Part shown: positions 1 through 64,000 of the stretch, one piece after another
Numbering within the stretch: the stretch's first letter is position 1
Layout: each line of letters starts with the position of its first letter
Assembly: GCA_009746045.1 (NCBI GenBank)
Contig: RPFO01000103.1
Location: 1,459,121 to 1,523,120, forward strand
Direction of reading: 5' to 3'
Length of the DNA: 64,000 nucleotides
DNA from: Mesostigma viride
Lineage: Eukaryota > Streptophyta > Mesostigmatophyceae > Mesostigmatales > Mesostigmataceae
Program-made: the position numbers and the translations under genes
Notes under the pieces: model-generated
The model's input: only the letters and a program-made list of their open reading frames with translations
Told to the model about the DNA's origin: nothing
Databases searched by the model: none

Positions 1-539
1 CCAAGTGGGCCCAGGTCATAGAGGACAACGAACCCCCTCCCGTGGGCCGGGAAGCGCCCGCGTGTGCAAACACACGGGAAGCACGCCAGACAGGTCCCCT
101 AGGGTAGAGTTGATGTTGATAGATATTGTAGATAGATGTTGTAGATAGCTGTTGTACAGATAGATTAGACCGGTAGGACTGTTTGCACCCACCCATCCAT
201 CCATCGGGGTTAATGCTCCGTGACTCCCCACGGGAGCACGAGTCTAGCTGATTAATTAATTTAACAAGCAACTCAAACTAATAATCATCCACCAAACCTA
301 GAGCACAACTACCATGCAAGTACCTACAAACTATCTACAACTGTAACAGAATAAAATGGTGGCGTCTTCTCCACTAAATATAGAGATCTTTCACCTCCTG
401 TCATTGAAGACAGAACGGACTTATCAAATCCCGAGAGACAGGGGAGATTCCTAGCACTCTCCAGGAATCGTAGAGGGTGGTCGTTTCTTGTCTAGAGGAG
501 TTTCCTGCAAGACCTTACTCCGTCAGTATAGAGCGGTGG
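1..539. other. Non-coding flank, no gene recognised
   Basis: No convincing coding region is visible. A short stretch near 105-170 is rich in iterated GTTGTAGATAGA-like words. The segment ends exactly where the terminal module of a gypsy remnant begins (TGTCGCG at 540), so it is probably the flank into which that remnant inserted. Confidence 0.5.
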
Positions 540-683
540 TGTCGCGTCTGCGTGCCACAATCTCCGGCGCCACCATGGCTGCTGGTGGCCACTCAGCTTT
601 GGTAAAACCCAAATGAGCTAAGCTGACGTGCCTGCCTTAATGCATGCCCTGTGGGGTGGGTGAGGACCTGTCCCATGACATGA
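540..683 (-). repeat. Gypsy G-family 3'-terminal module, copy 1
   Basis: About 140 bp, read on the minus strand from TCATGGGACAGG to GACGCGACA. The same module occurs at 2011-2155 (minus), 6283-6422 (plus), 47617-47662 with 49438-49540 (plus, split), and 49930-50073 (plus). It abuts a target duplication at 50073, so its GCGACA end is a true element terminus. Whether it is the tail of the LTR or the end of the internal region cannot be decided here. Confidence 0.75.
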
Positions 684-2010
684 TGATGAAGCCTGGAGGG
701 CTCTCAGCCGAGGACACGGAACTGTCCCTCGTGCCTGATGACCACCTTATTGATCCCCTTGTACGTGTACCGTCGCGTGCCGCGTTCAGTGACTATCCTG
801 GCTGGGGCGTTAGCTAGACGCTCTAACTAATCTAATTGCGACAATGATGATGGTGCAAGATGATGCTTTTGCCTCCCCTGCTATAGCACAATGCTTTCAC
901 AACACACACTTTTCACAGTCTGATGATGAAGCCGCAAATGCGGAATTTATTGAGAAAGTTAATACAATTACAGCACATTGGTAGTCTCAATATCGATACA
1001 CTCCATGCTCACGAGCCTGCAGTTAGGCAGCGCTCCATGACATGCTACCGGCCTTGCTCCCAAGGAAAGGGAGAAACACGAAGGCCACTAACGAGAAACT
1101 CGAAGAGACTACACGCTACATGAGAGTTCTCTTCGACTTTCAACCAAACCATTCGTCATGCCACACGCATGACACATGCCACACTTGTCAGTCCAGCTAT
1201 AGGAATGCCAAAACTATCTTGCTGCCTGAACCATGCAAACAAAAACCGCATTCCAATTGCCGTCCTGGCTTTCTACCACACATGCCAACAAAAGCAAGAA
1301 GGCATCCCGACAAATCTAAATTGCTACCCTGTTGCCGATCTCATCTCCTAGAGGCTCCGGCATTTCTGTCCCTGGGAATGTCCGGCATTGAGCCACGACC
1401 ACCAAGGTCGAAGCACATAATATCCTTCAAACAATCTGCACGCTCACACCTCGCGTGTGAGTGCATGGCCCAGCAAACATTGGTTCTAATCTCTCCTTTC
1501 TAGAAGAAATCCCTTTGTAGGGCTGCCAGCGATTTTGCATTCATTCCAGCGATCTGGCTCCGCACCGTAAATTGCCCTTTTCCATTTTCTGTCCAGCCCT
1601 CATAACGTTGACCCGCTATTCTACACCACAAAGACACCTGGCCTGTCAATAGCCTCGGCGCTGTTGAAGTCCAGCAGTCCAGCAGTCCAGCAGTCCAGCA
1701 GTCCAGCTCCAGCTCCAGCTCCAGCTGTCCACTAACTCGCGTATGATACTTGTGCTGCCGTCCGCTCAATTCAGTGCTGTGCGCCCAGCTGTACTTGGGC
1801 CGACGCGCACGCACGTACACTTTCGTCCGCTCTTGTGCTGCGCGCCCGACTGTGCCTGGCCCGGCGCGCGTGCCCCTGCCCCTATGCTGCAAGTGCTAGT
1901 GTCCCCCCCCGGGCACTAGCCTTTGTCGAAAATGCGCAGAAAATAAATTCCTTGCGCACGTCACCGGTCTGTGCATAGTGGGCGCCCGGATGACATAGCT
2001 CGCGTCCGTG
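684..2010 (-). mobile_element. LTR-like region of a second gypsy G-family copy
   Basis: Read on the minus strand this starts TGTCACGGACGCGAGC and is an inverted copy of 13117-14370, with small indels and point changes. It carries an expanded AGCAGTCC/AGCTCC microsatellite near 1665-1730 that is much shorter in the other copy. It lies between two copies of the 140-bp terminal module, giving module, LTR-like region, module. The antisense reading frame seen in the other copy (14085-14369) is broken here. No intact gene is present. Confidence 0.7.
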
Positions 2011-2155
2011 ACAGCTGTCGCGTCTGCGTGCCACAATCTCCGGCGCCACCATGGCTGCTGGCCACTCAGCTTTGGTAAAACCCAAATGAGCTAAGCTGAC
2101 GTGCCTGCCTTAACTGCATGCCCTGTGGGGTGGGTGAGGACCTGTCCCATGATGA
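2011..2155 (-). repeat. Gypsy G-family 3'-terminal module, copy 2
   Basis: Near-identical to 540-683 and in the same orientation. On the minus strand it directly follows a purine-rich run (GAAGGGGGGAA) that resembles a polypurine tract, as does the split copy at 47617. On its other side it runs through GCGACAGC into TGTCACGG of the LTR-like region. Confidence 0.75.
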
Positions 2156-2885
2156 TTCCCCCCTTCGCTGGCTCTCATGGTTCCTCACATGGCCAGCGAC
2201 CGTGCCAACACCACAGCAGCTAAGGAAATGCATTGTGACCATGGTGACGCTACTGGTTGCGAAACGGGCAGCGACACAAACTGGGCAAAACCACTGGCCC
2301 GCTGGCACGGTGGTGAGCGCTGGCTGCAAGCAGTGCATGTGCCACCCACAATTACAGTGATCACACAGCAACATGGTACCCCCCTGGTCTACGCGATGGC
2401 AAACCTGACACTGTGCGTCCTTGACCCGCCTGGCCGTGTTCAGGGCAAGGTCAGGCAATAAGTTGGGCAACGAACACGGACTGAGGTTGCTTACGTTATC
2501 GGTGGTGCGACTGCCGTCGACGCCCTCCAAATAAGGCAACCCCATGCAGATGGCTTGATGGCGACAATCCGCAAGATGGTCGGCCCCGCAGTCACGTCAA
2601 GAGTGTCGGTCAGCTGCGTGCGGAGAAATACGAACTGCCCCGGACGAAAATGCAGCTGACGGGCCATGTAAGCGCCCCCCCCGCGCTGAGCGTAGCGCAG
2701 GGTATCTCGGTGCTGGGCGATGAACAAGTTGTTCATGGCGATGGGCATAACCTTGCGGAAAGTAGCCGCCCGTGCGGTCACCTCAGCCAGAAACTGATTG
2801 GCGTTGTCAAACGCCATAGGGGTGGGGTGTGCACTGTGCGCCTCCGTGGGGAGCCTTCTTACGCCGCCCGGGATGACCTTGTACT
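2156..2885 (-). pseudogene. Gypsy pol C-terminus remnant (GPY/F-like and PHD finger)
   Basis: Two minus-strand frames, broken near 2540, match the C-terminal end of the pol at 44169-47592 of this window. They cover the post-integrase region (MAFDNANQF, RFRPGQFVFLR), the GPTILRIVAIKPS module and a complete C4HC3 PHD finger (CQVC, LLCDHCNCGWH, FCPVC). RT, RNase H and the integrase core are missing. It is a truncated, frameshifted second copy of the methyltransferase-bearing gypsy family. The PHD zinc ligands are all kept although the frame is broken. Confidence 0.85.
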
Positions 2886-3975
2886 CGTGTAGGGGTCCCG
2901 GTAGATAGCCAGCATGGAGGACTGGAAGGATGGAAACCATGGGAATGACTCTGTAGAGAGAATTGAGCAGCCAGCAGGCAAGGTAGTGTCCCCGCCCGCA
3001 CCTTGGCCGAAGGAGGCCCGGCACCGTGTGTGTTGGGACAGTCCCCGCCGCCTCAAGCGATCTGTAGTCAGGTGGGCCGGCCCCCGCCCCTGACGCCCAA
3101 GTTACACGAGACGCTTGGTTCTGGCGACTGCTTGATCCTACGGAGAACCTCTTGTGGTCGAAGTCCAGAAGCTCCAACATGCGATAGGAATTTGTTCGTC
3201 CCTTAATTCGGCTCTTACGCCATAACTCCTGCCTTGTGACGAGGGGGAGGTGTGTTGCATCCCAAGGCAACAATAGCATGATAAATTGATCAACGTGTGA
3301 CAGTCCGCCGCTGGAAGCGGACAAAACGGACAAGTATTTTTAGAGTTAGCTTGTGCCGATCGGAGGGGACCGGCCCGGTCACCGTCTGTTTGGTGTGATA
3401 GAAGTATATAGTCGTGGCACACTATTTTCACACTTCTGAGCCGACCAAGAGTCGTCAGATAGTTCGTGTGTGTGTGCCTAACGACCCTAAGTGTGTGATC
3501 CATGTTTGTTCAGGGCCAGTTGGCCCGCTGTCTGTTCGTGTGGTCAAGAGACAAGTTGTAGCGCGTGGCGCCGAACGCGTGCGTCGCCGCCACTGCGCGG
3601 TTGTCGAAGTATATGGATGGGGAAGGTGGCCCAACCTTCCTACGCGTTCATGGTCCTGAGCCTGCGTCATCCATTTTAGTTCTCAGTCCCCCCTTGTCCC
3701 GATTAGTTGGCCCCGGAGTCACCGTTTATTATTAATGAAATAAAGACTTTGGCACGAGCCATTGCCAAGTTGCAACCCATTGTCCAACGGGTTAAAGATT
3801 CTTTCGTGATACCTTGATCAGGACCCGGCCCGGGTCTGATCACAGGTGCCGGACGTAACAGCTATCAGTTTCTAGAGCAGAGGGATACATCTCAATAGGC
3901 GTCCTTAGATGGTCAGTTAATTCGTGGCCAATCAACGGGGGTCTAGAGCGACGCATGGTAAGCGTCTGCACATAC
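2886..3975. other. Non-coding or unrecognised segment
   Basis: Minus-strand open frames continue from the gypsy remnant to about 3333 but show no domain I recognise. From 3345 to 3840 the sequence contains AATAAAG near 3739 and short GT-rich runs. It may be the decayed end of another retroelement, but I cannot support a gene. Confidence 0.4.
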
Positions 3976-3979
3976 TTAA

Positions 3980-6278
3980 GGGGAGGGGACACCCCTAAAG
4001 GGCACTTTTCTGGAAACCATATACCTATGCATGTGCTAAAAATCCAATTATGATTGGGGACCATAAATATGGTTTTTTTAAAAAATTCCAACCACTTGGG
4101 GGGGGTACTAGCCCCCACCAGATGCCGGTTACGCGCTAAAAATAGAAAAAGACGCTACTTTTGGCATATTTTCCCTAGGACAATGGGCAAACATATTTGG
4201 ACCAAATCATATATTTCCATTTAGTTCCCCCACTTTTGAGAAAGTCTGCCTAATTTTGAGCACGAAACAATGATGTTTAGACACATTGATGGATTTTCCC
4301 GCAAAAAGGGTACTTTTTTTCACAAAAAAAAATAAAACAAATCATAAACACATGGAATCATGCCATATCTTATATTTTCAAATACTAGAGAGGGGGGGAC
4401 ATGCAGCCCCAAATTTTCAGGTCATTCTGACAAGCGCAGCCCTATTTGATGGATATTCCTAGATTGCCACCTGTGACGAAGCTAAGGGAGGTTTTAGCTA
4501 GTATTTAACCACACTAACACCCCTTTATACATCTAAGCCTCATGAAAACTGGCCAAACCACATACTACCATTCTCTGCACATATGGTACCTCCTATGTTC
4601 AAGGTTTGACGCCATTCTGACTGACAAGAACTGCCCAAGTTACAACCATTCCAAGACGGCCACCCATGTAGACGCTACAAGGAAATTAGAGTAACCATTT
4701 AGCCACACTAGCACCTCCTTCTTCATCAAAGACATCTGCAAACTGACCAAAGCTTACATAATCAACTCTTGCACGCTGACGGCAACGCATGCTCAATGTG
4801 GGGGGTCATTGCGACAAGAACTGCTCTCAAGTTGATGGGTTTCCTGTATGACCACATGACAAGGCGCTAAGGACCACTCAGTAAGTTAGTAACCCCACAG
4901 TGCCACTTAATATGCCATAACATGCACCAAAACCATGCAGAGTATGTTTACAAAGTACAAAGGGGTGGCCACGCACCTCATATGTCTTCATCATCCCTCC
5001 AGCATGGCCAGCCTTGTAAATATGTGCATAGCCTTGACGATGGTAGCCCTAACATGCCTAAGCAGCATTTCCTATGTTTCTCCCAGGTTAGAGTGTAAGG
5101 TTGATGCCAACCAAGCTAATCAACACAACAACACCTCCTAAACTGTCCTCCCCGGCATGGATGACAAACTGGGACTATGGAAGGCAAGGAACCAAGTAGG
5201 AACATGGTATATATAGCTTGCATGCAGTCATGCATGTCAACCATGGTTGGCTCAGCACATTGTAGTCTTGTCACATCATCATAACAAAGGAAAGCTAAAA
5301 CAACCATTGGTGCCAGCTATCTACATGCAGTCACACAAATGCAATATCTCCAACATCATCATCACTATAACACTTCCATCCCTGCACGGTAAAATGCAAA
5401 GAAACCATTGGCGGCCCTTCACCGCATGAGCGCTGTGATGCCGCTGCGGCCTGCGAAGAGAGGGTGCGTCACTCTCAAACAACAAGAAGCGTCCATACGC
5501 ACAACATCCTTGCCAGAACACGTTTTATGAAATGCCTTAAACCTTCCCGAAGAGCTACAGGCTGCGACTGAAGCGGCCCTGATCACGACATCAACGAAAA
5601 CAATCTAAAGCTGCCAGGTATTCGACAACACAACGGCAAGCGACGGCGAGCTAGCTGGCGGAAACTGCCCAAAAAGAACGCAAAAAACCTCGAACGATGA
5701 GCTCATAGAAGAAAGCACCGATAGCAGATAACATTCGCGACAAATCTGTACCTTGCCCTCGTAAATCCCTCGCCCAGGCGCGCAACAACAGCCGTTCTTC
5801 CATGGACAGGTCATGCAGACACGCACTGCGCAGGTCTGAACAATTACTTACGATAATGGCCAAAAATCTGGCAAAAAGCACCAGCTCGGTTTAGAATTCG
5901 ATGCAACCGATATTAATTCCTGCTTCACGGTCAGAACAGCCCCCAAAACCGCTATTTTACAGCCGCTATCATGAATTCTATTTCATTCCGCGCGACCAAA
6001 AAATTCAGATTACCCCCCATGCCGATGGCATAAAAAAACAACAGCGATATTGTAAACCAGCTGATTTCCGCTACAAACCAACATCATAAACTCATCGTCT
6101 TTCAGATTCGAGTAAAATTTTTGCATTTCGCCTGCCCTAGTGTGGTAGTTTCGCCTGAGCGCAGTCGCCATGGCCACTTCCGCAAGGGGTGCGCGCGCCG
6201 TGCACGTGAAATTTGTGACCTTAGTAGGTTCTGGCGCGAATTTTTTGGCGCCAAAAAATTCGGGGGTGTCCCGTCCCC
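3980..6278. mobile_element. piggyBac-like non-autonomous DNA transposon
   Basis: The ends form 17-bp inverted repeats, GGGGAGGGGACACCCCT at 3980 against the complement of 6262-6278, with 15 of 17 matching. They are flanked on both sides by TTAA (3976-3979 and 6279-6282). TTAA duplication is the hallmark of the piggyBac superfamily. The 2.3-kb interior has only short AT-rich open frames and no DDD transposase, so the copy is non-autonomous. A perfect 26-nt palindrome (6237-6262) sits next to the right inverted repeat. The right TTAA is directly followed by the gypsy terminal module. Confidence 0.7.
6237..6262. repeat. Perfect 26-nt palindrome beside transposon end
   Basis: Thirteen bases are followed by their exact complement, centred on GGCGCC with flanking T6 and A6 runs. 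It lies against the right inverted repeat of the piggyBac-like element. Confidence 0.9.
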
Positions 6279-6282
6279 TTAA

Positions 6283-6422
6283 TCATGGGACAGGTCCTCA
6301 CCGGCCACCCCACAGGGCATGCAGTTAAGGCAGGCACGTCAGCTTAGCTCATTTGGGTTTTACCAAAGCTGAGTGGCCAGCAGCCATGGTGGCGCCGGAG
6401 ATTGTGGCACGCAGACGCGACA
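6283..6422 (+). repeat. Gypsy G-family terminal module, isolated copy
   Basis: The module runs from TCATGGGACAGG to GACGCGACA on the plus strand with no pol or LTR-like region beside it. It lies between the TTAA of the piggyBac-like element and a LINE endonuclease fragment, so it may be a solo or truncated remnant. Confidence 0.7.
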
Positions 6423-6423
6423 G

Positions 6424-6990
6424 TTACCGTTAGCTGTCGTGTTGGTGGGGGAGTACTGAGCGCCCCCAGTGCCAACTGGCAGCGTGGCGTTGGCGTCGAG
6501 CAGCCTAACCACGAAGTGCCGAGCTGGGATGCTGGCCTCCTCCTCCTTGAGGGCACGGAAGAAGGCCTCACGTTCCGCCTGAGCTCGACCCGCATGTGTT
6601 GCATATCCCACGATAACGGTAAGCGTGTACGTGGTGAGAATGGCCCTCAGTCAGGCCGAAAAAGTGGCCACTAGCACACGCGGGGATCGCAGCACGATGG
6701 ACTGGAGGTGAGCTGATGCTGCCGGTGAGCACAGAGGCCCACACCACCTTGACCCGGCGCGTCACCTCCACCATAATGGAACCGCCAGCCCGCGCGGAGG
6801 TCGTCGACCAGAAGAACGTTGACGTCCCCTTGCTGAGGGTCGACGGTGCGCCGATGCTCCTGGACCCCGAGGACGGCGATCTTGTTGTCGGCGCACAAGG
6901 CGATCAGCTCGTCGACGCGTTGGCGTGCTGTGGTGCCGCCGCGCTCGTAGAAGGATCTGCAGGGAGGGTGCGCACATGAACCCTTCATTT
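6424..6990 (-). pseudogene. LINE endonuclease (EEP/APE-type) fragment
   Basis: Minus-strand frames, shifted near 6700 and again upstream, give an N-terminal part with VDELIALCADNKIAVLGVQE, the typical Q-E metal-site region of exonuclease-endonuclease-phosphatase domains in LINE ORF2. A downstream part with AEREAFFRALKEEEAS and HFVVRLLDANATLP resembles the later GDFNA region. The fragment stops at the gypsy module (6422). RT is absent. It belongs to an APE-type LINE, unlike the LINE at 8886, which has R2-like features. Confidence 0.6.
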
Positions 6991-8885
6991 GTACTGAGTC
7001 CGTTTTCGTAGTACCTGCAGTCGAAGTCCTACCATTCTAACGGTCTGAGTTTGTGCGCCTTGCAGGCGCCGCGCCAAAAATAATTTGATGGTGCCAATCT
7101 CATCACAAGAAAAAATAATTACTACACGAAAGTTACAAATACCGTCTGCATCACCTGGGGTCTTATTGCACCCACAGAATGTGCCGGATTGTTTGGCCCT
7201 TAAACCGTGTCCAACTGCCCTCTATATAAATAGCGGGCAGTTGGCACTTTCCATGATAATATCCACAAACCAACCTAATAATTATTTATGGTCCACACTA
7301 GGACCAAAGCACACACATATATGGACCTCCTTGGGGGTCTTGTCATTGGTCATATTGCAATGTCCTATGGGTGCTAAATATAGCACCCCCTGGCAGGGGG
7401 TGCGCAGGGTGCGAGACAAGAGACACATATAATGCAATATTGGATGTCAAATCTTATTTGTTGGTCCTGGATTCAACAAGGCAGTGAGAAAGGAAGCTAA
7501 TAAGGGCTCCCGAACACTGACATCATAGGGTGGAGCAGGGACCCAGCTGCAAGCTCTAAAAATAAATGCCCGCTACAAATAGCGGACAGTTTGGTTGGTG
7601 ACGCCTGCTAGCATTACAAAGCTAAATTCTCATCCCGTAGCAACAAAAAACATCATGGATGATCAAACATGCTAATTACATCCTGTCCAGGCTGCAGAAC
7701 ATCCATCATAGCATATAAAGTTAGGTAACCACGCCTATGCACAGTCACATTTGTACGTATCATAGCATGATAAGGGCACACCCTTGAAACCATACAAGCC
7801 AAACATGATGCTCACTTTTTTCTTGTGCTGATGCTGCAATAATTAAGTGCAAGTAGGCCAAGCTCAATGGCAATGCTAGCTAGTGCTCCCTGTATGCTGG
7901 GCTTTATAATACTAGCTGCTAACTGGCTATGGGGTGTCCTCTACTAACAAAGCCAAAGAGCTAACCAAAACCTGGCCAAGATACCATCTTTCCAAAAGAA
8001 TGTAGACAAGAAAACCCATCACAATACCATGCACAGCATATTTAAGCATTACATCGATCTTTACTCTAGTATACAGGGTGCAGAAGCAGCTAACCATGAA
8101 CAAAACGGATGACAAACTAGGCGAAATGGTTATACGCAGCCACCACGACAAACCGTTACATAAAAGTAGCAAGGAAGGAACTTAAACATCACTAAAACTT
8201 AATTATAAGTCCGGGATTACTTACCGAACGATAAAACCACTTTACCTAGGTCCTTCACGGCAGCGGCAGGGACAGCAAACTGGGCCAGGTCCAACTACAG
8301 CAAAAAAGGCTGGCTGACAGGTAGCAAGCTCATGACAGAAACGATGCCCCGAGGCTATTCTGGCCCACAGCGCTGAATTACTATGATATACATCATAGTA
8401 AAGTTAATCGTTGCGAAATATTCGATGATAAAACGGCAAATACCAAGTGCTAGCTTCATCGGCATCCCCGTGGTAGTAAACGCGTGTTGACGCAATAAAA
8501 ACCAGCCCGAGATGATTGCGCGCCTCGTTAGAGGTTGCGCAACTAGGTCTATAGCATCTTTATGACGTATAAAGTGTGCCTACAAAATTTGGAACGAGTC
8601 CGTGCATGAATGCTCCTGCGCTAGTCAGTTTTCTGCACCGCCATGGCCGCAAATCTGCACGGACGTCAATATTTTACATTAACGTTTTCGTCCCATTGAA
8701 AAGGGTACCCCTTGTACTTGGGTCTATAATTAGTCCCTGTGTACTTGTCAGAATATAGTGATGTTTATGTACGGGATGTAGTACACATCTAGCTGAAGAC
8801 GCCTGGCTAAAAATATCACGGAAATACCTACTGGCATTCGCGTTATTCTCACTACCAACTGTCCGTTATTAATTGTAGCGGTCAG
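6991..8885. other. Non-coding DNA with MITE-like terminal hairpins
   Basis: No gene is recognised. Three related palindromic words occur: a 10-bp stem at 7211-7220/7235-7244 (CCAACTGCCC), a shorter one near 7568-7585, and a 13-bp stem with one mismatch at 8853-8865/8879-8891 (TACCAACTGTCCG). The first and last could be the ends of a 1.7-kb MITE-like element, because the LINE sequence starts right at the last one. Confidence 0.4.
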
Positions 8886-9584
8886 TTGGTACTGGCCGCC
8901 GAGGGCCACGACGAACGCATCCAGTCGGCCTTGGCGCAGCTGGTCCCGGGCCCCGACCTCCCGCCACATGCTATTCGCATTGCCTCCCTGCCTGCACGGA
9001 TGGGTGGCTGTGGTCTGACTCGTGCCGCCCGGCTGGCCCCAGCAGCATTTTTGGGCTCCGTCGCTCAGTCGTGGGCGGAAAGCTGCCGGCTCCTGCCCCT
9101 TTTGGCAAGAGCAGCGCCTGACCTCCTGGACCCCAGCAGCCCTTTGCCCTTCGTCACCGCCATCCAGGAGGCCTATGCTGAGATCCAGCAGGCCTGTTCT
9201 CCCGTCCGTGCCGCTCAGGCGGTACAGCGCCACCTCCCTCGCGGCCCTCCCTCGGTCGCCTCCGTTCAATCTCCCGCCACATTCCCTGCTCGCGTCATCG
9301 ATAAACACCAGAAAACCTGCGCGGGTATTCTGCACACGGCTGATTGGATGGCTCTTTTCGCGGACCTCAACGCCCAGGGACGTGCGTGGCTGTTCTCGCT
9401 TTCCTTGCGGAGTGTGGGCTCGGCGTACCTTCGTGCTCTTCCCATGGCCCCCCCATTCGCCTTAGCTCCCAGCCACTACTCGGTGGCGCTCCGGCACCAG
9501 CTATTTGCCCCGCAGCCTCTTGTTCCGGCCGGGCGGCCTTGTGGTAGCTGTGGGCAGCCGCTGGATCCCACGGGGACTCACTAC
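8886..9584 (+). pseudogene. LINE ORF2 C-terminal region, part 1
   Basis: The translation has the post-RT pattern LPARMGGCGLTRAARLAPAA (LPxxxGGxGLRxAxRLAPAA), typical of LINE ORF2 C-termini, and ends in a zinc-finger start C-X2-C-X9-H (CGSCG to THY). The RT itself is missing upstream. The frame is cut by Copia element A. It resumes in phase at 54078 once the insert and one ACTAC duplication are removed, and the missing Cys of the finger is then supplied. A CCHC finger followed by a PD...D motif resembles R2-type LINEs with a restriction-like endonuclease. Confidence 0.75.
9580..9584. repeat. Target-site duplication of Copia A (left), ACTAC
   Basis: ACTAC precedes the A LTR here and follows the other LTR at 54073-54077. 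Both lie inside the LINE frame. Confidence 0.9.
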
Positions 9585-9960
9585 AGTTAGTGCAGGCTGA
9601 GAGCTTGGGAAACTCTGACAGTGCACGCAAACGATGCCAAATGGCCAGTGTGGAGACGACGAGACACCTTGGCATTAGGATAGAATGGCACATATACCGC
9701 TGGTCAGCCGTCAGTTGCGGCTGACCAGACTTTGCGTAACTTACTGATCCTGGACGGACTAGCCTATCAGTTACAACCTGATCTAGTCAGTCCTAACATG
9801 ACAACTACAGTCCCGGTACTGGGGTACCGGCTCATCACATACTGAGTCTAGCCACGTGTCCATGCCACGACTGCTCTAGTCCAGCACCGTCCCAGTACCC
9901 AATTGGGCGCCGGCGGTGCACGTGTCCACTTAGGCTACAGGCGGGAGACTTAGACTAACT
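9585..9960 (-). mobile_element. Copia A 3' LTR
   Basis: 376 bp, with ends AGTTAGT and ACTAACT forming a 7-bp inverted repeat. It matches 53682-54072 with a few indels. On the minus strand it is preceded by a purine-rich tract near 9961-9975 (AAACTTAAAGTGGG), the likely polypurine tract. It lacks the usual TG...CA ends. Confidence 0.9.
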
Positions 9961-10369
9961 CCCACTTTAAGTTTTCTTTGGGTTTCAACAGAAACACACA
10001 TAGCCATCAAATGGACGCAGCCATTCCCAATGCCGTAGAAAAACTGTCAGATAACCTACTAGGACCCCAAGGTCACCTCACACATGTACAAGAGATGCAT
10101 TAAAAAGGCCCCATGTCTCAAGCATGGTTTCTTAACTGAGTGAGATGGGTGCTCAAGGCCCCAGCATGTCATGGTCATCCAAACAGGTGTCTCAAAAAAT
10201 TTATTCAATAAATAACACATTCATCATGTCCCAACTTTCTAGACCAGTGCTTCTCACTGTCAGAAAACTACCCAGCTGCCACTGCAGCCTTGCAGCTGCA
10301 GTATTAGGCAGGGGGTCATGGGCTAACATGTACAATGTGCCAGTCACTTCAGACTGTAACCAGGGTTCA
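9961..10369 (-). other. Copia A 3' untranslated segment
   Basis: About 400 bp between the end of the RNase H frame and the 3' LTR on the minus strand. No coding signal is recognised. Confidence 0.5.
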
Positions 10370-11142
10370 TCAACCCGTACAAGACCTGGTACTGTGGTCC
10401 TGCTGCCTGTGGCACCTTAATTGGTCAGTGCGTCTCAGTGCAGCATTGTCTTTGTCCCTGACGTGGACTTTAGACTCCAGGTACTTGCATTCCTGTTTTA
10501 GCACAATCCAATCCAGGTCCGAGTGAACAGCCAAAGGATTGGCAAGGAAATAGATGATAGATTGAGAGTCAGTCAGCAAATGTGCTTTCACTCCTGCAGA
10601 GCTACCAGCCTGGTGTTGAAGCCAGACCAGCAAGTGATTGAGATACCTTGCATGCAAGACAGAAGATACCACAGGCCTGCATTCAGCTACATTGCTACTC
10701 GCAGCTTTCCTCTTGTGCAATCTACTGAACCAGGAGACTAGTGACTTCTTCCCACCCGTTGGTTATGCAGGAAAAACAATCCAGCCTCTCTGGCTTGAAC
10801 CTTGGTAACTACCCTGGACTCCATTGAACTATCCATCATGCACGTGATGTGAATGGGAGTAAACAGATCCAGTGAGTGAAGCATCAACGGTGGACCATCA
10901 CGCAATAACTGCTTGATTGCCCGTGCTCCTACCTCCTGTAGTACCTCATCATCTACCCTGCTCACAAAAGCCAGGTGGGGTGCACATGTAGCACATAGCC
11001 AACCAAGCTTGCCTCTAATGGTAGGGCACATGTCAGGGGTGATGTTAACAGGCAGGACATCCAGACAAGACTTAATGTATTCAGCAGAGGCCTGCATGGA
11101 ACAAACCCAGCTGCCCTGCTGCTGCAGCAACTCAAGCATCAT
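10370..11142 (-). pseudogene. Copia A RNase H
   Basis: Two minus-strand frames, broken near 10730, give the Copia RNase H pattern: a DSSMESR stretch, NVAECR as the Glu-containing helix, and HLLTDSQSI with the later Asp. The break and the loss of a clean C-terminal end make it non-functional as read. It follows RT and precedes the 3' LTR as in Copia. The paralogues in B (30178-30780) and C (37260-37776) align with it. Confidence 0.75.
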
Positions 11143-12230
11143 GCCACAGAACTTGACTGCATGGCTCCTTGCCCAGCTCTAGCTGCTTGCCGATCTCAAA
11201 GCTAGCAGACACATGAGCTATGAAAGCATTCACTGCAGCTCTAGGACCTGAGATTAACTGATCATCCCCATGCCAGACAAACATCATCATTCCATCAGGG
11301 TGTGGGATGACAAACAAGCAAGGGTCAATGTCATCATGGGTGGCCCCTAGCTTCATGAATAGTAACCTCCTGTGCAGACAGCCTAAAAAGTTTTGGAGCT
11401 GACTGCAACCCTTCAACCCCCAGGTTTGGCCTCAACAAGGGTTGTACAATATCCCTGTGCCACACCTTAGGAGTATTCACCACGTATACCTGACCTCTCC
11501 AGACCTGCTGTGCTATGGCAGGGTCACCCTTTAGAAAGGCTCTTTTGATATCTGTGGTTTTACACACATAATCCTTCCCTGTGTTAAGCTCATGCAAAAA
11601 CAGGGAAAGCAACACCTTAAGAGACGTTTGCTGAATACCAGGAGTATAAAGCTCAGCCTCTGTCAGCTCTGTAGAGCCCCTGAACTCAGTGACACATGGC
11701 CTAGCATGGAAAATGGGTGGTCCCCCATCAGCCTGAGGTTTATGCTTGCACACAAACTTTAACCTTAGCTTCTTGGCTCCAGCTGGCATAGCATCAAGAG
11801 GAGTCACAGGTGGTGTGTGAGTGGTGGGACTACGTGCATCTTGAACGACCCACTCCTCCCTGGCTTTGGTAAAAGCCTCCAGCCACTTAAGAAACCCAAT
11901 CTGCGTCTGGCAGTCCCGTACAATATCATCATAGGACACGGGAGACATCATTGGATGCAACATCCCATCTACCAAGCCCAAACGCTGAAGGGTGTAGCTT
12001 TTGAGAGTGTATGAGGTCCTCCACACATGGTTTCTGACCTGGGAGGTACTTGGGCTTAACTGCATGGATGGCCCCAACCCAGTGCTAATCTGGCTCAAAG
12101 GGATTTTAAAATGATCTAGAGGTACCTGTCCTACCCCTGCCACACTCAACCTCCCAGCTGAGATGACAACACCAGGGTAAGATACAAAAGGTTCCCCTAA
12201 CAGGGCATTCCCTGAGTAACCCTCAACCAC
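11143..12230 (-). pseudogene. Copia A reverse transcriptase
   Basis: Copia-type RT on the minus strand. It shows KLRLKFVCKHK, motif A DIKRAFLKGD, LGVEGLQSAP, and the catalytic site as VWHGDDQ. The YxDD box is therefore HGDD, as in B and C. The frame is shifted near 11350, between the GVEGLQ region and DIDPCLFV. The start of this stretch (GNALLGEPF) is the C-terminal part of the retropepsin-like domain, so the protease precedes RT directly. It is a decayed copy. Confidence 0.8.
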
Positions 12231-12319
12231 CTGAAATGGAGTGCATGGGCATACCCAAGATTTGAATGCTCACCTGACCTTTGACCTGCATTTTTGTTTT
12301 GCCTGAAAAATCTGACACT

Positions 12320-12733
12320 CTAGCCCATGCATGGTGAGGCCTTCATTTTCAGACCAGATACAGCTGCTGCACTGATGATACTCACCTGTGCTTGGGTGTC
12401 TAGAGCCAAAATACTAGGATCTTGACCTGCATCCCCTACAGCATTGACCTGTGCTGTACCTGTTGCCACAACTGCTTTAGTGTTGAGTGCCTTGTGCAAG
12501 GCCTTAAGAATCTCAGCAAATGACTTCCTGGGAACGACAGGATCTGCTCTCTCTTGTGACTCCTCCAGGTGTGAGGGAGGGGCTACCTGCTGCTCACCCT
12601 GTGCACCTTCCTCCTGCCCAGGTGGACTATTGGGTTGTAGTGGGGCTGCACTACTGAGGAATACAGGAGCTTCTACTGTGGTACTAGTGCTTGCATCAAT
12701 GACGTCCCTAGCCAATTCATTGGGTGAGATCAA
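12320..12733 (-). pseudogene. Copia A retropepsin-like domain (after integrase)
   Basis: A low-complexity linker leads to LALDTQAQVSIIS, a retropepsin-like active-site strand in which the Gly of D-T-G is Gln. The frame ends shortly after, and the rest of the fold continues in another frame at 12230 (VEGY...ALLGEPF). It follows the integrase C-terminus and precedes RT, the order also seen in B and C. Copia elements usually place protease before integrase. Confidence 0.7.
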
Positions 12734-13112
12734 TCCACCAGACTAGTTGGAGCTCCTGCTCTGAATCCATGTCCAAGAATTCTACCCCTGACACGTCTGC
12801 CAGTGGTGGGTAATAAAGCTTGAGTCTATGCTTGCTGACCACACGCTCTCTGTCATGTTGTATAGTGACTGCAGTCCCTTCTTCATGAATCTTAGTGACT
12901 ACAGCTGGACCGTGCCATCTGGCAGAGTGTGCTCTTCCTCTGTCACCCTCTCTGAAAAACAACACATGGTCCCCCACTTCAAACACAGGCCTGGCATTAT
13001 TTTTGTCTTTCTTTGCCAGCAACTTGGCTAAGTGCTGCCTTTGTGTGTTGTAGTGAGTGTGTACCTCTGAAGCATAGCTGCCTGACTGAAGGCCAGTTGG
13101 GGTGATTTCCCC
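12717..13112 (-). pseudogene. Copia A integrase C-terminal part
   Basis: A basic, SH3-like tail with FEVGDHVLFFREGDRG and SKHRLKLYY on the minus strand. Upstream the frame runs to the gypsy insertion. Removing gypsy G and one AAAA duplication joins this frame in phase with the integrase core at 50078-50985, which shows the two parts were one gene. Confidence 0.8.
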
Positions 13113-13116
13113 AAAA
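13113..13116. repeat. Target-site duplication of gypsy G (left), AAAA
   Basis: AAAA here and at 50074-50077. A four-A run is weak on its own, but the in-phase rejoining of Copia A integrase across the insert supports it. Confidence 0.8.
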
Positions 13117-14370
13117 TGTCACGGACGCGAGCTATGTCATCCGGGCGGCGCCCACTATGCACAAGACCGGTGACGTGCGCAAGGAATTTGTTTTCTACGC
13201 ATTTTCGACAAAGGCTAGTGACCGGGGGGGGACACTAGCACTTGCAGCATAAGAGCGGACGAAAGTGTACGTGCACGCGCGCCGGGCCAGGCACAGCTGG
13301 GCGCGCAGCACTGACTTGAGCGGACGGCAGCACAAGTGCGCAGCGTCGAGAGGATCATACGCGTGTTAGTAGTGGACAGCTGGAGCTGAAGCTGGACTGC
13401 TGGACTTCAACTGCGCCGAGGCTATTGACAGGCCAGGTGTCTTTGTGGTGTAGAATAGCGGGTCAACGTTATGAGGACTGGACAGAAAATGGAAAAGGAC
13501 AATTTGCGGTGCGGAGCCAGATCGCTGGAATGAATGCGAAATCGCTGGCAGCCCTACAAAGGGATTTCTTCTAGAAAGGAACGATTAGACGCAATGTTTG
13601 CTGGGCCACTCACACGCAAGGTGTGAGCGTGCAGATTGTCTGAAGGATATTATGCTTCGACCTTGGTGGACGTGACTCAATGCCGGACATTCCCAGGGAC
13701 AGAAATGCCGGAGCCTCTAGGAGATGAGATCGGCAACAGGGTAGCAATTTAGATTTGTCGGGATGCCTTCCTGCTTTTGTTGGCATGTGTGGTAGAAAGC
13801 CAGGACGGCAACTGGAATGCGGTTTCTATTTGCATGGTTCAGGCAGCAAGATAGTTTTGGCATTCCTGGCTGGACTGACAAGTGTGGCGTGTGTCATGCG
13901 TGTGGCATGACGAATGGTTTGGTTCATAGTCGAAGAGGACTCTCACGCAGCGTGTAGTCTCTTCGAGTCTCTCGTTAGTGGCCTTCGTGTTTCTCCCTTT
14001 CCTTGGGAGCAAGGCCGGTAGCATGTCATGGAGCGCTGCCTAACTGCGGGCTCGTGAGCATGGAGTGCATCGATATTGAGACTATCAACGTGTTGTAATT
14101 GTATTAACTTTCTCAATAAATTCCGCATGTGCGGCTTCATCATCAGACTGTGCAAAGTGTGTGTTGTGAAAGCATTGTTCTATAGCAGGGGAGGCAAAAG
14201 CACCCTCTTGCACCATCATATTGTCGCAATTAGAGTAGTTGGAGCGTCTAGCTAACGCCCCAGCAAGGATATTCAAACGCGGCACGCGACGGTACACAAG
14301 GGGATCAAGAAGGTGGTCATCAGGCACGAGGGACAGTTCCTTGTCCTCGGCTGAGAGCCCTCTTTTCATT
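13117..14370 (+). mobile_element. Gypsy G 5' LTR-like region and leader
   Basis: Starts TGTCACGGACGCGAGC directly after the target duplication. Its first 390 bp recur at 49541-49929 with few changes, and the whole region recurs inverted at 684-2010. The right boundary is uncertain: homology with the other copy ends near 14368, and the 140-bp terminal module that follows this region elsewhere is absent here. It may be a 1.25-kb LTR, or an LTR that lost its tail. Confidence 0.65.
14085..14369 (-). CDS. Antisense open frame in gypsy LTR-like region
   Basis: A 94-residue frame, MKRGLSAEDKELSLVPDDHL at its start, runs opposite to the element. The copy at 690-970 shows the same peptide in part (GLSAEDTELSLVPDDHLIDP) but is frameshifted. 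No domain is recognised. It could be a captured fragment, an antisense regulator or chance. Confidence 0.3.
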   Translation of the reverse strand: MKRGLSAEDKELSLVPDDHLLDPLVYRRVPRLNILAGALARRSNYSNCDNMMVQEGAFASPAIEQCFHNTHFAQSDDEAAHAEFIEKVNTITTR

Positions 14371-14529
14371 ACTCGAAGAGACTAGCTCCATCTGCAAAGG
14401 AACATTTTCATTTCAGCAAAGAGAGACGGTGTGCAGTTTTCTGGGGAAGACTAGCACACATAGTGGCCTGATCAACCATTAAGTCTTTCAGATTAGACCG
14501 TTGCTACTTGGTAGTGGTTGTGGCAGTTT

Positions 14530-17500
14530 ATGTCATATCACACTAGGTCGGTCACAGCGTTTTTGGCAAGCCACGCAGGCTGTGCCAACACGGGCGTCGA
14601 CACCGACGGGCAGGAGCTCTCCAGGGTCGATACCACCATCAACATGTCAGGAACTGACCCCACAGCATCAGGCAGTGGTGGGTCAGCGCCGGCAGCTACG
14701 GGCGGTCAAGCAACTGACCCGCCCAGCGGTCGTCTCGGCACTAGTGCGGACACCGCTTTGTTAGGTAATGGAGCGCCTTCCCTTTCTTCGGCAGGGGACG
14801 GTGGTGCTCTTACCCAAGTGCTGCGCCTGCTGCAAGAGCAAGCGGCAGAGCTGGCGGCACTCCGAGCTCAGCAAGCGACGCAGTTATCGCAACAGGCGAC
14901 GCTTGTTGAAGAAACTGTGCGACTTGCTTTGGAGCGCGCGGAATCTACGGCTGAAGCGAGGCGTGCTACGGAGCGCGCTGAGCAACGGCGGCAGGCGGAG
15001 GCAACCACGGAAGCTGCACGCGCCTGCCAAGCTGCGGCCCAACGCGACGCCGAGGCCAGGCAGGCTGCCGACGAGGAGGCCGCTGCCGAGGAAGCGCGGC
15101 GACATGAGGCGCTGCGCGACCAACGCGGACACTTCGACGAAGAGCGCAGTGGGACAGGTCCACTACGCAACGTTGAGCCCAGTCAGCCACGCGTCGGACC
15201 AAGCGGTCAACGGCGGGGCGACGGGGAAATGGCGCAGGATGACGAGCTGCAGCCGAACGTCGGTCGGGTAGGCACCCGGTCGACTGCCGACGCATCTTAT
15301 ACGCTGGGGGGGAACCTACGGGCACCCAACCAAGGCACGTTATCGTGGCGCGGCGGGTATGGTGCAGCCCCCAGGGGGGGAGCATCAGGTGGCTTGTTTA
15401 GCACAGGTCGGCCACCCATGACGGCGGCAGCAACGCCGTTGGGTGGCACCGCAGGGCGGCCCAGGCTTGGCGGCACTCGGTCAGACTTCGGCTGGGGCCA
15501 AGTCGATCGGGAGGTAGCCAGCATACCATGGGGTGAGGGCGACGACGTCCAGCGACCCCACCGCATGCCGTACGGCGTGCATGGCGAATCCACTCGTGTG
15601 CCATCGCTGCCCAAGGTGGAGCTTCGCGAGAAGTTCACCTCAGCAGGCACGGGTGCGACTTTAGAGGAAGCCTATGAGCTCTTCCGAGCTCATTGTAACA
15701 CTTATCGTTATGCCTCGGGGTATCCTCTTCGCCATGAGATGGTGATGGATTTTATTCACCTTTTTTTCCATGACCTGACCAAGAAGAAGGTCCAGGTTTT
15801 GGTCCAGCATTACCGAGCGCTCGTGGACCGATGTCATCGCACGGACATATGGTTTGCGCTCACGGACATGGGCACACCGGATCTCGACTCGATCATCTTC
15901 GATGTCGACCCGGCAGAGCAGCTGTGGCAGCAACTGCGGCTGGAGTACCCAGTTGAGCACGTCAAGGCCATCGCGGAATGGAATGGAGCGTTCACCGTCG
16001 CCGAGGGTGAGGATCCGGCTTTCTCCCTTGACCGGCTTCTCGCGTTTGCGGGCAAAGTGCCTGATTATACGCAGACCAAGGCTTGCCGGTTATGGCGGAG
16101 TGCAGTGCCCCTGCTGGCCATCGATCTTCCGGAGCCGCCCGGTGGGGAGTGGACTTTGGTGACTCTCTGTGCAGCATTCAAGCGGCTGCTCAGGAAGCGT
16201 GCGGAAGGCGAGAAGGGTATCTCGTCTGAGCTGGCTGAGATGCGCAAGAAGATGGCTGAGATGGAGAAGGCCATCGCGGTCAAGGGTGGCCAGCGGCTGC
16301 CTGGTGCGGGGCGCGGTGAATATGTCGGCACTCAGGGTGGTGGCAACGCCGGTCACGGGGGCAGCGGCGGTGGCGGTCAGGGTGGCAGCGGCGGTGTCAG
16401 TCGTGGTGGCGGCGGCAGTGGCTACGGTGGTCGGGGTCGCGGTGGTGGTCGAGGCGGAGGCGGTCGTCCGCCGTCATCGGATGGGACTCAGGAGGCGCAG
16501 GGCGTGCAAGGCGCGCTGGGCGCACCCACCCCGTCACGCGGTAAATGTTACCTTTGCGACAAGGATGGGCACCTTAGTCGCGAGTGTCCAAGCCGCTGCA
16601 CGAAGCCGCATGGGGCAGACACGAAGTGGCACCTGATGAACAAGTGTCCAGCCGCGGGCATCAAGACGGTCCACTTCGCCGAGATGGCGGGCAAGACCGA
16701 CTCGATGGAAGCCCAGGTGGCTGCCATCAAGCATGGTGAGGAGGCGACGGCGCCCCCCAACCAATTCGCGACGGTGTACCGGGAGGACCCATTCTGGGCG
16801 CCCATGCCGGGTGACGTCGAGATCAACGCTGCGGAGGCTACCAAAGGCAAGCAGGCACGCAGCCCGCTTTCTTTTCAGCAGGCACCCATGTTGCCTGCCG
16901 GGCAGTTGCCCGCGTCCTTTTCCATGCCGCTGGCTGGGGTGCAATCTGCTTTTGAGCATGCGAACCCTGCTGGGCTGGAGCAGCGTAGGCGATTGGCGCC
17001 TGTGTACCCAATGCCGTTCATTGTGGACGTACCCATGTTTTCAGCACGGCAGGTGGTCGACACCTTCGGGCAGAAGGGGGTTGAGTGGCTGGGGTCGGTT
17101 GTGTCCGAGATCCAGTTGTTCGCAGATGGGCATGATGTGCGCACCTTGCGCAATTCTGAGTCCGTCACCTACGGGCGTCAGCCGGTAGAAGCCGCAGTGC
17201 CCGTGGTGCAAGCGGGAGTGGTCAGCACAAGTAGCCAGCAGCGCACTAGTGCAGTTCCCCAGGTTCCCACGGTGGTTCCATACCCCAATGGTGAGCCGTC
17301 CATAGCGTTCCAAGCAGTTGGAGCCTGTGGAGATGTATGGAGCGACATGGTGACATGTCCGTTGGTTGGCGCAGTCAAGCTTGATAGCGGTGCTCAGCCG
17401 CTAGTCATCAGCACAGACTTGGCCACCATGCTGAACCTGACCTACGAGAACGGTGGCTTAGTGGAAAGCCCCGTGTCTGTGTCAGGTTGGCAGGGTCCGG

Positions 17501-19116
17501 CTAGTAAGCCGTACGCTATGACGGCGGTTAAAGTCAACGTGATTTTCAATCCGTTGCGCGCCTCTAGCATGACCACCGTGTCCGCGTATGCGCTGGTGGT
17601 CAACAAGTGTGGATATTCCGCACTACTCGGGGTGGATGTCCTTGCTCGCGCCATGGTTCAGGTGGACTATAGGGCGGAGGAGGCATCTTACATCCCTGAT
17701 TGGGATGGGGCTGGCCTGAAGCGGGCCAGTGTGCCGGTCTCATGCTTCAGTTCTTCAGCCGGGGCTGCACGCCTCAACCCTTCCGCGGCTGCGGGCGTGG
17801 TGGAGGTCAGCATGGTGGAGGTACGGGCGGCGGGCTCATCGGCGTGGGACAAGCATCGGACGGTGCTGCCTCAGCCAACGGCGAGCATTGCCAAGATGCG
17901 CACGCAGTGGTCGCTGGATGCTGTGACGTCCACGCGGCAGCTGGCTATGCGCAAGCGGGTGACTGAAGCCGTCATCACCATTCCTCAGATGGCCAGCCAT
18001 GGCCTCACTTTGGTGCAACCGGGTGTCTCGGAGGCCCAAGGTAATTTTTCTGCTGCAATCTTACCGCAGGCCCCTGATTTTGCCAAGGGTGCGGTAGTGT
18101 TGGAACTGTTTGCGGGGATCGGAGGGGGCATTGCAGGCTTTTTGGCCGCAGGCGGCGTGTGCCGTAAACTCATCGCGGTAGAGCCATCGCACAAGGCGCG
18201 TCAGGTGTACTTCAGTCACTGTGGCGTGTTGTCGCGAGAGTATCCCGCGCAGTTTCCGCCATCAGCATGGCGTGACCCGTTTGGGGAATGTCCTCAAGAT
18301 ATCCGAGCCATCGGTGAGGTGCAGGTGCAGCAGTTGTTGCGCAGGCATCATGCCATCGACTTGGTAATTGCGGGTTGGGAGTGCCAGGGCCTGAGCCAGG
18401 CAGGGCAAGGGCGGGGGCTAGCCGATCCGCGTAGCGCGCTGTTCTGGGAACTGTTGCGTGTGGTGGGACTGTTGCAGTCGCGTCAGCCCCATCCGCCTGC
18501 GTATCTGTTTGAGAACGTTGTGGCGGGTGACAGCCCACATCAGGCGGTGCGGGAGGACTGGGCTACAATCGTGGCACTCCTGGGGGAGCCCATCGTGTGT
18601 GACAACGCAGGGCTGGGTGGGCTCACGCATCGTTTGCGTGCCTATTGGACCAACGTGGCGTGTGCGACCGGTGTGCAGGCGGTCTTGGGGGCCGTAGCAA
18701 GGCAGCATCCGAGTGTGTCTGCGGAGGTAGCATTGCCTTCCCACCTAGTCACGCAGAAGGTGGATAGCAAGGATCGCCCACCGTATGCACGCGTTAACCG
18801 GGTCGGGAGCCCCATGTGTGCACTGCCGACCCTGGTCAGTTACCAAGGGTCGACAGCATACCGTGATCGGGGTAAGGGTCTCGTTTGGGACACTACCACC
18901 GGTCTGTTGGTGCAGCCACCCGCAGAATTTCGTGAGGCCAGCATGGGTTTTCATGTCGGGGCCTCGGCGCTGCCGGGCGTGCTCGAGAGTGAGCGCTGGT
19001 CTTTGATAGGCCAGGCTATGTCGGTGTTGCAGGTCGGGTATGTGCTGCTTGCATCGGTTGCCGTGCGCCAGTCTGGGGGGGCGTCCCCAGCCAATCCGGC
19101 CGCCTCAGCAGGTTGA
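14530..19116 (+). CDS. Gag-protease-C5 cytosine methyltransferase polyprotein (gypsy G ORF1)
   Basis: About 1,528 residues from ATG 14530; ATG 14644 is an alternative start. In order: a coiled-coil Ala/Glu/Arg-rich stretch (14,800-15,150), a capsid-like helical region (15,600-16,200), a Gly-rich linker, a zinc knuckle CYLCDKDGHLSREC (16,546), a retropepsin with LDSGA (17,385) and ALLGVDVL, and a cytosine-C5 methyltransferase (18,090-19,075). The last has motif I (LELFAGIGGG), the catalytic Cys in WECQGLSQAG (18,382), motif VI FENV (18,508), HRLRAYWTN and a motif X-like segment. The usual Pro before the Cys is Glu. HRxRxxW after ENV recalls Dnmt3-type enzymes, but I cannot assign the clade. 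The frame is unbroken, so the protein looks expressible. Likely role: particle formation plus CpG-type methylation of element or host DNA. The latter is inferred from reported retrotransposon methyltransferases. Confidence 0.9.
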   Translation: MSYHTRSVTAFLASHAGCANTGVDTDGQELSRVDTTINMSGTDPTASGSGGSAPAATGGQATDPPSGRLGTSADTALLGNGAPSLSSAGDGGALTQVLRLLQEQAAELAALRAQQATQLSQQATLVEETVRLALERAESTAEARRATERAEQRRQAEATTEAARACQAAAQRDAEARQAADEEAAAEEARRHEALRDQRGHFDEERSGTGPLRNVEPSQPRVGPSGQRRGDGEMAQDDELQPNVGRVGTRSTADASYTLGGNLRAPNQGTLSWRGGYGAAPRGGASGGLFSTGRPPMTAAATPLGGTAGRPRLGGTRSDFGWGQVDREVASIPWGEGDDVQRPHRMPYGVHGESTRVPSLPKVELREKFTSAGTGATLEEAYELFRAHCNTYRYASGYPLRHEMVMDFIHLFFHDLTKKKVQVLVQHYRALVDRCHRTDIWFALTDMGTPDLDSIIFDVDPAEQLWQQLRLEYPVEHVKAIAEWNGAFTVAEGEDPAFSLDRLLAFAGKVPDYTQTKACRLWRSAVPLLAIDLPEPPGGEWTLVTLCAAFKRLLRKRAEGEKGISSELAEMRKKMAEMEKAIAVKGGQRLPGAGRGEYVGTQGGGNAGHGGSGGGGQGGSGGVSRGGGGSGYGGRGRGGGRGGGGRPPSSDGTQEAQGVQGALGAPTPSRGKCYLCDKDGHLSRECPSRCTKPHGADTKWHLMNKCPAAGIKTVHFAEMAGKTDSMEAQVAAIKHGEEATAPPNQFATVYREDPFWAPMPGDVEINAAEATKGKQARSPLSFQQAPMLPAGQLPASFSMPLAGVQSAFEHANPAGLEQRRRLAPVYPMPFIVDVPMFSARQVVDTFGQKGVEWLGSVVSEIQLFADGHDVRTLRNSESVTYGRQPVEAAVPVVQAGVVSTSSQQRTSAVPQVPTVVPYPNGEPSIAFQAVGACGDVWSDMVTCPLVGAVKLDSGAQPLVISTDLATMLNLTYENGGLVESPVSVSGWQGPASKPYAMTAVKVNVIFNPLRASSMTTVSAYALVVNKCGYSALLGVDVLARAMVQVDYRAEEASYIPDWDGAGLKRASVPVSCFSSSAGAARLNPSAAAGVVEVSMVEVRAAGSSAWDKHRTVLPQPTASIAKMRTQWSLDAVTSTRQLAMRKRVTEAVITIPQMASHGLTLVQPGVSEAQGNFSAAILPQAPDFAKGAVVLELFAGIGGGIAGFLAAGGVCRKLIAVEPSHKARQVYFSHCGVLSREYPAQFPPSAWRDPFGECPQDIRAIGEVQVQQLLRRHHAIDLVIAGWECQGLSQAGQGRGLADPRSALFWELLRVVGLLQSRQPHPPAYLFENVVAGDSPHQAVREDWATIVALLGEPIVCDNAGLGGLTHRLRAYWTNVACATGVQAVLGAVARQHPSVSAEVALPSHLVTQKVDSKDRPPYARVNRVGSPMCALPTLVSYQGSTAYRDRGKGLVWDTTTGLLVQPPAEFREASMGFHVGASALPGVLESERWSLIGQAMSVLQVGYVLLASVAVRQSGGASPANPAASAG

Positions 19117-19257
19117 GGCGCGTGCAGCCAAACTGAAGCGCCCTGCAGCGACGGGGACTTCATCAGCATGGGGGTGGCGTCTGCGACAGGTGTGGACTAT
19201 CATTCTCATGACCACCCTGCTGACCAGCACCGTGCTGGCCGGCGAGCCCACGCTGCA
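19010..19257 (+). CDS. Start of gypsy G pol frame (+1 to ORF1)
   Basis: The +1 frame is open from 19010, overlaps the end of ORF1 by about 107 nt, and runs to the tandem array at 19258. Deleting the array and one TGCA continues the frame in phase into the RT frame at 44169. Pol would therefore be made by a +1 shift in the overlap. A G7 run (19075-19081) lies there and could be a slip site, a mutation or a base-calling error. Confidence 0.7.
19254..19257. repeat. Target-site duplication of tandem array (left), TGCA
   Basis: TGCA here and at 44169-44172, flanking the array. The four-base length agrees with the AAAA duplication of gypsy G. Confidence 0.65.
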
Positions 19258-20697
19258 AAATCCAGTGTGATGCAGGTCACGGACATACTTGGCCGCCGAC
19301 CTCATGACAGGCAATTCCGTAGCCAGCCAGGTGTAGAATAAAACCATGATGCTTTATTTATATATTTGGAAAGCAACCAAACCATTCACATTTAATTTCA
19401 AAAGACATCGACAAGAATACAAGTGTTGTCTAGTCGTATAATGTCGTACTTGTGCGTCACTGTCCAAATAAGGCTAAGCGGTTCTTGATAACCTAGCAGG
19501 CCTCGGGTGACGCCACACTGCTCCGCTTGGCTTACGGCTGGCAGTGTCCTTTAGCGCCCCCTATCCTGTCTACCTATCCCGCTTACCCCAGCTATGGCTC
19601 ACTGGCCAACGACGACCGGGTTCCTTCCCGAGTCTCGCCCACAATACACACATCATCTTGACGAAACCAAACAGTTATCACTTCCGTCAACCAATCTCAT
19701 GACAATTACTCATTGCAACCACTCTCGGGGGCTGCTCCGGATTGTTCCACTATTAAACCCCTTGACGACAACACCAAGTTGTGAGGGAGAGTAACGAGCA
19801 AACAACGACCACCATGGCCGCTGCCGTGCTCCTAAATACCTCCAAAAATCCCGGCATCCATGCGCTGTCGCATTTGCCAGCAAGCCGCCTGACGTGCAGT
19901 TAGACTGCCAGCAAAATGCTTAGCAAGTCTGTTCGACAGCCACGTGCGAGCCAGCACACCGCACACTACGATCTGCGTATCTAGCTTTGTCCGATGGACT
20001 GAACATCATTCCGTCTAGACAATACAAAAGATTCGTAACTGCCAAATGTCACGCACCGGAATATTGCGCAAGCCACCAAGGCTTTGCGCCCCAAAGTCTT
20101 GCGCCCGAACCTAAGTCAGGTCACCTAAGACTGTCACTCTAGAAATTCAGGCCTTTCCGGCGCGGCGCTCTACACCGGCCCAAGGAACAAAGCCTGCGGC
20201 CTATACTGAATCGGAACCAACCAAACGTCGGACGTAACGATTCCAATTACGGCAATCGCGCAACTTCTTGAGTGCACGGACGTAAATGATCACGGACGTG
20301 ACAGCTGTCGCGTTTGCGTGCCATTATATCCTGGACTGATCATTACCGCTACTTGAATGCATCCACTATCAGCAGTAATCATGTGTGTGATATGCCACCT
20401 CCCCCCCCACTCTTTAGCTCACAACAACTTGAGAGCAAAAAGTGAAAGAAAGGCATCTCACACAACCGAAGGAAGCCCAAAGAGGGCGTCATTCCAGGCA
20501 GCAGCAAAAAGGAAAAAAAAAATCCAGCTGCTCAAAGATGCTTTTCCAGGATCAGCAACAACCTTAACATGCATGCTTTTACAGGCTTATTAGCAATAAC
20601 CCCTTCAATGGCTTTTTACAGGGAAAAGCCTAACCTCTTCAGATGCTTTTGAAGGCTAAGCAATAACTCTTCCTTGTGCTTCCCTGGGTGAAGCAGG
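19258..20697 (-). repeat. Tandem 1.49-kb unit, copy 0 (partial)
   Basis: Almost identical to the four units at 38599-44168, and separated from them only by Copia B. It lacks the first roughly 50 bp of the unit. Read on the minus strand, each unit has a CACGCAAACGCGACAGC/TGTCACG junction (near 20303 here) resembling the module-to-LTR junction of gypsy G. The unit has no long ORF; short frames of 60-90 residues recur only because the DNA repeats. Confidence 0.85.
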
Positions 20698-21344
20698 AGT
20701 TAGCATTTTTGGGCAACCAATATGCTAAGTGGATGCAGTTTGGAAAGACCTTTCCAACGCCGTGCTGACCGCCTGAAACAGACAAGGGACGAGAAAGATA
20801 TGAGGTCCCGAAGTCCTAGCCGTCCGTGGCCGACTAGGGTACAGTCCTCTGGTATAGTGGACAGGACACGTGGCAGGCCGTGCCTGCACAGGCTTAGCCT
20901 GACTATCACGTGACTGTGGTCCACGTAGACCAGAGGAGCAGCAGCCTGTGGCTGGTGGAATACAGGACTGGCACAGGTCTGCGAGGATACTAGGCCTTGC
21001 AGGCTTGTGACAGGTCCTGTACTTCCTAGGTTGCAGAGTCTAGGCAAATCCAGTTCGTCCTGGCTCTGCACTGATGCCAGTGGACGTTGAGGATTTGCTT
21101 GCCTGCCTGCACGTGCCTCGTCACGCCGATGGGAACGAGGAACAACACAAAGGATATAGCTTGGTCATGGGGGATGACCAGCTATCTTGGCAAGCACGAA
21201 CCGAGGCTCCCACATTGGACGTGGAACCGCTCACCGTGGTCGTGGCTTGGTGCACGAGTTAAAAGGTTGCTGCCTTGCAACTTTGGCTCATCCCGTTGTG
21301 TGCGTAAGAGACCAGGAACTCACAGTTCTGGCTGCTCGCTAACT
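20698..21344 (+). mobile_element. Copia B 5' LTR
   Basis: 647 bp with inverted ends AGTTAGC and GCTAACT. It matches 31793-32344 plus 38504-38598 with about two base differences, so B is young. The insertion is at the unit boundary of the array (left flank AAGCAGG, right flank GGAGGAACC). The target duplication is not clean. Confidence 0.9.
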
Positions 21345-21375
21345 CGTACTATTGCATTTCTGTTTGCAAGGTTTC

Positions 21376-22524
21376 ATGTCGGCCGAGGCTCGGGTTGAGA
21401 CACCTGAGTCATCTCCCAGGCGCGAAGCAGCTCCAGAGTTGCCGGCGCGCGAAAACGCATTCTACCCCTATACTCACCAATCCAACGCTTCTACATTTGT
21501 GCAAGCGGCCTACGTTGCGAGGGGCCTTGCGGAAGGCGGTTGGGTCGCTGTGTTCGGTAACGCAGCAGGGCCGTCGGCGAACGACCCTGTGGTGATGAGG
21601 ATTCGGGCGACGACGTCGCCAGGGGAAACAGGGCGGGTCTGCACGGAGCGCCTCGTCGCCATTCGCGACGAAATTGCTTCGTTGATCTACAGTTTAGAAG
21701 TTGCGTACCAGGGCGGGCACGTAACCATCCAGGCGCTTGACTTAGCGCGTGAGACGCTGGGCCAACTGGTGGCCATCTGTTTAGGTGGAACCAGATTGTA
21801 TAATCACTGGGTGGCGACAAGCTCGCTGGGGGAGGGGACCGACGCGTCACACATCATACGGGACGCGCAGACGCGCGAGGCCGATAGCCCGTGGGATTCG
21901 GCCGAGGTGGTGGCTCAAACGTGTGAGCACCTGGTCAACATTCTGATCCAAGAGGCGCGTGGTCACGCAGATCACTGGGTGATCACTACGCGTCCGCCGG
22001 GCATTTGGTCGACCTTGGACACTCCGAGGTTGCAGAGCAGGCCAGGGGCGACTGGGCCGACGGTGACAGTCATCACCGGTCGAGAGGTCAGCGACGAGGA
22101 GTTCCACGATCAGTTCGTGGACCGACCAACGGGCATCATAGCCCGGTCGTCACAACAGATTGACGAGGGTGACGGCACAAACGAGGGATACTCAGCTCGG
22201 CGTAGAGCAGAGTTAAACATACCATTTGAGCCGGAACACGATTTTGGTGAGATTGGTCGGGGGTCGCGGAACGATCGGCGAGGTGGTGGTAGTCGGTGGG
22301 TCAGAAATCTTCAGTGGTATCGCCGTGGCAGTGCAGCCAGACTGCCGGTAGAGCAGACAGCAGCCGGGAGGCCGGTGAGCCGTGTGCTAGGTCCTTACAA
22401 CGCGGAGGAGGTCCGCTCAGTTCCACGCGTGGGGACACCGGTGGCACGCACAGCGCAGGAGCGTGAAGAGGAGGCAGTAGCTGGAGAGCAGCCAGCGGCT
22501 TCTTCAGGCAGCACCAGCGCTTGA
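21376..22524 (+). CDS. Copia B ORF0, accessory protein of unknown function
   Basis: 382 residues from ATG 21376, only 31 nt after the 5' LTR, and ending 53 nt before the gag ATG. The N-terminal half is helical with an Ala-rich composition (VQAAYVARGLAEGG, QALDLARETLGQLVAICLGG). The C-terminal third is Arg/Gly-rich and probably disordered. I recognise no family. It occupies a place where Copia elements normally have nothing, and Copia A has non-homologous-looking ORFs at the same place. A structural or RNA-binding role is possible but not shown. Confidence 0.75.
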   Translation: MSAEARVETPESSPRREAAPELPARENAFYPYTHQSNASTFVQAAYVARGLAEGGWVAVFGNAAGPSANDPVVMRIRATTSPGETGRVCTERLVAIRDEIASLIYSLEVAYQGGHVTIQALDLARETLGQLVAICLGGTRLYNHWVATSSLGEGTDASHIIRDAQTREADSPWDSAEVVAQTCEHLVNILIQEARGHADHWVITTRPPGIWSTLDTPRLQSRPGATGPTVTVITGREVSDEEFHDQFVDRPTGIIARSSQQIDEGDGTNEGYSARRRAELNIPFEPEHDFGEIGRGSRNDRRGGGSRWVRNLQWYRRGSAARLPVEQTAAGRPVSRVLGPYNAEEVRSVPRVGTPVARTAQEREEEAVAGEQPAASSGSTSA

Positions 22525-22577
22525 GCCTGTTCTTCCTTGTCTATCGCCTGTTTTGTTTTGCCATCCCACTGTATATA

Positions 22578-23390
22578 ATGCCTCGTGGCAAACCGGGAGA
22601 CGGCGACAAGGGCGAGATGGAGGCACCAGCTGGGGCGAGCCAGGAGCCTCGGCAAGACAAGGAGCAGCTGGTGGGGGAGGCGATCCCAGCCAGCGACGGC
22701 GATGGGGGAAAGAGACCAGGCAGCAAGAGACGGCACGAAGACTCGGTGGAGGAGGCGCGCAAGGCGCGGGCGCTAGGGGCATCTGATGCAATAACGGTGG
22801 CGAATGGGCAACCAGCCGTGGAGAAGCGTAAGAGGGACACCTCCGCTGACGGCAATGGTAAGAGGCTTCATGTGGATGTGATCTCCCCTGTGCTTGCTGG
22901 CCCAAGTGGCGTTGTTGCTGTGACACCCACTGTGGTGGAGCCGGTGAAAGCGCTGCCAGGGTCGAGACCTCACATGAGTGCAGTCACTCTTATGAATGGA
23001 CAAAAGCCTCTTAACCCACCACTAGCACAGGAAGCTCTGGACAAGTGGCTAGAGGACATGGAGCTGGTTGTGCTCTCCGTGGACCCCACTGTCAACCTAG
23101 TGCAAGTGTTTCACTCGTCCACGTGCAACAGGGACTCGTCAGAGCGTGTCAGGGAAAAGGCTAGGACTGGTGTCAAGGATAAGCTAACCTGGGCACAGTT
23201 CCTGGATGGGTTGAGGGAGGAGTTCTCTGACAAGGTTCTCAACCTCACCAACTACTATAAACATCAGTATGACACCTTTGAGATAGTGGGTCCTGTGGCA
23301 GAGGAATGGGCTAGGCTCAACCGTATCAGGGACAAGGGGGCCAAGTATGGCTTCCTGGTCACAGATAGGGCCTTGGCAGACTATTTCCTG
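22578..23390 (+). CDS. Copia B Gag, N-terminal part
   Basis: Starts at ATG 22578 (MPRGKPGDGDKGEME). A charged, disordered N-terminus is followed by a UBN2-like Copia capsid region (LDKWLEDMELVVLSV, LTWAQFLDGLREEF, RALADYF). It is broken by a CACTA element at 23391. The frame resumes in phase at 26668 when the insert and one TG are removed, giving a continuous FLDRMG stretch. Confidence 0.85.
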
Positions 23391-23399
23391 CACTAGGAA

Positions 23400-23735
23400 C
23401 TCAATTTCTGAGAAAATTCTCAAAAACCCTCAATTTTCTCACCCCTTTGAGAAAAAAGGTGAGAAAAGTGAGAAAAATCTCAATTTTTTTCCGCAAACGC
23501 TAGGCAACAAAATCTCACCAGGGTGAGATTTTGGTGAGAAAAAGGGGGTTTGGGTGAGATTTGGGTGAGAAAAAACCCTAAAGTGAGAAAAAAGGTGAGA
23601 ATGGGTGAGAAAAAGTGAGAAAAAGTGAGAAAAAGTGAAAAAATTGAGAAGTTTCTCACCAACACGAGAAAAATCACTAACACGAGAAAAATCACAAGTC
23701 AACGTGGTGAGAAATTTCTCACCAAGAGTGTAACA
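23400..23735. repeat. Left subterminal GTGAGAAA array
   Basis: More than a dozen irregular copies of GGTGAGAAAA-like words, mostly in one orientation. The opposite orientation fills 26310-26655. Confidence 0.85.
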
Positions 23736-24370
23736 CGAAAAAAATCATGAGCTTTATTTCATTAAGTCATTAATGTGAAAATAAACTCAGCACCACTAAT
23801 TAATTAATTACATGATTAATTGAACTCGTGCTCCCGTTGGATCACGGAGCACCGAAGTGCTTTTAATCCCTGTGTGTGCACAACAGGAAGGGCACAGACC
23901 CCCTTTCTCCTTCATGCCAAAGGCATGTCGCAGCTGCTATTGGACCCGATAAACGATCCGGCAATCTGTGGGTGCAATAAGACCCATGTGAGCATATCAT
24001 AACGGGTGCATGGGCAAGTAATCTGAGCATTGCCATGACGTAGCATGGTTGTACAAGGACTAAGCTAAGGCTATGGCTGGTTGTGTACCGTGTGTTAGCG
24101 GTGCACGTGACTAGGTATAATGGCTCAGCTAGGCAAACATTCTAGGCATGGCTGCCATGGCGGCAGAGACTGCCAATGAGTACAAGATAGGGCTATTCTA
24201 GCCCGCAGGGGGCGTCCACATCTCGTGGTTGATCATCAGGTCCCCGCCCCTCCAGTAAACCTTGGGACGTCAGGATTGTTGATTCCCAGCACGTTGAACG
24301 CGTTGTGTCAGCACAGCGATCCCCCCTGCATCCAAACAAAGGCACACCGATAACCAAGAAAAGAGTATGC

Positions 24371-24466
24371 AAATGTGCAGCCTTGTTCATTGAAATTATG
24401 GCTGGCTTACGCAAAGAGCGACTGTAAGATGACCTATACAGTGGGGCCGGAAACAGCTTGCTTGAT
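24371..24466. repeat. Internal inverted repeat of CACTA element, left arm
   Basis: About 95 bp matching the complement of 25230-25324 at roughly 85 percent by eye. The two arms enclose 760 bp that may be a further small insertion. The enclosed part carries repeated GATGCGGGCCC words near 24750-24850. Confidence 0.7.
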
Positions 24467-25229
24467 CAGGGCGTGTTTTTCGAGCTTCACTGGCCGGGAG
24501 TGTCTAGTGGTGAGAACCATTGCTGCGATCGCTTTCCCACCATTTACGAGGAAATACCCGCAAATGAAAAACCACTGAAACGGTCTAGCTTGATTCAGTC
24601 ATTGCATTAGCCACATGCCATCATGCATGTTTCCAAACGTCCAAGAACTGCCCACGGTGCAAATGCAAAAATCCGGAGGACACGACCTCATTGCTTCATA
24701 TTTGTATGCAGAAGAATAAAAAAGTAACATGCATTAAGGGCCCGCCTGCATAAAGGGCCTGAATTCTGATGCGGGCCCAACGGCAGCACCGCCAAAGCAG
24801 ATAAGGGCCCGCAGTCTGATGCGGGCCCCACGGCACCACCGCCATAGCAGAGCTCGAAGGTCGTGGTGCGCGTGAAACGTACGTACCTATGCCCTTTGTC
24901 GGTAGGTGCCGTTGGGGTCAAATTGGGTGCCGCCAAAATCGGGCCGACGCGTCAATAGACTGAGGCCGTCGATGAGTGCCATCATGCGGCTTGGGTCACT
25001 TCTGTTGGAGAACTTCAGCTAAGTTAACTTAACGCAAACCACTGGTCGCCCGCGTCGGGAACCGGCCCAACGGCTCTCCCGCAACAGAAAATTACGCGGC
25101 ATACTGCATAAGTCGTCGGATGGTTACATTTCGACGGTCAAGATTTCATGATGAGGTTTGCGTTCAATTTGCCGCAGTTTGCCGCCCAGAGAAAGTAGTT
25201 GTTGGACTCGTTGCCCACGATGAAACACA

Positions 25230-25324
25230 ATCAAGCAAGCCGTTTCCGGCCCCACCGTGTAGGTCATGTAGTCGCTCTTCACGTCAGCCAGCCGTAATTT
25301 CAATGCACAAGGCTACACATTTCC
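25230..25324. repeat. Internal inverted repeat of CACTA element, right arm
   Basis: Complementary partner of 24371-24466; see that entry. Confidence 0.7.
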
Positions 25325-26008
25325 ATCTCCATTCATATTCATAATCCTGCACGACTCGAAAACGCGGACAAGATAACGGCAGGCTCGAGCTACCATGGTC
25401 CGGATTCTCCCGATTTCTGGCCTGCGCTGGTTGTCTCCTTGATATTGGCAACTCTCTCCGGTAAGAGATTTTCCGCAGTTTGGCTGTTTCGAAACGTTAA
25501 TTAAGTGAGATGCCTTCGGATCAGGAGACTCACACAGCCGCGAAATCATGCCAAAGGTCATATGTTCGATCCCTTGCTGGTAGCTTCTGAGCTTTCTTAT
25601 TTTCTGTGTTCCGCGGAATCTCAGATTTGGGCCGCTAGCGTTTTCACGTTTGTTGCTTTCTGATCCGACGACAACGGTGTGCCTTGCTCGTGTGACATCT
25701 GGCGCATGGTGTGATTCATGTGTATGGTGCTGCCTTGCCACATGGGGCTGCTTTGCCATAAGAGTGAGTGTTGGGTTCTACACATTTGCTGCATGGACCG
25801 TTAGGTGCTGGTGAGCTCTTCCTTGTAGAACGCTTACATCTATGTCAAGGATCTGATTTCTTTTCCTCTTGCGTATATTGTGTCGGTTTGTTTATTTCTT
25901 GCAGGGACCACGAGAGTAAAATGCAAGCGGTTCCACTTTCAAGTCAGCATGTGACGCCCTGTCGACCGGCCCGCTTTGTTAGCTAGCTACCGTATAGTAT
26001 TTGATGAT

Positions 26009-26160
26009 AGGCATTGAATGCGGAAGATGTCATAACGCCATAACAGACTGTGTTGAACAGGCATTGAATGCCGAAGATGTCATAACGCCATAACAGACTG
26101 TGTTGAACAGGCATATTTGAATGCCGAAGATGTACATAACGCCATAACAGTGTTGAATAG
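26009..26160. repeat. Threefold tandem repeat, 50-bp unit
   Basis: Three copies beginning at 26009, 26059 and 26109, each starting AGGCAT and containing CATAACGCCATAACAG. The third carries small insertions and a deletion. Confidence 0.9.
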
Positions 26161-26309
26161 TTGAATCAACGGGTTCTTGCAGCTGTAAACATTAAAATTA
26201 TTCAAACATTTAATGAAAAAATCATTATTGTTCGTGCTGTTTTGAACAGCGGTTGTTACTGGCACTGCATGCATGTGTCTGCTGCCAGCATATTGCATTA
26301 TGGGTGTGT

Positions 26310-26655
26310 TTTTCAGCGCTGTGTTTTCTCACTTTTCTCACTTTTCTCACGTCCTGTTTTTCTCACTTTTCTCACTTTTCTCACGTCCTGATTTTCTCAC
26401 TTTTCTCACGTTTCACACCTCCCGTTTTTCTCACTTATCTCACGTCCTGTTTTTTGAGATTTTTCTCACGTTTTTCCCCTTTTTTCACCTTTTGGGGGCA
26501 ATCTCACCCGGGTGAGATTGCCCTTTTCTCACCCATTCTCACCCATTTCTCACCCTATTTTCTCACTTTTCTCACCCATTCTCACCCATTTCTCACCCTT
26601 TTTCTCACCCATCTCACCCTTTTTCTCACCTTTTCTCACCCATTCTCAAAGCCGA
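26310..26655. repeat. Right subterminal TTTCTCAC array
   Basis: Many copies of TTTTCTCACC-like words, the inverted counterpart of 23400-23735. It includes a CTCACCCGGGTGAG palindrome near 26505-26518. Confidence 0.85.
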
Positions 26656-26665
26656 GTTCCTAGTG

Positions 26666-27210
26666 TGGACCGTATGGGTTTGAGTGTGGATGGGAGGAAC
26701 AGTGCCCGCATGTTTCTTAACCAGACTGATGGCTCCTTGCGTGCTCTGGAGCTTGTAATCCTCAGCATAAGGAAGCCAGATCCTGCCTGCAAAGCTATCC
26801 AGTCCCATGGCAGCAATGCCACCTCCGCTGTGCAGGGCCAAGGTGATGTCCCCGGGTACCCAGCCCGTGATGGGGCAAGGCCCAACAAGCGTAAGCGCTT
26901 CAGGCGCCAGAGGCAGGGGGCTCAGGGTGGCAAGGGTGCAGGTTCCCAAGGAGGGGTTGGGAGCCAGCAAGCTGGTGGTCAGCAGGGTAAGGGTGGCCAA
27001 GGGCAAGGCAAGGGCCAAGCTCAAGGCAACCAGGGCAAGCAGGGTGGACAGTCTCAGGGAGGCCAGGGGAAGCCTGGCAAGGGTGGGGCTGGGTCTGGGA
27101 AGAAGGGTGGAGCATGCTTTGTGTGTGGCAAGGAAGGTCACTGGCGTCGTGAGTGTCCTGACAGGAAGGCCAAGCCTGCTGGGGCAGGGGGCCAGTCTGG
27201 GCAGCAGTGA
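26666..27210 (+). CDS. Copia B Gag, C-terminal part with zinc knuckle
   Basis: Resumes the capsid region (NQTDGSLRALELVILSIRK), continues through a Gly/Gln/Lys-rich repeat-like linker and ends with CFVCGKEGHWRRECP, a CX2CX4HX4C knuckle. The stop is TGA at 27208. No protease motif lies between the knuckle and the integrase that follows, unlike standard Copia. Confidence 0.85.
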
Positions 27211-27260
27211 CTAGCTACATCATCCCCTGTAAATAGTCAATCACCCCTTGGGGAAGGTGT

Positions 27261-28048
27261 GTGGATGTACATAAGGATGGGGGTGTGCCCCTTGTGCAGC
27301 ACCAAGGGTGTAAAGATGTTGTTCTTCCACTGGATTGCAATAACAATGCTGCAGCTGAATTCCCTATGCCTCATGCAGGTGGTGGGTCTCCAGCAGGTGC
27401 TGGCCTGGAGGGCCAAGGGACCTTGCTGGAAGGGCCTGGAGCGGTCCAGGGTGCAGGGCCTGGCTTGGGGCGTCAGGATGGCCTGCAGGGAAGCCCTGGA
27501 ACCTCAGGAGTGGATCATGTGTCCCCACACACGGTTCAGACGTCTCGCCAGGTCAGTACTGACAGAGTGCTGAGCTATGCTGAGGCTGGCCATAGATTGC
27601 ATCATATGTTTGGGCATTCTGGGCAGGCAGCAATGTTTGCTTGGAAGCTAGGTAGGGAGCCTTTGTGGGAGGCATGCCAGGCTGCTGCTGAGAACTGTGG
27701 TTGCCAGGAGAATGCTGTTCACCCACCTCAGTCCCATGCTAGGGAGCCTGCTAGGGAGCGTGGCGACATCCAGATGGATATCCAGCATATCAGGGGCTTG
27801 TATATATTGGTGGGGGTGGACAGGTTCAGTAGATACAGGCTGATAGACGTTCTGCCTGGTATGCAGGAGCACCACTTGTTGTTGGGTATGAAGGCCCTGA
27901 TCCCAGGCTTTGGGGTGTGCAAGAGTGTGCAGGCAGACTTGCAGTTTGACTGTTTGCTCAAGCATCAGGACCAGCTGCCTTGTAAGCTGGTGTAGTCCCC
28001 AGGGAGAGTCATGGGCAGCAAGGGGCTGTAGAGAGATCCATACGTGAA
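27261..28048 (+). pseudogene. Copia B integrase, N-terminal and core part
   Basis: Zinc-binding HHCC region (LHHMFGHSG, ENCGCQ), then a core with DIQMDI, VGVDRFSRYRLIDVLPG and QADLQFD. The frame is interrupted by TAG near 27993. The catalytic Glu region (GAVERSIREVK) lies in the next frame at about 28015-28050, so a one-base shift breaks the domain. The core is Copia-like but divergent, as in A (50078-50985) and C (34390-35200). Confidence 0.75.
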
Positions 28049-30181
28049 GTGAAGACAGTGGTGCTAGCAGCAGAGTCAGTGCCACTTGTGGCATCTGCCT
28101 TAGAGAGGGCAGCCTGGTGTAAGGGGATAGAAGAGCAGCTGAACCACAGGGTTAACTATTACTTTGATGGTGTGGCTGTCTCTCCCCTGGCCCTGCAGTA
28201 TAGCTTACTGCCTGAGAACGTGGTGCAGGCCAGTCTTAGGAAGGCAGATAGGTTATTTGCCCAGCTGAGACGTAAGGACAAGAACTGGAATGTGCTGAGG
28301 CCTCAGGTGGGGCTGAAGGTCAGGATGTGGAAGGAACCATCTATTCCAGGCAAGCGGGGGAAGTGGCAGGATGGGGTTGTCACTCGTGTGGAAGAAGCTA
28401 ACAGATCTTGCCTGGTGGCTTTGGAAAAGGATCCAAGGCACGTGTACAGGTTGTCCTGGGCTCATGTCAAGGAAAGAAGGCCACATGCAATCTGGCCTGC
28501 AGACGGGCCAGGCCCTCCCAGCTGGGTTGAGGAGCCAGGCCAGAGCCAGGCAGCAGCAGCTAACAATCCTCTGGTGGTGGATGATGGTCTGTCCCTGCTG
28601 GAAGATGACGAGCAGGAGGAGGCTGCTGAAGCAACTGTCACAAGGCCAGAGGGGACGGGGCAGCCACCTAAGGCCCGGGGGCCTCTCATGGCGGACGTCA
28701 TCCGAGCACTCATGCGCAGCAAACATGATCCCAAGGTATCCAAGCTCACGGGGTGGGGGTCGTGCTGGGCAGCTACAATGGAGGTAGATACCAACTCACA
28801 GGTGTCTGTCATCAGGGAAGAGGATGCTGTAGGCTTACAGATGTCCCATCCCAGTTGCCTTGCTGTGTCTGATTTCTCAGGAAAGGTGTCCATGAAGATC
28901 CTTGGGGAAGTGAGTGTGCCTATCTTAGGGGTGCCCACCACGTTCTGTGTGGTAGAGGGCTATAAGGGGCCTGCCATTCTGGGTCAGAACTTCTTGTGCA
29001 TGCCAGGGGTTACTTTGACCTCTGATGAGTTGGCACTAGAAGGCAGGGGCAGCCTCCCCCTTGAAAGATATCACTATTCCCAGGGTCTTGCAGTGGCGGT
29101 GAAGGCTGTTAGGAGTCAGCCAGCTGAGGGTCCTCAAGGTCAGGAGCCCATAGCTGAGGACCTGTTGATAATCCCAACCACCTTTGATCCAAGGCAGTTA
29201 GGGGTAAACAGGTACCAGATAGCTGCTCACAGTCCTATTCCCTGGCGCCAGCTAGTCGAGATGATGCAAAGCCCCAAGATGGCTAAGGCATGGACTCTTG
29301 GCTTTGTTGCTTCTGGGCATGAGTGGATAGTTTCCAACTGTGCAGAACCTGTGGATGAGCTGCCAGAAGTTCACCAGCTGCTCAGATTGATGTTTGTCCT
29401 CAAGCTCAAGGAGGTAGATGGTGTCCAGGTGCCACATGTCAGACCAGTTGTAACCGAGTATCATGGCACTGGCCAGTTGTTAGATGAGGAGCTCTATACT
29501 CCAGGGATGCTGCATGACACGTGGAGGATTCTGCTGTGTATATTTCTGTCTTTTCTGGTTAAGGGTGTGCCCTATAGCTCTGTGCTGATTGATTTCAAGA
29601 GGGCTTTTCTCAAGGGTGACCAAGATCAGGCTAGGCAGACTTGGAGAGATATCCCTCCTTTCTTTGTGACTGTACCTGCTGTATGGAGAGCAGAGATAAA
29701 GGCCAGGTACCTGAGAATTCTGAAAGGGTTGGAAGGTCTCAGGTCCAGTCCCATTATCTGGAGAAAGAGCCTAGAGAAATTCTTGAAGAATACTTGTGGG
29801 TTTTCTGTGTCTCCAGTGGATCCCTGTTTGTTCCAAGGGTCCCACAATGGCCTTCCTGTCTTTGCCTCACTGCATGGTGATGACCTGCATCTCATAGGTC
29901 CACCAGACTGGGTTGAGGCTGTCTTGGCTAAGATCCAGAAGCGGTTTGAGCTGGGTAAGATACAGCACATGGTGGAGAATGAGCCTATGGTCTTCTGTGG
30001 CATGCAGGCTACGTTGTTCCAAGCCAAGGGCTCGTGGTTCATCAGGATGGAGGGTGGTAAGGACTACCCACAGCAGATTGTAGATGCATTGCAGGAGCCC
30101 ATCACGCAGGCTAGGTGTGCTACCATCAGGGGCATGCTGGCATGGCTTGCAAGTATATGTGCCCCTGACTTGCTGGTTTGA
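28049..30181 (+). pseudogene. Copia B integrase tail, retropepsin-like domain, reverse transcriptase
   Basis: In order: integrase C-terminal tail with GLKVRMWKEPSIPGKRGKWQ (from about 28310), an acidic linker, a retropepsin-like domain with VDTNSQVSVI (28790) and GPAILGQNF, then RT with LMFVLKLKEV, DFKRAFLKGD, LEGLRSSP and catalytic LHGDDL (29875). The D-T-G Gly is Asn and YxDD is HGDD. The frame is open but stops at TGA 30179, where RNase H continues one frame over. Confidence 0.85.
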
Positions 30182-30780
30182 GTCGACTTACTGATTCCCA
30201 GCTGGTTGAGGTGGGTGCTGAGAGTGTGGTGCAGGCTGTCATGATGTCTCCCCCTCTCATACTGGGTCCTGTGGATTTGTACAAGCCCCTTGACATGGTT
30301 CTCTATGTGGACAGTTCTATGGATAATAGGAAGGTCACAGAGGTCAGGGGCAGGGCAGCAGCATTAGTTACCCTGGAGCAAGATCACACCTCACTTGTTA
30401 CCTGGTACAGTCGGTTGCAGAACAGGGTTACACCCAGCAGTGATATTGCTGAGTGCAGGGCAATCTGTGAAGGGCTGCATACTGCTCTTTACTTGAGGGA
30501 GCTCTTCTACCAGCTATGTCAAGTGGCTTCCTGTAGGTTGCAGCTGCACACACTGGTGAGGACTGATAGCATGGGCATGGTGCAATTTGTGCACAGGCAG
30601 CTGGCCAGGAGCAGGGACCTTGACTACTTGTTGCTCAAGGAGATGTCCTACCTAGCTCACATTGAACATGTGCCTGGTGTGGACAACCCTGCAGATGCCC
30701 TCACCAAGCTGGAGGAGAAGGCGGAGAGGCAGTACCCCCTGCTCCGTGGGCTCATGGACCCCTTACACGGGCGGCCATAG
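30178..30780 (+). pseudogene. Copia B RNase H
   Basis: Continues RT after a one-base shift. It shows LYVDSSMDNRK, TWYSRLQNRV, DIAECRAICEGLH, RTDSMGMVQF and NPADALTKLEE, the Copia RNase H pattern through to the usual DxLTK end. The stop at 30780 is followed by about 1 kb of non-coding DNA. Confidence 0.85.
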
Positions 30781-31792
30781 AGACCAGGCCTTGCTTCAGC
30801 TTGGGTGCCCCAGTGGGCTGCTTGACCAAAGTACCAAGTGGTGACTGGTGCTTACTGGTTGACAGCCGGTCCTTCAGGGTTAGGTACACCCTCCTGGACA
30901 GGAGTTGGTGTGGAATGTCACTCCTACCAGCTGAGAATCATGCCTGGCCCTCCCCATGGGGTTCAGAAGAGTCGCCAGGACTTAAGTCGACGCCTTTGGC
31001 CTCAAACAGTTAGGCCATGCAAGGGCAACCCGAATGTTGGTTCTTACAGGTTGCTGTATATATGTTTTCTAGTGCTTGTTTCCAACCTGTTGCTAATAAA
31101 GAACCTGGTTGTGTGACCATGTGGAACATGGTTGCCAGGGGGCCACATTCTGGGTTATATATAATGCTTGAATAAAACATAATCATGTCATGTCATTCTC
31201 ATGTTGTTCTCATGGTTGTAATGTTTCTCTTGTGTAAAGTTCCAGGTCACCTATAAACCTGGAGGTTGGGGTGGGGTTCAATTCCCCAGCAGAGCCACAG
31301 CCTGGCATGAGTGATTCCTGGGCTTAACACCCAGTGAAGACATGGGCTCCCCAATAAGGCAGTATTTGTATAGGTGCTACCTGAGTCTCTTTGAGCATAA
31401 AAGGGAAAGGCTGGCCAAGGCGGGCGCCATAAGAACGGGCGCCTGTGATAACTGTGAAAGATCAGGAACTCACAATAGTACGTTCTTGGCATCCTGTAAT
31501 CCCAGCCATTGGACTAGGTAATGTGCCTTGACTTTAATCTAGCACCAAGTTCCCAAGGAAAGGTTGGGAGCTGACCAAGGGGTCAGGGGATAACCTGGGG
31601 TGACCTCTGATTCACTGGCCAGTACACCTAGCCTGGTCCAAGGGCAGATATGTTGTTACCCAAAGGAGGCAGGAACCTGGGCCCTCAAAGGTCTGATCAA
31701 CCTCAAGGGACCAAGCGGTCTGTGGCTGAGTGGGCACAAGCAAGGTTAGGCTTGTTTCAAGCTGGTCCAGCTCCAAAAGAAGAAAGGGTTGG
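30781..31792 (+). other. Copia B 3' untranslated region and polypurine tract
   Basis: About 1 kb without a recognised gene. AATAAAG and AATAAAAC occur near 31096 and 31171. The end, AAAAGAAGAAAGGG at about 31775-31788, is a likely polypurine tract just before the 3' LTR. Confidence 0.6.
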
Positions 31793-32344
31793 AGTTAGCA
31801 TTTTTGGGCAACCAATATGCTAAGTGGATGCAGTTTGGAAAGACCTTTCCAACGCCGTGCTGACCGCCTGAAACAGACAAGGGACGAGAAAGATATGAGG
31901 TCCCGAAGTCCTAGCCGTCCGTGGCCGACTAGGGTACAGTCCTCTGGTATAGTGGACAGGACACGTGGCAGGCCGTGCCTGCACAGGCTTAGCCTGACTA
32001 TCACGTGACTGTGGTCCACGTAGACCAGAGGAGCAGCAGCCTGCGGCTGGTGGAATACAGGACTGGCACAGGTCTGCGAGGATACTAGGCCTTGCAGGCT
32101 TGTGACAGGTCCTGTACTTCCTAGGTTGCAGAGTCTAGGCAAATCCAGTTCGTCCTGGCTCTGCACTGATGCCAGTGGACGTTGAGGATTTGCTTGCCTG
32201 CCTGCACGTGCCTCGTCACGCCGATGGGAACGAGGAACAACACAAAGGATATAGCTTGGTCATGGGGGATGACCAGCTATCTTGGCAAGCACGAACCGAG
32301 GCTCCCACATTGGACGTGGAACCGCTCACCGTGGTCGTGGCTTG
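31793..32344 (+). mobile_element. Copia B 3' LTR, first part
   Basis: 552 bp matching the start of the 5' LTR (20698-21249) with one visible difference. It is interrupted by Copia C. The rest of the LTR is at 38504-38598. Confidence 0.9.
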
Positions 32345-32689
32345 AGTTGAGTAACTCTAGAGCCCTAGGAGCTGGCTCTAAGTTCCCCATGTCCGTCCGC
32401 ACGCCTTCCGCTAGCGTCCGCTAAGCCGCCGGCTATAATCCGGCGGTCCGATGCGGTCGACCGGTCTAAGGGCGGCGCCTAGGGCCGGCGCCACCTAGGC
32501 CCCAGTCCGGGGCCTTATCCGGGTCGGTACGGACAGCTAGCTTGTCCCACGGTTACGGCTAACCGGATAGGGTTTGCTGGCTAAGACATAAACCAGTGGT
32601 GGGCCAGCTCCGACAGCAGTTCTCTGTGTTCGCCTTATCCCAAGCTCAACGTGACCGACCGCCATAGCTGAGCCGGTCGGGCTTTAACT
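32345..32689 (+). mobile_element. Copia C 5' LTR
   Basis: 345 bp from AGTTGAG to TTTAACT, apparently identical to 38154-38498. GCTTG flanks the element on both sides (32340-32344 and 38499-38503). The identical LTRs mark it as the most recent insertion in the nest. Confidence 0.95.
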
Positions 32690-32708
32690 TGTATTCATAA
32701 AAATCCCG

Positions 32709-34739
32709 ATGGCTTCCGGTACACGGAGCCGCACGGGCGAACACACAGATACGCCAAGTGGCGAGGCCGCAGGGTCCGTCCTGCCACGCTTTAGTGCGGA
32801 CGAGGCCACGAGGTTGATGCAAACCCTCGTGGCGCAACCTGAACTGGCCAAGCAGTTCAAGCATCTGATGCTTGCTGCTGACGATGCACTGAATCGCGGC
32901 CCTCTCAAGCAAACGGAGGTGCCCGCGGATCTACCTGCCGACTATACGGCGGACGACGCAGCAGATTTTCTAGCTGCTCTCAAGCGTCTGCGCGATGGAC
33001 GCGCAGACAAAGATTCGGAGCTGATTGGCAAGTTCCGTGCAGTATTCTGCAGTACAACAAAGCACCCAAACATTGCCAATCTAGTTCGCATTGCGGACGA
33101 CAACAAACAAACCTGGGAAGTTTTTTACAACGGTCTAGATGCCCACTTGTCGCGGTCTAAGGAAGAGGCCGACGAGCAAGCCTTCAATGACTTCGAGGGC
33201 TATGCAGTTAATAAGGCAAATTTGCCCGGGGCTGCACGTGATTTCCAGGTCTTCGTGCACAAGCACAAGCTGCTAGATACTCTCAAGCCCATTTTCCTGT
33301 GCAATCGATTTCTCAAGAAATGCGACCTGTCGTCGGATGTGCATCTGACCATAGCGACGGAACTCAAAAAGAAGAGTGCCGTCAGTTTCGACGAGGGCAT
33401 GCTGTATTTGATCTCATGCTTCAAGAGTGCGCAGTCCAAGCCGGCTGCCTCGGCTGCTCTGCCATCCCTGCGCAAGGTGGATACCGGCGCGTCTTCTTCT
33501 TCAGGCGCAGAGGCTCCAATTACGCGGTCGGAGCTTACGGCCATCCTGAAAAAGGTCGTCGGCCACGGCAACAACGGGGGCCAGCGAGGGCGCAAGCGCG
33601 GGCATGGTGGCGACGCCAAGCAGGGTGATAATCCCCCGGCCAAGCGGCAGCAGGGGGCGTCTACTGACCGCAAGCAACGCTGTGAGCGCTGCTTCGGACG
33701 TCGCCATGTCCGGGATGACTGCCGAGTTCGCCCGGACCTGGAGCTCGAGGACAACCTTTGCCGCAAGTGCCACGACGTTCTGCGTGGTCACAGCGTGGAG
33801 GCGTGCAAGGCCAAGCGCATCGTCGTCCACGGCACACGCGAGGAGTGGGCAGAGCGACGGGCAGCACGAAAGTCAGGTGAGAGCACGCTCGATACCCCTT
33901 CTTTTGCTCAATGCGTCACGCTGAACCGGGCCGTCGTAGAGCCTGACGTCGTTCCTAAAAGCAACGTGACTGCATCCTCTGTCTCATTCCGTGATGTGCT
34001 CACGCAATCCGTTGATGCTGCTCTGGCTCTGTCGCGCCAGGATCACGTGCTTCCTGAGCACGGGTCTACAATGCGTGACCTAAGCAATGTGGTGTCTTCT
34101 AGGTCGGGTGTGTACAACGCCGAGCGACCAAGCACTACTGCAGCACCCCAGCTAGATACTGGGGCGGTTGGGCCTATGAGGAATGTTGTGACAGTGCAAG
34201 AGAATGCTGGGCGGGCAGATGTTCTCGGTACACACCACCCTAGTGTGGATCTTCACATTGGCAAGGTGCTCACACGGGCGGCCTTTCGTGCAGCCTCTGA
34301 AGCTGCCCAGTTAGCCAATGTCACTACCCCAGTAGTCACCCCACCTGTTGAGAATCCTGACAATGCCACTGCACCTCAGGCTGTCACCCTGAAACTGTTA
34401 GCATACCAGATGCACCGTGCATACGGGCATGAGGCCCAAGCCGAGGTAGAGGGGGCACACATGTTGGGGGCACCTTTATACAACGAGCTGAAGAATGTGC
34501 GTGCTCAGTGTCCTGCCTGCATCAAGATCAGGAAGAAGTCGCGTAGGCGGCATGCCAAGACTCCACCCTTGGAGCGAGGGTACCTTGTGGGGGATGTCAT
34601 GCACATGGAAGGGGGGGACACCTATTTCATAGTCAAGGATAGGTTCAGCAAGGCCACCTACATTGAGCCGCTGCCTCACATGTTGAGGCTGACCTGCACA
34701 GGGCTATCAAGATCAGCCTGGCTTTCTTTCATCCCGTAG
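32709..34739 (+). CDS. Copia C Gag and integrase N-terminal part
   Basis: 676 residues from ATG 32709. A helical capsid region (32,770-33,430) is followed by a basic linker and two zinc fingers, CERCFGRRHVRDDC and CRKCHDVLRGHSVEAC (33,680-33,810). A variable linker leads to an integrase zinc region (HRAYGHEAQ, CPACIK) and the start of the core (GDVMHMEGGDTYFIVKDRFS). A one-base shift near 34680 sends the frame to a stop at 34739, while the core continues in the next frame. No protease motif precedes the integrase. Confidence 0.85.
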   Translation: MASGTRSRTGEHTDTPSGEAAGSVLPRFSADEATRLMQTLVAQPELAKQFKHLMLAADDALNRGPLKQTEVPADLPADYTADDAADFLAALKRLRDGRADKDSELIGKFRAVFCSTTKHPNIANLVRIADDNKQTWEVFYNGLDAHLSRSKEEADEQAFNDFEGYAVNKANLPGAARDFQVFVHKHKLLDTLKPIFLCNRFLKKCDLSSDVHLTIATELKKKSAVSFDEGMLYLISCFKSAQSKPAASAALPSLRKVDTGASSSSGAEAPITRSELTAILKKVVGHGNNGGQRGRKRGHGGDAKQGDNPPAKRQQGASTDRKQRCERCFGRRHVRDDCRVRPDLELEDNLCRKCHDVLRGHSVEACKAKRIVVHGTREEWAERRAARKSGESTLDTPSFAQCVTLNRAVVEPDVVPKSNVTASSVSFRDVLTQSVDAALALSRQDHVLPEHGSTMRDLSNVVSSRSGVYNAERPSTTAAPQLDTGAVGPMRNVVTVQENAGRADVLGTHHPSVDLHIGKVLTRAAFRAASEAAQLANVTTPVVTPPVENPDNATAPQAVTLKLLAYQMHRAYGHEAQAEVEGAHMLGAPLYNELKNVRAQCPACIKIRKKSRRRHAKTPPLERGYLVGDVMHMEGGDTYFIVKDRFSKATYIEPLPHMLRLTCTGLSRSAWLSFIP

Positions 34740-35460
34740 TGGAGCTCATGCTAGACCAGCAGTTCCGCTGTGTGCAAGGTTTGCCGGGGATGGAGGCCGT
34801 GGTCATCGTGGGGCGTGAGGATCACGGCAATATGGGCATGATAGATCGCACTGTAAGCTATGTCAAGACTGTGGCAGCCAAGCGACAGGATAACCCACAT
34901 GGCAAATCCTACGCGGTCAAGACGGCGTGGTGCAAGGAGCTCATGCATGTGTGCAACCATAGGCACGTGCTTGATGTCAAGGGCTTTGGGCTAGTCACGC
35001 CTCGGGGGCTGTCAGCGGGCACCTACTCACCCGAGGTAGTAGAGGCATACCAACAGCATCTACAGGATACCGCCGCCAAGCTGCGGCTCAAGGATGCCAC
35101 GCTGCCTGATTTGTCTAGCGCTTTTGAGGTCGGGCAGTTGGTCATGTTCCACAAGGAGAGCTCGCCCAGCGGCAAACGGGGCACCATGCAGGGGCCTGGG
35201 GCCATCACAAAGTTAGACTGGCCGCTGCGGGTCATAGACATAGAGTGGAATGATCGGGTGTATAGGGTACCATGGGCATCGGTGGCAGGCTATAAGCAAG
35301 GGGATAGCATGGAGAGTGAGCTGGCAGCCAACAGGGCACTGGGGTGGGTAGTGAAGGATAATGCGCCTGTCGTAGCATCTGAGGTGGTACCCCACGGGTC
35401 GCTCCCAGGGGCAGACACAGCTACACCCCCCCCTCCCCTGGGCCCCAATATGACCCCGTG
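34684..35460 (+). pseudogene. Copia C integrase core and C-terminal tail
   Basis: Continues the integrase after the shift: LMLDQQFRCVQ carries the second Asp. The expected catalytic Glu is Asp (GMIDRTV), where A has LVERT and B has AVERS. The tail FEVGQLVMFHKE and KLDWPLRVIDIEWN is SH3-like. The frame ends at 35491. A C8 run at 35426-35433 marks the shift to the next frame, which carries protease and RT. Confidence 0.8.
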
Positions 35461-37776
35461 GATGGGTGGGATGAGGATGGGGTGGGTTTGACGGGACCTA
35501 GTGCACGTAGTGACTCACCTCCTGTGCTAGCCACGGATAATGTGGGAGGCCCGCCTAGCGTGGCCTCGCCGGAGGGTCAGGGTCCTGCCCATGCGCCTCG
35601 CCCACCTAGGGACCTGGCTTCAACGGTCACGGCCTTGTGGCGTGCTCAGGCGCTTAAAGCGAAAGCTGCATCAGGGGTGGCTCAGGTCAAAACTCTCTCA
35701 CAGGGGGTCAGGCCGGTTAAGTCAGCCTTGTTTCCTACGTGTAGACCGTGGCAGCTGGTGGCTGTGGACACGCAAGCATCCGTGTCTATTATCTCTCGTC
35801 GGGCAGCCACCCTGTATCCAGTGCTAGAGTCGCCGTACAAATCGGTGACCGACTTTGCAGGCACTTCGGCATATCAAGTTACCGGGATGGTGGTGCTGCC
35901 GGTGTTGGGCATTGACACGCCGTTTCACGTCGTGGATGGCTACGAGGATGTGGCCTTGCTGGGCGAACCTTTCGTATCATACCCGGGGTTCTCAGTGTCC
36001 GCTGACTTGCTGTCAGTCGCGGGGGTGGGCAGCATCCCGCTTCGCGAGTACCACGCTCCATTGGGGGTGGTGGTCGGGCAGCCCGGCGTCGTGCGGCGCT
36101 TACCGATGGCGGCGTTTTCCACACCGCCGCTCGTCCAGTCCATCATTCAGCCTCAGGATTGGCACCCGCGCAGCTTCGGCCTCCACTCACACTCACTGGC
36201 GGCGGATAGCCCTGTGACGTGGGAGCAACTTGTCCTGGACTGTCAAGATCCTCTCAAGTTTGCTTTGTGGCGCGACGCGTTCATTCGAGCCAAGGAGCAG
36301 TGGCGAGAGCGCGAGGTCTACCGAGGATTGGAGAGTGTGCCAGCCGGGGCCACGCGGTTGCGGTTGAAGTTCGTGCTCACCTACAAGCCGGACGAGACCA
36401 ACTCTTCGGTGGTGTTCCGGGTAAGGCCCGTGGTCACGGAGACGAAGGGGTCCTCCCCGCTGGACGCCAAGGATCTTTATACCCCTGGGCTCAACCATGT
36501 TTCGCATCGGCTACTGACGGTCATCTACTTGGGCAAGCGGAACGCGGGCAAGGACTACGGGATGTGGTGCGGTGACTTTCAGCGGGCATTCCTCCACAGC
36601 GACGCTGGGGTCGCGCAGCAAACATGGCAAGGCACCCGCTACGTGGTGAAGGTCCCGGTGGTCTGGCAGGATGGCACCATTGGCAGCGAGTATATCGAGC
36701 TGTTGACAGGGGTGGAGGGGCTGCAGAGCTCTCCCATCATCTTCCGCATTTCCGCGGAGGAGGTCTTGCAGAGCTTAGGGGCCACGTACCATCGCGCGGA
36801 TCCTAACTTCTTTGTGGTCCCCACCGGCGTCCCTGGCGAGCCAGCCCTCTTCGTGTGGCATGGCGATGACTTCAAGCTGGTGGCACCTCGCACCTTTGCT
36901 ACCCAGTTTCTTGCTGCAGTGGCGGCTAAGTTTCCCCTGGGCAGGGCGGTGGATCATGAGGAGGGTAAACCCGTGGTGTTTTGCGGCGTGCAGTCTACGT
37001 TGCAGCGGGATTCGCGTTCTGGCGAATGGGTCATGCACATGCAGGATAGCCGCAACTATGTGGTTGACCTGCTGGCCGACCTCCCGTCCCCGCTGTTGGC
37101 AACCCATGGGCCCTCGGTTAAGGGCAAGCTCGGGTGGTTGGCGGACACGGTGGCACCTGATTTGGCGGTGCTCGCTCGCCTGCCCGATGATGTGCTGGAA
37201 GGACTAGGGTCCATTCATGTTCGGCGGCAGCTGGCCATGACGCCCGGCATTGTGCTTCGTGGGCTCGATTGCTCACAGCCGGTGCACCTCGAGATAGTGA
37301 CGGATGCTAATCTAGAGACGCGCACAGTCAGCCAAGTGCGGGCCCGCATGGGGGCACTGTTCTTTATTAGCAATGAGGGACAGCCTGGCATGTTGTTAGA
37401 TTGGTACTCGCGCTTGCACAGCCGCATTGCCACTAGCCCCAACACGGCTGAATGCCGGGGCATTGTTTCAGCTATCTCACATGGCATGTGGCTGCGGTAC
37501 TTGCTGGGTTGGGTATTTGGCTCGTGTGGGTTCACTCTTCACTGGACTAGCACGGTGCACACTGACTCACAAAGTTGTTTGGCCTTCCTTGACAATCCCT
37601 ATGCGCGGTCACAGGACGTTGATTACCTCGTACTCGCTGAGGCGGCCTCCTGCGTCACGCGTCTCCAGCACATCGCGGATGAACTCAATCCCGCGGATGC
37701 ACTCACCAAGGAGGCGCGGGAGGCTGCCCCGCAGTACGCAGTGTTGCGCAAGCGCATGACGATGCAACACCCGTGA
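35434..37776 (+). CDS. Copia C retropepsin-like domain, reverse transcriptase, RNase H
   Basis: About 780 residues, open throughout. The retropepsin-like domain has AVDTQASVSIIS (35763) and VALLGEPF. RT shows RLRLKFVLTYK, DFQRAFLHSD, GVEGLQSSP and VWHGDDF (36857). RNase H shows VTDANLETR, WYSRLHSRIATSPNTAECR, HTDSQSC and NPADALTKEA. The order protease, RT, RNase H after integrase is as in A and B. Apart from two one-base shifts upstream, C is the best preserved of the group. Confidence 0.9.
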   Translation, partial: SPGPQYDPVDGWDEDGVGLTGPSARSDSPPVLATDNVGGPPSVASPEGQGPAHAPRPPRDLASTVTALWRAQALKAKAASGVAQVKTLSQGVRPVKSALFPTCRPWQLVAVDTQASVSIISRRAATLYPVLESPYKSVTDFAGTSAYQVTGMVVLPVLGIDTPFHVVDGYEDVALLGEPFVSYPGFSVSADLLSVAGVGSIPLREYHAPLGVVVGQPGVVRRLPMAAFSTPPLVQSIIQPQDWHPRSFGLHSHSLAADSPVTWEQLVLDCQDPLKFALWRDAFIRAKEQWREREVYRGLESVPAGATRLRLKFVLTYKPDETNSSVVFRVRPVVTETKGSSPLDAKDLYTPGLNHVSHRLLTVIYLGKRNAGKDYGMWCGDFQRAFLHSDAGVAQQTWQGTRYVVKVPVVWQDGTIGSEYIELLTGVEGLQSSPIIFRISAEEVLQSLGATYHRADPNFFVVPTGVPGEPALFVWHGDDFKLVAPRTFATQFLAAVAAKFPLGRAVDHEEGKPVVFCGVQSTLQRDSRSGEWVMHMQDSRNYVVDLLADLPSPLLATHGPSVKGKLGWLADTVAPDLAVLARLPDDVLEGLGSIHVRRQLAMTPGIVLRGLDCSQPVHLEIVTDANLETRTVSQVRARMGALFFISNEGQPGMLLDWYSRLHSRIATSPNTAECRGIVSAISHGMWLRYLLGWVFGSCGFTLHWTSTVHTDSQSCLAFLDNPYARSQDVDYLVLAEAASCVTRLQHIADELNPADALTKEAREAAPQYAVLRKRMTMQHP

Positions 37777-38153
37777 GCCACACAGGGTTACGGCTCGGGC
37801 GCTTTATGAATACAGCCATAACTCACCCTGTGTTGCTAGCATTCACGAATATCATGGTGGTAGTTTTTTTGCTTGTCCTGACCATACCCTAGCCACGTTG
37901 GACGGTGCCTTGGGCCCGTCGGCGGGTCACTGGTCCTAATAAATGGGTCACCTTTTGTCTGGTGGCATAGTTGTTTTTTTCTCGATACTTATTACATCAC
38001 TATTCATGTGTGATCACAAGGGCGCGGGTCGATACCGTGGTGATTTTGACGGCCTTGAGGCCCCCTTGAGTTCCCTACCTTAGAGGGTTTTGTATGGTCT
38101 GCATTTGATGTAATTATTTTGATAATTAATCAAAGAACAAAAGAGTATGTCGG
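37777..38153 (+). other. Copia C 3' untranslated region
   Basis: 377 bp without coding signal. It ends in CAAAGAACAAAAGAG and a few bases before the 3' LTR, a likely polypurine tract. Confidence 0.6.
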
Positions 38154-38498
38154 AGTTGAGTAACTCTAGAGCCCTAGGAGCTGGCTCTAAGTTCCCCATG
38201 TCCGTCCGCACGCCTTCCGCTAGCGTCCGCTAAGCCGCCGGCTATAATCCGGCGGTCCGATGCGGTCGACCGGTCTAAGGGCGGCGCCTAGGGCCGGCGC
38301 CACCTAGGCCCCAGTCCGGGGCCTTATCCGGGTCGGTACGGACAGCTAGCTTGTCCCACGGTTACGGCTAACCGGATAGGGTTTGCTGGCTAAGACATAA
38401 ACCAGTGGTGGGCCAGCTCCGACAGCAGTTCTCTGTGTTCGCCTTATCCCAAGCTCAACGTGACCGACCGCCATAGCTGAGCCGGTCGGGCTTTAACT
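38154..38498 (+). mobile_element. Copia C 3' LTR
   Basis: 345 bp, identical by eye to 32345-32689. It is followed by the GCTTG target duplication. Confidence 0.95.
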
Positions 38499-38598
38499 GC
38501 TTGGTGCACGGGTTAAAAGGTTGCTGCCTTGCAACTTTGGCTCATCCCGTTGTGTGCGTAAGAGACCAGGAACTCACAGTTCTGGCTGCTCGCTAACT
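38499..38598 (+). mobile_element. Copia B 3' LTR, remaining part
   Basis: The GCTTG duplication is followed by the last 95 bp of the B LTR, ending GCTAACT. One base differs from the 5' LTR (GTGCACGGG against GTGCACGAG). Confidence 0.9.
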
Positions 38599-40087
38599 GG
38601 AGGAACCCCAGGCTGGCCGAACTGAACCCGCCAAGGGTTGTTCGCTCGTTAAAAATCCAGTGTGATGCAGGTCACGGACATACTTGGCCGCCGACCTCAT
38701 GACAGGCAATTCCGTAGCCAGCCAGGTGTAGAATAAAACCATGATGCTTTATATATTTGGAAAGCAACCAAACCATTCAAATTTAATTTCAAAAGACATC
38801 GACAAGAATACAAGTGTTGTCTAGTCGTATAATGTCGTACTTGTGCGTCACTGTCCAAATAAGGCTAAGCGGTTCTTGATAACCTAGCAGGCCTCGGGTG
38901 ACGCCACACTGCTCCGCTTGGCTTACGGCTGGCAGTGTCCTTTAGCGCCCCCTATCCTGTCTACCTATCCCGCTTACCCCAGCTATGGCTCACTGGCCAA
39001 CGACGACCGGGTTCCTTCCCGAGTCTCGCCCACAATACACACATCATCTTGACGAAACCAAACAGTTATCACTTCCGTCAACCTTGATCTCATGACAATT
39101 ACTCATTGCAACCACTCTCGGGGGCTGCTCCGGATTGTTCCACTATTAAACCCCTTGACGACAACACCAAGTTGTGAGGGAGAGTAACGAGCAAACAACG
39201 ACCACCATGGCCGCTGCCGTGCTCCTAAATACCTCCAAAAAACCCGGCATCCATGCGCTGTCGCATTTGCCAGCAAGCCGCCTGACGTGCAGTTAGACTG
39301 CCAGCAAAATGCTTAGCAAGTCTGTTCGACAGCCACGTGCGAGCCAGCACACCGCACACTACGATCTGCGTATCTAGCTTTGTCCGATGGACTGAACATC
39401 ATTCCGTCTAGACAATACAAAAGATTCGTAACTGCCAAATGTCACGCACCGGAATATTGCGCAAGCCACCAAGGCTTTGCGCCCCAAAGTCTTGCGCCCG
39501 AACCTAAGTCAGGTCACCTAAGACTGTCACTCTAGAAATTCAGGCCTTTCCGGCGCGGCGCTCTACACCGGCCCAAGGAACAAAGCCTGCGGCCTATACT
39601 GAATCGGAACCAACCAAACGTCGGACGTAACGATTCCGATTACGGCAATCGCGTAACTTCTTGAGTGCACGGACGTAAATGATCACGGACGTGACAGCTG
39701 TCGCGTTTGCGTGCCATTATATCCTGGACTGATCATTACCGCTACTTGAATGCATCCACTATCAGCAGTAATCATGTGTGTGATATGCCACCTCCCCCCC
39801 ACTCTTTAGCTCACAACAACTTGAGAGCAAAAAGTGAAAGAAAGGCATCTCACACAACCGAAGGAAGCCCAAAGAGGGCGTCATTCCAGGCAGCAGCAAA
39901 AAGGAAAAAAAAAATCCAGCTGCTCAAAGATGCTTTTCCAGGATCAGCAACAACCTTAACATGCATGCTTTTACAGGCTTAGCAATAACCCCTTCAATGG
40001 CTTTTTACAGGGAAAAGCCTAACCTCTTCAGATGCTTTTGAAGGCTAAGCAATAACCTCTTCCTTGTGCTTCCCTGGGTGAAGCAGG
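38599..40087 (-). repeat. Tandem 1.49-kb unit, copy 1
   Basis: Begins AGGAACCCCAGGC near 38601 and is followed by near-identical units. Spacing to the next copy is 1,487 bp. Confidence 0.95.
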
Positions 40088-41578
40088 AGGAACCCCAGGC
40101 TGGCCGAACTGAACCCGCCAAGGGTTGTTCGCTCGTTAAAAATCCAGTGTGATGCAGGTCACGGACATACTTGGCCGCCGACCTCATGACAGGCAATTCC
40201 GTAGCCAGCCAGGTGTAGAATAAAACCATGATGCTTTATATATTTGGAAAGCAACCAAACCATTCACATTTAATTTTAAAAGACATCGACAAGAATACAA
40301 GTGTTGTCTAGTCGTATAAATTTGTCGTACTTGTGCGTCACTGTCCAAATAAGGCTAAGCGGTTCTTGATAACCTAGCAGGCCTCGGGTGACGCCACACT
40401 GCTCCGCTTGGCTTACGGCTGGCAGTGTCCTTTAGCGCCCCCTATCCTGTCTACCTATCCCGCTTACCCCAGCTATGGCTCACTGGCCAACGACGACCGG
40501 GTTCCTTCCCGAGTCTCGCCCACAATACACACATCATCTTGACGAAACCAAACAGTTATCACTTCCGTCAACCTTGATCTCATGACAATTACTCATTGCA
40601 ACCACTCTCGGGGGCTGCTCCGGATTGTTCCACTATTAAACCCCTTGACGACAACACCAAGTTGTGAGGGAGAGTAACGAGCAAACAACGACCACCATGG
40701 CCGCTGCCGTGCTCCTAAATACCTCCAAAAAACCCGGCATCCATGCGCTGTCGCATTTGCCAGCAAGCCGCCTGACGTGCAGTTAGACTGCCAGCAAAAT
40801 GCTTAGCAAGTCTGTTCGACAGCCACGTGCGAGCCAGCACACCGCACACTACGATCTGCGTATCTAGCTTTGTCCGATGGACTGAACATCATTCCGTCTA
40901 GACAATACAAAAGATTCGTAACTGCCAAATGTCACGCACCGGAATATTGCGCAAGCCACCAAGGCTTTGCGCCCCAAAGTCTTGCGCCCGAACCTAAGTC
41001 AGGTCACCTAAGACTGTCACTCTAGAAATTCAGGCCTTTCCGGCGCGGCGCTCTACACCGGCCCAAGGAACAAAGCCTGCGGCCTATACTGAATCGGAAC
41101 CAACCAAACGTCGGACGTAACGATTCCGATTACGGCAATCGCGTAACTTCTTGAGTGCACGGACGTAAATGATCACGGACGTGACAGCTGTCGCGTTTGC
41201 GTGCCATTATATCCTGGACTGATCATTACCGCTACTTGAATGCATCCACTATCAGCAGTAATCATGTGTGTGATATGCCACCTCCCCCCCCACTCTTTAG
41301 CTCACAACAACTTGAGAGCAAAAAGTGAAAGAAAGGCATCTCACACAACCGAAGGAAGCCCAAAGAGGGCGTCATTCCAGGCAGCAGCAAAAAGGAAAAA
41401 AAAAATCCAGCTGCTCAAAGATGCTTTTCCAGGATCAGCAACAACCTTAACATGCATGCTTTTACAGGCTTAGCAATAACCCCTTCAATGGCTTTTTACA
41501 GGGAAAAGCCTAACCTCTTCAGATGCTTTTGAAGGCTAAGCAATAACCTCTTCCTTGTGCTTCCCTGGGTGAAGCAGG
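40088..41578 (-). repeat. Tandem 1.49-kb unit, copy 2
   Basis: 1,491 bp, nearly identical to copy 3. It shares with copies 3 and 4 the variant GTATAAATTTGTCG, where copies 0 and 1 have GTATAATGTCG, so copies 2-4 arose by later duplication. Confidence 0.95.
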
Positions 41579-43069
41579 AGGAACCGCAGGCTGGCCGAAC
41601 TGAACCCGCCAAGGGTTGTTCGCTCGTTAAAAATCCAGTGTGATGCAGGTCACGGACATACTTGGCCGCCGACCTCATGACAGGCAATTCCGTAGCCAGC
41701 CAGGTGTAGAATAAAACCATGATGCTTTATATATTTGGAAAGCAACCAAACCATTCACATTTAATTTTAAAAGACATCGACAAGAATACAAGTGTTGTCT
41801 AGTCGTATAAATTTGTCGTACTTGTGCGTCACTGTCCAAATAAGGCTAAGCGGTTCTTGATAACCTAGCAGGCCTCGGGTGACGCCACACTGCTCCGCTT
41901 GGCTTACGGCTGGCAGTGTCCTTTAGCGCCCCCTATCCTGTCTACCTATCCCGCTTACCCCAGCTATGGCTCACTGGCCAACGACGACCGGGTTCCTTCC
42001 CGAGTCTCGCCCACAATACACACATCATCTTGACGAAACCAAACAGTTATCACTTCCGTCAACCTTGATCTCATGACAATTACTCATTGCAACCACTCTC
42101 GGGGGCTGCTCCGGATTGTTCCACTATTAAACCCCTTGACGACAACACCAAGTTGTGAGGGAGAGTAACGAGCAAACAACGACCACCATGGCCGCTGCCG
42201 TGCTCCTAAATACCTCCAAAAAACCCGGCATCCATGCGCTGTCGCATTTGCCAGCAAGCCGCCTGACGTGCAGTTAGACTGCCAGCAAAATGCTTAGCAA
42301 GTCTGTTCGACAGCCACGTGCGAGCCAGCACACCGCACACTACGATCTGCGTATCTAGCTTTGTCCGATGGACTGAACATCATTCCGTCTAGACAATACA
42401 AAAGATTCGTAACTGCCAAATGTCACGCACCGGAATATTGCGCAAGCCACCAAGGCTTTGCGCCCCAAAGTCTTGCGCCCGAACCTAAGTCAGGTCACCT
42501 AAGACTGTCACTCTAGAAATTCAGGCCTTTCCGGCGCGGCGCTCTACACCGGCCCAAGGAACAAAGCCTGCGGCCTATACTGAATCGGAACCAACCAAAC
42601 GTCGGACGTAACGATTCCGATTACGGCAATCGCGTAACTTCTTGAGTGCACGGACGTAAATGATCACGGACGTGACAGCTGTCGCGTTTGCGTGCCATTA
42701 TATCCTGGACTGATCATTACCGCTACTTGAATGCATCCACTATCAGCAGTAATCATGTGTGTGATATGCCACCTCCCCCCCCACTCTTTAGCTCACAACA
42801 ACTTGAGAGCAAAAAGTGAAAGAAAGGCATCTCACACAACCGAAGGAAGCCCAAAGAGGGCGTCATTCCAGGCAGCAGCAAAAAGGAAAAAAAAAATCCA
42901 GCTGCTCAAAGATGCTTTTCCAGGATCAGCAACAACCTTAACATGCATGCTTTTACAGGCTTAGCAATAACCCCTTCAATGGCTTTTTACAGGGAAAAGC
43001 CTAACCTCTTCAGATGCTTTTGAAGGCTAAGCAATAACCTCTTCCTTGTGCTTCCCTGGGTGAAGCAGG
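41579..43069 (-). repeat. Tandem 1.49-kb unit, copy 3
   Basis: 1,491 bp. It differs from copy 2 by few bases, for example AACCGCAGG against AACCCCAGG near its start. Confidence 0.95.
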
Positions 43070-44168
43070 AGGAACCCCAGGCTGGCCGAACTGAACCCGC
43101 CAAGGGTTGTTCGCTCGTTAAAAATCCAGTGTGATGCAGGTCACGGACATACTTGGCCGCCGACCTCATGACAGGCAATTCCGTAGCCAGCCAGGTGTAG
43201 AATAAAACCATGATGCTTTATATATTTGGAAAGCAACCAAACCATTCACATTTAATTTTAAAAGACATCGACAAGAATACAAGTGTTGTCTAGTCGTATA
43301 AATTTGTCGTACTTGTGCGTCACTGTCCAAATAAGGCTAAGCGGTTCTTGATAACCTAGCAGGCCTCGGGTGACGCCACACTGCTCCGCTTGGCTTACGG
43401 CTGGCAGTGTCCTTTAGCGCCCCCTATCCTGTCTACCTATCCCGCTTACCCCAGCTATGGCTCACTGGCCAACGACGACCGGGTTCCTTCCCGAGTCTCG
43501 CCCACAATACACACATCATCTTGACGAAACCAAACAGTTATCACTTCCGTCAACCTTGATCTCATGACAATTACTCATTGCAACCACTCTCGGGGGCTGC
43601 TCCGGATTGTTCCACTATTAAACCCCTTGACGACAACACCAAGTTGTGAGGGAGAGTAACGAGCAAACAACGACCACCATGGCCGCTGCCGTGCTCCTAA
43701 ATACCTCCAAAAAACCCGGCATCCATGCGCTGTCGCATTTGCCAGCAAGCCGCCTGACGTGCAGTTAGACTGCCAGCAAAATGCTTAGCAAGTCTGTTCG
43801 ACAGCCACGTGCGAGCCAGCACACCGCACACTACGATCTGCGTATCTAGCTTTGTCCGATGGACTGAACATCATTCCGTCTAGACAATACAAAAGATTCG
43901 TAACTGCCAAATGTCACGCACCGGAATATTGCGCAAGCCACCAAGGCTTTGCGCCCCAAAGTCTTGCGCCCGAACCTAAGTCAGGTCACCTAAGACTGTC
44001 ACTCTAGAAATTCAGGCCTTTCCGGCGCGGCGCTCTACACCGGCCCAAGGAACAAAGCCTGCGGCCTATACTGAATCGGAACCAACCAAACGTCGGACGT
44101 AACGATTCCGATTACGGCAATCGCGCAACTTCTTGAGTGCACGGACGTAAATGATCACGGACGTGACA
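43070..44168 (-). repeat. Tandem 1.49-kb unit, copy 4 (partial)
   Basis: 1,099 bp. It stops at GGACGTGACA, exactly the internal junction of the other units (CGTGACA/GCTGTCGCG), and is followed by the TGCA duplication. On the minus strand the array therefore begins TGTCACG, the same terminus as gypsy G. Confidence 0.9.
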
Positions 44169-47100
44169 TGCATCGGGTAATACACCGTGCGGCACGCGAG
44201 GCTCCGGCGGTGGGTGTCACACCAGGTGTGGCAGCCTTTTCCTTGTTCCACGACGATGCGGCTAGGGCGCCGCATCTTGAGGCACATGCGGTAGCTGTGG
44301 GTGATCCCGCGGATACGCACCCCTGGGCTATTGGCGAACACCTTTCTGATGCGCAGCGCTCAGCCATGCTAAAGTGGCTAGGCACTGCAAGGGGGGCCTT
44401 CGCTTTCACAAGTGATGAACTGGGGTGTTTCAATGGTGGGACCATGCGTGTTCCATTGGACACTGACACTCCTTTGTTCCGACGCCAGCATCGCCTGAGT
44501 CAGGCCGAGTTGGATTTTGTAGCCGAGCAATGCAAGGAGTTAGAGGATGCCGGTATCATCAGGCAATCTTCCTCCAGCTATGCTGCTGCCATTGTCGTTG
44601 CGCCCAAGAAGGACGCTATCACCGGGGCATGGACGGGTATGCGCATGGCCACCGATCTGCGGTTGCTGAATGCACACACACCCGTGGACCGTTACCCCAT
44701 GCCACGTGTGGATGATGTCCTGGATAAGATATCTCCTCATGTGAAGTTTGTGTCCTCGCTGGACCTGCGTAGCGGCTTTCATCAGATCGCAGTTGCGCCG
44801 GAGGATCAGCGGAAGCTTGCATTCTGGGGGGCGGCAATTTGTATGAGTGGGTGCGCATGCCCTTTGGGCACCGCAACGCTAGTGCTGTTTTCCAACGAGC
44901 TATGGACAAAGTGCTTGCAGGTCTTCCTTTCGCCGCTTGTTACATTGATGATGTAATCGTCTTTAGCGCGACATTTGAGGAGCACCTGGCGCACTTGGAG
45001 CAGGTTCGCTTGGCTCTCGAGGAGCATAATATGCGGCTGCACCCTGAGAAGTGCAAGTTCGCCCAGCGGACCCTCTCATTCCTTGGTCATCAGATTGTGC
45101 CGGGTGGCCGGACGCCTGATGCCGCCAAGGTCGAATCCATTGCGCAGGCCGCCTTACCCACGGATGTCTCAGGGGTGCGGGCGTATTTGGGTTTGGCTGG
45201 CTATTACCGAGGTTACATTGAGAACTTCAGCAGCAAGGTGAAGCCCTTGACCGAGTTACTCAAGAAGGGGTGCGTGTGGGCGTGGGGTCCCGCACAGCAA
45301 CGCGCCATCGAGACGATCAAGCAGGAGCTCACGTCGGCACCGATTCTGCGCGCCCCTGACTATGCTTTGCCATTTGTGTTATATACCGACTGGTCCAAGG
45401 TAGGACTGGGTGCGGTCTTGGCGCAAAAGGATGGTGATGGGCGCGAGCACGTTATTGCTTATGCTAGTCGCAGCAACAACCCAGCGGAGAGCCGGTATTC
45501 TTCCTATGAGGGGGAGGCACTGGCTGTGGTGTGGGCCATCAAGCACTTTCGCCCGTATTTATTTGGGCGCGTGTTTACTCTGGTGACAGACCACCAGCCG
45601 CTTCAGTGGCTAATGACCAACACCAACCTGACGGGTAAGCTCGCCCGATGGGCCATGATTATCCAGGAGTACCACATGACCATTGTGCATCGGGCCGGCA
45701 AGGACCATGTCAACGCCGATGTGCTATCCCGATACGCCATGCCTACCACTGTTGACCACACTGGAGCCCGGGCCATGGGTGCCGAGGGCTCGTCTGGTTC
45801 TGTGGTCTTTGTGAACGCTGCTGGGTATGCGGCCGACGATGAGGAGGAGGCATGGTGGCGCAGTGTCGAGTACTCTGTGGCGGACTTCGGCATCAGCGAC
45901 GACCCGGTGCGGCCGTCTCCATTCACGCCATCCAAAGCTGTGTGCGCTATGGAAGAGGGTAGGTCTCTGTCCTTTGACATTGATCCTTCTCTGCAGCAGC
46001 TGATCGCTGTGCAGGCTCTCTTAGCGCGTAGCTCTCTTGCTGATTGCTACACCGCTGATATCTGGCTAGATGGTCGAGTGTTGGAGCAAGTGCAGGGTGC
46101 TGTCTTGACTCCTACTCCAGTCGATTGGACTCCTGCTCAGAAGGCGACGGAGTTGAACAGGGTGCAGCACAGGGCTGCAACCTATGGTTGGGAAGATGGG
46201 GTTTTGTACAAGCTGTTGGGCAAGCGTAGGGTGGTCGTCCCACCGCCTGACAAGCGCGTTGCTATAGTGCAGGCGTACCACGAGCGGTATGGTCACTTGG
46301 GTGGCAATCGCACGCTCAGCCTCGTACGGACCAGCTATTGGTGGAATAACATGCGACACACGGTGGCCCAGGTAGTGGCCAGCTGTGTCCCGTGTGCTCG
46401 AACCAAGGCTAACTTTAGCGCAGATCATGGTGCCAAGGAGCTGATGTCGCTTCCCATCAAGGGCTTGTTTTATCGCTGGCACGTCGATCTGTGCGGGCCG
46501 TTTCAGGAGAGCCCTGACGGCAACCTCTATGTCATGGTATGCGTGGAGAGCTTTAGCAAATGGGTTGAGTTGATCCCCATTGCTGACAAGCATGCCGCTA
46601 CCACAGCGAAGCATTTTGCGGACATCATAACCAGGTTTGGGGCTCCCGCGGAGGTAGTCACGGACCAGGGTGGTGAGTTCAGGGGTGAGTTCCAGGAGTT
46701 GCTGGATGGATGTCTTATTGATCACCGTCGCACTTCTCGGGAGCATCCTCAGGCCAATGGTTTGGCTGAGAGATTGGTGCAGACCGTCAAGCAGGCGCTG
46801 CGCAAGTGGAGCCTGCAGGTGCCGGAGTCGGCCAGGTGGGATCGCGAGTTGGCATGGATTGCCATGGGTTATCGCATGTCTCCCCAAGAGTCTCTCGCTA
46901 CCTTCTCCCCGTATTTCCTTCTGTTCGGGCGTAATCCTCTTTTGCCTACGGAGGCACAGGTTGCGCACCCCGAACCCATGGCCTTCGACAACGCTCAGCA
47001 ATTTTTGGTTGAGGTGCTGGCCAGGGCAGAGACTTTTAAGAAGGTCATGCCCATCGCGATGAACAACTTGTTCATTGCTCAGCACAGGGACTCCCTGCGC

Positions 47101-47592
47101 TACGCTCAGCGCCGGGGGGGCGCATACATGGCTCGCCAGCTGCGGTTTAGGCCAGGGCAGTATGTTTTCCTGCGCACTCAGCTGAAGCACACTTTGGATG
47201 TGGAGGCGGGGCCCACCATTTTGCGCATTGTGGCTATCAAACCATCGGGAGTGGCAATTTTGGAGGGCGCCGACGGGAGCCGTACGACAGACAACCTCAG
47301 CAATCTCAGTCCCTGCTCGCTGCCCAATTTGGTCCACGACCTCCAACCGCACACATCTCGCCGAGTCAAGGACGCCCAGTGTCAGGTTTGTCACCGGGTC
47401 GATCAGGCGGAGTCCATGTTATTGTGTGATCAGTGTAACTGTGGTTGGCACATGCAGTGCTTGCAGCCAGTGGTCACCAGCATTCCGGAGGGGGATTGGT
47501 TTTGTCCAGTGTGCACCGCTGCGCAGTTTACCTCCCGCAGCTTGACTGCGGTCACCGCTGCCCTTGTCTTGGTACGATCGCTGTCTTCGTGA
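44169..47592 (+). CDS. Gypsy G pol: RT, RNase H, integrase, GPY/F-like module, PHD finger
   Basis: Ty3/gypsy pol. RT covers 44,480-45,100 (MATDLRLLN, LDLRSGFHQI, MPFGHRNASAVFQ, catalytic YIDD at 44,941). A one-base loss in a G run (44826-44831) splits the frame just before the MPFG region. RNase H (45,360-45,720) has YTDWSKVGLGAVL, YEGEALAVVWAIKHF and VTDHQPLQWL. Integrase has an H2C2 finger (HERYGHLGGN, CVPCARTKA) and a DDE core (WHVDLCGPF, VTDQGGEF, GLAERLVQTV). The tail has RFRPGQYVFLR and GPTILRIVAIKPSG, then a PHD finger with the full C4HC3 set at 47,383-47,520 (CQVC, LLCDQCNCGWHMQC, FCPVC). A chromodomain is usual at this place in chromoviruses; here it is a PHD finger. Upstream the frame is cut by the array. 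Confidence 0.95.
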
Positions 47593-47616
47593 TGGGGCCG
47601 GTCGCCAGCGAGGGGG

Positions 47617-47662
47617 GGAATCATGGGACAGGTCCTCGCCCACCCCACAGGGCATGCACTTA
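47617..47662 (+). repeat. Polypurine tract and first part of terminal module
   Basis: GAGGGGGGGAA (47609-47619) is followed by TCATGGGACAGG. The module is cut at GGCATGCA and continues at 49438. Confidence 0.7.
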
Positions 47663-49433
47663 TGTCTAATCACCAAGAAAATGTCCTCATATGAGGACAT
47701 TTTTAAGCATGGATACCATTTGTAATAACTCACACATTTCAACATATCCATGGGTACGGCATGGAACCATGTTCATTTATGATATGTTCAAGAGTAGCAA
47801 TGCTTAACATCCATGAAATATGCTCATGGTATAATGGTTTACGATTTATGAATGCAGGGGGGTCGCTACGCGAGTGACCAACAAGCACTCAAGTAAACAA
47901 TATGCCCAGAAAGAAGGCAGGGCCAGGTCATGGCTGGTCCTGAAAATGCACCCAAGGTGTCCACAACATGTCTACATTACACCCTCGCTATCCTAGACCC
48001 TGCAGCCTGCCGGGGGGGGGCACAAAATGTAACTGGCAGCCAGGGACCATGGTGCAGGCCAAATAGCAGGTGTAAAGCTAGCTCAAAGCTAGCTCAGTCC
48101 AAAGAATGAAATAAGAAGCAAATACTTGCCAAGGTTAGGTCCGTGATCGTTATTGGAGGCTTGGCTGCCACCACGGTGCTCGACAATGATGCTGAAGCCT
48201 TCAATCATATATGAAGCAGATACTGCAAAGAGGCACAAATAGCAATACAAGCACAATGTAAGCATGACAAGCTCAAGTTTCCAAGCCAGTCTAGCTCACT
48301 TGGACATGAGGTTAAGCGTTAGAAACATATGGGCAACATCCCAGCAAGCCTTGAAAAAGTTTTCAGCAACAAGGCAGTATATGTGTTAAATCAAACTACC
48401 ACATTGCAACTAAGCACAGTGACTTCTACTTGCTGCTGTTTTGACGACGCAAGGCCGTTTACCTTTTCAGTGACACCACGGGAAAAGAAAGCATTACCCA
48501 GCAAACTTCCTTTAAGTTCCCCGGACACAGGCGTAATCACAACCACGACGTTGGGCATTGAAAAGAACCGGAATCATTAAGTCTGCGGGGGTTATAAGCT
48601 ACGATACTCTTGACACGCTTATTTAGAACGATGCGGTTGCGGATGACATCCGGAACCTTGTTCTTGACGTGCGCCCAGGCCGCCAGCTGCGCGGGACAGC
48701 TCAAGAAATATATATTAAAGGACGGTGACGCCCGGGAAGCACCCAGCCTTGCGGCAAAAGTAAAATATGGCTCGCGCTCGCCGTGGTTTTCGCCAGGCGT
48801 GACTGCGATATCACGACGAAAAAATGGAGACTCTTTGACCCATCTAACTGCCCAGGTCCCTCTGTTGCCCGGGTCGCCCATTAACCCAGAAGCGTACCAT
48901 AACCCATACTCGCGATATCCGCAGCGCCTGGGCGGAAAAAGAAATTGTAAAACCGAACTGCATACTGACCTATCATGCCATCTACGTAGCTTCCAGATTT
49001 TCTTCAACGATGCCAAAATCCGTTCATGAACAATATTTTCGACATATACAAAGCACCTGCACGTCAAAAGCAGCATCTTCGAAATGACTAGATGATGATC
49101 TAAAGTTCTGTCTTCATTCGGGGCAAAATAATGGCCTATAACGTTCAGGCAAGCCTCAGAACTGGAACGACCCCATAGCCGTCACTCGACAAAATGCTCG
49201 ATTACATTGCAACGTTCTTGCTGTAGTAGGTACTTTTCCTCGCCTCATATTTTCCAGGTACGGTCGGCCCCTGTCGACCCCGGGGGCTTGGCGCGCTCAG
49301 TACCTATCCCAGTTTCGCGCCAAAACCCACCAGGGATCCTCAGGACCAACTTTGGCGCCAAAACCGCCCCCCTGACCCCCCCCGTCTCAAACGAGGACTA
49401 TGTCCTCAAATGAGGACATTTGGTTTTTGGACA
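47663..49433. mobile_element. Non-autonomous DNA transposon with palindrome-containing inverted ends
   Basis: 1,771 bp inserted in the gypsy terminal module. The ends read TGTCTAATCACCAAG and, on the complement, TGTCCAAAAACCAA. Each is followed by a palindromic word, ATGTCCTCATATGAGGACAT on the left and the same with ATTT on the right. CTTA (or ACTTA) flanks both sides. The interior has only short frames and no recognised transposase. Superfamily unknown. Confidence 0.7.
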
Positions 49434-49437
49434 CTTA

Positions 49438-49540
49438 CGGCAGGCACGTCAGCTCAGCTCACTTGGGTTTTACCAAATTAAGCTGAGTGGCCAGCCGCCA
49501 TGGTGGCGCCGGAGATTGTGGCACGCAGACGCGACAGCTG
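49438..49540 (+). repeat. Terminal module of gypsy G, second part
   Basis: Completes the module begun at 47617 and ends GCGACAGC, immediately before TGTCACGG at 49541. Confidence 0.7.
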
Positions 49541-50073
49541 TCACGGACGCGAGCTATGTCATCCGGGCGGCGCCCACTATATGCACAAGACCGGTGACGT
49601 GCGCAAGGAATTTGTTTTCTACGCATTTTCGACAAAGGCTAGTGACCGGGGGGGGACACTAGCACTTGCAGCATAAGAGCGGACGAAAGTGTACGCGCGC
49701 CGGGCCAGGCACAGCTGGGCGCGCAGCACTGACTTGAGCGGACGGCAGCACAAGTGCGCAGCGTCGAGAGGATCATACGCGTGTTAGTAGTGGACAGCTG
49801 GAGCTGAAGCTGGACTGCTGGACTTCAACAGCGCCGAGGCTATTGACAGGCCAGGTGTCTTTGTGGTGTAGAATAGCGGGTCAACGTTATGAGGACTGGA
49901 CAGAAAATGGAAAAGGACAATTTGCGGTGCAATCATGGGACAGGTCCTCGCCCACCCCACAGGGCATGCAGTTAAGGCAGGCACGTCAGCTCAGCTCACT
50001 TGGGTTTTACCAAATTAAGCTGAGTGGCCAGCCGCCATGGTGGCGCCGGAGATTGTGGCACGCAGACGCGACA
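49541..50073 (+). mobile_element. Gypsy G 3' terminal repeat (internally deleted)
   Basis: 49541-49929 matches the first 390 bp of the 5' LTR-like region. The sequence then jumps to the 140-bp module (49930-50073), which ends GCGACA at the target duplication. Compared with 540-2010, which has LTR-like region plus module over 1.47 kb, this copy lacks about 0.9 kb. TGTCACG and CGCGACA would make a near-perfect LTR-type inverted end. Confidence 0.7.
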
Positions 50074-50077
50074 AAAA
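50074..50077. repeat. Target-site duplication of gypsy G (right), AAAA
   Basis: See 13113-13116. Confidence 0.8.
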
Positions 50078-50985
50078 GGTGAGGACATTATTGGTTTGGC
50101 GTTTAGCTGGGTAGTCACCCCTGCTGCCCAAGATGCCCTGTCAGCATAGCTACCAGAGTCAGCCAACCTGGATGGCATTTTTCTTATCACATGCCTGATG
50201 GCTCTCATGGTACGTTCTACTAACCCCTGACGTTCATGATCTTGAGCCCCAGACAGTACTTCTATCTTGGGCAGATCATTCCTGTCCTGAATGCAGAGAA
50301 ACTGCTGATCCAGCATTACTTTTTCAATGGGGTGAAAACGTGCCAAGGCTATCTGTAAAGCTCTGTGCAGCTGCTCTTTATTCATCCCAGGCAGGGGCTC
50401 CACTACCACAAACCTTGACCAGGCATCCTTTATGACTAGGTAGTATACCGTGTCCTTCACCACGTGTATAACATCCCCAACCAGTTTGCCTCTAGCCAGT
50501 GGTGGTGTGGCCACATGCCATTTCCTGGGCTTAGGAGCATATAGCTGACATTGCTCACAGTGCTTACGTACGTGCCTGCACATCTGTCTCAGATCATGGC
50601 CTTGTATTTTATTGGCTAGCCTTTCAGCCACAGCCTCATGGCCCATAACCTTGTGCAGTTTCTCTGCTAGAGCACCATACGTGATTACCTTTTCTGCTGC
50701 TGCACTAAGGGAAGCTATGGTGGGGTCACGCATCATGTGTGACAGGGTCATATCATATGCCACATCCCAATCCACATCCTCACACTCAGGCAACACTTGG
50801 CAGACAGAAGGTAACAGGAAACCATTTGTGAAAAATGGTGAGGGTAGCTTACCTAGGTGTCTCCCTGGTCTGCTGCCCCCGCGCGGTTGTAGCGCCCTGG
50901 CGTGTTCTTGTTGTGCCTGGGAGCCGTGCAGCGCGCTCCTGCTGCAATGGGGTGACGTGTTTTCCAGCATCCAGGACAAACATCC
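50078..50985 (-). pseudogene. Copia A integrase zinc finger and core
   Basis: Minus-strand frame with the zinc region (LHKVMGHEA, KHCEQCQ) and core: GDVIHVVKDTVYYLVIKDAWS, then MLDQQFLCIQ and GLVERTMRAIRHV, supplying Asp, Asp and Glu. The Asp-Glu gap is about 30 residues, shorter than the usual 35. It runs into the gypsy insertion, and the C-terminal tail is at 12717-13112 in phase. It is offset by one frame from gag upstream. Confidence 0.8.
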
Positions 50986-51910
50986 ACGTCAGAAGGTCAT
51001 AGTCAGGTTTGCCCTTCCAGCAATCATCCTTTAGGTGCCCCTTACAAAGGCACCTAGTACAATGTTTGGTGGGGTCATGAGGTAACCTCTTGTCCCCCCC
51101 TGCTGGCTTAGCACCCCCTGGCTTGCTAGCTCCCCCACTTTGTTTTCTGTTTTTGTTGTTATTATTCTTCCCCCCCCCCTTGTTTCCACCTCCCCCACTT
51201 TTATTGTTTTTGTTTTTATCCCCCCCCATCACCGCCTTCACCTGGGCCACCAGCGACTGCAACTGCTTTTTAGAGAGCCCCGTACCAGAGGCCTCCTCCC
51301 CCTTAACCTGCTTCACCTTTACATCCTTGGCTGCAGCAGCAAATGGCTCTAGGCACTGCTGCACATAAGCCATTGCTTTCCTGAAGTCCTCCCACTTATC
51401 CTTCAGACCTGCCAGTATGACTGACAGGGTGGTAGGGTCCAGTTCTGCCTTTTGTAGCCATAGGTGCACTAGGTACTTGGCATTGAGCTTCTTAAGCTCC
51501 TCATCCCCCTCTATGTACATGACATACTTCTTGTTGTCACTCACATAGTCACGCTTGTTGACCTTGTACGCCTCTATCCACTGGAAGCCCTTAAGTACTT
51601 CTAAGTGCTCCCCCGTGGTGACGAGTGCCCTAAGGTCTACCATGAACTGCGCCCACAAAACATTTTCTGCCACGTCCACCCCACTGCTGGCACGCTTTTG
51701 GTACAACTGTACCAACTGCTGGATGGGCTTGGCAGATTGATGTATGGGTGTGGATGCACGCAGGGACAAACCAATCACGCACATTATCACTAGCATACGC
51801 ATGTGAGAGCATTCTCTAGCCTCGTCCTGGGTATGGCCCTCTGGCAGCCCCGGGAATACTAGCTTATCCTCTTTCTTCTTCGGATCAAACCTGGGCCTAC
51901 ACAAGGCCAT
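50849..51910 (-). CDS. Copia A Gag
   Basis: 353 residues from ATG 51910 (MALCRPRFDPKKKEDK). Capsid-like helices (LWAQFMVDLRALV, YLVHLWLQKAELDPTTLSVI, LKDKWEDFRKAMAYV) lead through a Lys/Asn/Gly linker to a CTRCLCKGHLKDDC zinc knuckle. Its start codon overlaps the last 14 nt of the upstream ORF in another frame, which suggests coupled translation. It ends shortly after the knuckle, where the integrase frame begins. Confidence 0.85.
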   Translation of the reverse strand: MALCRPRFDPKKKEDKLVFPGLPEGHTQDEARECSHMRMLVIMCVIGLSLRASTPIHQSAKPIQQLVQLYQKRASSGVDVAENVLWAQFMVDLRALVTTGEHLEVLKGFQWIEAYKVNKRDYVSDNKKYVMYIEGDEELKKLNAKYLVHLWLQKAELDPTTLSVILAGLKDKWEDFRKAMAYVQQCLEPFAAAAKDVKVKQVKGEEASGTGLSKKQLQSLVAQVKAVMGGDKNKNNKSGGGGNKGGGKNNNNKNRKQSGGASKPGGAKPAGGDKRLPHDPTKHCTRCLCKGHLKDDCWKGKPDYDLLTWMFVLDAGKHVTPLQQERAARLPGTTRTRQGATTARGQQTRETPR

Positions 51911-52658
51911 GGTGGTTGTGGTTGTCGTTCCTGCAGGTGGCTGCTGCTGCTGTTGCTGTTGCTGCTGCATGCTGCTCCCCGCCCGCTTGTTGTGCTGGTG
52001 CAGATTCTTGGGTGCCGTGTCCTCCCCCGCCCTGGTTGCCCCCCCTGTTTCCGCCATCCTCCCCCTCATCCCTCCTGCGCTTGGGTTGTGGCGCACATGC
52101 CTCCGCCTGTGCCCGACGCTTGGCTGGCTTCAATGAAGCCACCAACCTCGCCACCGTGTCGGCCAGCCTGCCGTGCTCCGCCGGGGTGAGCTCCCTCCCC
52201 TCGTCTAGCATCTGCTGCGCCAGACGGAGCTGCTGCCGGATATCCTCTCGGTGCGACAATGTCGCTGGACCAGGTTCTCCCCGGTGCGTCACCCGTGTGC
52301 GCGCTGCAGTGCCATCTCTGTTAGAGATGGTGTGGGTAGGTTGCGACAAAAAATGATACAACTGCTCCGTGGTAATCCTCTCGTCGGGCATTAAACCAAA
52401 TTCTGCCCTTACCGCCTCCCCCATGCACCCTCGCACCGCTGCCTTCTTGATGTTGTTGGACATGCGACGTCGCTGCTTGAGCATACGCCGCTCCAGCCTG
52501 CCGACGCTCGCCTCCCAGGCGGCCAGCTTCCGGCGATACCGCTCCTCGGCCTCCCTGCGAGCCGGCCCCTGCAATGGCGCCAGCTCGGCGACCTTCCTGT
52601 ACTTCCAGGTCTTCATGTCGCGGGTCAGACGTTCACACCGCACCTTGGTGTGAGACAT
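51897..52658 (-). CDS. Copia A accessory ORF b (basic coiled-coil protein)
   Basis: 253 residues from ATG 52658, which lies one base after the stop of the preceding ORF (TAAGATG). It is rich in Arg and Glu with a long helical stretch (EAEERYRRKLAAWEASVGRL, RRMLKQRRR). Downstream lie LSHREDIRQQLRLAQQMLD and a basic patch (PKRRRDE), with a Thr/Ala/His-rich end. No family is recognised. Stop-start coupling on both sides suggests a polycistronic RNA. Confidence 0.65.
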   Translation of the reverse strand: MSHTKVRCERLTRDMKTWKYRKVAELAPLQGPARREAEERYRRKLAAWEASVGRLERRMLKQRRRMSNNIKKAAVRGCMGEAVRAEFGLMPDERITTEQLYHFLSQPTHTISNRDGTAARTRVTHRGEPGPATLSHREDIRQQLRLAQQMLDEGRELTPAEHGRLADTVARLVASLKPAKRRAQAEACAPQPKRRRDEGEDGGNRGGNQGGGGHGTQESAPAQQAGGEQHAAATATAAAATCRNDNHNHHGLV

Positions 52659-52659
52659 C

Positions 52660-53581
52660 TTAATTAACCCGAATCCTCGCCGCGAGCGCCTCCGCCCGAT
52701 CGCGCTCCTGCTGCTCGCGCAGCTTCCTCTGCGCAATCACATTGCGCCACCGCTGCTTCTTCTCCCGCTCCGCCTTGAAGACCGCCAGCCTCCGCTGCGC
52801 CTCCTTCTCGCGCGCCTGCATTGCCGGCGTCATCTCCACCAGGTCGTCCGCTTCAGACGCCGACGGACCCGTCAAAGAAAACTCAGACTCCTGCAGAACC
52901 CCATCGATCTCCCTCGGGATCGTCGCAGACCGACGAAGGCGTTGGAAGCACGCCAGGTCTGCTCGCCTCACCACCTCATGGGTCGGCGACGCTGACCTCC
53001 TCAGGGCCGCGCGGACCCGAGCAGCGTCCTCCATCTGTTGGGAGCGCTCACGTGAGCGCACGTCCAACCTCCGCTCTTCCGCGGACTCCTGCTCCTGCAG
53101 GCTACGCGCCATTGCAGCATCAGCTGCCACCTGCGCACTGCGAGCCTCGTCCGCCGACGATGGCTGCAAACCGAACAGACCCAGTGAGCTGGTCTCCGAC
53201 TCACTGCCGGAATCCCCACTCGCCTGCTCATCCGACTCGGAAGGCCCCCGCCCCGCACCGCATGGTGCGTATGGCGGTCCCCTCGGAACCACCACTGGGG
53301 TCGACCCCCTGAGTCGTCCTGCGCATCAGTGGGATGCGCACAACATTCTCCACCACGTCCCGGTACGATGGGTCCTGCGCCTCCATCGCCACATCGTCCG
53401 GATGCATGGGATCCTTACTGTCAGTGTCCTCAAAATCCTGGCGCATGCTCGCCAAAATCGAATCAGACGTCCCCGAGTCATCGGACGTCGGGGACGAGGA
53501 AGAGTGCCTGCGCACCTCCTCCTCAGAGGACTCATCGCGCATGAGGGCCTTGCCCTTGTTGTTGTTTGGGTTAGAAGACAT
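52660..53581 (-). pseudogene. Copia A accessory ORF a (acidic/coiled-coil)
   Basis: Begins at ATG 53581 (MSSNPNNNKGKALMRDESSE) with a Ser/Asp-rich acidic N-terminus. A frame change in 53228-53295 leads into a Glu/Arg-rich coiled coil (RSLQEQESAEERRLDVRSRE, QRRLAVFKAEREKKQRWR) that ends at TAA 52660-52662. The change may be a real mutation or a base-calling error. No family is recognised. Confidence 0.6.
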
Positions 53582-53681
53582 TTTCAAGAAAAATGGGTGT
53601 AGAAAAACCGGGTTTCGAGAAATGAACGCTTGAACGCTCGTCGTCAAAAAATGCACACCTCACGGAGTGCTTTTTAATGCA

Positions 53682-54072
53682 AGTTAGTGCAGGCTGAGAG
53701 CTTGGGAAACTCAGTGCATGCAAACGGTGCCAAATGGCCAGTGTGGAGACGACGAGACACCTTGGCATTAGGATAGAATGGCACATATACCGCTGGTCAG
53801 CCGTCAATTGCGGCTGACCAGACTTTGCGTAAGTTAATTAAGCCTAACTTACTGGTCCTGGACGGACTAGCCTATCAGTTACAACCTGATCTAGTCAGTC
53901 CTAACATGACAACTATAGTCCCGGTACTGGGGTACCGGCTCATCACATACTGAGTCTAGCCACGTGTCCATGCCACGACTTCTCTAGTCCAGCACCGTCC
54001 CAGTACCCAATTGGGCGCCGGCGGTGCTGGCACGTGTCCACTTAGGCTACAGGCGGGAGACTTAGACTAACT
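53682..54072 (-). mobile_element. Copia A 5' LTR
   Basis: 391 bp with the same AGTTAGT...ACTAACT ends as 9585-9960, but with about 15 bp of extra sequence near 53830-53850. It is followed on the plus strand by the ACTAC duplication (54073-54077). Confidence 0.9.
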
Positions 54073-54077
54073 ACTAC

Positions 54078-54657
54078 CTTGCCTGCATGGGGGGCCAACA
54101 GAATCAGAATTGGTATTTGTATTTGCACACTGTCCTCCTGACGGTGGTGCTCGCCATGGTTCGGTCGGTTTTCCCCCACGCGAACATCCGGTCCGAGGAT
54201 GCGGATGGCGCTGCCTTCTATTCCCCCAACCACTGGCCTGACATCGTGGTGCTGGACTTTGAGGGGGGTGGCCGGCATCTGCTTATTGACGTTTCGGTGG
54301 CGCGGCCCTTGGCTCTTAGCCACGTGGCTGGGGCCTCCCTCACGGCAGGAATTACACTGCGGACCGGGCGGAGCGGGCCAAGCTCCTGGCCTACGGCGAC
54401 GTCGGGCACCATCGTGTGGTGCCCTTTGTCCTGGAGGAGTTTGGGGCCATGGGGCCTCTGACCTCCGCCTTCTTCAAGGAGTGTTGCCGGCTCCGGGAGG
54501 ACCGGCTGGACCTGGAGGGCCAGCGGGCCCCATGGTCGGCGCGGACCTGGACGTCATATTGGCGTCAGCGCTTGTCGGTGGCGCTGACTCGGGCCATGGC
54601 TGATATCATGCTCCGCCGTACGCGGGCTGATTTTGCGGTGCAGCAGGGCTATTAGGT
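54078..54657 (+). pseudogene. LINE ORF2 C-terminal region, part 2 (restriction-like endonuclease)
   Basis: Continues the LINE frame from 9584: the finger Cys (LACMGG), then WPDIVVLDFEGGGRHLLIDV, a PD...D pattern like the restriction-like endonuclease of R2-group LINEs. After a frameshift near 54350 it continues with KLLAYGDV, VPFVLEEFGAMGPL and a helical end, stopping at 54657. Together with part 1 it is a 5'-truncated, damaged LINE, the oldest layer of the nest. Confidence 0.7.
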
Positions 54658-55573
54658 TCCTCCCGTTAGGCGTTTCCATTGGTCTTATCGTAGTATAGAG
54701 CTTTGACATGGCTCTGTATATAGGTTTATAGCTGGGCGTTTGCTTTGGTTTGAGTGATTTCACTCTGCTGTAAGTAACATTAAGTGGTCGCTTAAAATGG
54801 ACAGCAAAATGGCGTCCCCTGCCATTTGCAGTTCTCCGAGCAAAGTTTGCGAATCCCCAAGACAACAAAACACAGGGAGGGTGGGTGGGCAAGAAAAAAG
54901 ACCTTCCCCTTCCTCGCAAGGTCCCTAAAAAGACGACACAACACGCTACATGGCAACGCCCCTAAAAAAATCCCAGCCTTACTGACACAACTAATGTCAG
55001 ACCGGCAACTTCGAAATGTCAGCAAAATGATTTGAGTCAGAACTTTTAACTACACTAGTCGCCAATCAAAGGCAGTTTCAGGCCAGCATACAAAATTAAA
55101 AGGCCTTATTAATACGACCTTTTTAACCGCCTGAACAACAACGAAAACTGCCCGTAACTAATCACCCAGTTACAAAATCCAAACTGATTATCATCCGCTA
55201 AAAACGGCCCTAGTCGCCGGCCATGCCAGCGAAACTGGAACCCCAAGAGCGTGCCACGTAATCTTTGCCGCCGTCAGGAACACTTCGATTGCTGCGTTCG
55301 TTCTCGCCCATTATAAGAAACTATTTTCAGAGAAATCCGATTCGTGTATCCATTGCTCCCACTCCACCAACTTCTTATTGAAAAAAGCTTAATTGGTCGC
55401 TTAAAATGGACAGCAAAATGGCGTCCCCTGCCATTTGCAGTTCTCCGAGCAAAGTTTGCGAATCCCCAACTCCCCCACGCCTGGCTGACTCAAAGCCGCT
55501 CCCCTCTCTCCCAGGACCGCGTGTCCATCGAGAATGCCCTGCCGCAATGGACCCCGTTTTAACACCAGCAGCT
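54658..55573. other. LINE 3' flank with a 76-bp direct repeat
   Basis: No gene is recognised. 54785-54860 and 55394-55469 are identical 76-bp direct repeats (TGGTCGCTTAAAATGG at the start, GCGAATCCCCAA at the end) enclosing 533 bp. This could be a small insertion with a long target duplication, or a TRIM-like element with very short terminal repeats. Confidence 0.6.
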
Positions 55574-55593
55574 CACTAGGAAGTCGGAAAAAA

Positions 55594-55985
55594 TTCGTCC
55601 TGAGATCTCTTGAGATTCTCCTGAGTTTTTTTTTGACAAATCTTGAGAAATCCTGAGAAATCCTGAGATGTCCTGAGAATATCTTGAGATTGTCCTGAGA
55701 TTAATCCTGAGTTTTCCTGAGATTGTCCTGAGATTCATCCTGATATTTCGTCTTCACAAAATCTGGTAAGTGCACACCTCGGGTCCTGAGATTCTGGTGA
55801 AAAACTCAGGTCTTGAGATTTTGACTTTGTAGTGAAAATCTCAGGACAAAATCTCAGGACAATCTCAGGACAATCTCAGGACAAAATCTCAGGACAATCT
55901 CAGGACAAAAAAAACGAGTCGAATCTCAAGAAATTCTCAGGACAATCTCAGGACAAAAAAACGTGTAGAATCTCAAGAAAATCAA
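55594..55985. repeat. Fold-back subterminal repeats (CCTGAGAT and its complement)
   Basis: 55594-55750 holds about a dozen TCCTGAGAT/TCTTGAGAT words. 55800-55985 holds about as many ATCTCAGGACAA words in the opposite orientation. The halves can pair into a long imperfect hairpin. The position just inside the CACTA end fits transposase-binding sites. Confidence 0.85.
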
Positions 55986-56519
55986 GAACATGCACAGGCG
56001 AATTCTCCAGCCATTCTGGGACAAAAAAATGGTGTTATCAGGGACCGTCAGAAATACAACAATGCAAGATGATTACAACAGGGGCATGACTCACAATCAG
56101 TGCATTTATTACATTGATAAATATCATGTTACAGCTTGCATACATCATCCACAGCAAACATGCTGTCAACTGACATTCGTAGTCATGTCTTGCTGAAAGG
56201 GAAAAACTGATTCATTCTTGGAATCAGGGAAGTTTGTGTACATCTTCACACAATTCTTCACGAGAAGAGTTCTCATGCCTCTCCCATACTGTTCAGAGTC
56301 CGCATGTTTCGTTCTACGTCTTCCTGCACGTAGGAGCACAATTAAGAAGGACAAAGCAGCAAGGCAGGGCCAGAATCAGAAAGGCTGCAGGATGTGCAAA
56401 TGTACACCAAATCCAAAATGACGAGACAGTAAAAAATCACGCTCGTACACGAGACAAAAAAATCGCTTTGTAGTGCAAAAAAATGGAATCCTGTGCACCC
56501 TGATCGTGAAAACTTACAG

Positions 56520-59469
56520 CTATTCCAAAACTGGCTGGACTCGGTTTGATGCCATGCCTTCTGCCTTCTGGCCATTCAGCAGCTCGCAGTGTTTTGCTTG
56601 TGCCGCGCTGTCCGGGGTATTTTCCTGCACGCAAACAGCAGAGAGTTTGGACCATTGGGTTGCGCAAGTAGTCAGAAAAAGAATACACAACAAAACCGCA
56701 ATGCAAACTCATCAAGGCATCCACAATTATAAAGATGGTAACATTTCCGTATCTGAGGAGCTGCGGAACTTACACATGGGATTGGTAGGCTTGAGCAGGA
56801 TTCTGTCGGTGCAGATCTCTCCGCTTGTTTGTTGATGATGGCGTTCTTCTTGTCGAGCTCCTCTTGCATTTTTTTCAACTGCAACATCATGTTGGCAAGC
56901 ACGGATTCCACCGATGACTCTGGTCCTCCCGTGGAGGGTGGCAGTGGGGCCGGAGGGGCTGGCACGGCCGTGGAGGGTGGCAGTGGGGCCGGAGGGGCTG
57001 GCACGGCCGTGGAGGGTGGCAGTGGGGCCGGAGGGGCTGGCACGGCCGTGGAGGGTGGCAGCTGTGGGGCCAGAGGGGCTGGCACGGCCGTGGAGGGTGG
57101 CAGTGGGGCCAGAGGGGCTGGCACGGCCGTGGAGGGTGGCAGTGGGGCCAGAGGGGCTGGCACGGCCGGGAGGGTAGCAGTGGGGCTGGCACATCCGGGG
57201 GGGAAGGCACTTGACTCGTGTTCGTTTCTTCTGCCTTTCCAGGCAGGTCGTTCACCGTAACATTGCCCAACATCACCCATGAGAGCTCGCCAGACCCCTC
57301 CTCACCGTAGTGCAATTTCCTCAGATCAAAGCAATACCTTGATTCTGGCTCATCCCCGTTAGGAAACGCAAGCGTCCACGGGGACTTGTTCCGTGGCTTG
57401 ACCATAGCAATGCGGCCTACATCCCACACCAACTCATCCCCCAATCTCAGCTGCTTGCGCGCCTTCAGCAACCATTTTTGAGCTATGATGGTGCCAACCG
57501 GTACGGTGGTCGTTGTCACCTCTGTTGGAAGAGGCAACACAGTGGCCTGAGGGAGCACCTGCTTGATGTAGTGCATCAACCCCAGATCTGAGGGTGGTGG
57601 GCACTGAGCACGTGTCTTAGGTGCTGTTTGCGGCTGTGGAAGGACGGCAATGTTCTCTTCTAGAGGCTGCGGCGATGGCAGGACTGGATCATTTGTTGCA
57701 GATGGGGACTTGGTCTCTGTTGATCCGCGCCGGGCCTTGGAAACTGGCGCTGGTGTCATGCCCTTCCTCTTTGAAGAAGCCTGCGAAGGCACTGCACACA
57801 TCAATTGCAAAAGAGAGACTTTGTTGGGATCATAAAAACAAACAGGGAATGCATTTACAAATGGGAAACGGGGAAGCTGCTGGTGAATGGGGGTTATGTA
57901 TGCTATGGTGGCAAACGAACATAGCAAGGTCTTAATAAGGTTGAGCGAAAAGAATATTAGAGTGCATCGTCAGTGCAGAAACTGAGATACTTGCTAAGTA
58001 AAATACAGGTATGCCAATGCAAAAAGAGACAAGAATAAAACAACCACGATTGGAAGTGATCTGATATTACTTACAGGGAATGGCCTGCTGCGTCACAGGT
58101 TCATCACCAGCAGCCCCCGGAGTGGGCTGGGGCAGGGCCTTTGAATCGATACATGGAGATTCGCATGCCAGCAGAAGCGATAATTGCTTCGAATAGTGGG
58201 GCTTCACATTTGGACCTGGTTCAGGTGCCAGGATGGGCACCAGCACCGGTGTCACTGTGCCAGCCACGTCCACGGCTGGATGAAAAAGGAAAGACACATG
58301 CAATTAAAGAAGTCAAAAGTCAGCTTGAATGAAACACAAAGAAAACCAATATACACAAAACGTGTGGGACTTCATAAAGATAATAATGCACAAAGTTGAA
58401 GGGTAAATACAGGCAAATTGATACGTTGTAAGTTTCCATGAAGCAACAGTAAGGCCCGTATACCAAAGGGGAAAAAAAGGGAACTTACGTGCCAGCACGT
58501 GGGCAGATGGACAGCCTGGCATGGGTGGTGGTGGCATGGCCACGAGAGGGGGTGCCGGCACGGCGCTCATCTGCTGGTCGAACTGCGCGTTGATAGCGTC
58601 GATTTGGGCCTGCAAAGCTGCAATCTTGGCGGCCCTTTCAGCCTCGAGGGCTGGAGGCAGCTGCATGGTCCCGGCGGTGACTGCAGCAGGCTTGGCTTTT
58701 GACGACGACCTGCCGGTTGCAGTTTTCTTTGCTTTTTGGACGCCCAGCTGTGGTGTTCACCATGAAGAACAAAGCACAGCATCCGAAGGAACATAATAAT
58801 GCACTCGATCAGAAAACTATCGATGGCCATACGGCGAGTAGAAAGTACGGTTGCACTACAGATTGCTGACTGCACTCGTCATACACAACGGATGCATACC
58901 AAGACACGGCAGTTCATGAGTATTCTTTGTTTAATTACCTGTTTGGGCTGGTTGGTTACGCAGGCAAGCGGGGCACGTTGCTGTTCAGCCTTAGCCACTC
59001 TGTTGGCCAATCTCTTTGCCGCTAGCTGCGCCTCGTGCTTTCGGATGTATAGACGCCTCGCTAGCTCCCTTTCAACTATCGCTTCAGGCTCAGCCAAAGC
59101 AGGAGGATCGGGGAGAGACTTCACTGCGGTTGTGGCCTCTGTCGGTCCGTTTAGGACTTCATTCAGTTTCCTGCTGCTCTCCGCCGCAACGGCTGCAGAG
59201 TACATGGCCTTTGCATCATTTAACTCGTCCTGGGCCAGTAGAGGTAAGAATTCAGAACAAATCGCCTTGATCCGAGCACAAACATCCTTCAGCAGTTCTT
59301 GATCTTGGTCCTTCTTTGCTACACCCTCCAGCAACCACTCCTTCGATTGCGCCGCGACGACTTCCCTAAGAGTCCGCAGCCGACAATCGGCTTGCACATG
59401 CTTAAGAGGGTGTTCCTCTACCGCCTTGGCGGCACGAAATTTGGCCCACTTTTGCAGATCAGCCACCAT
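56520..59469 (-). CDS. Five-exon CACTA-associated gene, unknown function
   Basis: Exons 59469-58939, 58747-58489, 58275-58075, 57791-56774 and 56624-56520, all with GT-AG borders and matching phases, from ATG 59469 to TAG 56520 (about 700 residues). Exon 1 is helical and charged ([20 protein letters not shown]). Exon 2 has a coiled coil ([20 protein letters not shown]). Exon 4 has an ordered stretch ([34 protein letters not shown]), then 13-residue [13 protein letters not shown] repeats and a coiled coil ([20 protein letters not shown]). A one-base loss near 57168-57171, relative to the 39-bp repeat, breaks the frame. It is divergent from the transposase, 0.8 kb away. By position it may be the second (TnpA-like, DNA-binding) CACTA protein, but no sequence match supports that. 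Confidence 0.7.
56934..57180. repeat. Coding minisatellite, 39-bp unit
   Basis: Six units of 39 bp (one of 42 bp) in exon 4 of the minus-strand gene, each encoding [13 protein letters not shown] or a close variant. The most upstream unit lacks one base (GCCGGGAGGG against GCCGTGGAGGG). Confidence 0.9.
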
Positions 59470-60271
59470 TCTTCCCCACTAACCAGGCCACCCCCAGCCG
59501 ACATTAACGCGTTTGCGTGCTCCATCCTTGGCGCCGTTGTCATTTCTTAATCACAAGGCGCAAGTTTTGAATCCGCACAACGGCACTGTGCTAATTGCGG
59601 TGTCAATTTTGCGCGGCAAAAAGGAACTCCGTCCGATCTTGGCCCATCTACCGTCAATCATCTCTCCCGGCGGAAGTCGACAGGATCTTACTTTAGGAGC
59701 GAATCCTGCTGATCTGAACGCCATGGCGCAAAGTATCGGATTCGGGGAAATCGGTATATTTAGTATCCAATTATAAACCAGAGAGGTGAAATAAGAAATA
59801 AGTATCACCGAATCCTGAATGAAGGTGGTCACACACTGGTGTGACGTTGACAGGCTAAGGGGCTAATAAGACACAAAGTATCGGATTCGGGCCTCTCACT
59901 GCCATGGTTAACGGTGCAAAGTTGACATCATGTTCGAGTAGGATTGAATCCGCATCAAGAAGCTGCGGTTACATAGATTACCCGGCAAATTGGACGGTTA
60001 ACATAACTGACGCATACCTAGCCGCGGGAATGGCCCACGCGGTCCGTTGGCTAGCTCGACAGTCAGACGCGGTCGGTGCCCCTTCGTTCCTTAGCGTTTT
60101 AGGCATGCAAGGACACAGCCGGGGGCCACGAAAACACCTCGTTGCCGCCGCCATGGCGGTAGCCATGGCGGCAGCAACGAGGAGGGCCCGCGGCCGCCTT
60201 GCCGCGGGCCGCTTTGCTGCGGGCCCTCCTCGTTGCTGCCGCCATTGGTTGTTTAGTAGTCCTTTTCAACC
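59470..60271. promoter_or_regulatory. Divergent intergenic region of CACTA element
   Basis: Separates the two divergent genes. It holds two copies of CAAAGTATCGGATTCGGG (59730 and 59875) about 145 bp apart, and the hairpin at 60165-60245. No TATA box is certain. It probably contains both promoters. Confidence 0.45.
60165..60245. repeat. 27-bp perfect-stem GC-rich hairpin before transposase
   Basis: 60165-60191 is exactly complementary to 60219-60245, with a 27-nt loop. A second, overlapping stem (GCCCGCGGC/GCCGCGGGC, about 60186-60209) would compete with it. It ends 26 nt before the transposase ATG, so it probably lies in the 5' leader of that mRNA. Confidence 0.9.
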
Positions 60272-63200
60272 ATGGAGGAACAAGGTCTTGACGACTTCCT
60301 CATGGAGGGCTGGGCCGATGAGTACCGAACTGGGCCTGAGGCAGCTATGGAATTCGCCCGGAATTTCGATGCTGCTGCAAACAGAGTACATTTGGAGACG
60401 CCTTTATACCCAGGATCTAACGTTCCAGCTGTTGTGGCGGCCCTACAATTGCTAACGCAATGGGGCCAAGGAGGCTGTACTCGGAAGTTCGCGGACGCAC
60501 AGCTGGCCCTTTTTAGTTCTCTCCTACCACCTGGCAATGTCTTGCCGGCTTCTGTTGAGGCGGCTAGACGCCTGTTGCGAGACTTGGGCTTGACGTATAA
60601 AGTATACGATGCGTGCAAGTGTGACGATTATGTTTACAAAGATAAGGATCTCCAGCAGTGCCCAAAGTGCGCCGAACCTCGTTATGAGATATACACAGAC
60701 ACAGACGGCATGGTGATTAATACGAGGAAGCCCTATCGGCAAGTCAGAGTTTTTTCTTTGCTGGACAGGGTTCGGGGCTGGTTCAGAATGGAGAAGATGT
60801 CAATGGCACTGAGGTATGCAGGAGAGAAAGAAAACAAGGATGCAGATTCGCCGACGCGGACTGTCGACGGAGTCAAAGGTTCGTAATCCATAGCCTCTAC
60901 ATCTGGCCATTGCTTGTTTTTTTTTATCTTTGCTTGCCGATAGAGTTACACAACGCCGCGTTACTTTGGTATGTAGAGCTAGAACGTTAGTAACCCTGAA
61001 TCTTGCCATTGAATCTTGCCTGGCAAGGTCAGTGTCGTGTTAAGTGATGTATCTGTATTTCTTACCGTTGCTTCAATGCATTCTCTGTGGTTTGTTCTTT
61101 CCTTGCCTGTTTCTTTTTGCAGACTGTCCGGCTGTACAACATGTAAAAAATCTTTACCCGCAGTTTCGTACTGAGCTGCGTAATCTTATATTCGGGATGG
61201 CGGTTGACGGAGTGTGTCCGCGTAGCTTTATGGGAAACTATTCTTGCTGGCCAGCTTTTATGGCTTGCTACAATTTACCTGAGTGGGTATTTGTCAACAA
61301 GAACTTCTCACCTATGGTTCTGCTGATAAGTGCCGCCAAGGGCAAGGCTCCAAAAAGAATGCAGGTGTACTGGGAGTTGGCGGTTGATGAGCTTGTGGCG
61401 ATGTGGAATGGTTTTTATGTATGCGACATCGTGGATGACCAGGGCGGCCAGTTACAACCTGTGCGCCTGCAGGCGCTCCTACTGTGGGTAATCCACGACT
61501 ACCCAGCTTTTGCAAAGTCACTAAACATCCCAGATGCTGGATACTGCGGCTGCATGTTACATGGGCCAGAATGGGAAGCAACTTTTTTTTCCAATGGGAA
61601 GCTTGTGTACTTAGGGCACTCTACGCTTTTGAAGGAAGGTGACCCTGCGCGACCATCCGGGACTGGAGCTGCCCCTCCAGAAATGGATTATGATGGGTAC
61701 CTGAAATATTGTCGGGAAGAGTTGGGGGTGCAACCTGAAATATTCGGCAAGCTGCCGTACTGGACCAAGCTGTTAATTCGACATCTGGTGGATGAATTTC
61801 ACCTTGGCCCGAACTGCCTGCTCCGGATAGTCAACTGCACCAGCGGTAAGTAGCACGCGACAGTGTTCTTTTTTTTTCTAGTGTGCAGTTTGTAAACCTT
61901 GTCATATGCAAGGGACAAATTTTTGTTACATACTTGTTGATTGATTATTGATTGTGCGTTTCGTTGATATTGTGTTGTCCTTTGTGGCCTTTTTTATTAT
62001 GTGCAGGGAAAGCTCATACCCCTGCTGTTCGAGCAAGGCTGCAACAACTGGGCCTTAATCAGGAGCTCTGGGTTACCACGGAAGAGGTGGAGAAAGTGGC
62101 GAAGAACGGTGTCCGGACAATAAGCATTAAAAAAAACTCTCGACATCCACCATGTCAACTCACGTCGGAGGAGAAAGCGGCCACCCGTGGTATGTCTGTG
62201 GATGTGTATATGCTTTTTTATTGGAATTGGTTTGGATGTTGTTTGTTGGTATTTTATATAAAGTGTTTCATGTTGTCATCTGCCAAGATTGCTTAATTGC
62301 TGTGTTGGTCCATAGATCCCATGACGTAGTCCACTGTCATTAGAGATTTCTGTGTACCACATCAAACCAAGTGCCCTTGTTAGGGTAAACATGTTGCTTG
62401 TAAGACTTCCTTTCATTTTTTCAATAACTATTTATGGGGTTAGTGTCAGGATTTGCCGGAGCATTTGGGCTGACAGTGTTTGGCCACTCTGAGAATTCGC
62501 CTCTGACATAATTTTCTAATCAAATTGTCAATGTGATCGTTTACATCTGTGTATCATTCCATGTTTCTGTTGAATGCAGAGGTGGAAAAGGCGTTCGACC
62601 GCCTCCCAGACTATGTGCCTGGGCGGTACCACGGACTAGCCGCTGACGGGAAAAGCGATGAGACGATGAAAACAAGTGACAAAAACAAGTACTTGTGCTT
62701 GTTGTTGCCGGTCGTGTTGCGCAATCGTTTGCATCCGGATGCCCGCGCGGCATTTGTCCAGCTGTCTGTGGCCTTTAATGCTGTATTTTCAGCAAGGTGC
62801 TCACTCAATCGCAGTTAGTCGAAGTGGGCGAAATGATGGTGCGTGCGGTGGTAGCATTAGAGTGTGTTATGCCAGCGTCAGAAATGTCAAGATCGGTCCA
62901 TGCTGCATCTCACTTGGCGGAACAGATCCGGTATGCTGGCCTGCCTGATGGCCGGAGCATGACATGGGGTGAGCGCCAAATGGCGGTGATTACTTCTGGG
63001 CCATTGTCAAACAAGAACGTGGAATGCTCCATGGGGAACTTCTTCATGGACTTCGAGGCATTGAACATCCTGAGCTACTTCACGCGCCAGACTGTGTGGG
63101 TAAGTTTTTTAAACAAACTTCGTGTTTGCTTGGCTGCATGCACATTTCCCATGTTTCAGCGAGTGTTTCTAGCAGGTTAAGTGTATGCAAAACATGTACT

Positions 63201-64000
63201 TACGTTCTTTTTTTTCTATTTGGTTCATGTGTTTTTTTTTTCAGGGTCAAGGCTTCCCGTCTGTGTGGGACATTCTGGAAACTGATCCGTCCAAGTGTAT
63301 TATGCCGAGCAAGCGCTTTCGTCAACAAGCATATACTCTCTCTGAGGTCGAGCAGCTTGAGGCCTTACAGTTACTCCTGGAATTTGCACTTCAGCATGCA
63401 ACATACGAGCCCGGATATGGAATTGAATTCTGGTGAGTTTCTTGTAGAAACCGATGCTACATTTGTACACCCTCGCATTGGCCATTTTAATTCAGTTCAG
63501 CCGAAAGGAGGGTGTAATCTTGCAACGCATGTACATAGGATTATCATATGTTTCCTGCATTCTTCTGATTTGCTTACTCGTGCTTAATGTGGTTGATTTT
63601 CTAGATTTCACAGTGACATTCTTATGTCCTTGTCTACACGCAATATCTGGTTGTGCATGCAATGATGAAGATGCTTTTTTTCACTATGTTGATAATTGTA
63701 TGAAGTGGGACAACTATGTTTAATTGTATGTTTAATTGATTTTGCAATGTGATGTACGTTATTCGCCTTTGTCACTTGCAGGCGTCGGCTCGTTCACGTT
63801 GGCAACCTGGCGTGGTTGAAGCAATGGATCACGCAAAACCAGGAGCCACGCCTCCCCACGATGATTACGGCGGCGGTGTGTGGCATGGAGCCTGCTTGTG
63901 ACGAGCATGACTCAATCCACATCAATGGCAGCAATTACCGAACTGCAGTCGCCGACCTTCGACAAACTGTTCGCCATCGCAACTCAGGAGTAATGGTTTA
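60272..64000 (+). CDS. TNP2-like CACTA transposase, multi-exon, runs off window
   Basis: Exons 60272-60878, 61123-61845, 62007-62189, 62580-63099, 63245-63432 and 63782 to the edge, with GT-AG borders and matching phases. Exon 1 has the TNP2 pattern: TPLYPGSNVPAVVAALQLL, LPPGNVLPASVEAARRLLRD and a zinc-binding-like KCDDYVY...CPKCAEPRYE. Exon 2 has the catalytic-region signature (MAVDGVCPRSF, WPAFMACYNLPEWV, LLWVIHDYPAFAKSL, GYCGCMLHG, YLGHSTLL) seen in plant En/Spm TNP2. Exons 3-4 match a DUF4218-like domain. The frame slips by one base near 62795, between AVFS and KVLTQSQLVEVGE. It would bind CACTA ends and catalyse excision and insertion. Confidence 0.85.

Follow-up and report, generated by a model that had tools for sequence, protein, structure and literature searches.

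A Gypsy-type retrotransposon of Mesostigma viride that encodes a cytosine methyltransferase and a PHD finger and may integrate from joined ends

The window analysed here, a stretch of 64,000 nucleotides from the genome of Mesostigma viride (contig RPFO01000103.1), contains at positions 13117-50073 a single Gypsy-type element, now confirmed as such, that encodes both a C5 cytosine methyltransferase (MT) and a PHD finger. The order of domains, all on the forward strand, is gag, zinc knuckle, protease motif, MT, RT, RNase H, DDE integrase, and PHD. Gag (14518-17994) includes a CCHC zinc knuckle at 16546-16587 and the retropepsin motif LDSGAQ at 17380-17397, and is followed by the MT region (17995-19116), which carries the motifs FAGIGGG, WECQG, FENV, and THRLR and is supported by Pfam, homologs, and the pattern of divergence. 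The start of pol lies at 19117-19257 and its remainder at 44169-47592, comprising RT (YIDD at 44938), RNase H, an integrase with H2C2 and rve domains, a GPY/F-like region, and, C-terminal to the integrase, the PHD finger (47380-47514), which also has relatives in the PDB. A Pfam scan of three window frames rendered matches to zf-CCHC (2.1e-4) and DNA_methylase (4.9e-11) in the frame 14518-19116, and to RVT_1, RNase H, Integrase_H2C2, rve, and PHD (4.2e-9) in the frame 44839-47592. The retropepsin was assigned by eye from LDSGAQ at 17380, together with aspartyl-protease Pfam labels on some homologs, and the GPY/F-like stretch was likewise assigned by eye. The order RT, RNase H, integrase, with H2C2 and rve, is that of Ty3/Gypsy elements.

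The two parts of pol are separated by a nested insertion of 24.9 kb (19258-44168, forward strand), lying outside the coding of the element and consisting of tandem units of ca. 1.49 kb that carry GACAGCTGTC, with a Copia-like element inside. This insertion has a target duplication, TGCA (19254-19257), and the corresponding empty site is found in copy L033; being thus a separate insertion, it leaves the two pol halves as one gene, and the start of pol is joined to RT in copies L032, L033, and L043. In the window copy MT and pol are in different frames, and a second frame break lies within RT (44168-44956 versus 44839-47592). A fragment of a related element, with integrase end, PHD, B, A, and B (repeats described below), is located on the minus strand at 540-2850.

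A genome search indicated that MT and PHD travel together. A same-strand PHD copy was found 4139-4143 bp downstream of 78 of the 110 listed near-identical MT copies, and none of the 110 had an opposite-strand PHD within 12 kb, which excludes chance as the origin of this fixed-spacing pairing. In 31 of the 110, MT sits in one frame of 2074 aa that also contains PHD, and seven PHD places in frames of 1356 aa were noted among the 150 PHD matches listed. In a sister family, MT, RT, and PHD are found in order within the fetched stretch at 13 of 20 loci, three loci having an MT-to-PHD frame of 1642 aa. Outside this genome, 15 of the 26 homologous proteins found, which are single predicted proteins, have both domains. 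As for relatives in viral contigs, 44 stretches fitted a search pattern and none was confirmed. The copies and homologs thus uphold the proposal of a single element coding for both domains, and MT ORFs and PHD-bearing pol genes are not confined to separate elements, the situation that had been set against it. The further claim that no element with both had been described agrees with the part of the literature covered by our search, in which an MT-bearing relative from Klebsormidium appears already in 2018 (PMC5890265), but a database protein of Chlamydomonas eustigma holds both MT and PHD.

Both domains show amino-acid-changing divergence between the two families far below the silent one (pS 0.74 and pN 0.25 for MT; pS 0.78 and pN 0.20 for the PHD region). 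The window MT presents the unrearranged motif order, the catalytic Cys, and the ENV of C5 methyltransferases, and THRLR is kept. Motif IV reads ECQ in 12 of the 19 rows examined, including those of the window and its own-species copy, as well as in the sister family; it reads PCQ in five rows, Klebsormidium and Marchantia among them, and two rows had no match to the motif IV pattern. The Pro-Cys of motif IV that characterizes Dnmt3 is accordingly absent from window and sister MTs, in which Glu replaces Pro; the MTs of Klebsormidium were named Dnmt3 in PMC5890265. The solved structures closest to MT are DRM (5.9e-5) and HhaI, and the best-scoring solved relatives of the PHD are BAZ2B, Lid/KDM5, and ATXR5. 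The 11 copies compared for CpG mutation are 99.85-100% identical, too alike to show methylation-driven mutation. Chromodomains sit after the integrase in chromoviruses; the PHD occupies this same place, which, together with its solved relatives, makes a role in the targeting of integration plausible from sequence. The functions that we infer are that the PHD would most likely steer integration through the reading of histone H3, and that MT would most likely methylate the DNA of the element or of its target, in the code that the host itself uses.

The outer coordinates of the original prediction were corroborated by TGTC at 13117 and GACA at 50073, flanked by the target-site duplication AAAA (13113-13116 and 50074-50077). 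On the forward strand, terminal repeat A1 (13117-14362) begins with TGTCACGG and contains AATAAA at 14115; B1, of about 143 bp, spans 47619-49536 owing to its interruption by a 1.77-kb TIR element (47663-49433); A2 (49539-49930) is truncated in its 3' part; and B2 (49931-50073) ends with GACGCGACA, which is the end of the element. A1 matches A2 (97.7%) and the minus-strand relative at 2013-696 (88%). The integrated ends are therefore A and B, with the B-A unit present once, rather than the two identical LTRs of Ty3/Gypsy elements. An LTR bounded at 13117-14362 alone was rejected because B is found at both 3' positions and the duplications abut TGTC and GACA. The layout of copies is A-coding-B-A-B or A-coding-B, and is seen in two Mesostigma families. 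Among 15 copies examined at both ends, 10 have TGTC...GACA ends with 4-bp target duplications, which differ in sequence (CTTG, GGCC, TCTC, AGTT, AACG, TACT, TACA, CGGA, ACTC, and, in the window copy, AAAA); for three (L013, L023, L026) the stretch fetched yielded no start string, B2 is truncated in L014, and L017 is without A and without a matching target duplication. In an unsystematic look we came across no copy that starts with B, ends with A, and has a target duplication at these two limits. The copies read all have one and the same B|A junction; the A|B joint varies. The B1|A2 junction, GACA-GC-TGTC (49533-49542), is the proposed integrase site, and this decamer is also present at the junction in the sister family and in two distant contigs. 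The distant contigs L050 and L051 have GACAGCTGTC as well, downstream of the PHD.

A putative self-priming primer-binding site (14371-14384) lies directly after A1, and a site within A1 (13955-13968), which would be the RNA 5' end, is its perfect complement over 14 nt, both on the forward strand. The complement is of 15 nt at the corresponding place in the sister family, and in neither family was such a match obtained in 1000 shuffles; an RNA-duplex test of the pair was weaker than the word match, 18/300 and 4/300 shuffles being as stable. No convincing self-priming pair was found in L050 or L051. Immediately 5' of B1 is a polypurine-tract-like GCGAGGGGGGG (47608-47618, forward strand), the position of which is taken in the sister family by GTAGCGAGGGGGGG. 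With a putative priming site after A and a purine tract before B, the reverse-transcribed LTR should be B-A. We found 26 A|B joints in nine sequence forms, and none in a reversed-pattern control; one form has a T-run and a purine-tract-like G-run, and the other eight have 1, 3, 4, or 5 nt of the priming site. This variation resembles that of end-joined LTR ends. In L015, L019, and L022 the coding part is shortened and its joint falls no more than 7 nt from the B start, as expected if cut-short transcripts were also end-joined. Random cutting of a two-LTR circle is disfavoured, since A|B-A-coding-B would then be expected and the A|B-A pattern was found 0 times versus 26 A|B joints; the proposed cut is thus one-sided.

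It is possible to accommodate these features in one mechanism. The RNA would begin within A1 and end at the poly(A) site of A2, and its 5' end would fold onto the site after A1 and prime; the plus strand would start at B via the purine tract, so that reverse transcription would produce BA-coding-BA. The ends of this product would be joined, in a circle or equivalent, and the integrase would cut the palindromic B|A site beside the joint, giving A-coding-B-A|B. If the integrase recognises the internal palindrome where the half-ends abut, integration would always leave a circularly permuted LTR element. Single-B copies could also come from recombination between B1 and B2, a counterpoint to the joined-end account. 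Other points against it are the one-sidedness of the cut, the five copies with incomplete ends, the weaker RNA-duplex test, and the lack of a convincing priming pair in L050 and L051; the ECQ of motif IV tells against an active MT. To the full account, that of an autonomous green-algal Gypsy-type lineage whose polyprotein contains a Dnmt3-like MT and a PHD and which integrates from joined ends at B|A, we assign a probability of roughly 0.78. The non-autonomous tandem elements of the 1.49-kb array would ride the same B|A site, and we see an even chance for the more ambitious reading of a DDE-integrase class integrating from joined ends at the internal palindrome GACA-GC-TGTC, with a writer-plus-reader lineage and 1.49-kb tandem elements using the same site.

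Several other explanations can be considered. The window copy, split by the 24.9-kb insert and with its two frames differing, could by itself suggest that MT and the PHD-bearing pol are different elements nested here by chance, but the empty site, the fixed spacing, the single predicted proteins with both domains, and, decisively, the uninterrupted, paired, and single-frame copies led us to reject this hardly credible explanation. It could also be the case that the two domains are inert passengers, MT having lost catalysis and serving at most as a binding or structural module; the Glu that precedes the catalytic Cys instead of the usual Pro, in most rows and in the sister family, is in its favour. 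We consider this unlikely, though to be taken more seriously than the other alternatives, given the retention of the catalytic Cys, ENV, and THRLR in the window, the occurrence of PCQ in other rows, and pN values far below pS for both domains.

Regarding the termini, the element could be an ordinary LTR element, whose A and B pieces would have been left behind, following a normal insertion, by LTRs in tandem or by LTRs that recombined. Sites resembling a PBS and a PPT do bracket a normal B-A LTR, and single-B copies fit later recombination, but all 10 copies with both end strings have their duplications next to TGTC and GACA, the layout is shared by two Mesostigma families and, according to a legend in PMC5890265, by Klebsormidium, and the B|A decamer recurs in two distant contigs, so that we hold this explanation to be improbable. 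A DIRS/PAT/Ngaro-type element using a tyrosine recombinase is less probable still: in DIRS elements the split direct repeats take the form A-coding-B-A-B (PMC5890265), but an rve integrase with H2C2 is encoded, neither tyrosine recombinase nor phage integrase was matched by Pfam in the three window frames scanned, and 4-bp duplications are present.

The element offers a natural union of a predicted DNA-methylation writer, a predicted histone reader, and an integrase in one polyprotein. Its copies in Mesostigma viride are nearly identical and number well over a hundred, which makes the effect of the element on host chromatin directly measurable in one alga. Moreover, a joined-end intermediate with integration at an internal site offers a possible explanation for DIRS-like repeats in an element with a DDE integrase. 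Because retroviral integration is accepted to proceed from linear DNA, a clear-cut exception in nature, if true, would reopen the question of how integrases choose ends.

Among known systems, chromoviruses (Tf1/sushi, Tcn1) share with the window element a chromatin-reader domain after the integrase and, as proposed for the window element, self-priming. Tf1 self-primes, and self-priming has been described for Tcn1 (PMC6317226). The window element differs from them in having a PHD in the place of the chromodomain behind the integrase, an added MT, and permuted termini. Ectocarpus Gypsy families also have a reader domain, chromodomain or Tudor, fused to the Pol C-terminus (PMC12477816); the main text of that paper does not mention a PHD, and its methyltransferase passages do not concern a Gypsy C5 MT. 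Ginger1 DNA transposons have a Gypsy-like integrase, TGT termini, and 4-bp duplications, and one family of the published table, Ginger1-9_HM, has a PHD, but they have no RT, their target is CCGG or CCGT, and their terminal inverted repeats are of 40-270 bp (PMC2836005), whereas the window element has RT and its duplications are other than CCGG or CCGT.

A PHD on a retrotransposon has a precedent in CR1-like elements, which, unlike the element described here, are non-LTR retrotransposons, and for which esterase and PHD domains were reportedly found by Kapitonov and Jurka in 2003. DIRS, PAT, and Ngaro elements are not known to make target-site duplications; the window element shares their split direct repeats, A-coding-B-A-B, and differs from them in its DDE integrase and 4-bp duplications. 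Concerning KnitGypsy-Dnmt3 of Klebsormidium nitens, a PHD is absent from the main text of the original description, and an integration model and target duplications are absent from its section 9 (de Mendoza et al. 2018, PMC5890265). The K. nitens protein P0020 aligns with the window MT (39%) and integrase (53%), its position in the integrase tree, one of the trees within the family, being weakly supported; no PHD was seen in P0020, but its sequence seems to end before the PHD position. KnitGypsy-Dnmt3 resembles the window element in having a polyprotein that combines a Gypsy pol with a Dnmt3-type MT lacking introns, and in repeats of the layout A-coding-B-A-B, which the Fig. 4 legend describes as DIRS-element repeats (PMC5890265).

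The original prediction had a C5 cytosine methyltransferase (MT) and a PHD finger carried by the same Gypsy-type element, and fixed-spacing pairs and common frames across genomic copies bear this out. Other genomic copies were examined for the arrangement set as its refutation, the two domains always in separate elements, and pairs were found instead. In the window family the listings cover 110 MT places out of 521 candidates and, for PHD, 150 places out of 1142. Among these listed matches, a same-strand PHD lies within 12 kb of at least 81 of the 110 MT places (opposite strand, 0), with an MT-PHD distance of 4139-4143 bp in at least 78, these pair counts being lower bounds; 29 of the 110 have no partner among the PHD matches listed. 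Frames of 2074 aa hold at least 31 listed MT places, for all of which (31 of 31) the PHD is found in a 2074-aa frame ca. 4.14 kb further on. These common frames indicate that MT and pol are normally in one frame, and that the break at 19116 is peculiar to the window copy. Seven of the 150 listed PHD places are in frames of exactly 1356 aa.

A PF00145 profile search of the 440-Mb genome rendered 127 matches. From a sister family (67-73% DNA identity), twenty loci chosen for having MT were fetched, and in 13 of them PHD follows downstream of MT, in order; no PHD was found within the fetched stretch at the other 7 (L010, L011, L012, L015, L019, L022 and L025). The MT-to-PHD frame is 1642 aa in three sister loci read over longer stretches.

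Comparison of one window-sister pair gave 64% aa identity for MT (pN 0.25, pS 0.74) and 74% for the PHD region (pN 0.20, pS 0.78), with silent change near or at saturation; these sequence measures suggest that selection has conserved both domains. In the window, MT retains the catalytic Cys and ENV. Of 19 rows, motif IV reads ECQ in 12, as it also does in the sister family; 5 have PCQ and 2 gave no match. A multicopy sequence distinct from the window element (L002-L008, mostly small contigs of the Mesostigma genome, G000) encodes a bacterial-type C5 methyltransferase in a 364-aa frame with PCQ intact, neighboured, in the four loci read (L002, L003, L007, L008), by a conserved frame beginning MLVNTDDLPEY and a repeat-rich frame.

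MT and PHD homologs were found in Klebsormidium, Marchantia and Chlamydomonas eustigma, among others. By blastp, 15 of 26 proteins scanned (P0004-P0029) have both domains, which is not a frequency, the set having been picked by MT or PHD matches. Nine have MT without a PHD match, several of them cut short and one, P0011, yet bearing a PHD Pfam label; two, P0022 and P0024, have PHD without MT. Relatives show two domain orders, protease-MT-RT and RNase H-MT-integrase. In quick, midpoint-rooted trees with SH-aLRT support, the latter order forms a single cluster for MT (14 rows, support 97); for the integrase it does so together with the three MT-less rows (17 rows, 98). P0029 sits on a long branch, and the Klebsormidium position is weakly supported. 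Since the order clusters in both trees, MT has travelled with its pol, and its history as read from these sequences would comprise either a single relocation or two separate captures, probably with a single loss.

Two distant relatives, L050 and L051, come from bins labelled bacterial, yet encode the lineage of the window element. Both have, downstream of PHD, GACAGCTGTC, the decamer (GACA-GC-TGTC) at the junction of terminal repeat pieces B and A (chance expectation, ca. 0.01 per contig with even base use). MT was not seen in the 7.4 kb of L050, cut on its 5' side, and is also absent before RT in the near-identical P0022, so that the decamer site seems independent of MT. L051 (CADCWO010000201.1, bin labelled cyanobacterium) has MT and PHD, and is circular in the assembly by a 127-base self-overlap, which may be only collapsed repeats.

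The window element extends from 13117 (TGTC) to 50073 (GACA) with AAAA flanks on both sides, and its frames contain zinc knuckle, C5 methyltransferase, RT, RNase H, H2C2/rve integrase and PHD domains; the predicted protein jgi/Mesvir1 (P0004) is 99% identical to its MT region, by which the source would be the streptophyte alga Mesostigma viride. It appears to be inserted within a minus-strand Copia-like element: rve (49996-50979) and RVT_2 (11334-12230) are matched weakly in the flanks, below the cut-off, and there are direct repeats at 9585-9968 and 53682-54080. The pol is split by a later insertion at 19258-44168, with a TGCA duplication and an empty site in copy L033, of ca. 4.7 tandem units of 1.49 kb each, as worked out from the repeat table. 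Inside this array lie a Copia-like element (20696-38598; weak RVT_2, zinc knuckle, repeats of ca. 649 bp) and, within the 3' repeat of the latter, a third element (32344-38498; 346-bp repeats) whose three long frames gave no Pfam match. The array carries the decamer, identical to that of the main element, at 20300, 39693, 41183 and 42674; its right end is GACA, adjoining the TGCA duplication, and its left end is not TGTC. It is likely a non-autonomous rider, in multimer form, on the integrase of the main element.

In the sister stretch C1690, A1 shares 1128 bp with A2 without a mismatch, as B1 does 92 bp with B2. The parts run A1, coding, purine tract, B1, GC, A2, B2. The window layout is the same, but B1 is interrupted and A2 truncated; a minus-strand neighbour in the window reads coding-B-A-B. 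The interruption is a 1.77-kb element (47663-49433) with imperfect terminal inverted repeats, TGTC...GACA ends similar to those of the main element and a 4-bp CTTA duplication. A solitary B-like repeat, with no adjoining A match listed, lies at 6281-6422. TGTC...GACA ends with a 4-bp duplication were found in 10 of 15 copies examined at both ends; the start string was not found in the fetched stretch of three (L013, L023, L026), L014 has a truncated B2, and L017 has no A and no matching duplication. Four of the ten (L015, L016, L022, L027) are A-coding-B, without A2-B2, and L015 and L022 also miss part of pol. Genome-wide, 18 of 32 purine tract-B sites ending CGCGACA run on into GC-TGTC.

Just 3' of A1 lies a perfect complement to a site inside A (14 nt in the window, 15 nt in the sister family), 160 or 129 nt, respectively, upstream of AATAAA. 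The complement sequences differ between the families, and an equally good one was found in 0 of 1000 shuffles for each; the duplex-energy test was weaker (18/300 and 4/300 shuffles as stable). This suggests an element that primes itself, as do the self-priming Tf1 and Tcn1. For Tcn1, self-priming is mentioned in PMC6317226.

The B|A joint is uniform across the sister copies read. A pattern search gave 26 occurrences of A|B in nine forms (control pattern, 0). The joint is plain in 14; in eight, 1, 3, 4 or 5 bases that match the priming site are added; the remaining four are of other forms, one carrying a T-run and a G-run. Larger losses of A occur in some copies (L013, window). In three (L015, L019, L022) the coding part is shortened and its junction with B lies no more than 7 nt from where B starts. 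Joined reverse-transcript ends in retroviral two-LTR circles have the same look as these varied joints. The search found no A|B followed by A, which indicates a one-sided cut. The purine tract and putative priming site would define an LTR of form B-A; because integration ends inside it, the ends of the transcript would have to be joined first, the integrase then cutting where the half-ends abut.

The best-scoring solved relatives of the PHD are those of BAZ2B, Lid and ATXR5, which are readers of unmodified H3K4. Dnmt3 enzymes read this same state through their ADD domain. A polyprotein in which such a reader is joined to the integrase and to a Dnmt3-like writer would be expected to prefer silent chromatin, where it could add methylation.

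Among the open papers listed, no Gypsy element with both PHD and MT was found, going by titles and the opening lines of abstracts and by passages of PMC12477816, PMC3601003 and PMC5408684. A PHD is already known in a Gypsy-like transposase, Ginger1-9_HM (PMC2836005), and, going by a reference title in PMC5408684, in CR1-like non-LTR elements. Within the literature searched, KnitGypsy in combination with related terms was found only in PMC5890265, covered here by its text and legends. According to the Fig. 4 legend of that paper, this Klebsormidium element combines DIRS-element repeats with Gypsy domains, and the repeat layout of the window and sister elements matches that legend.
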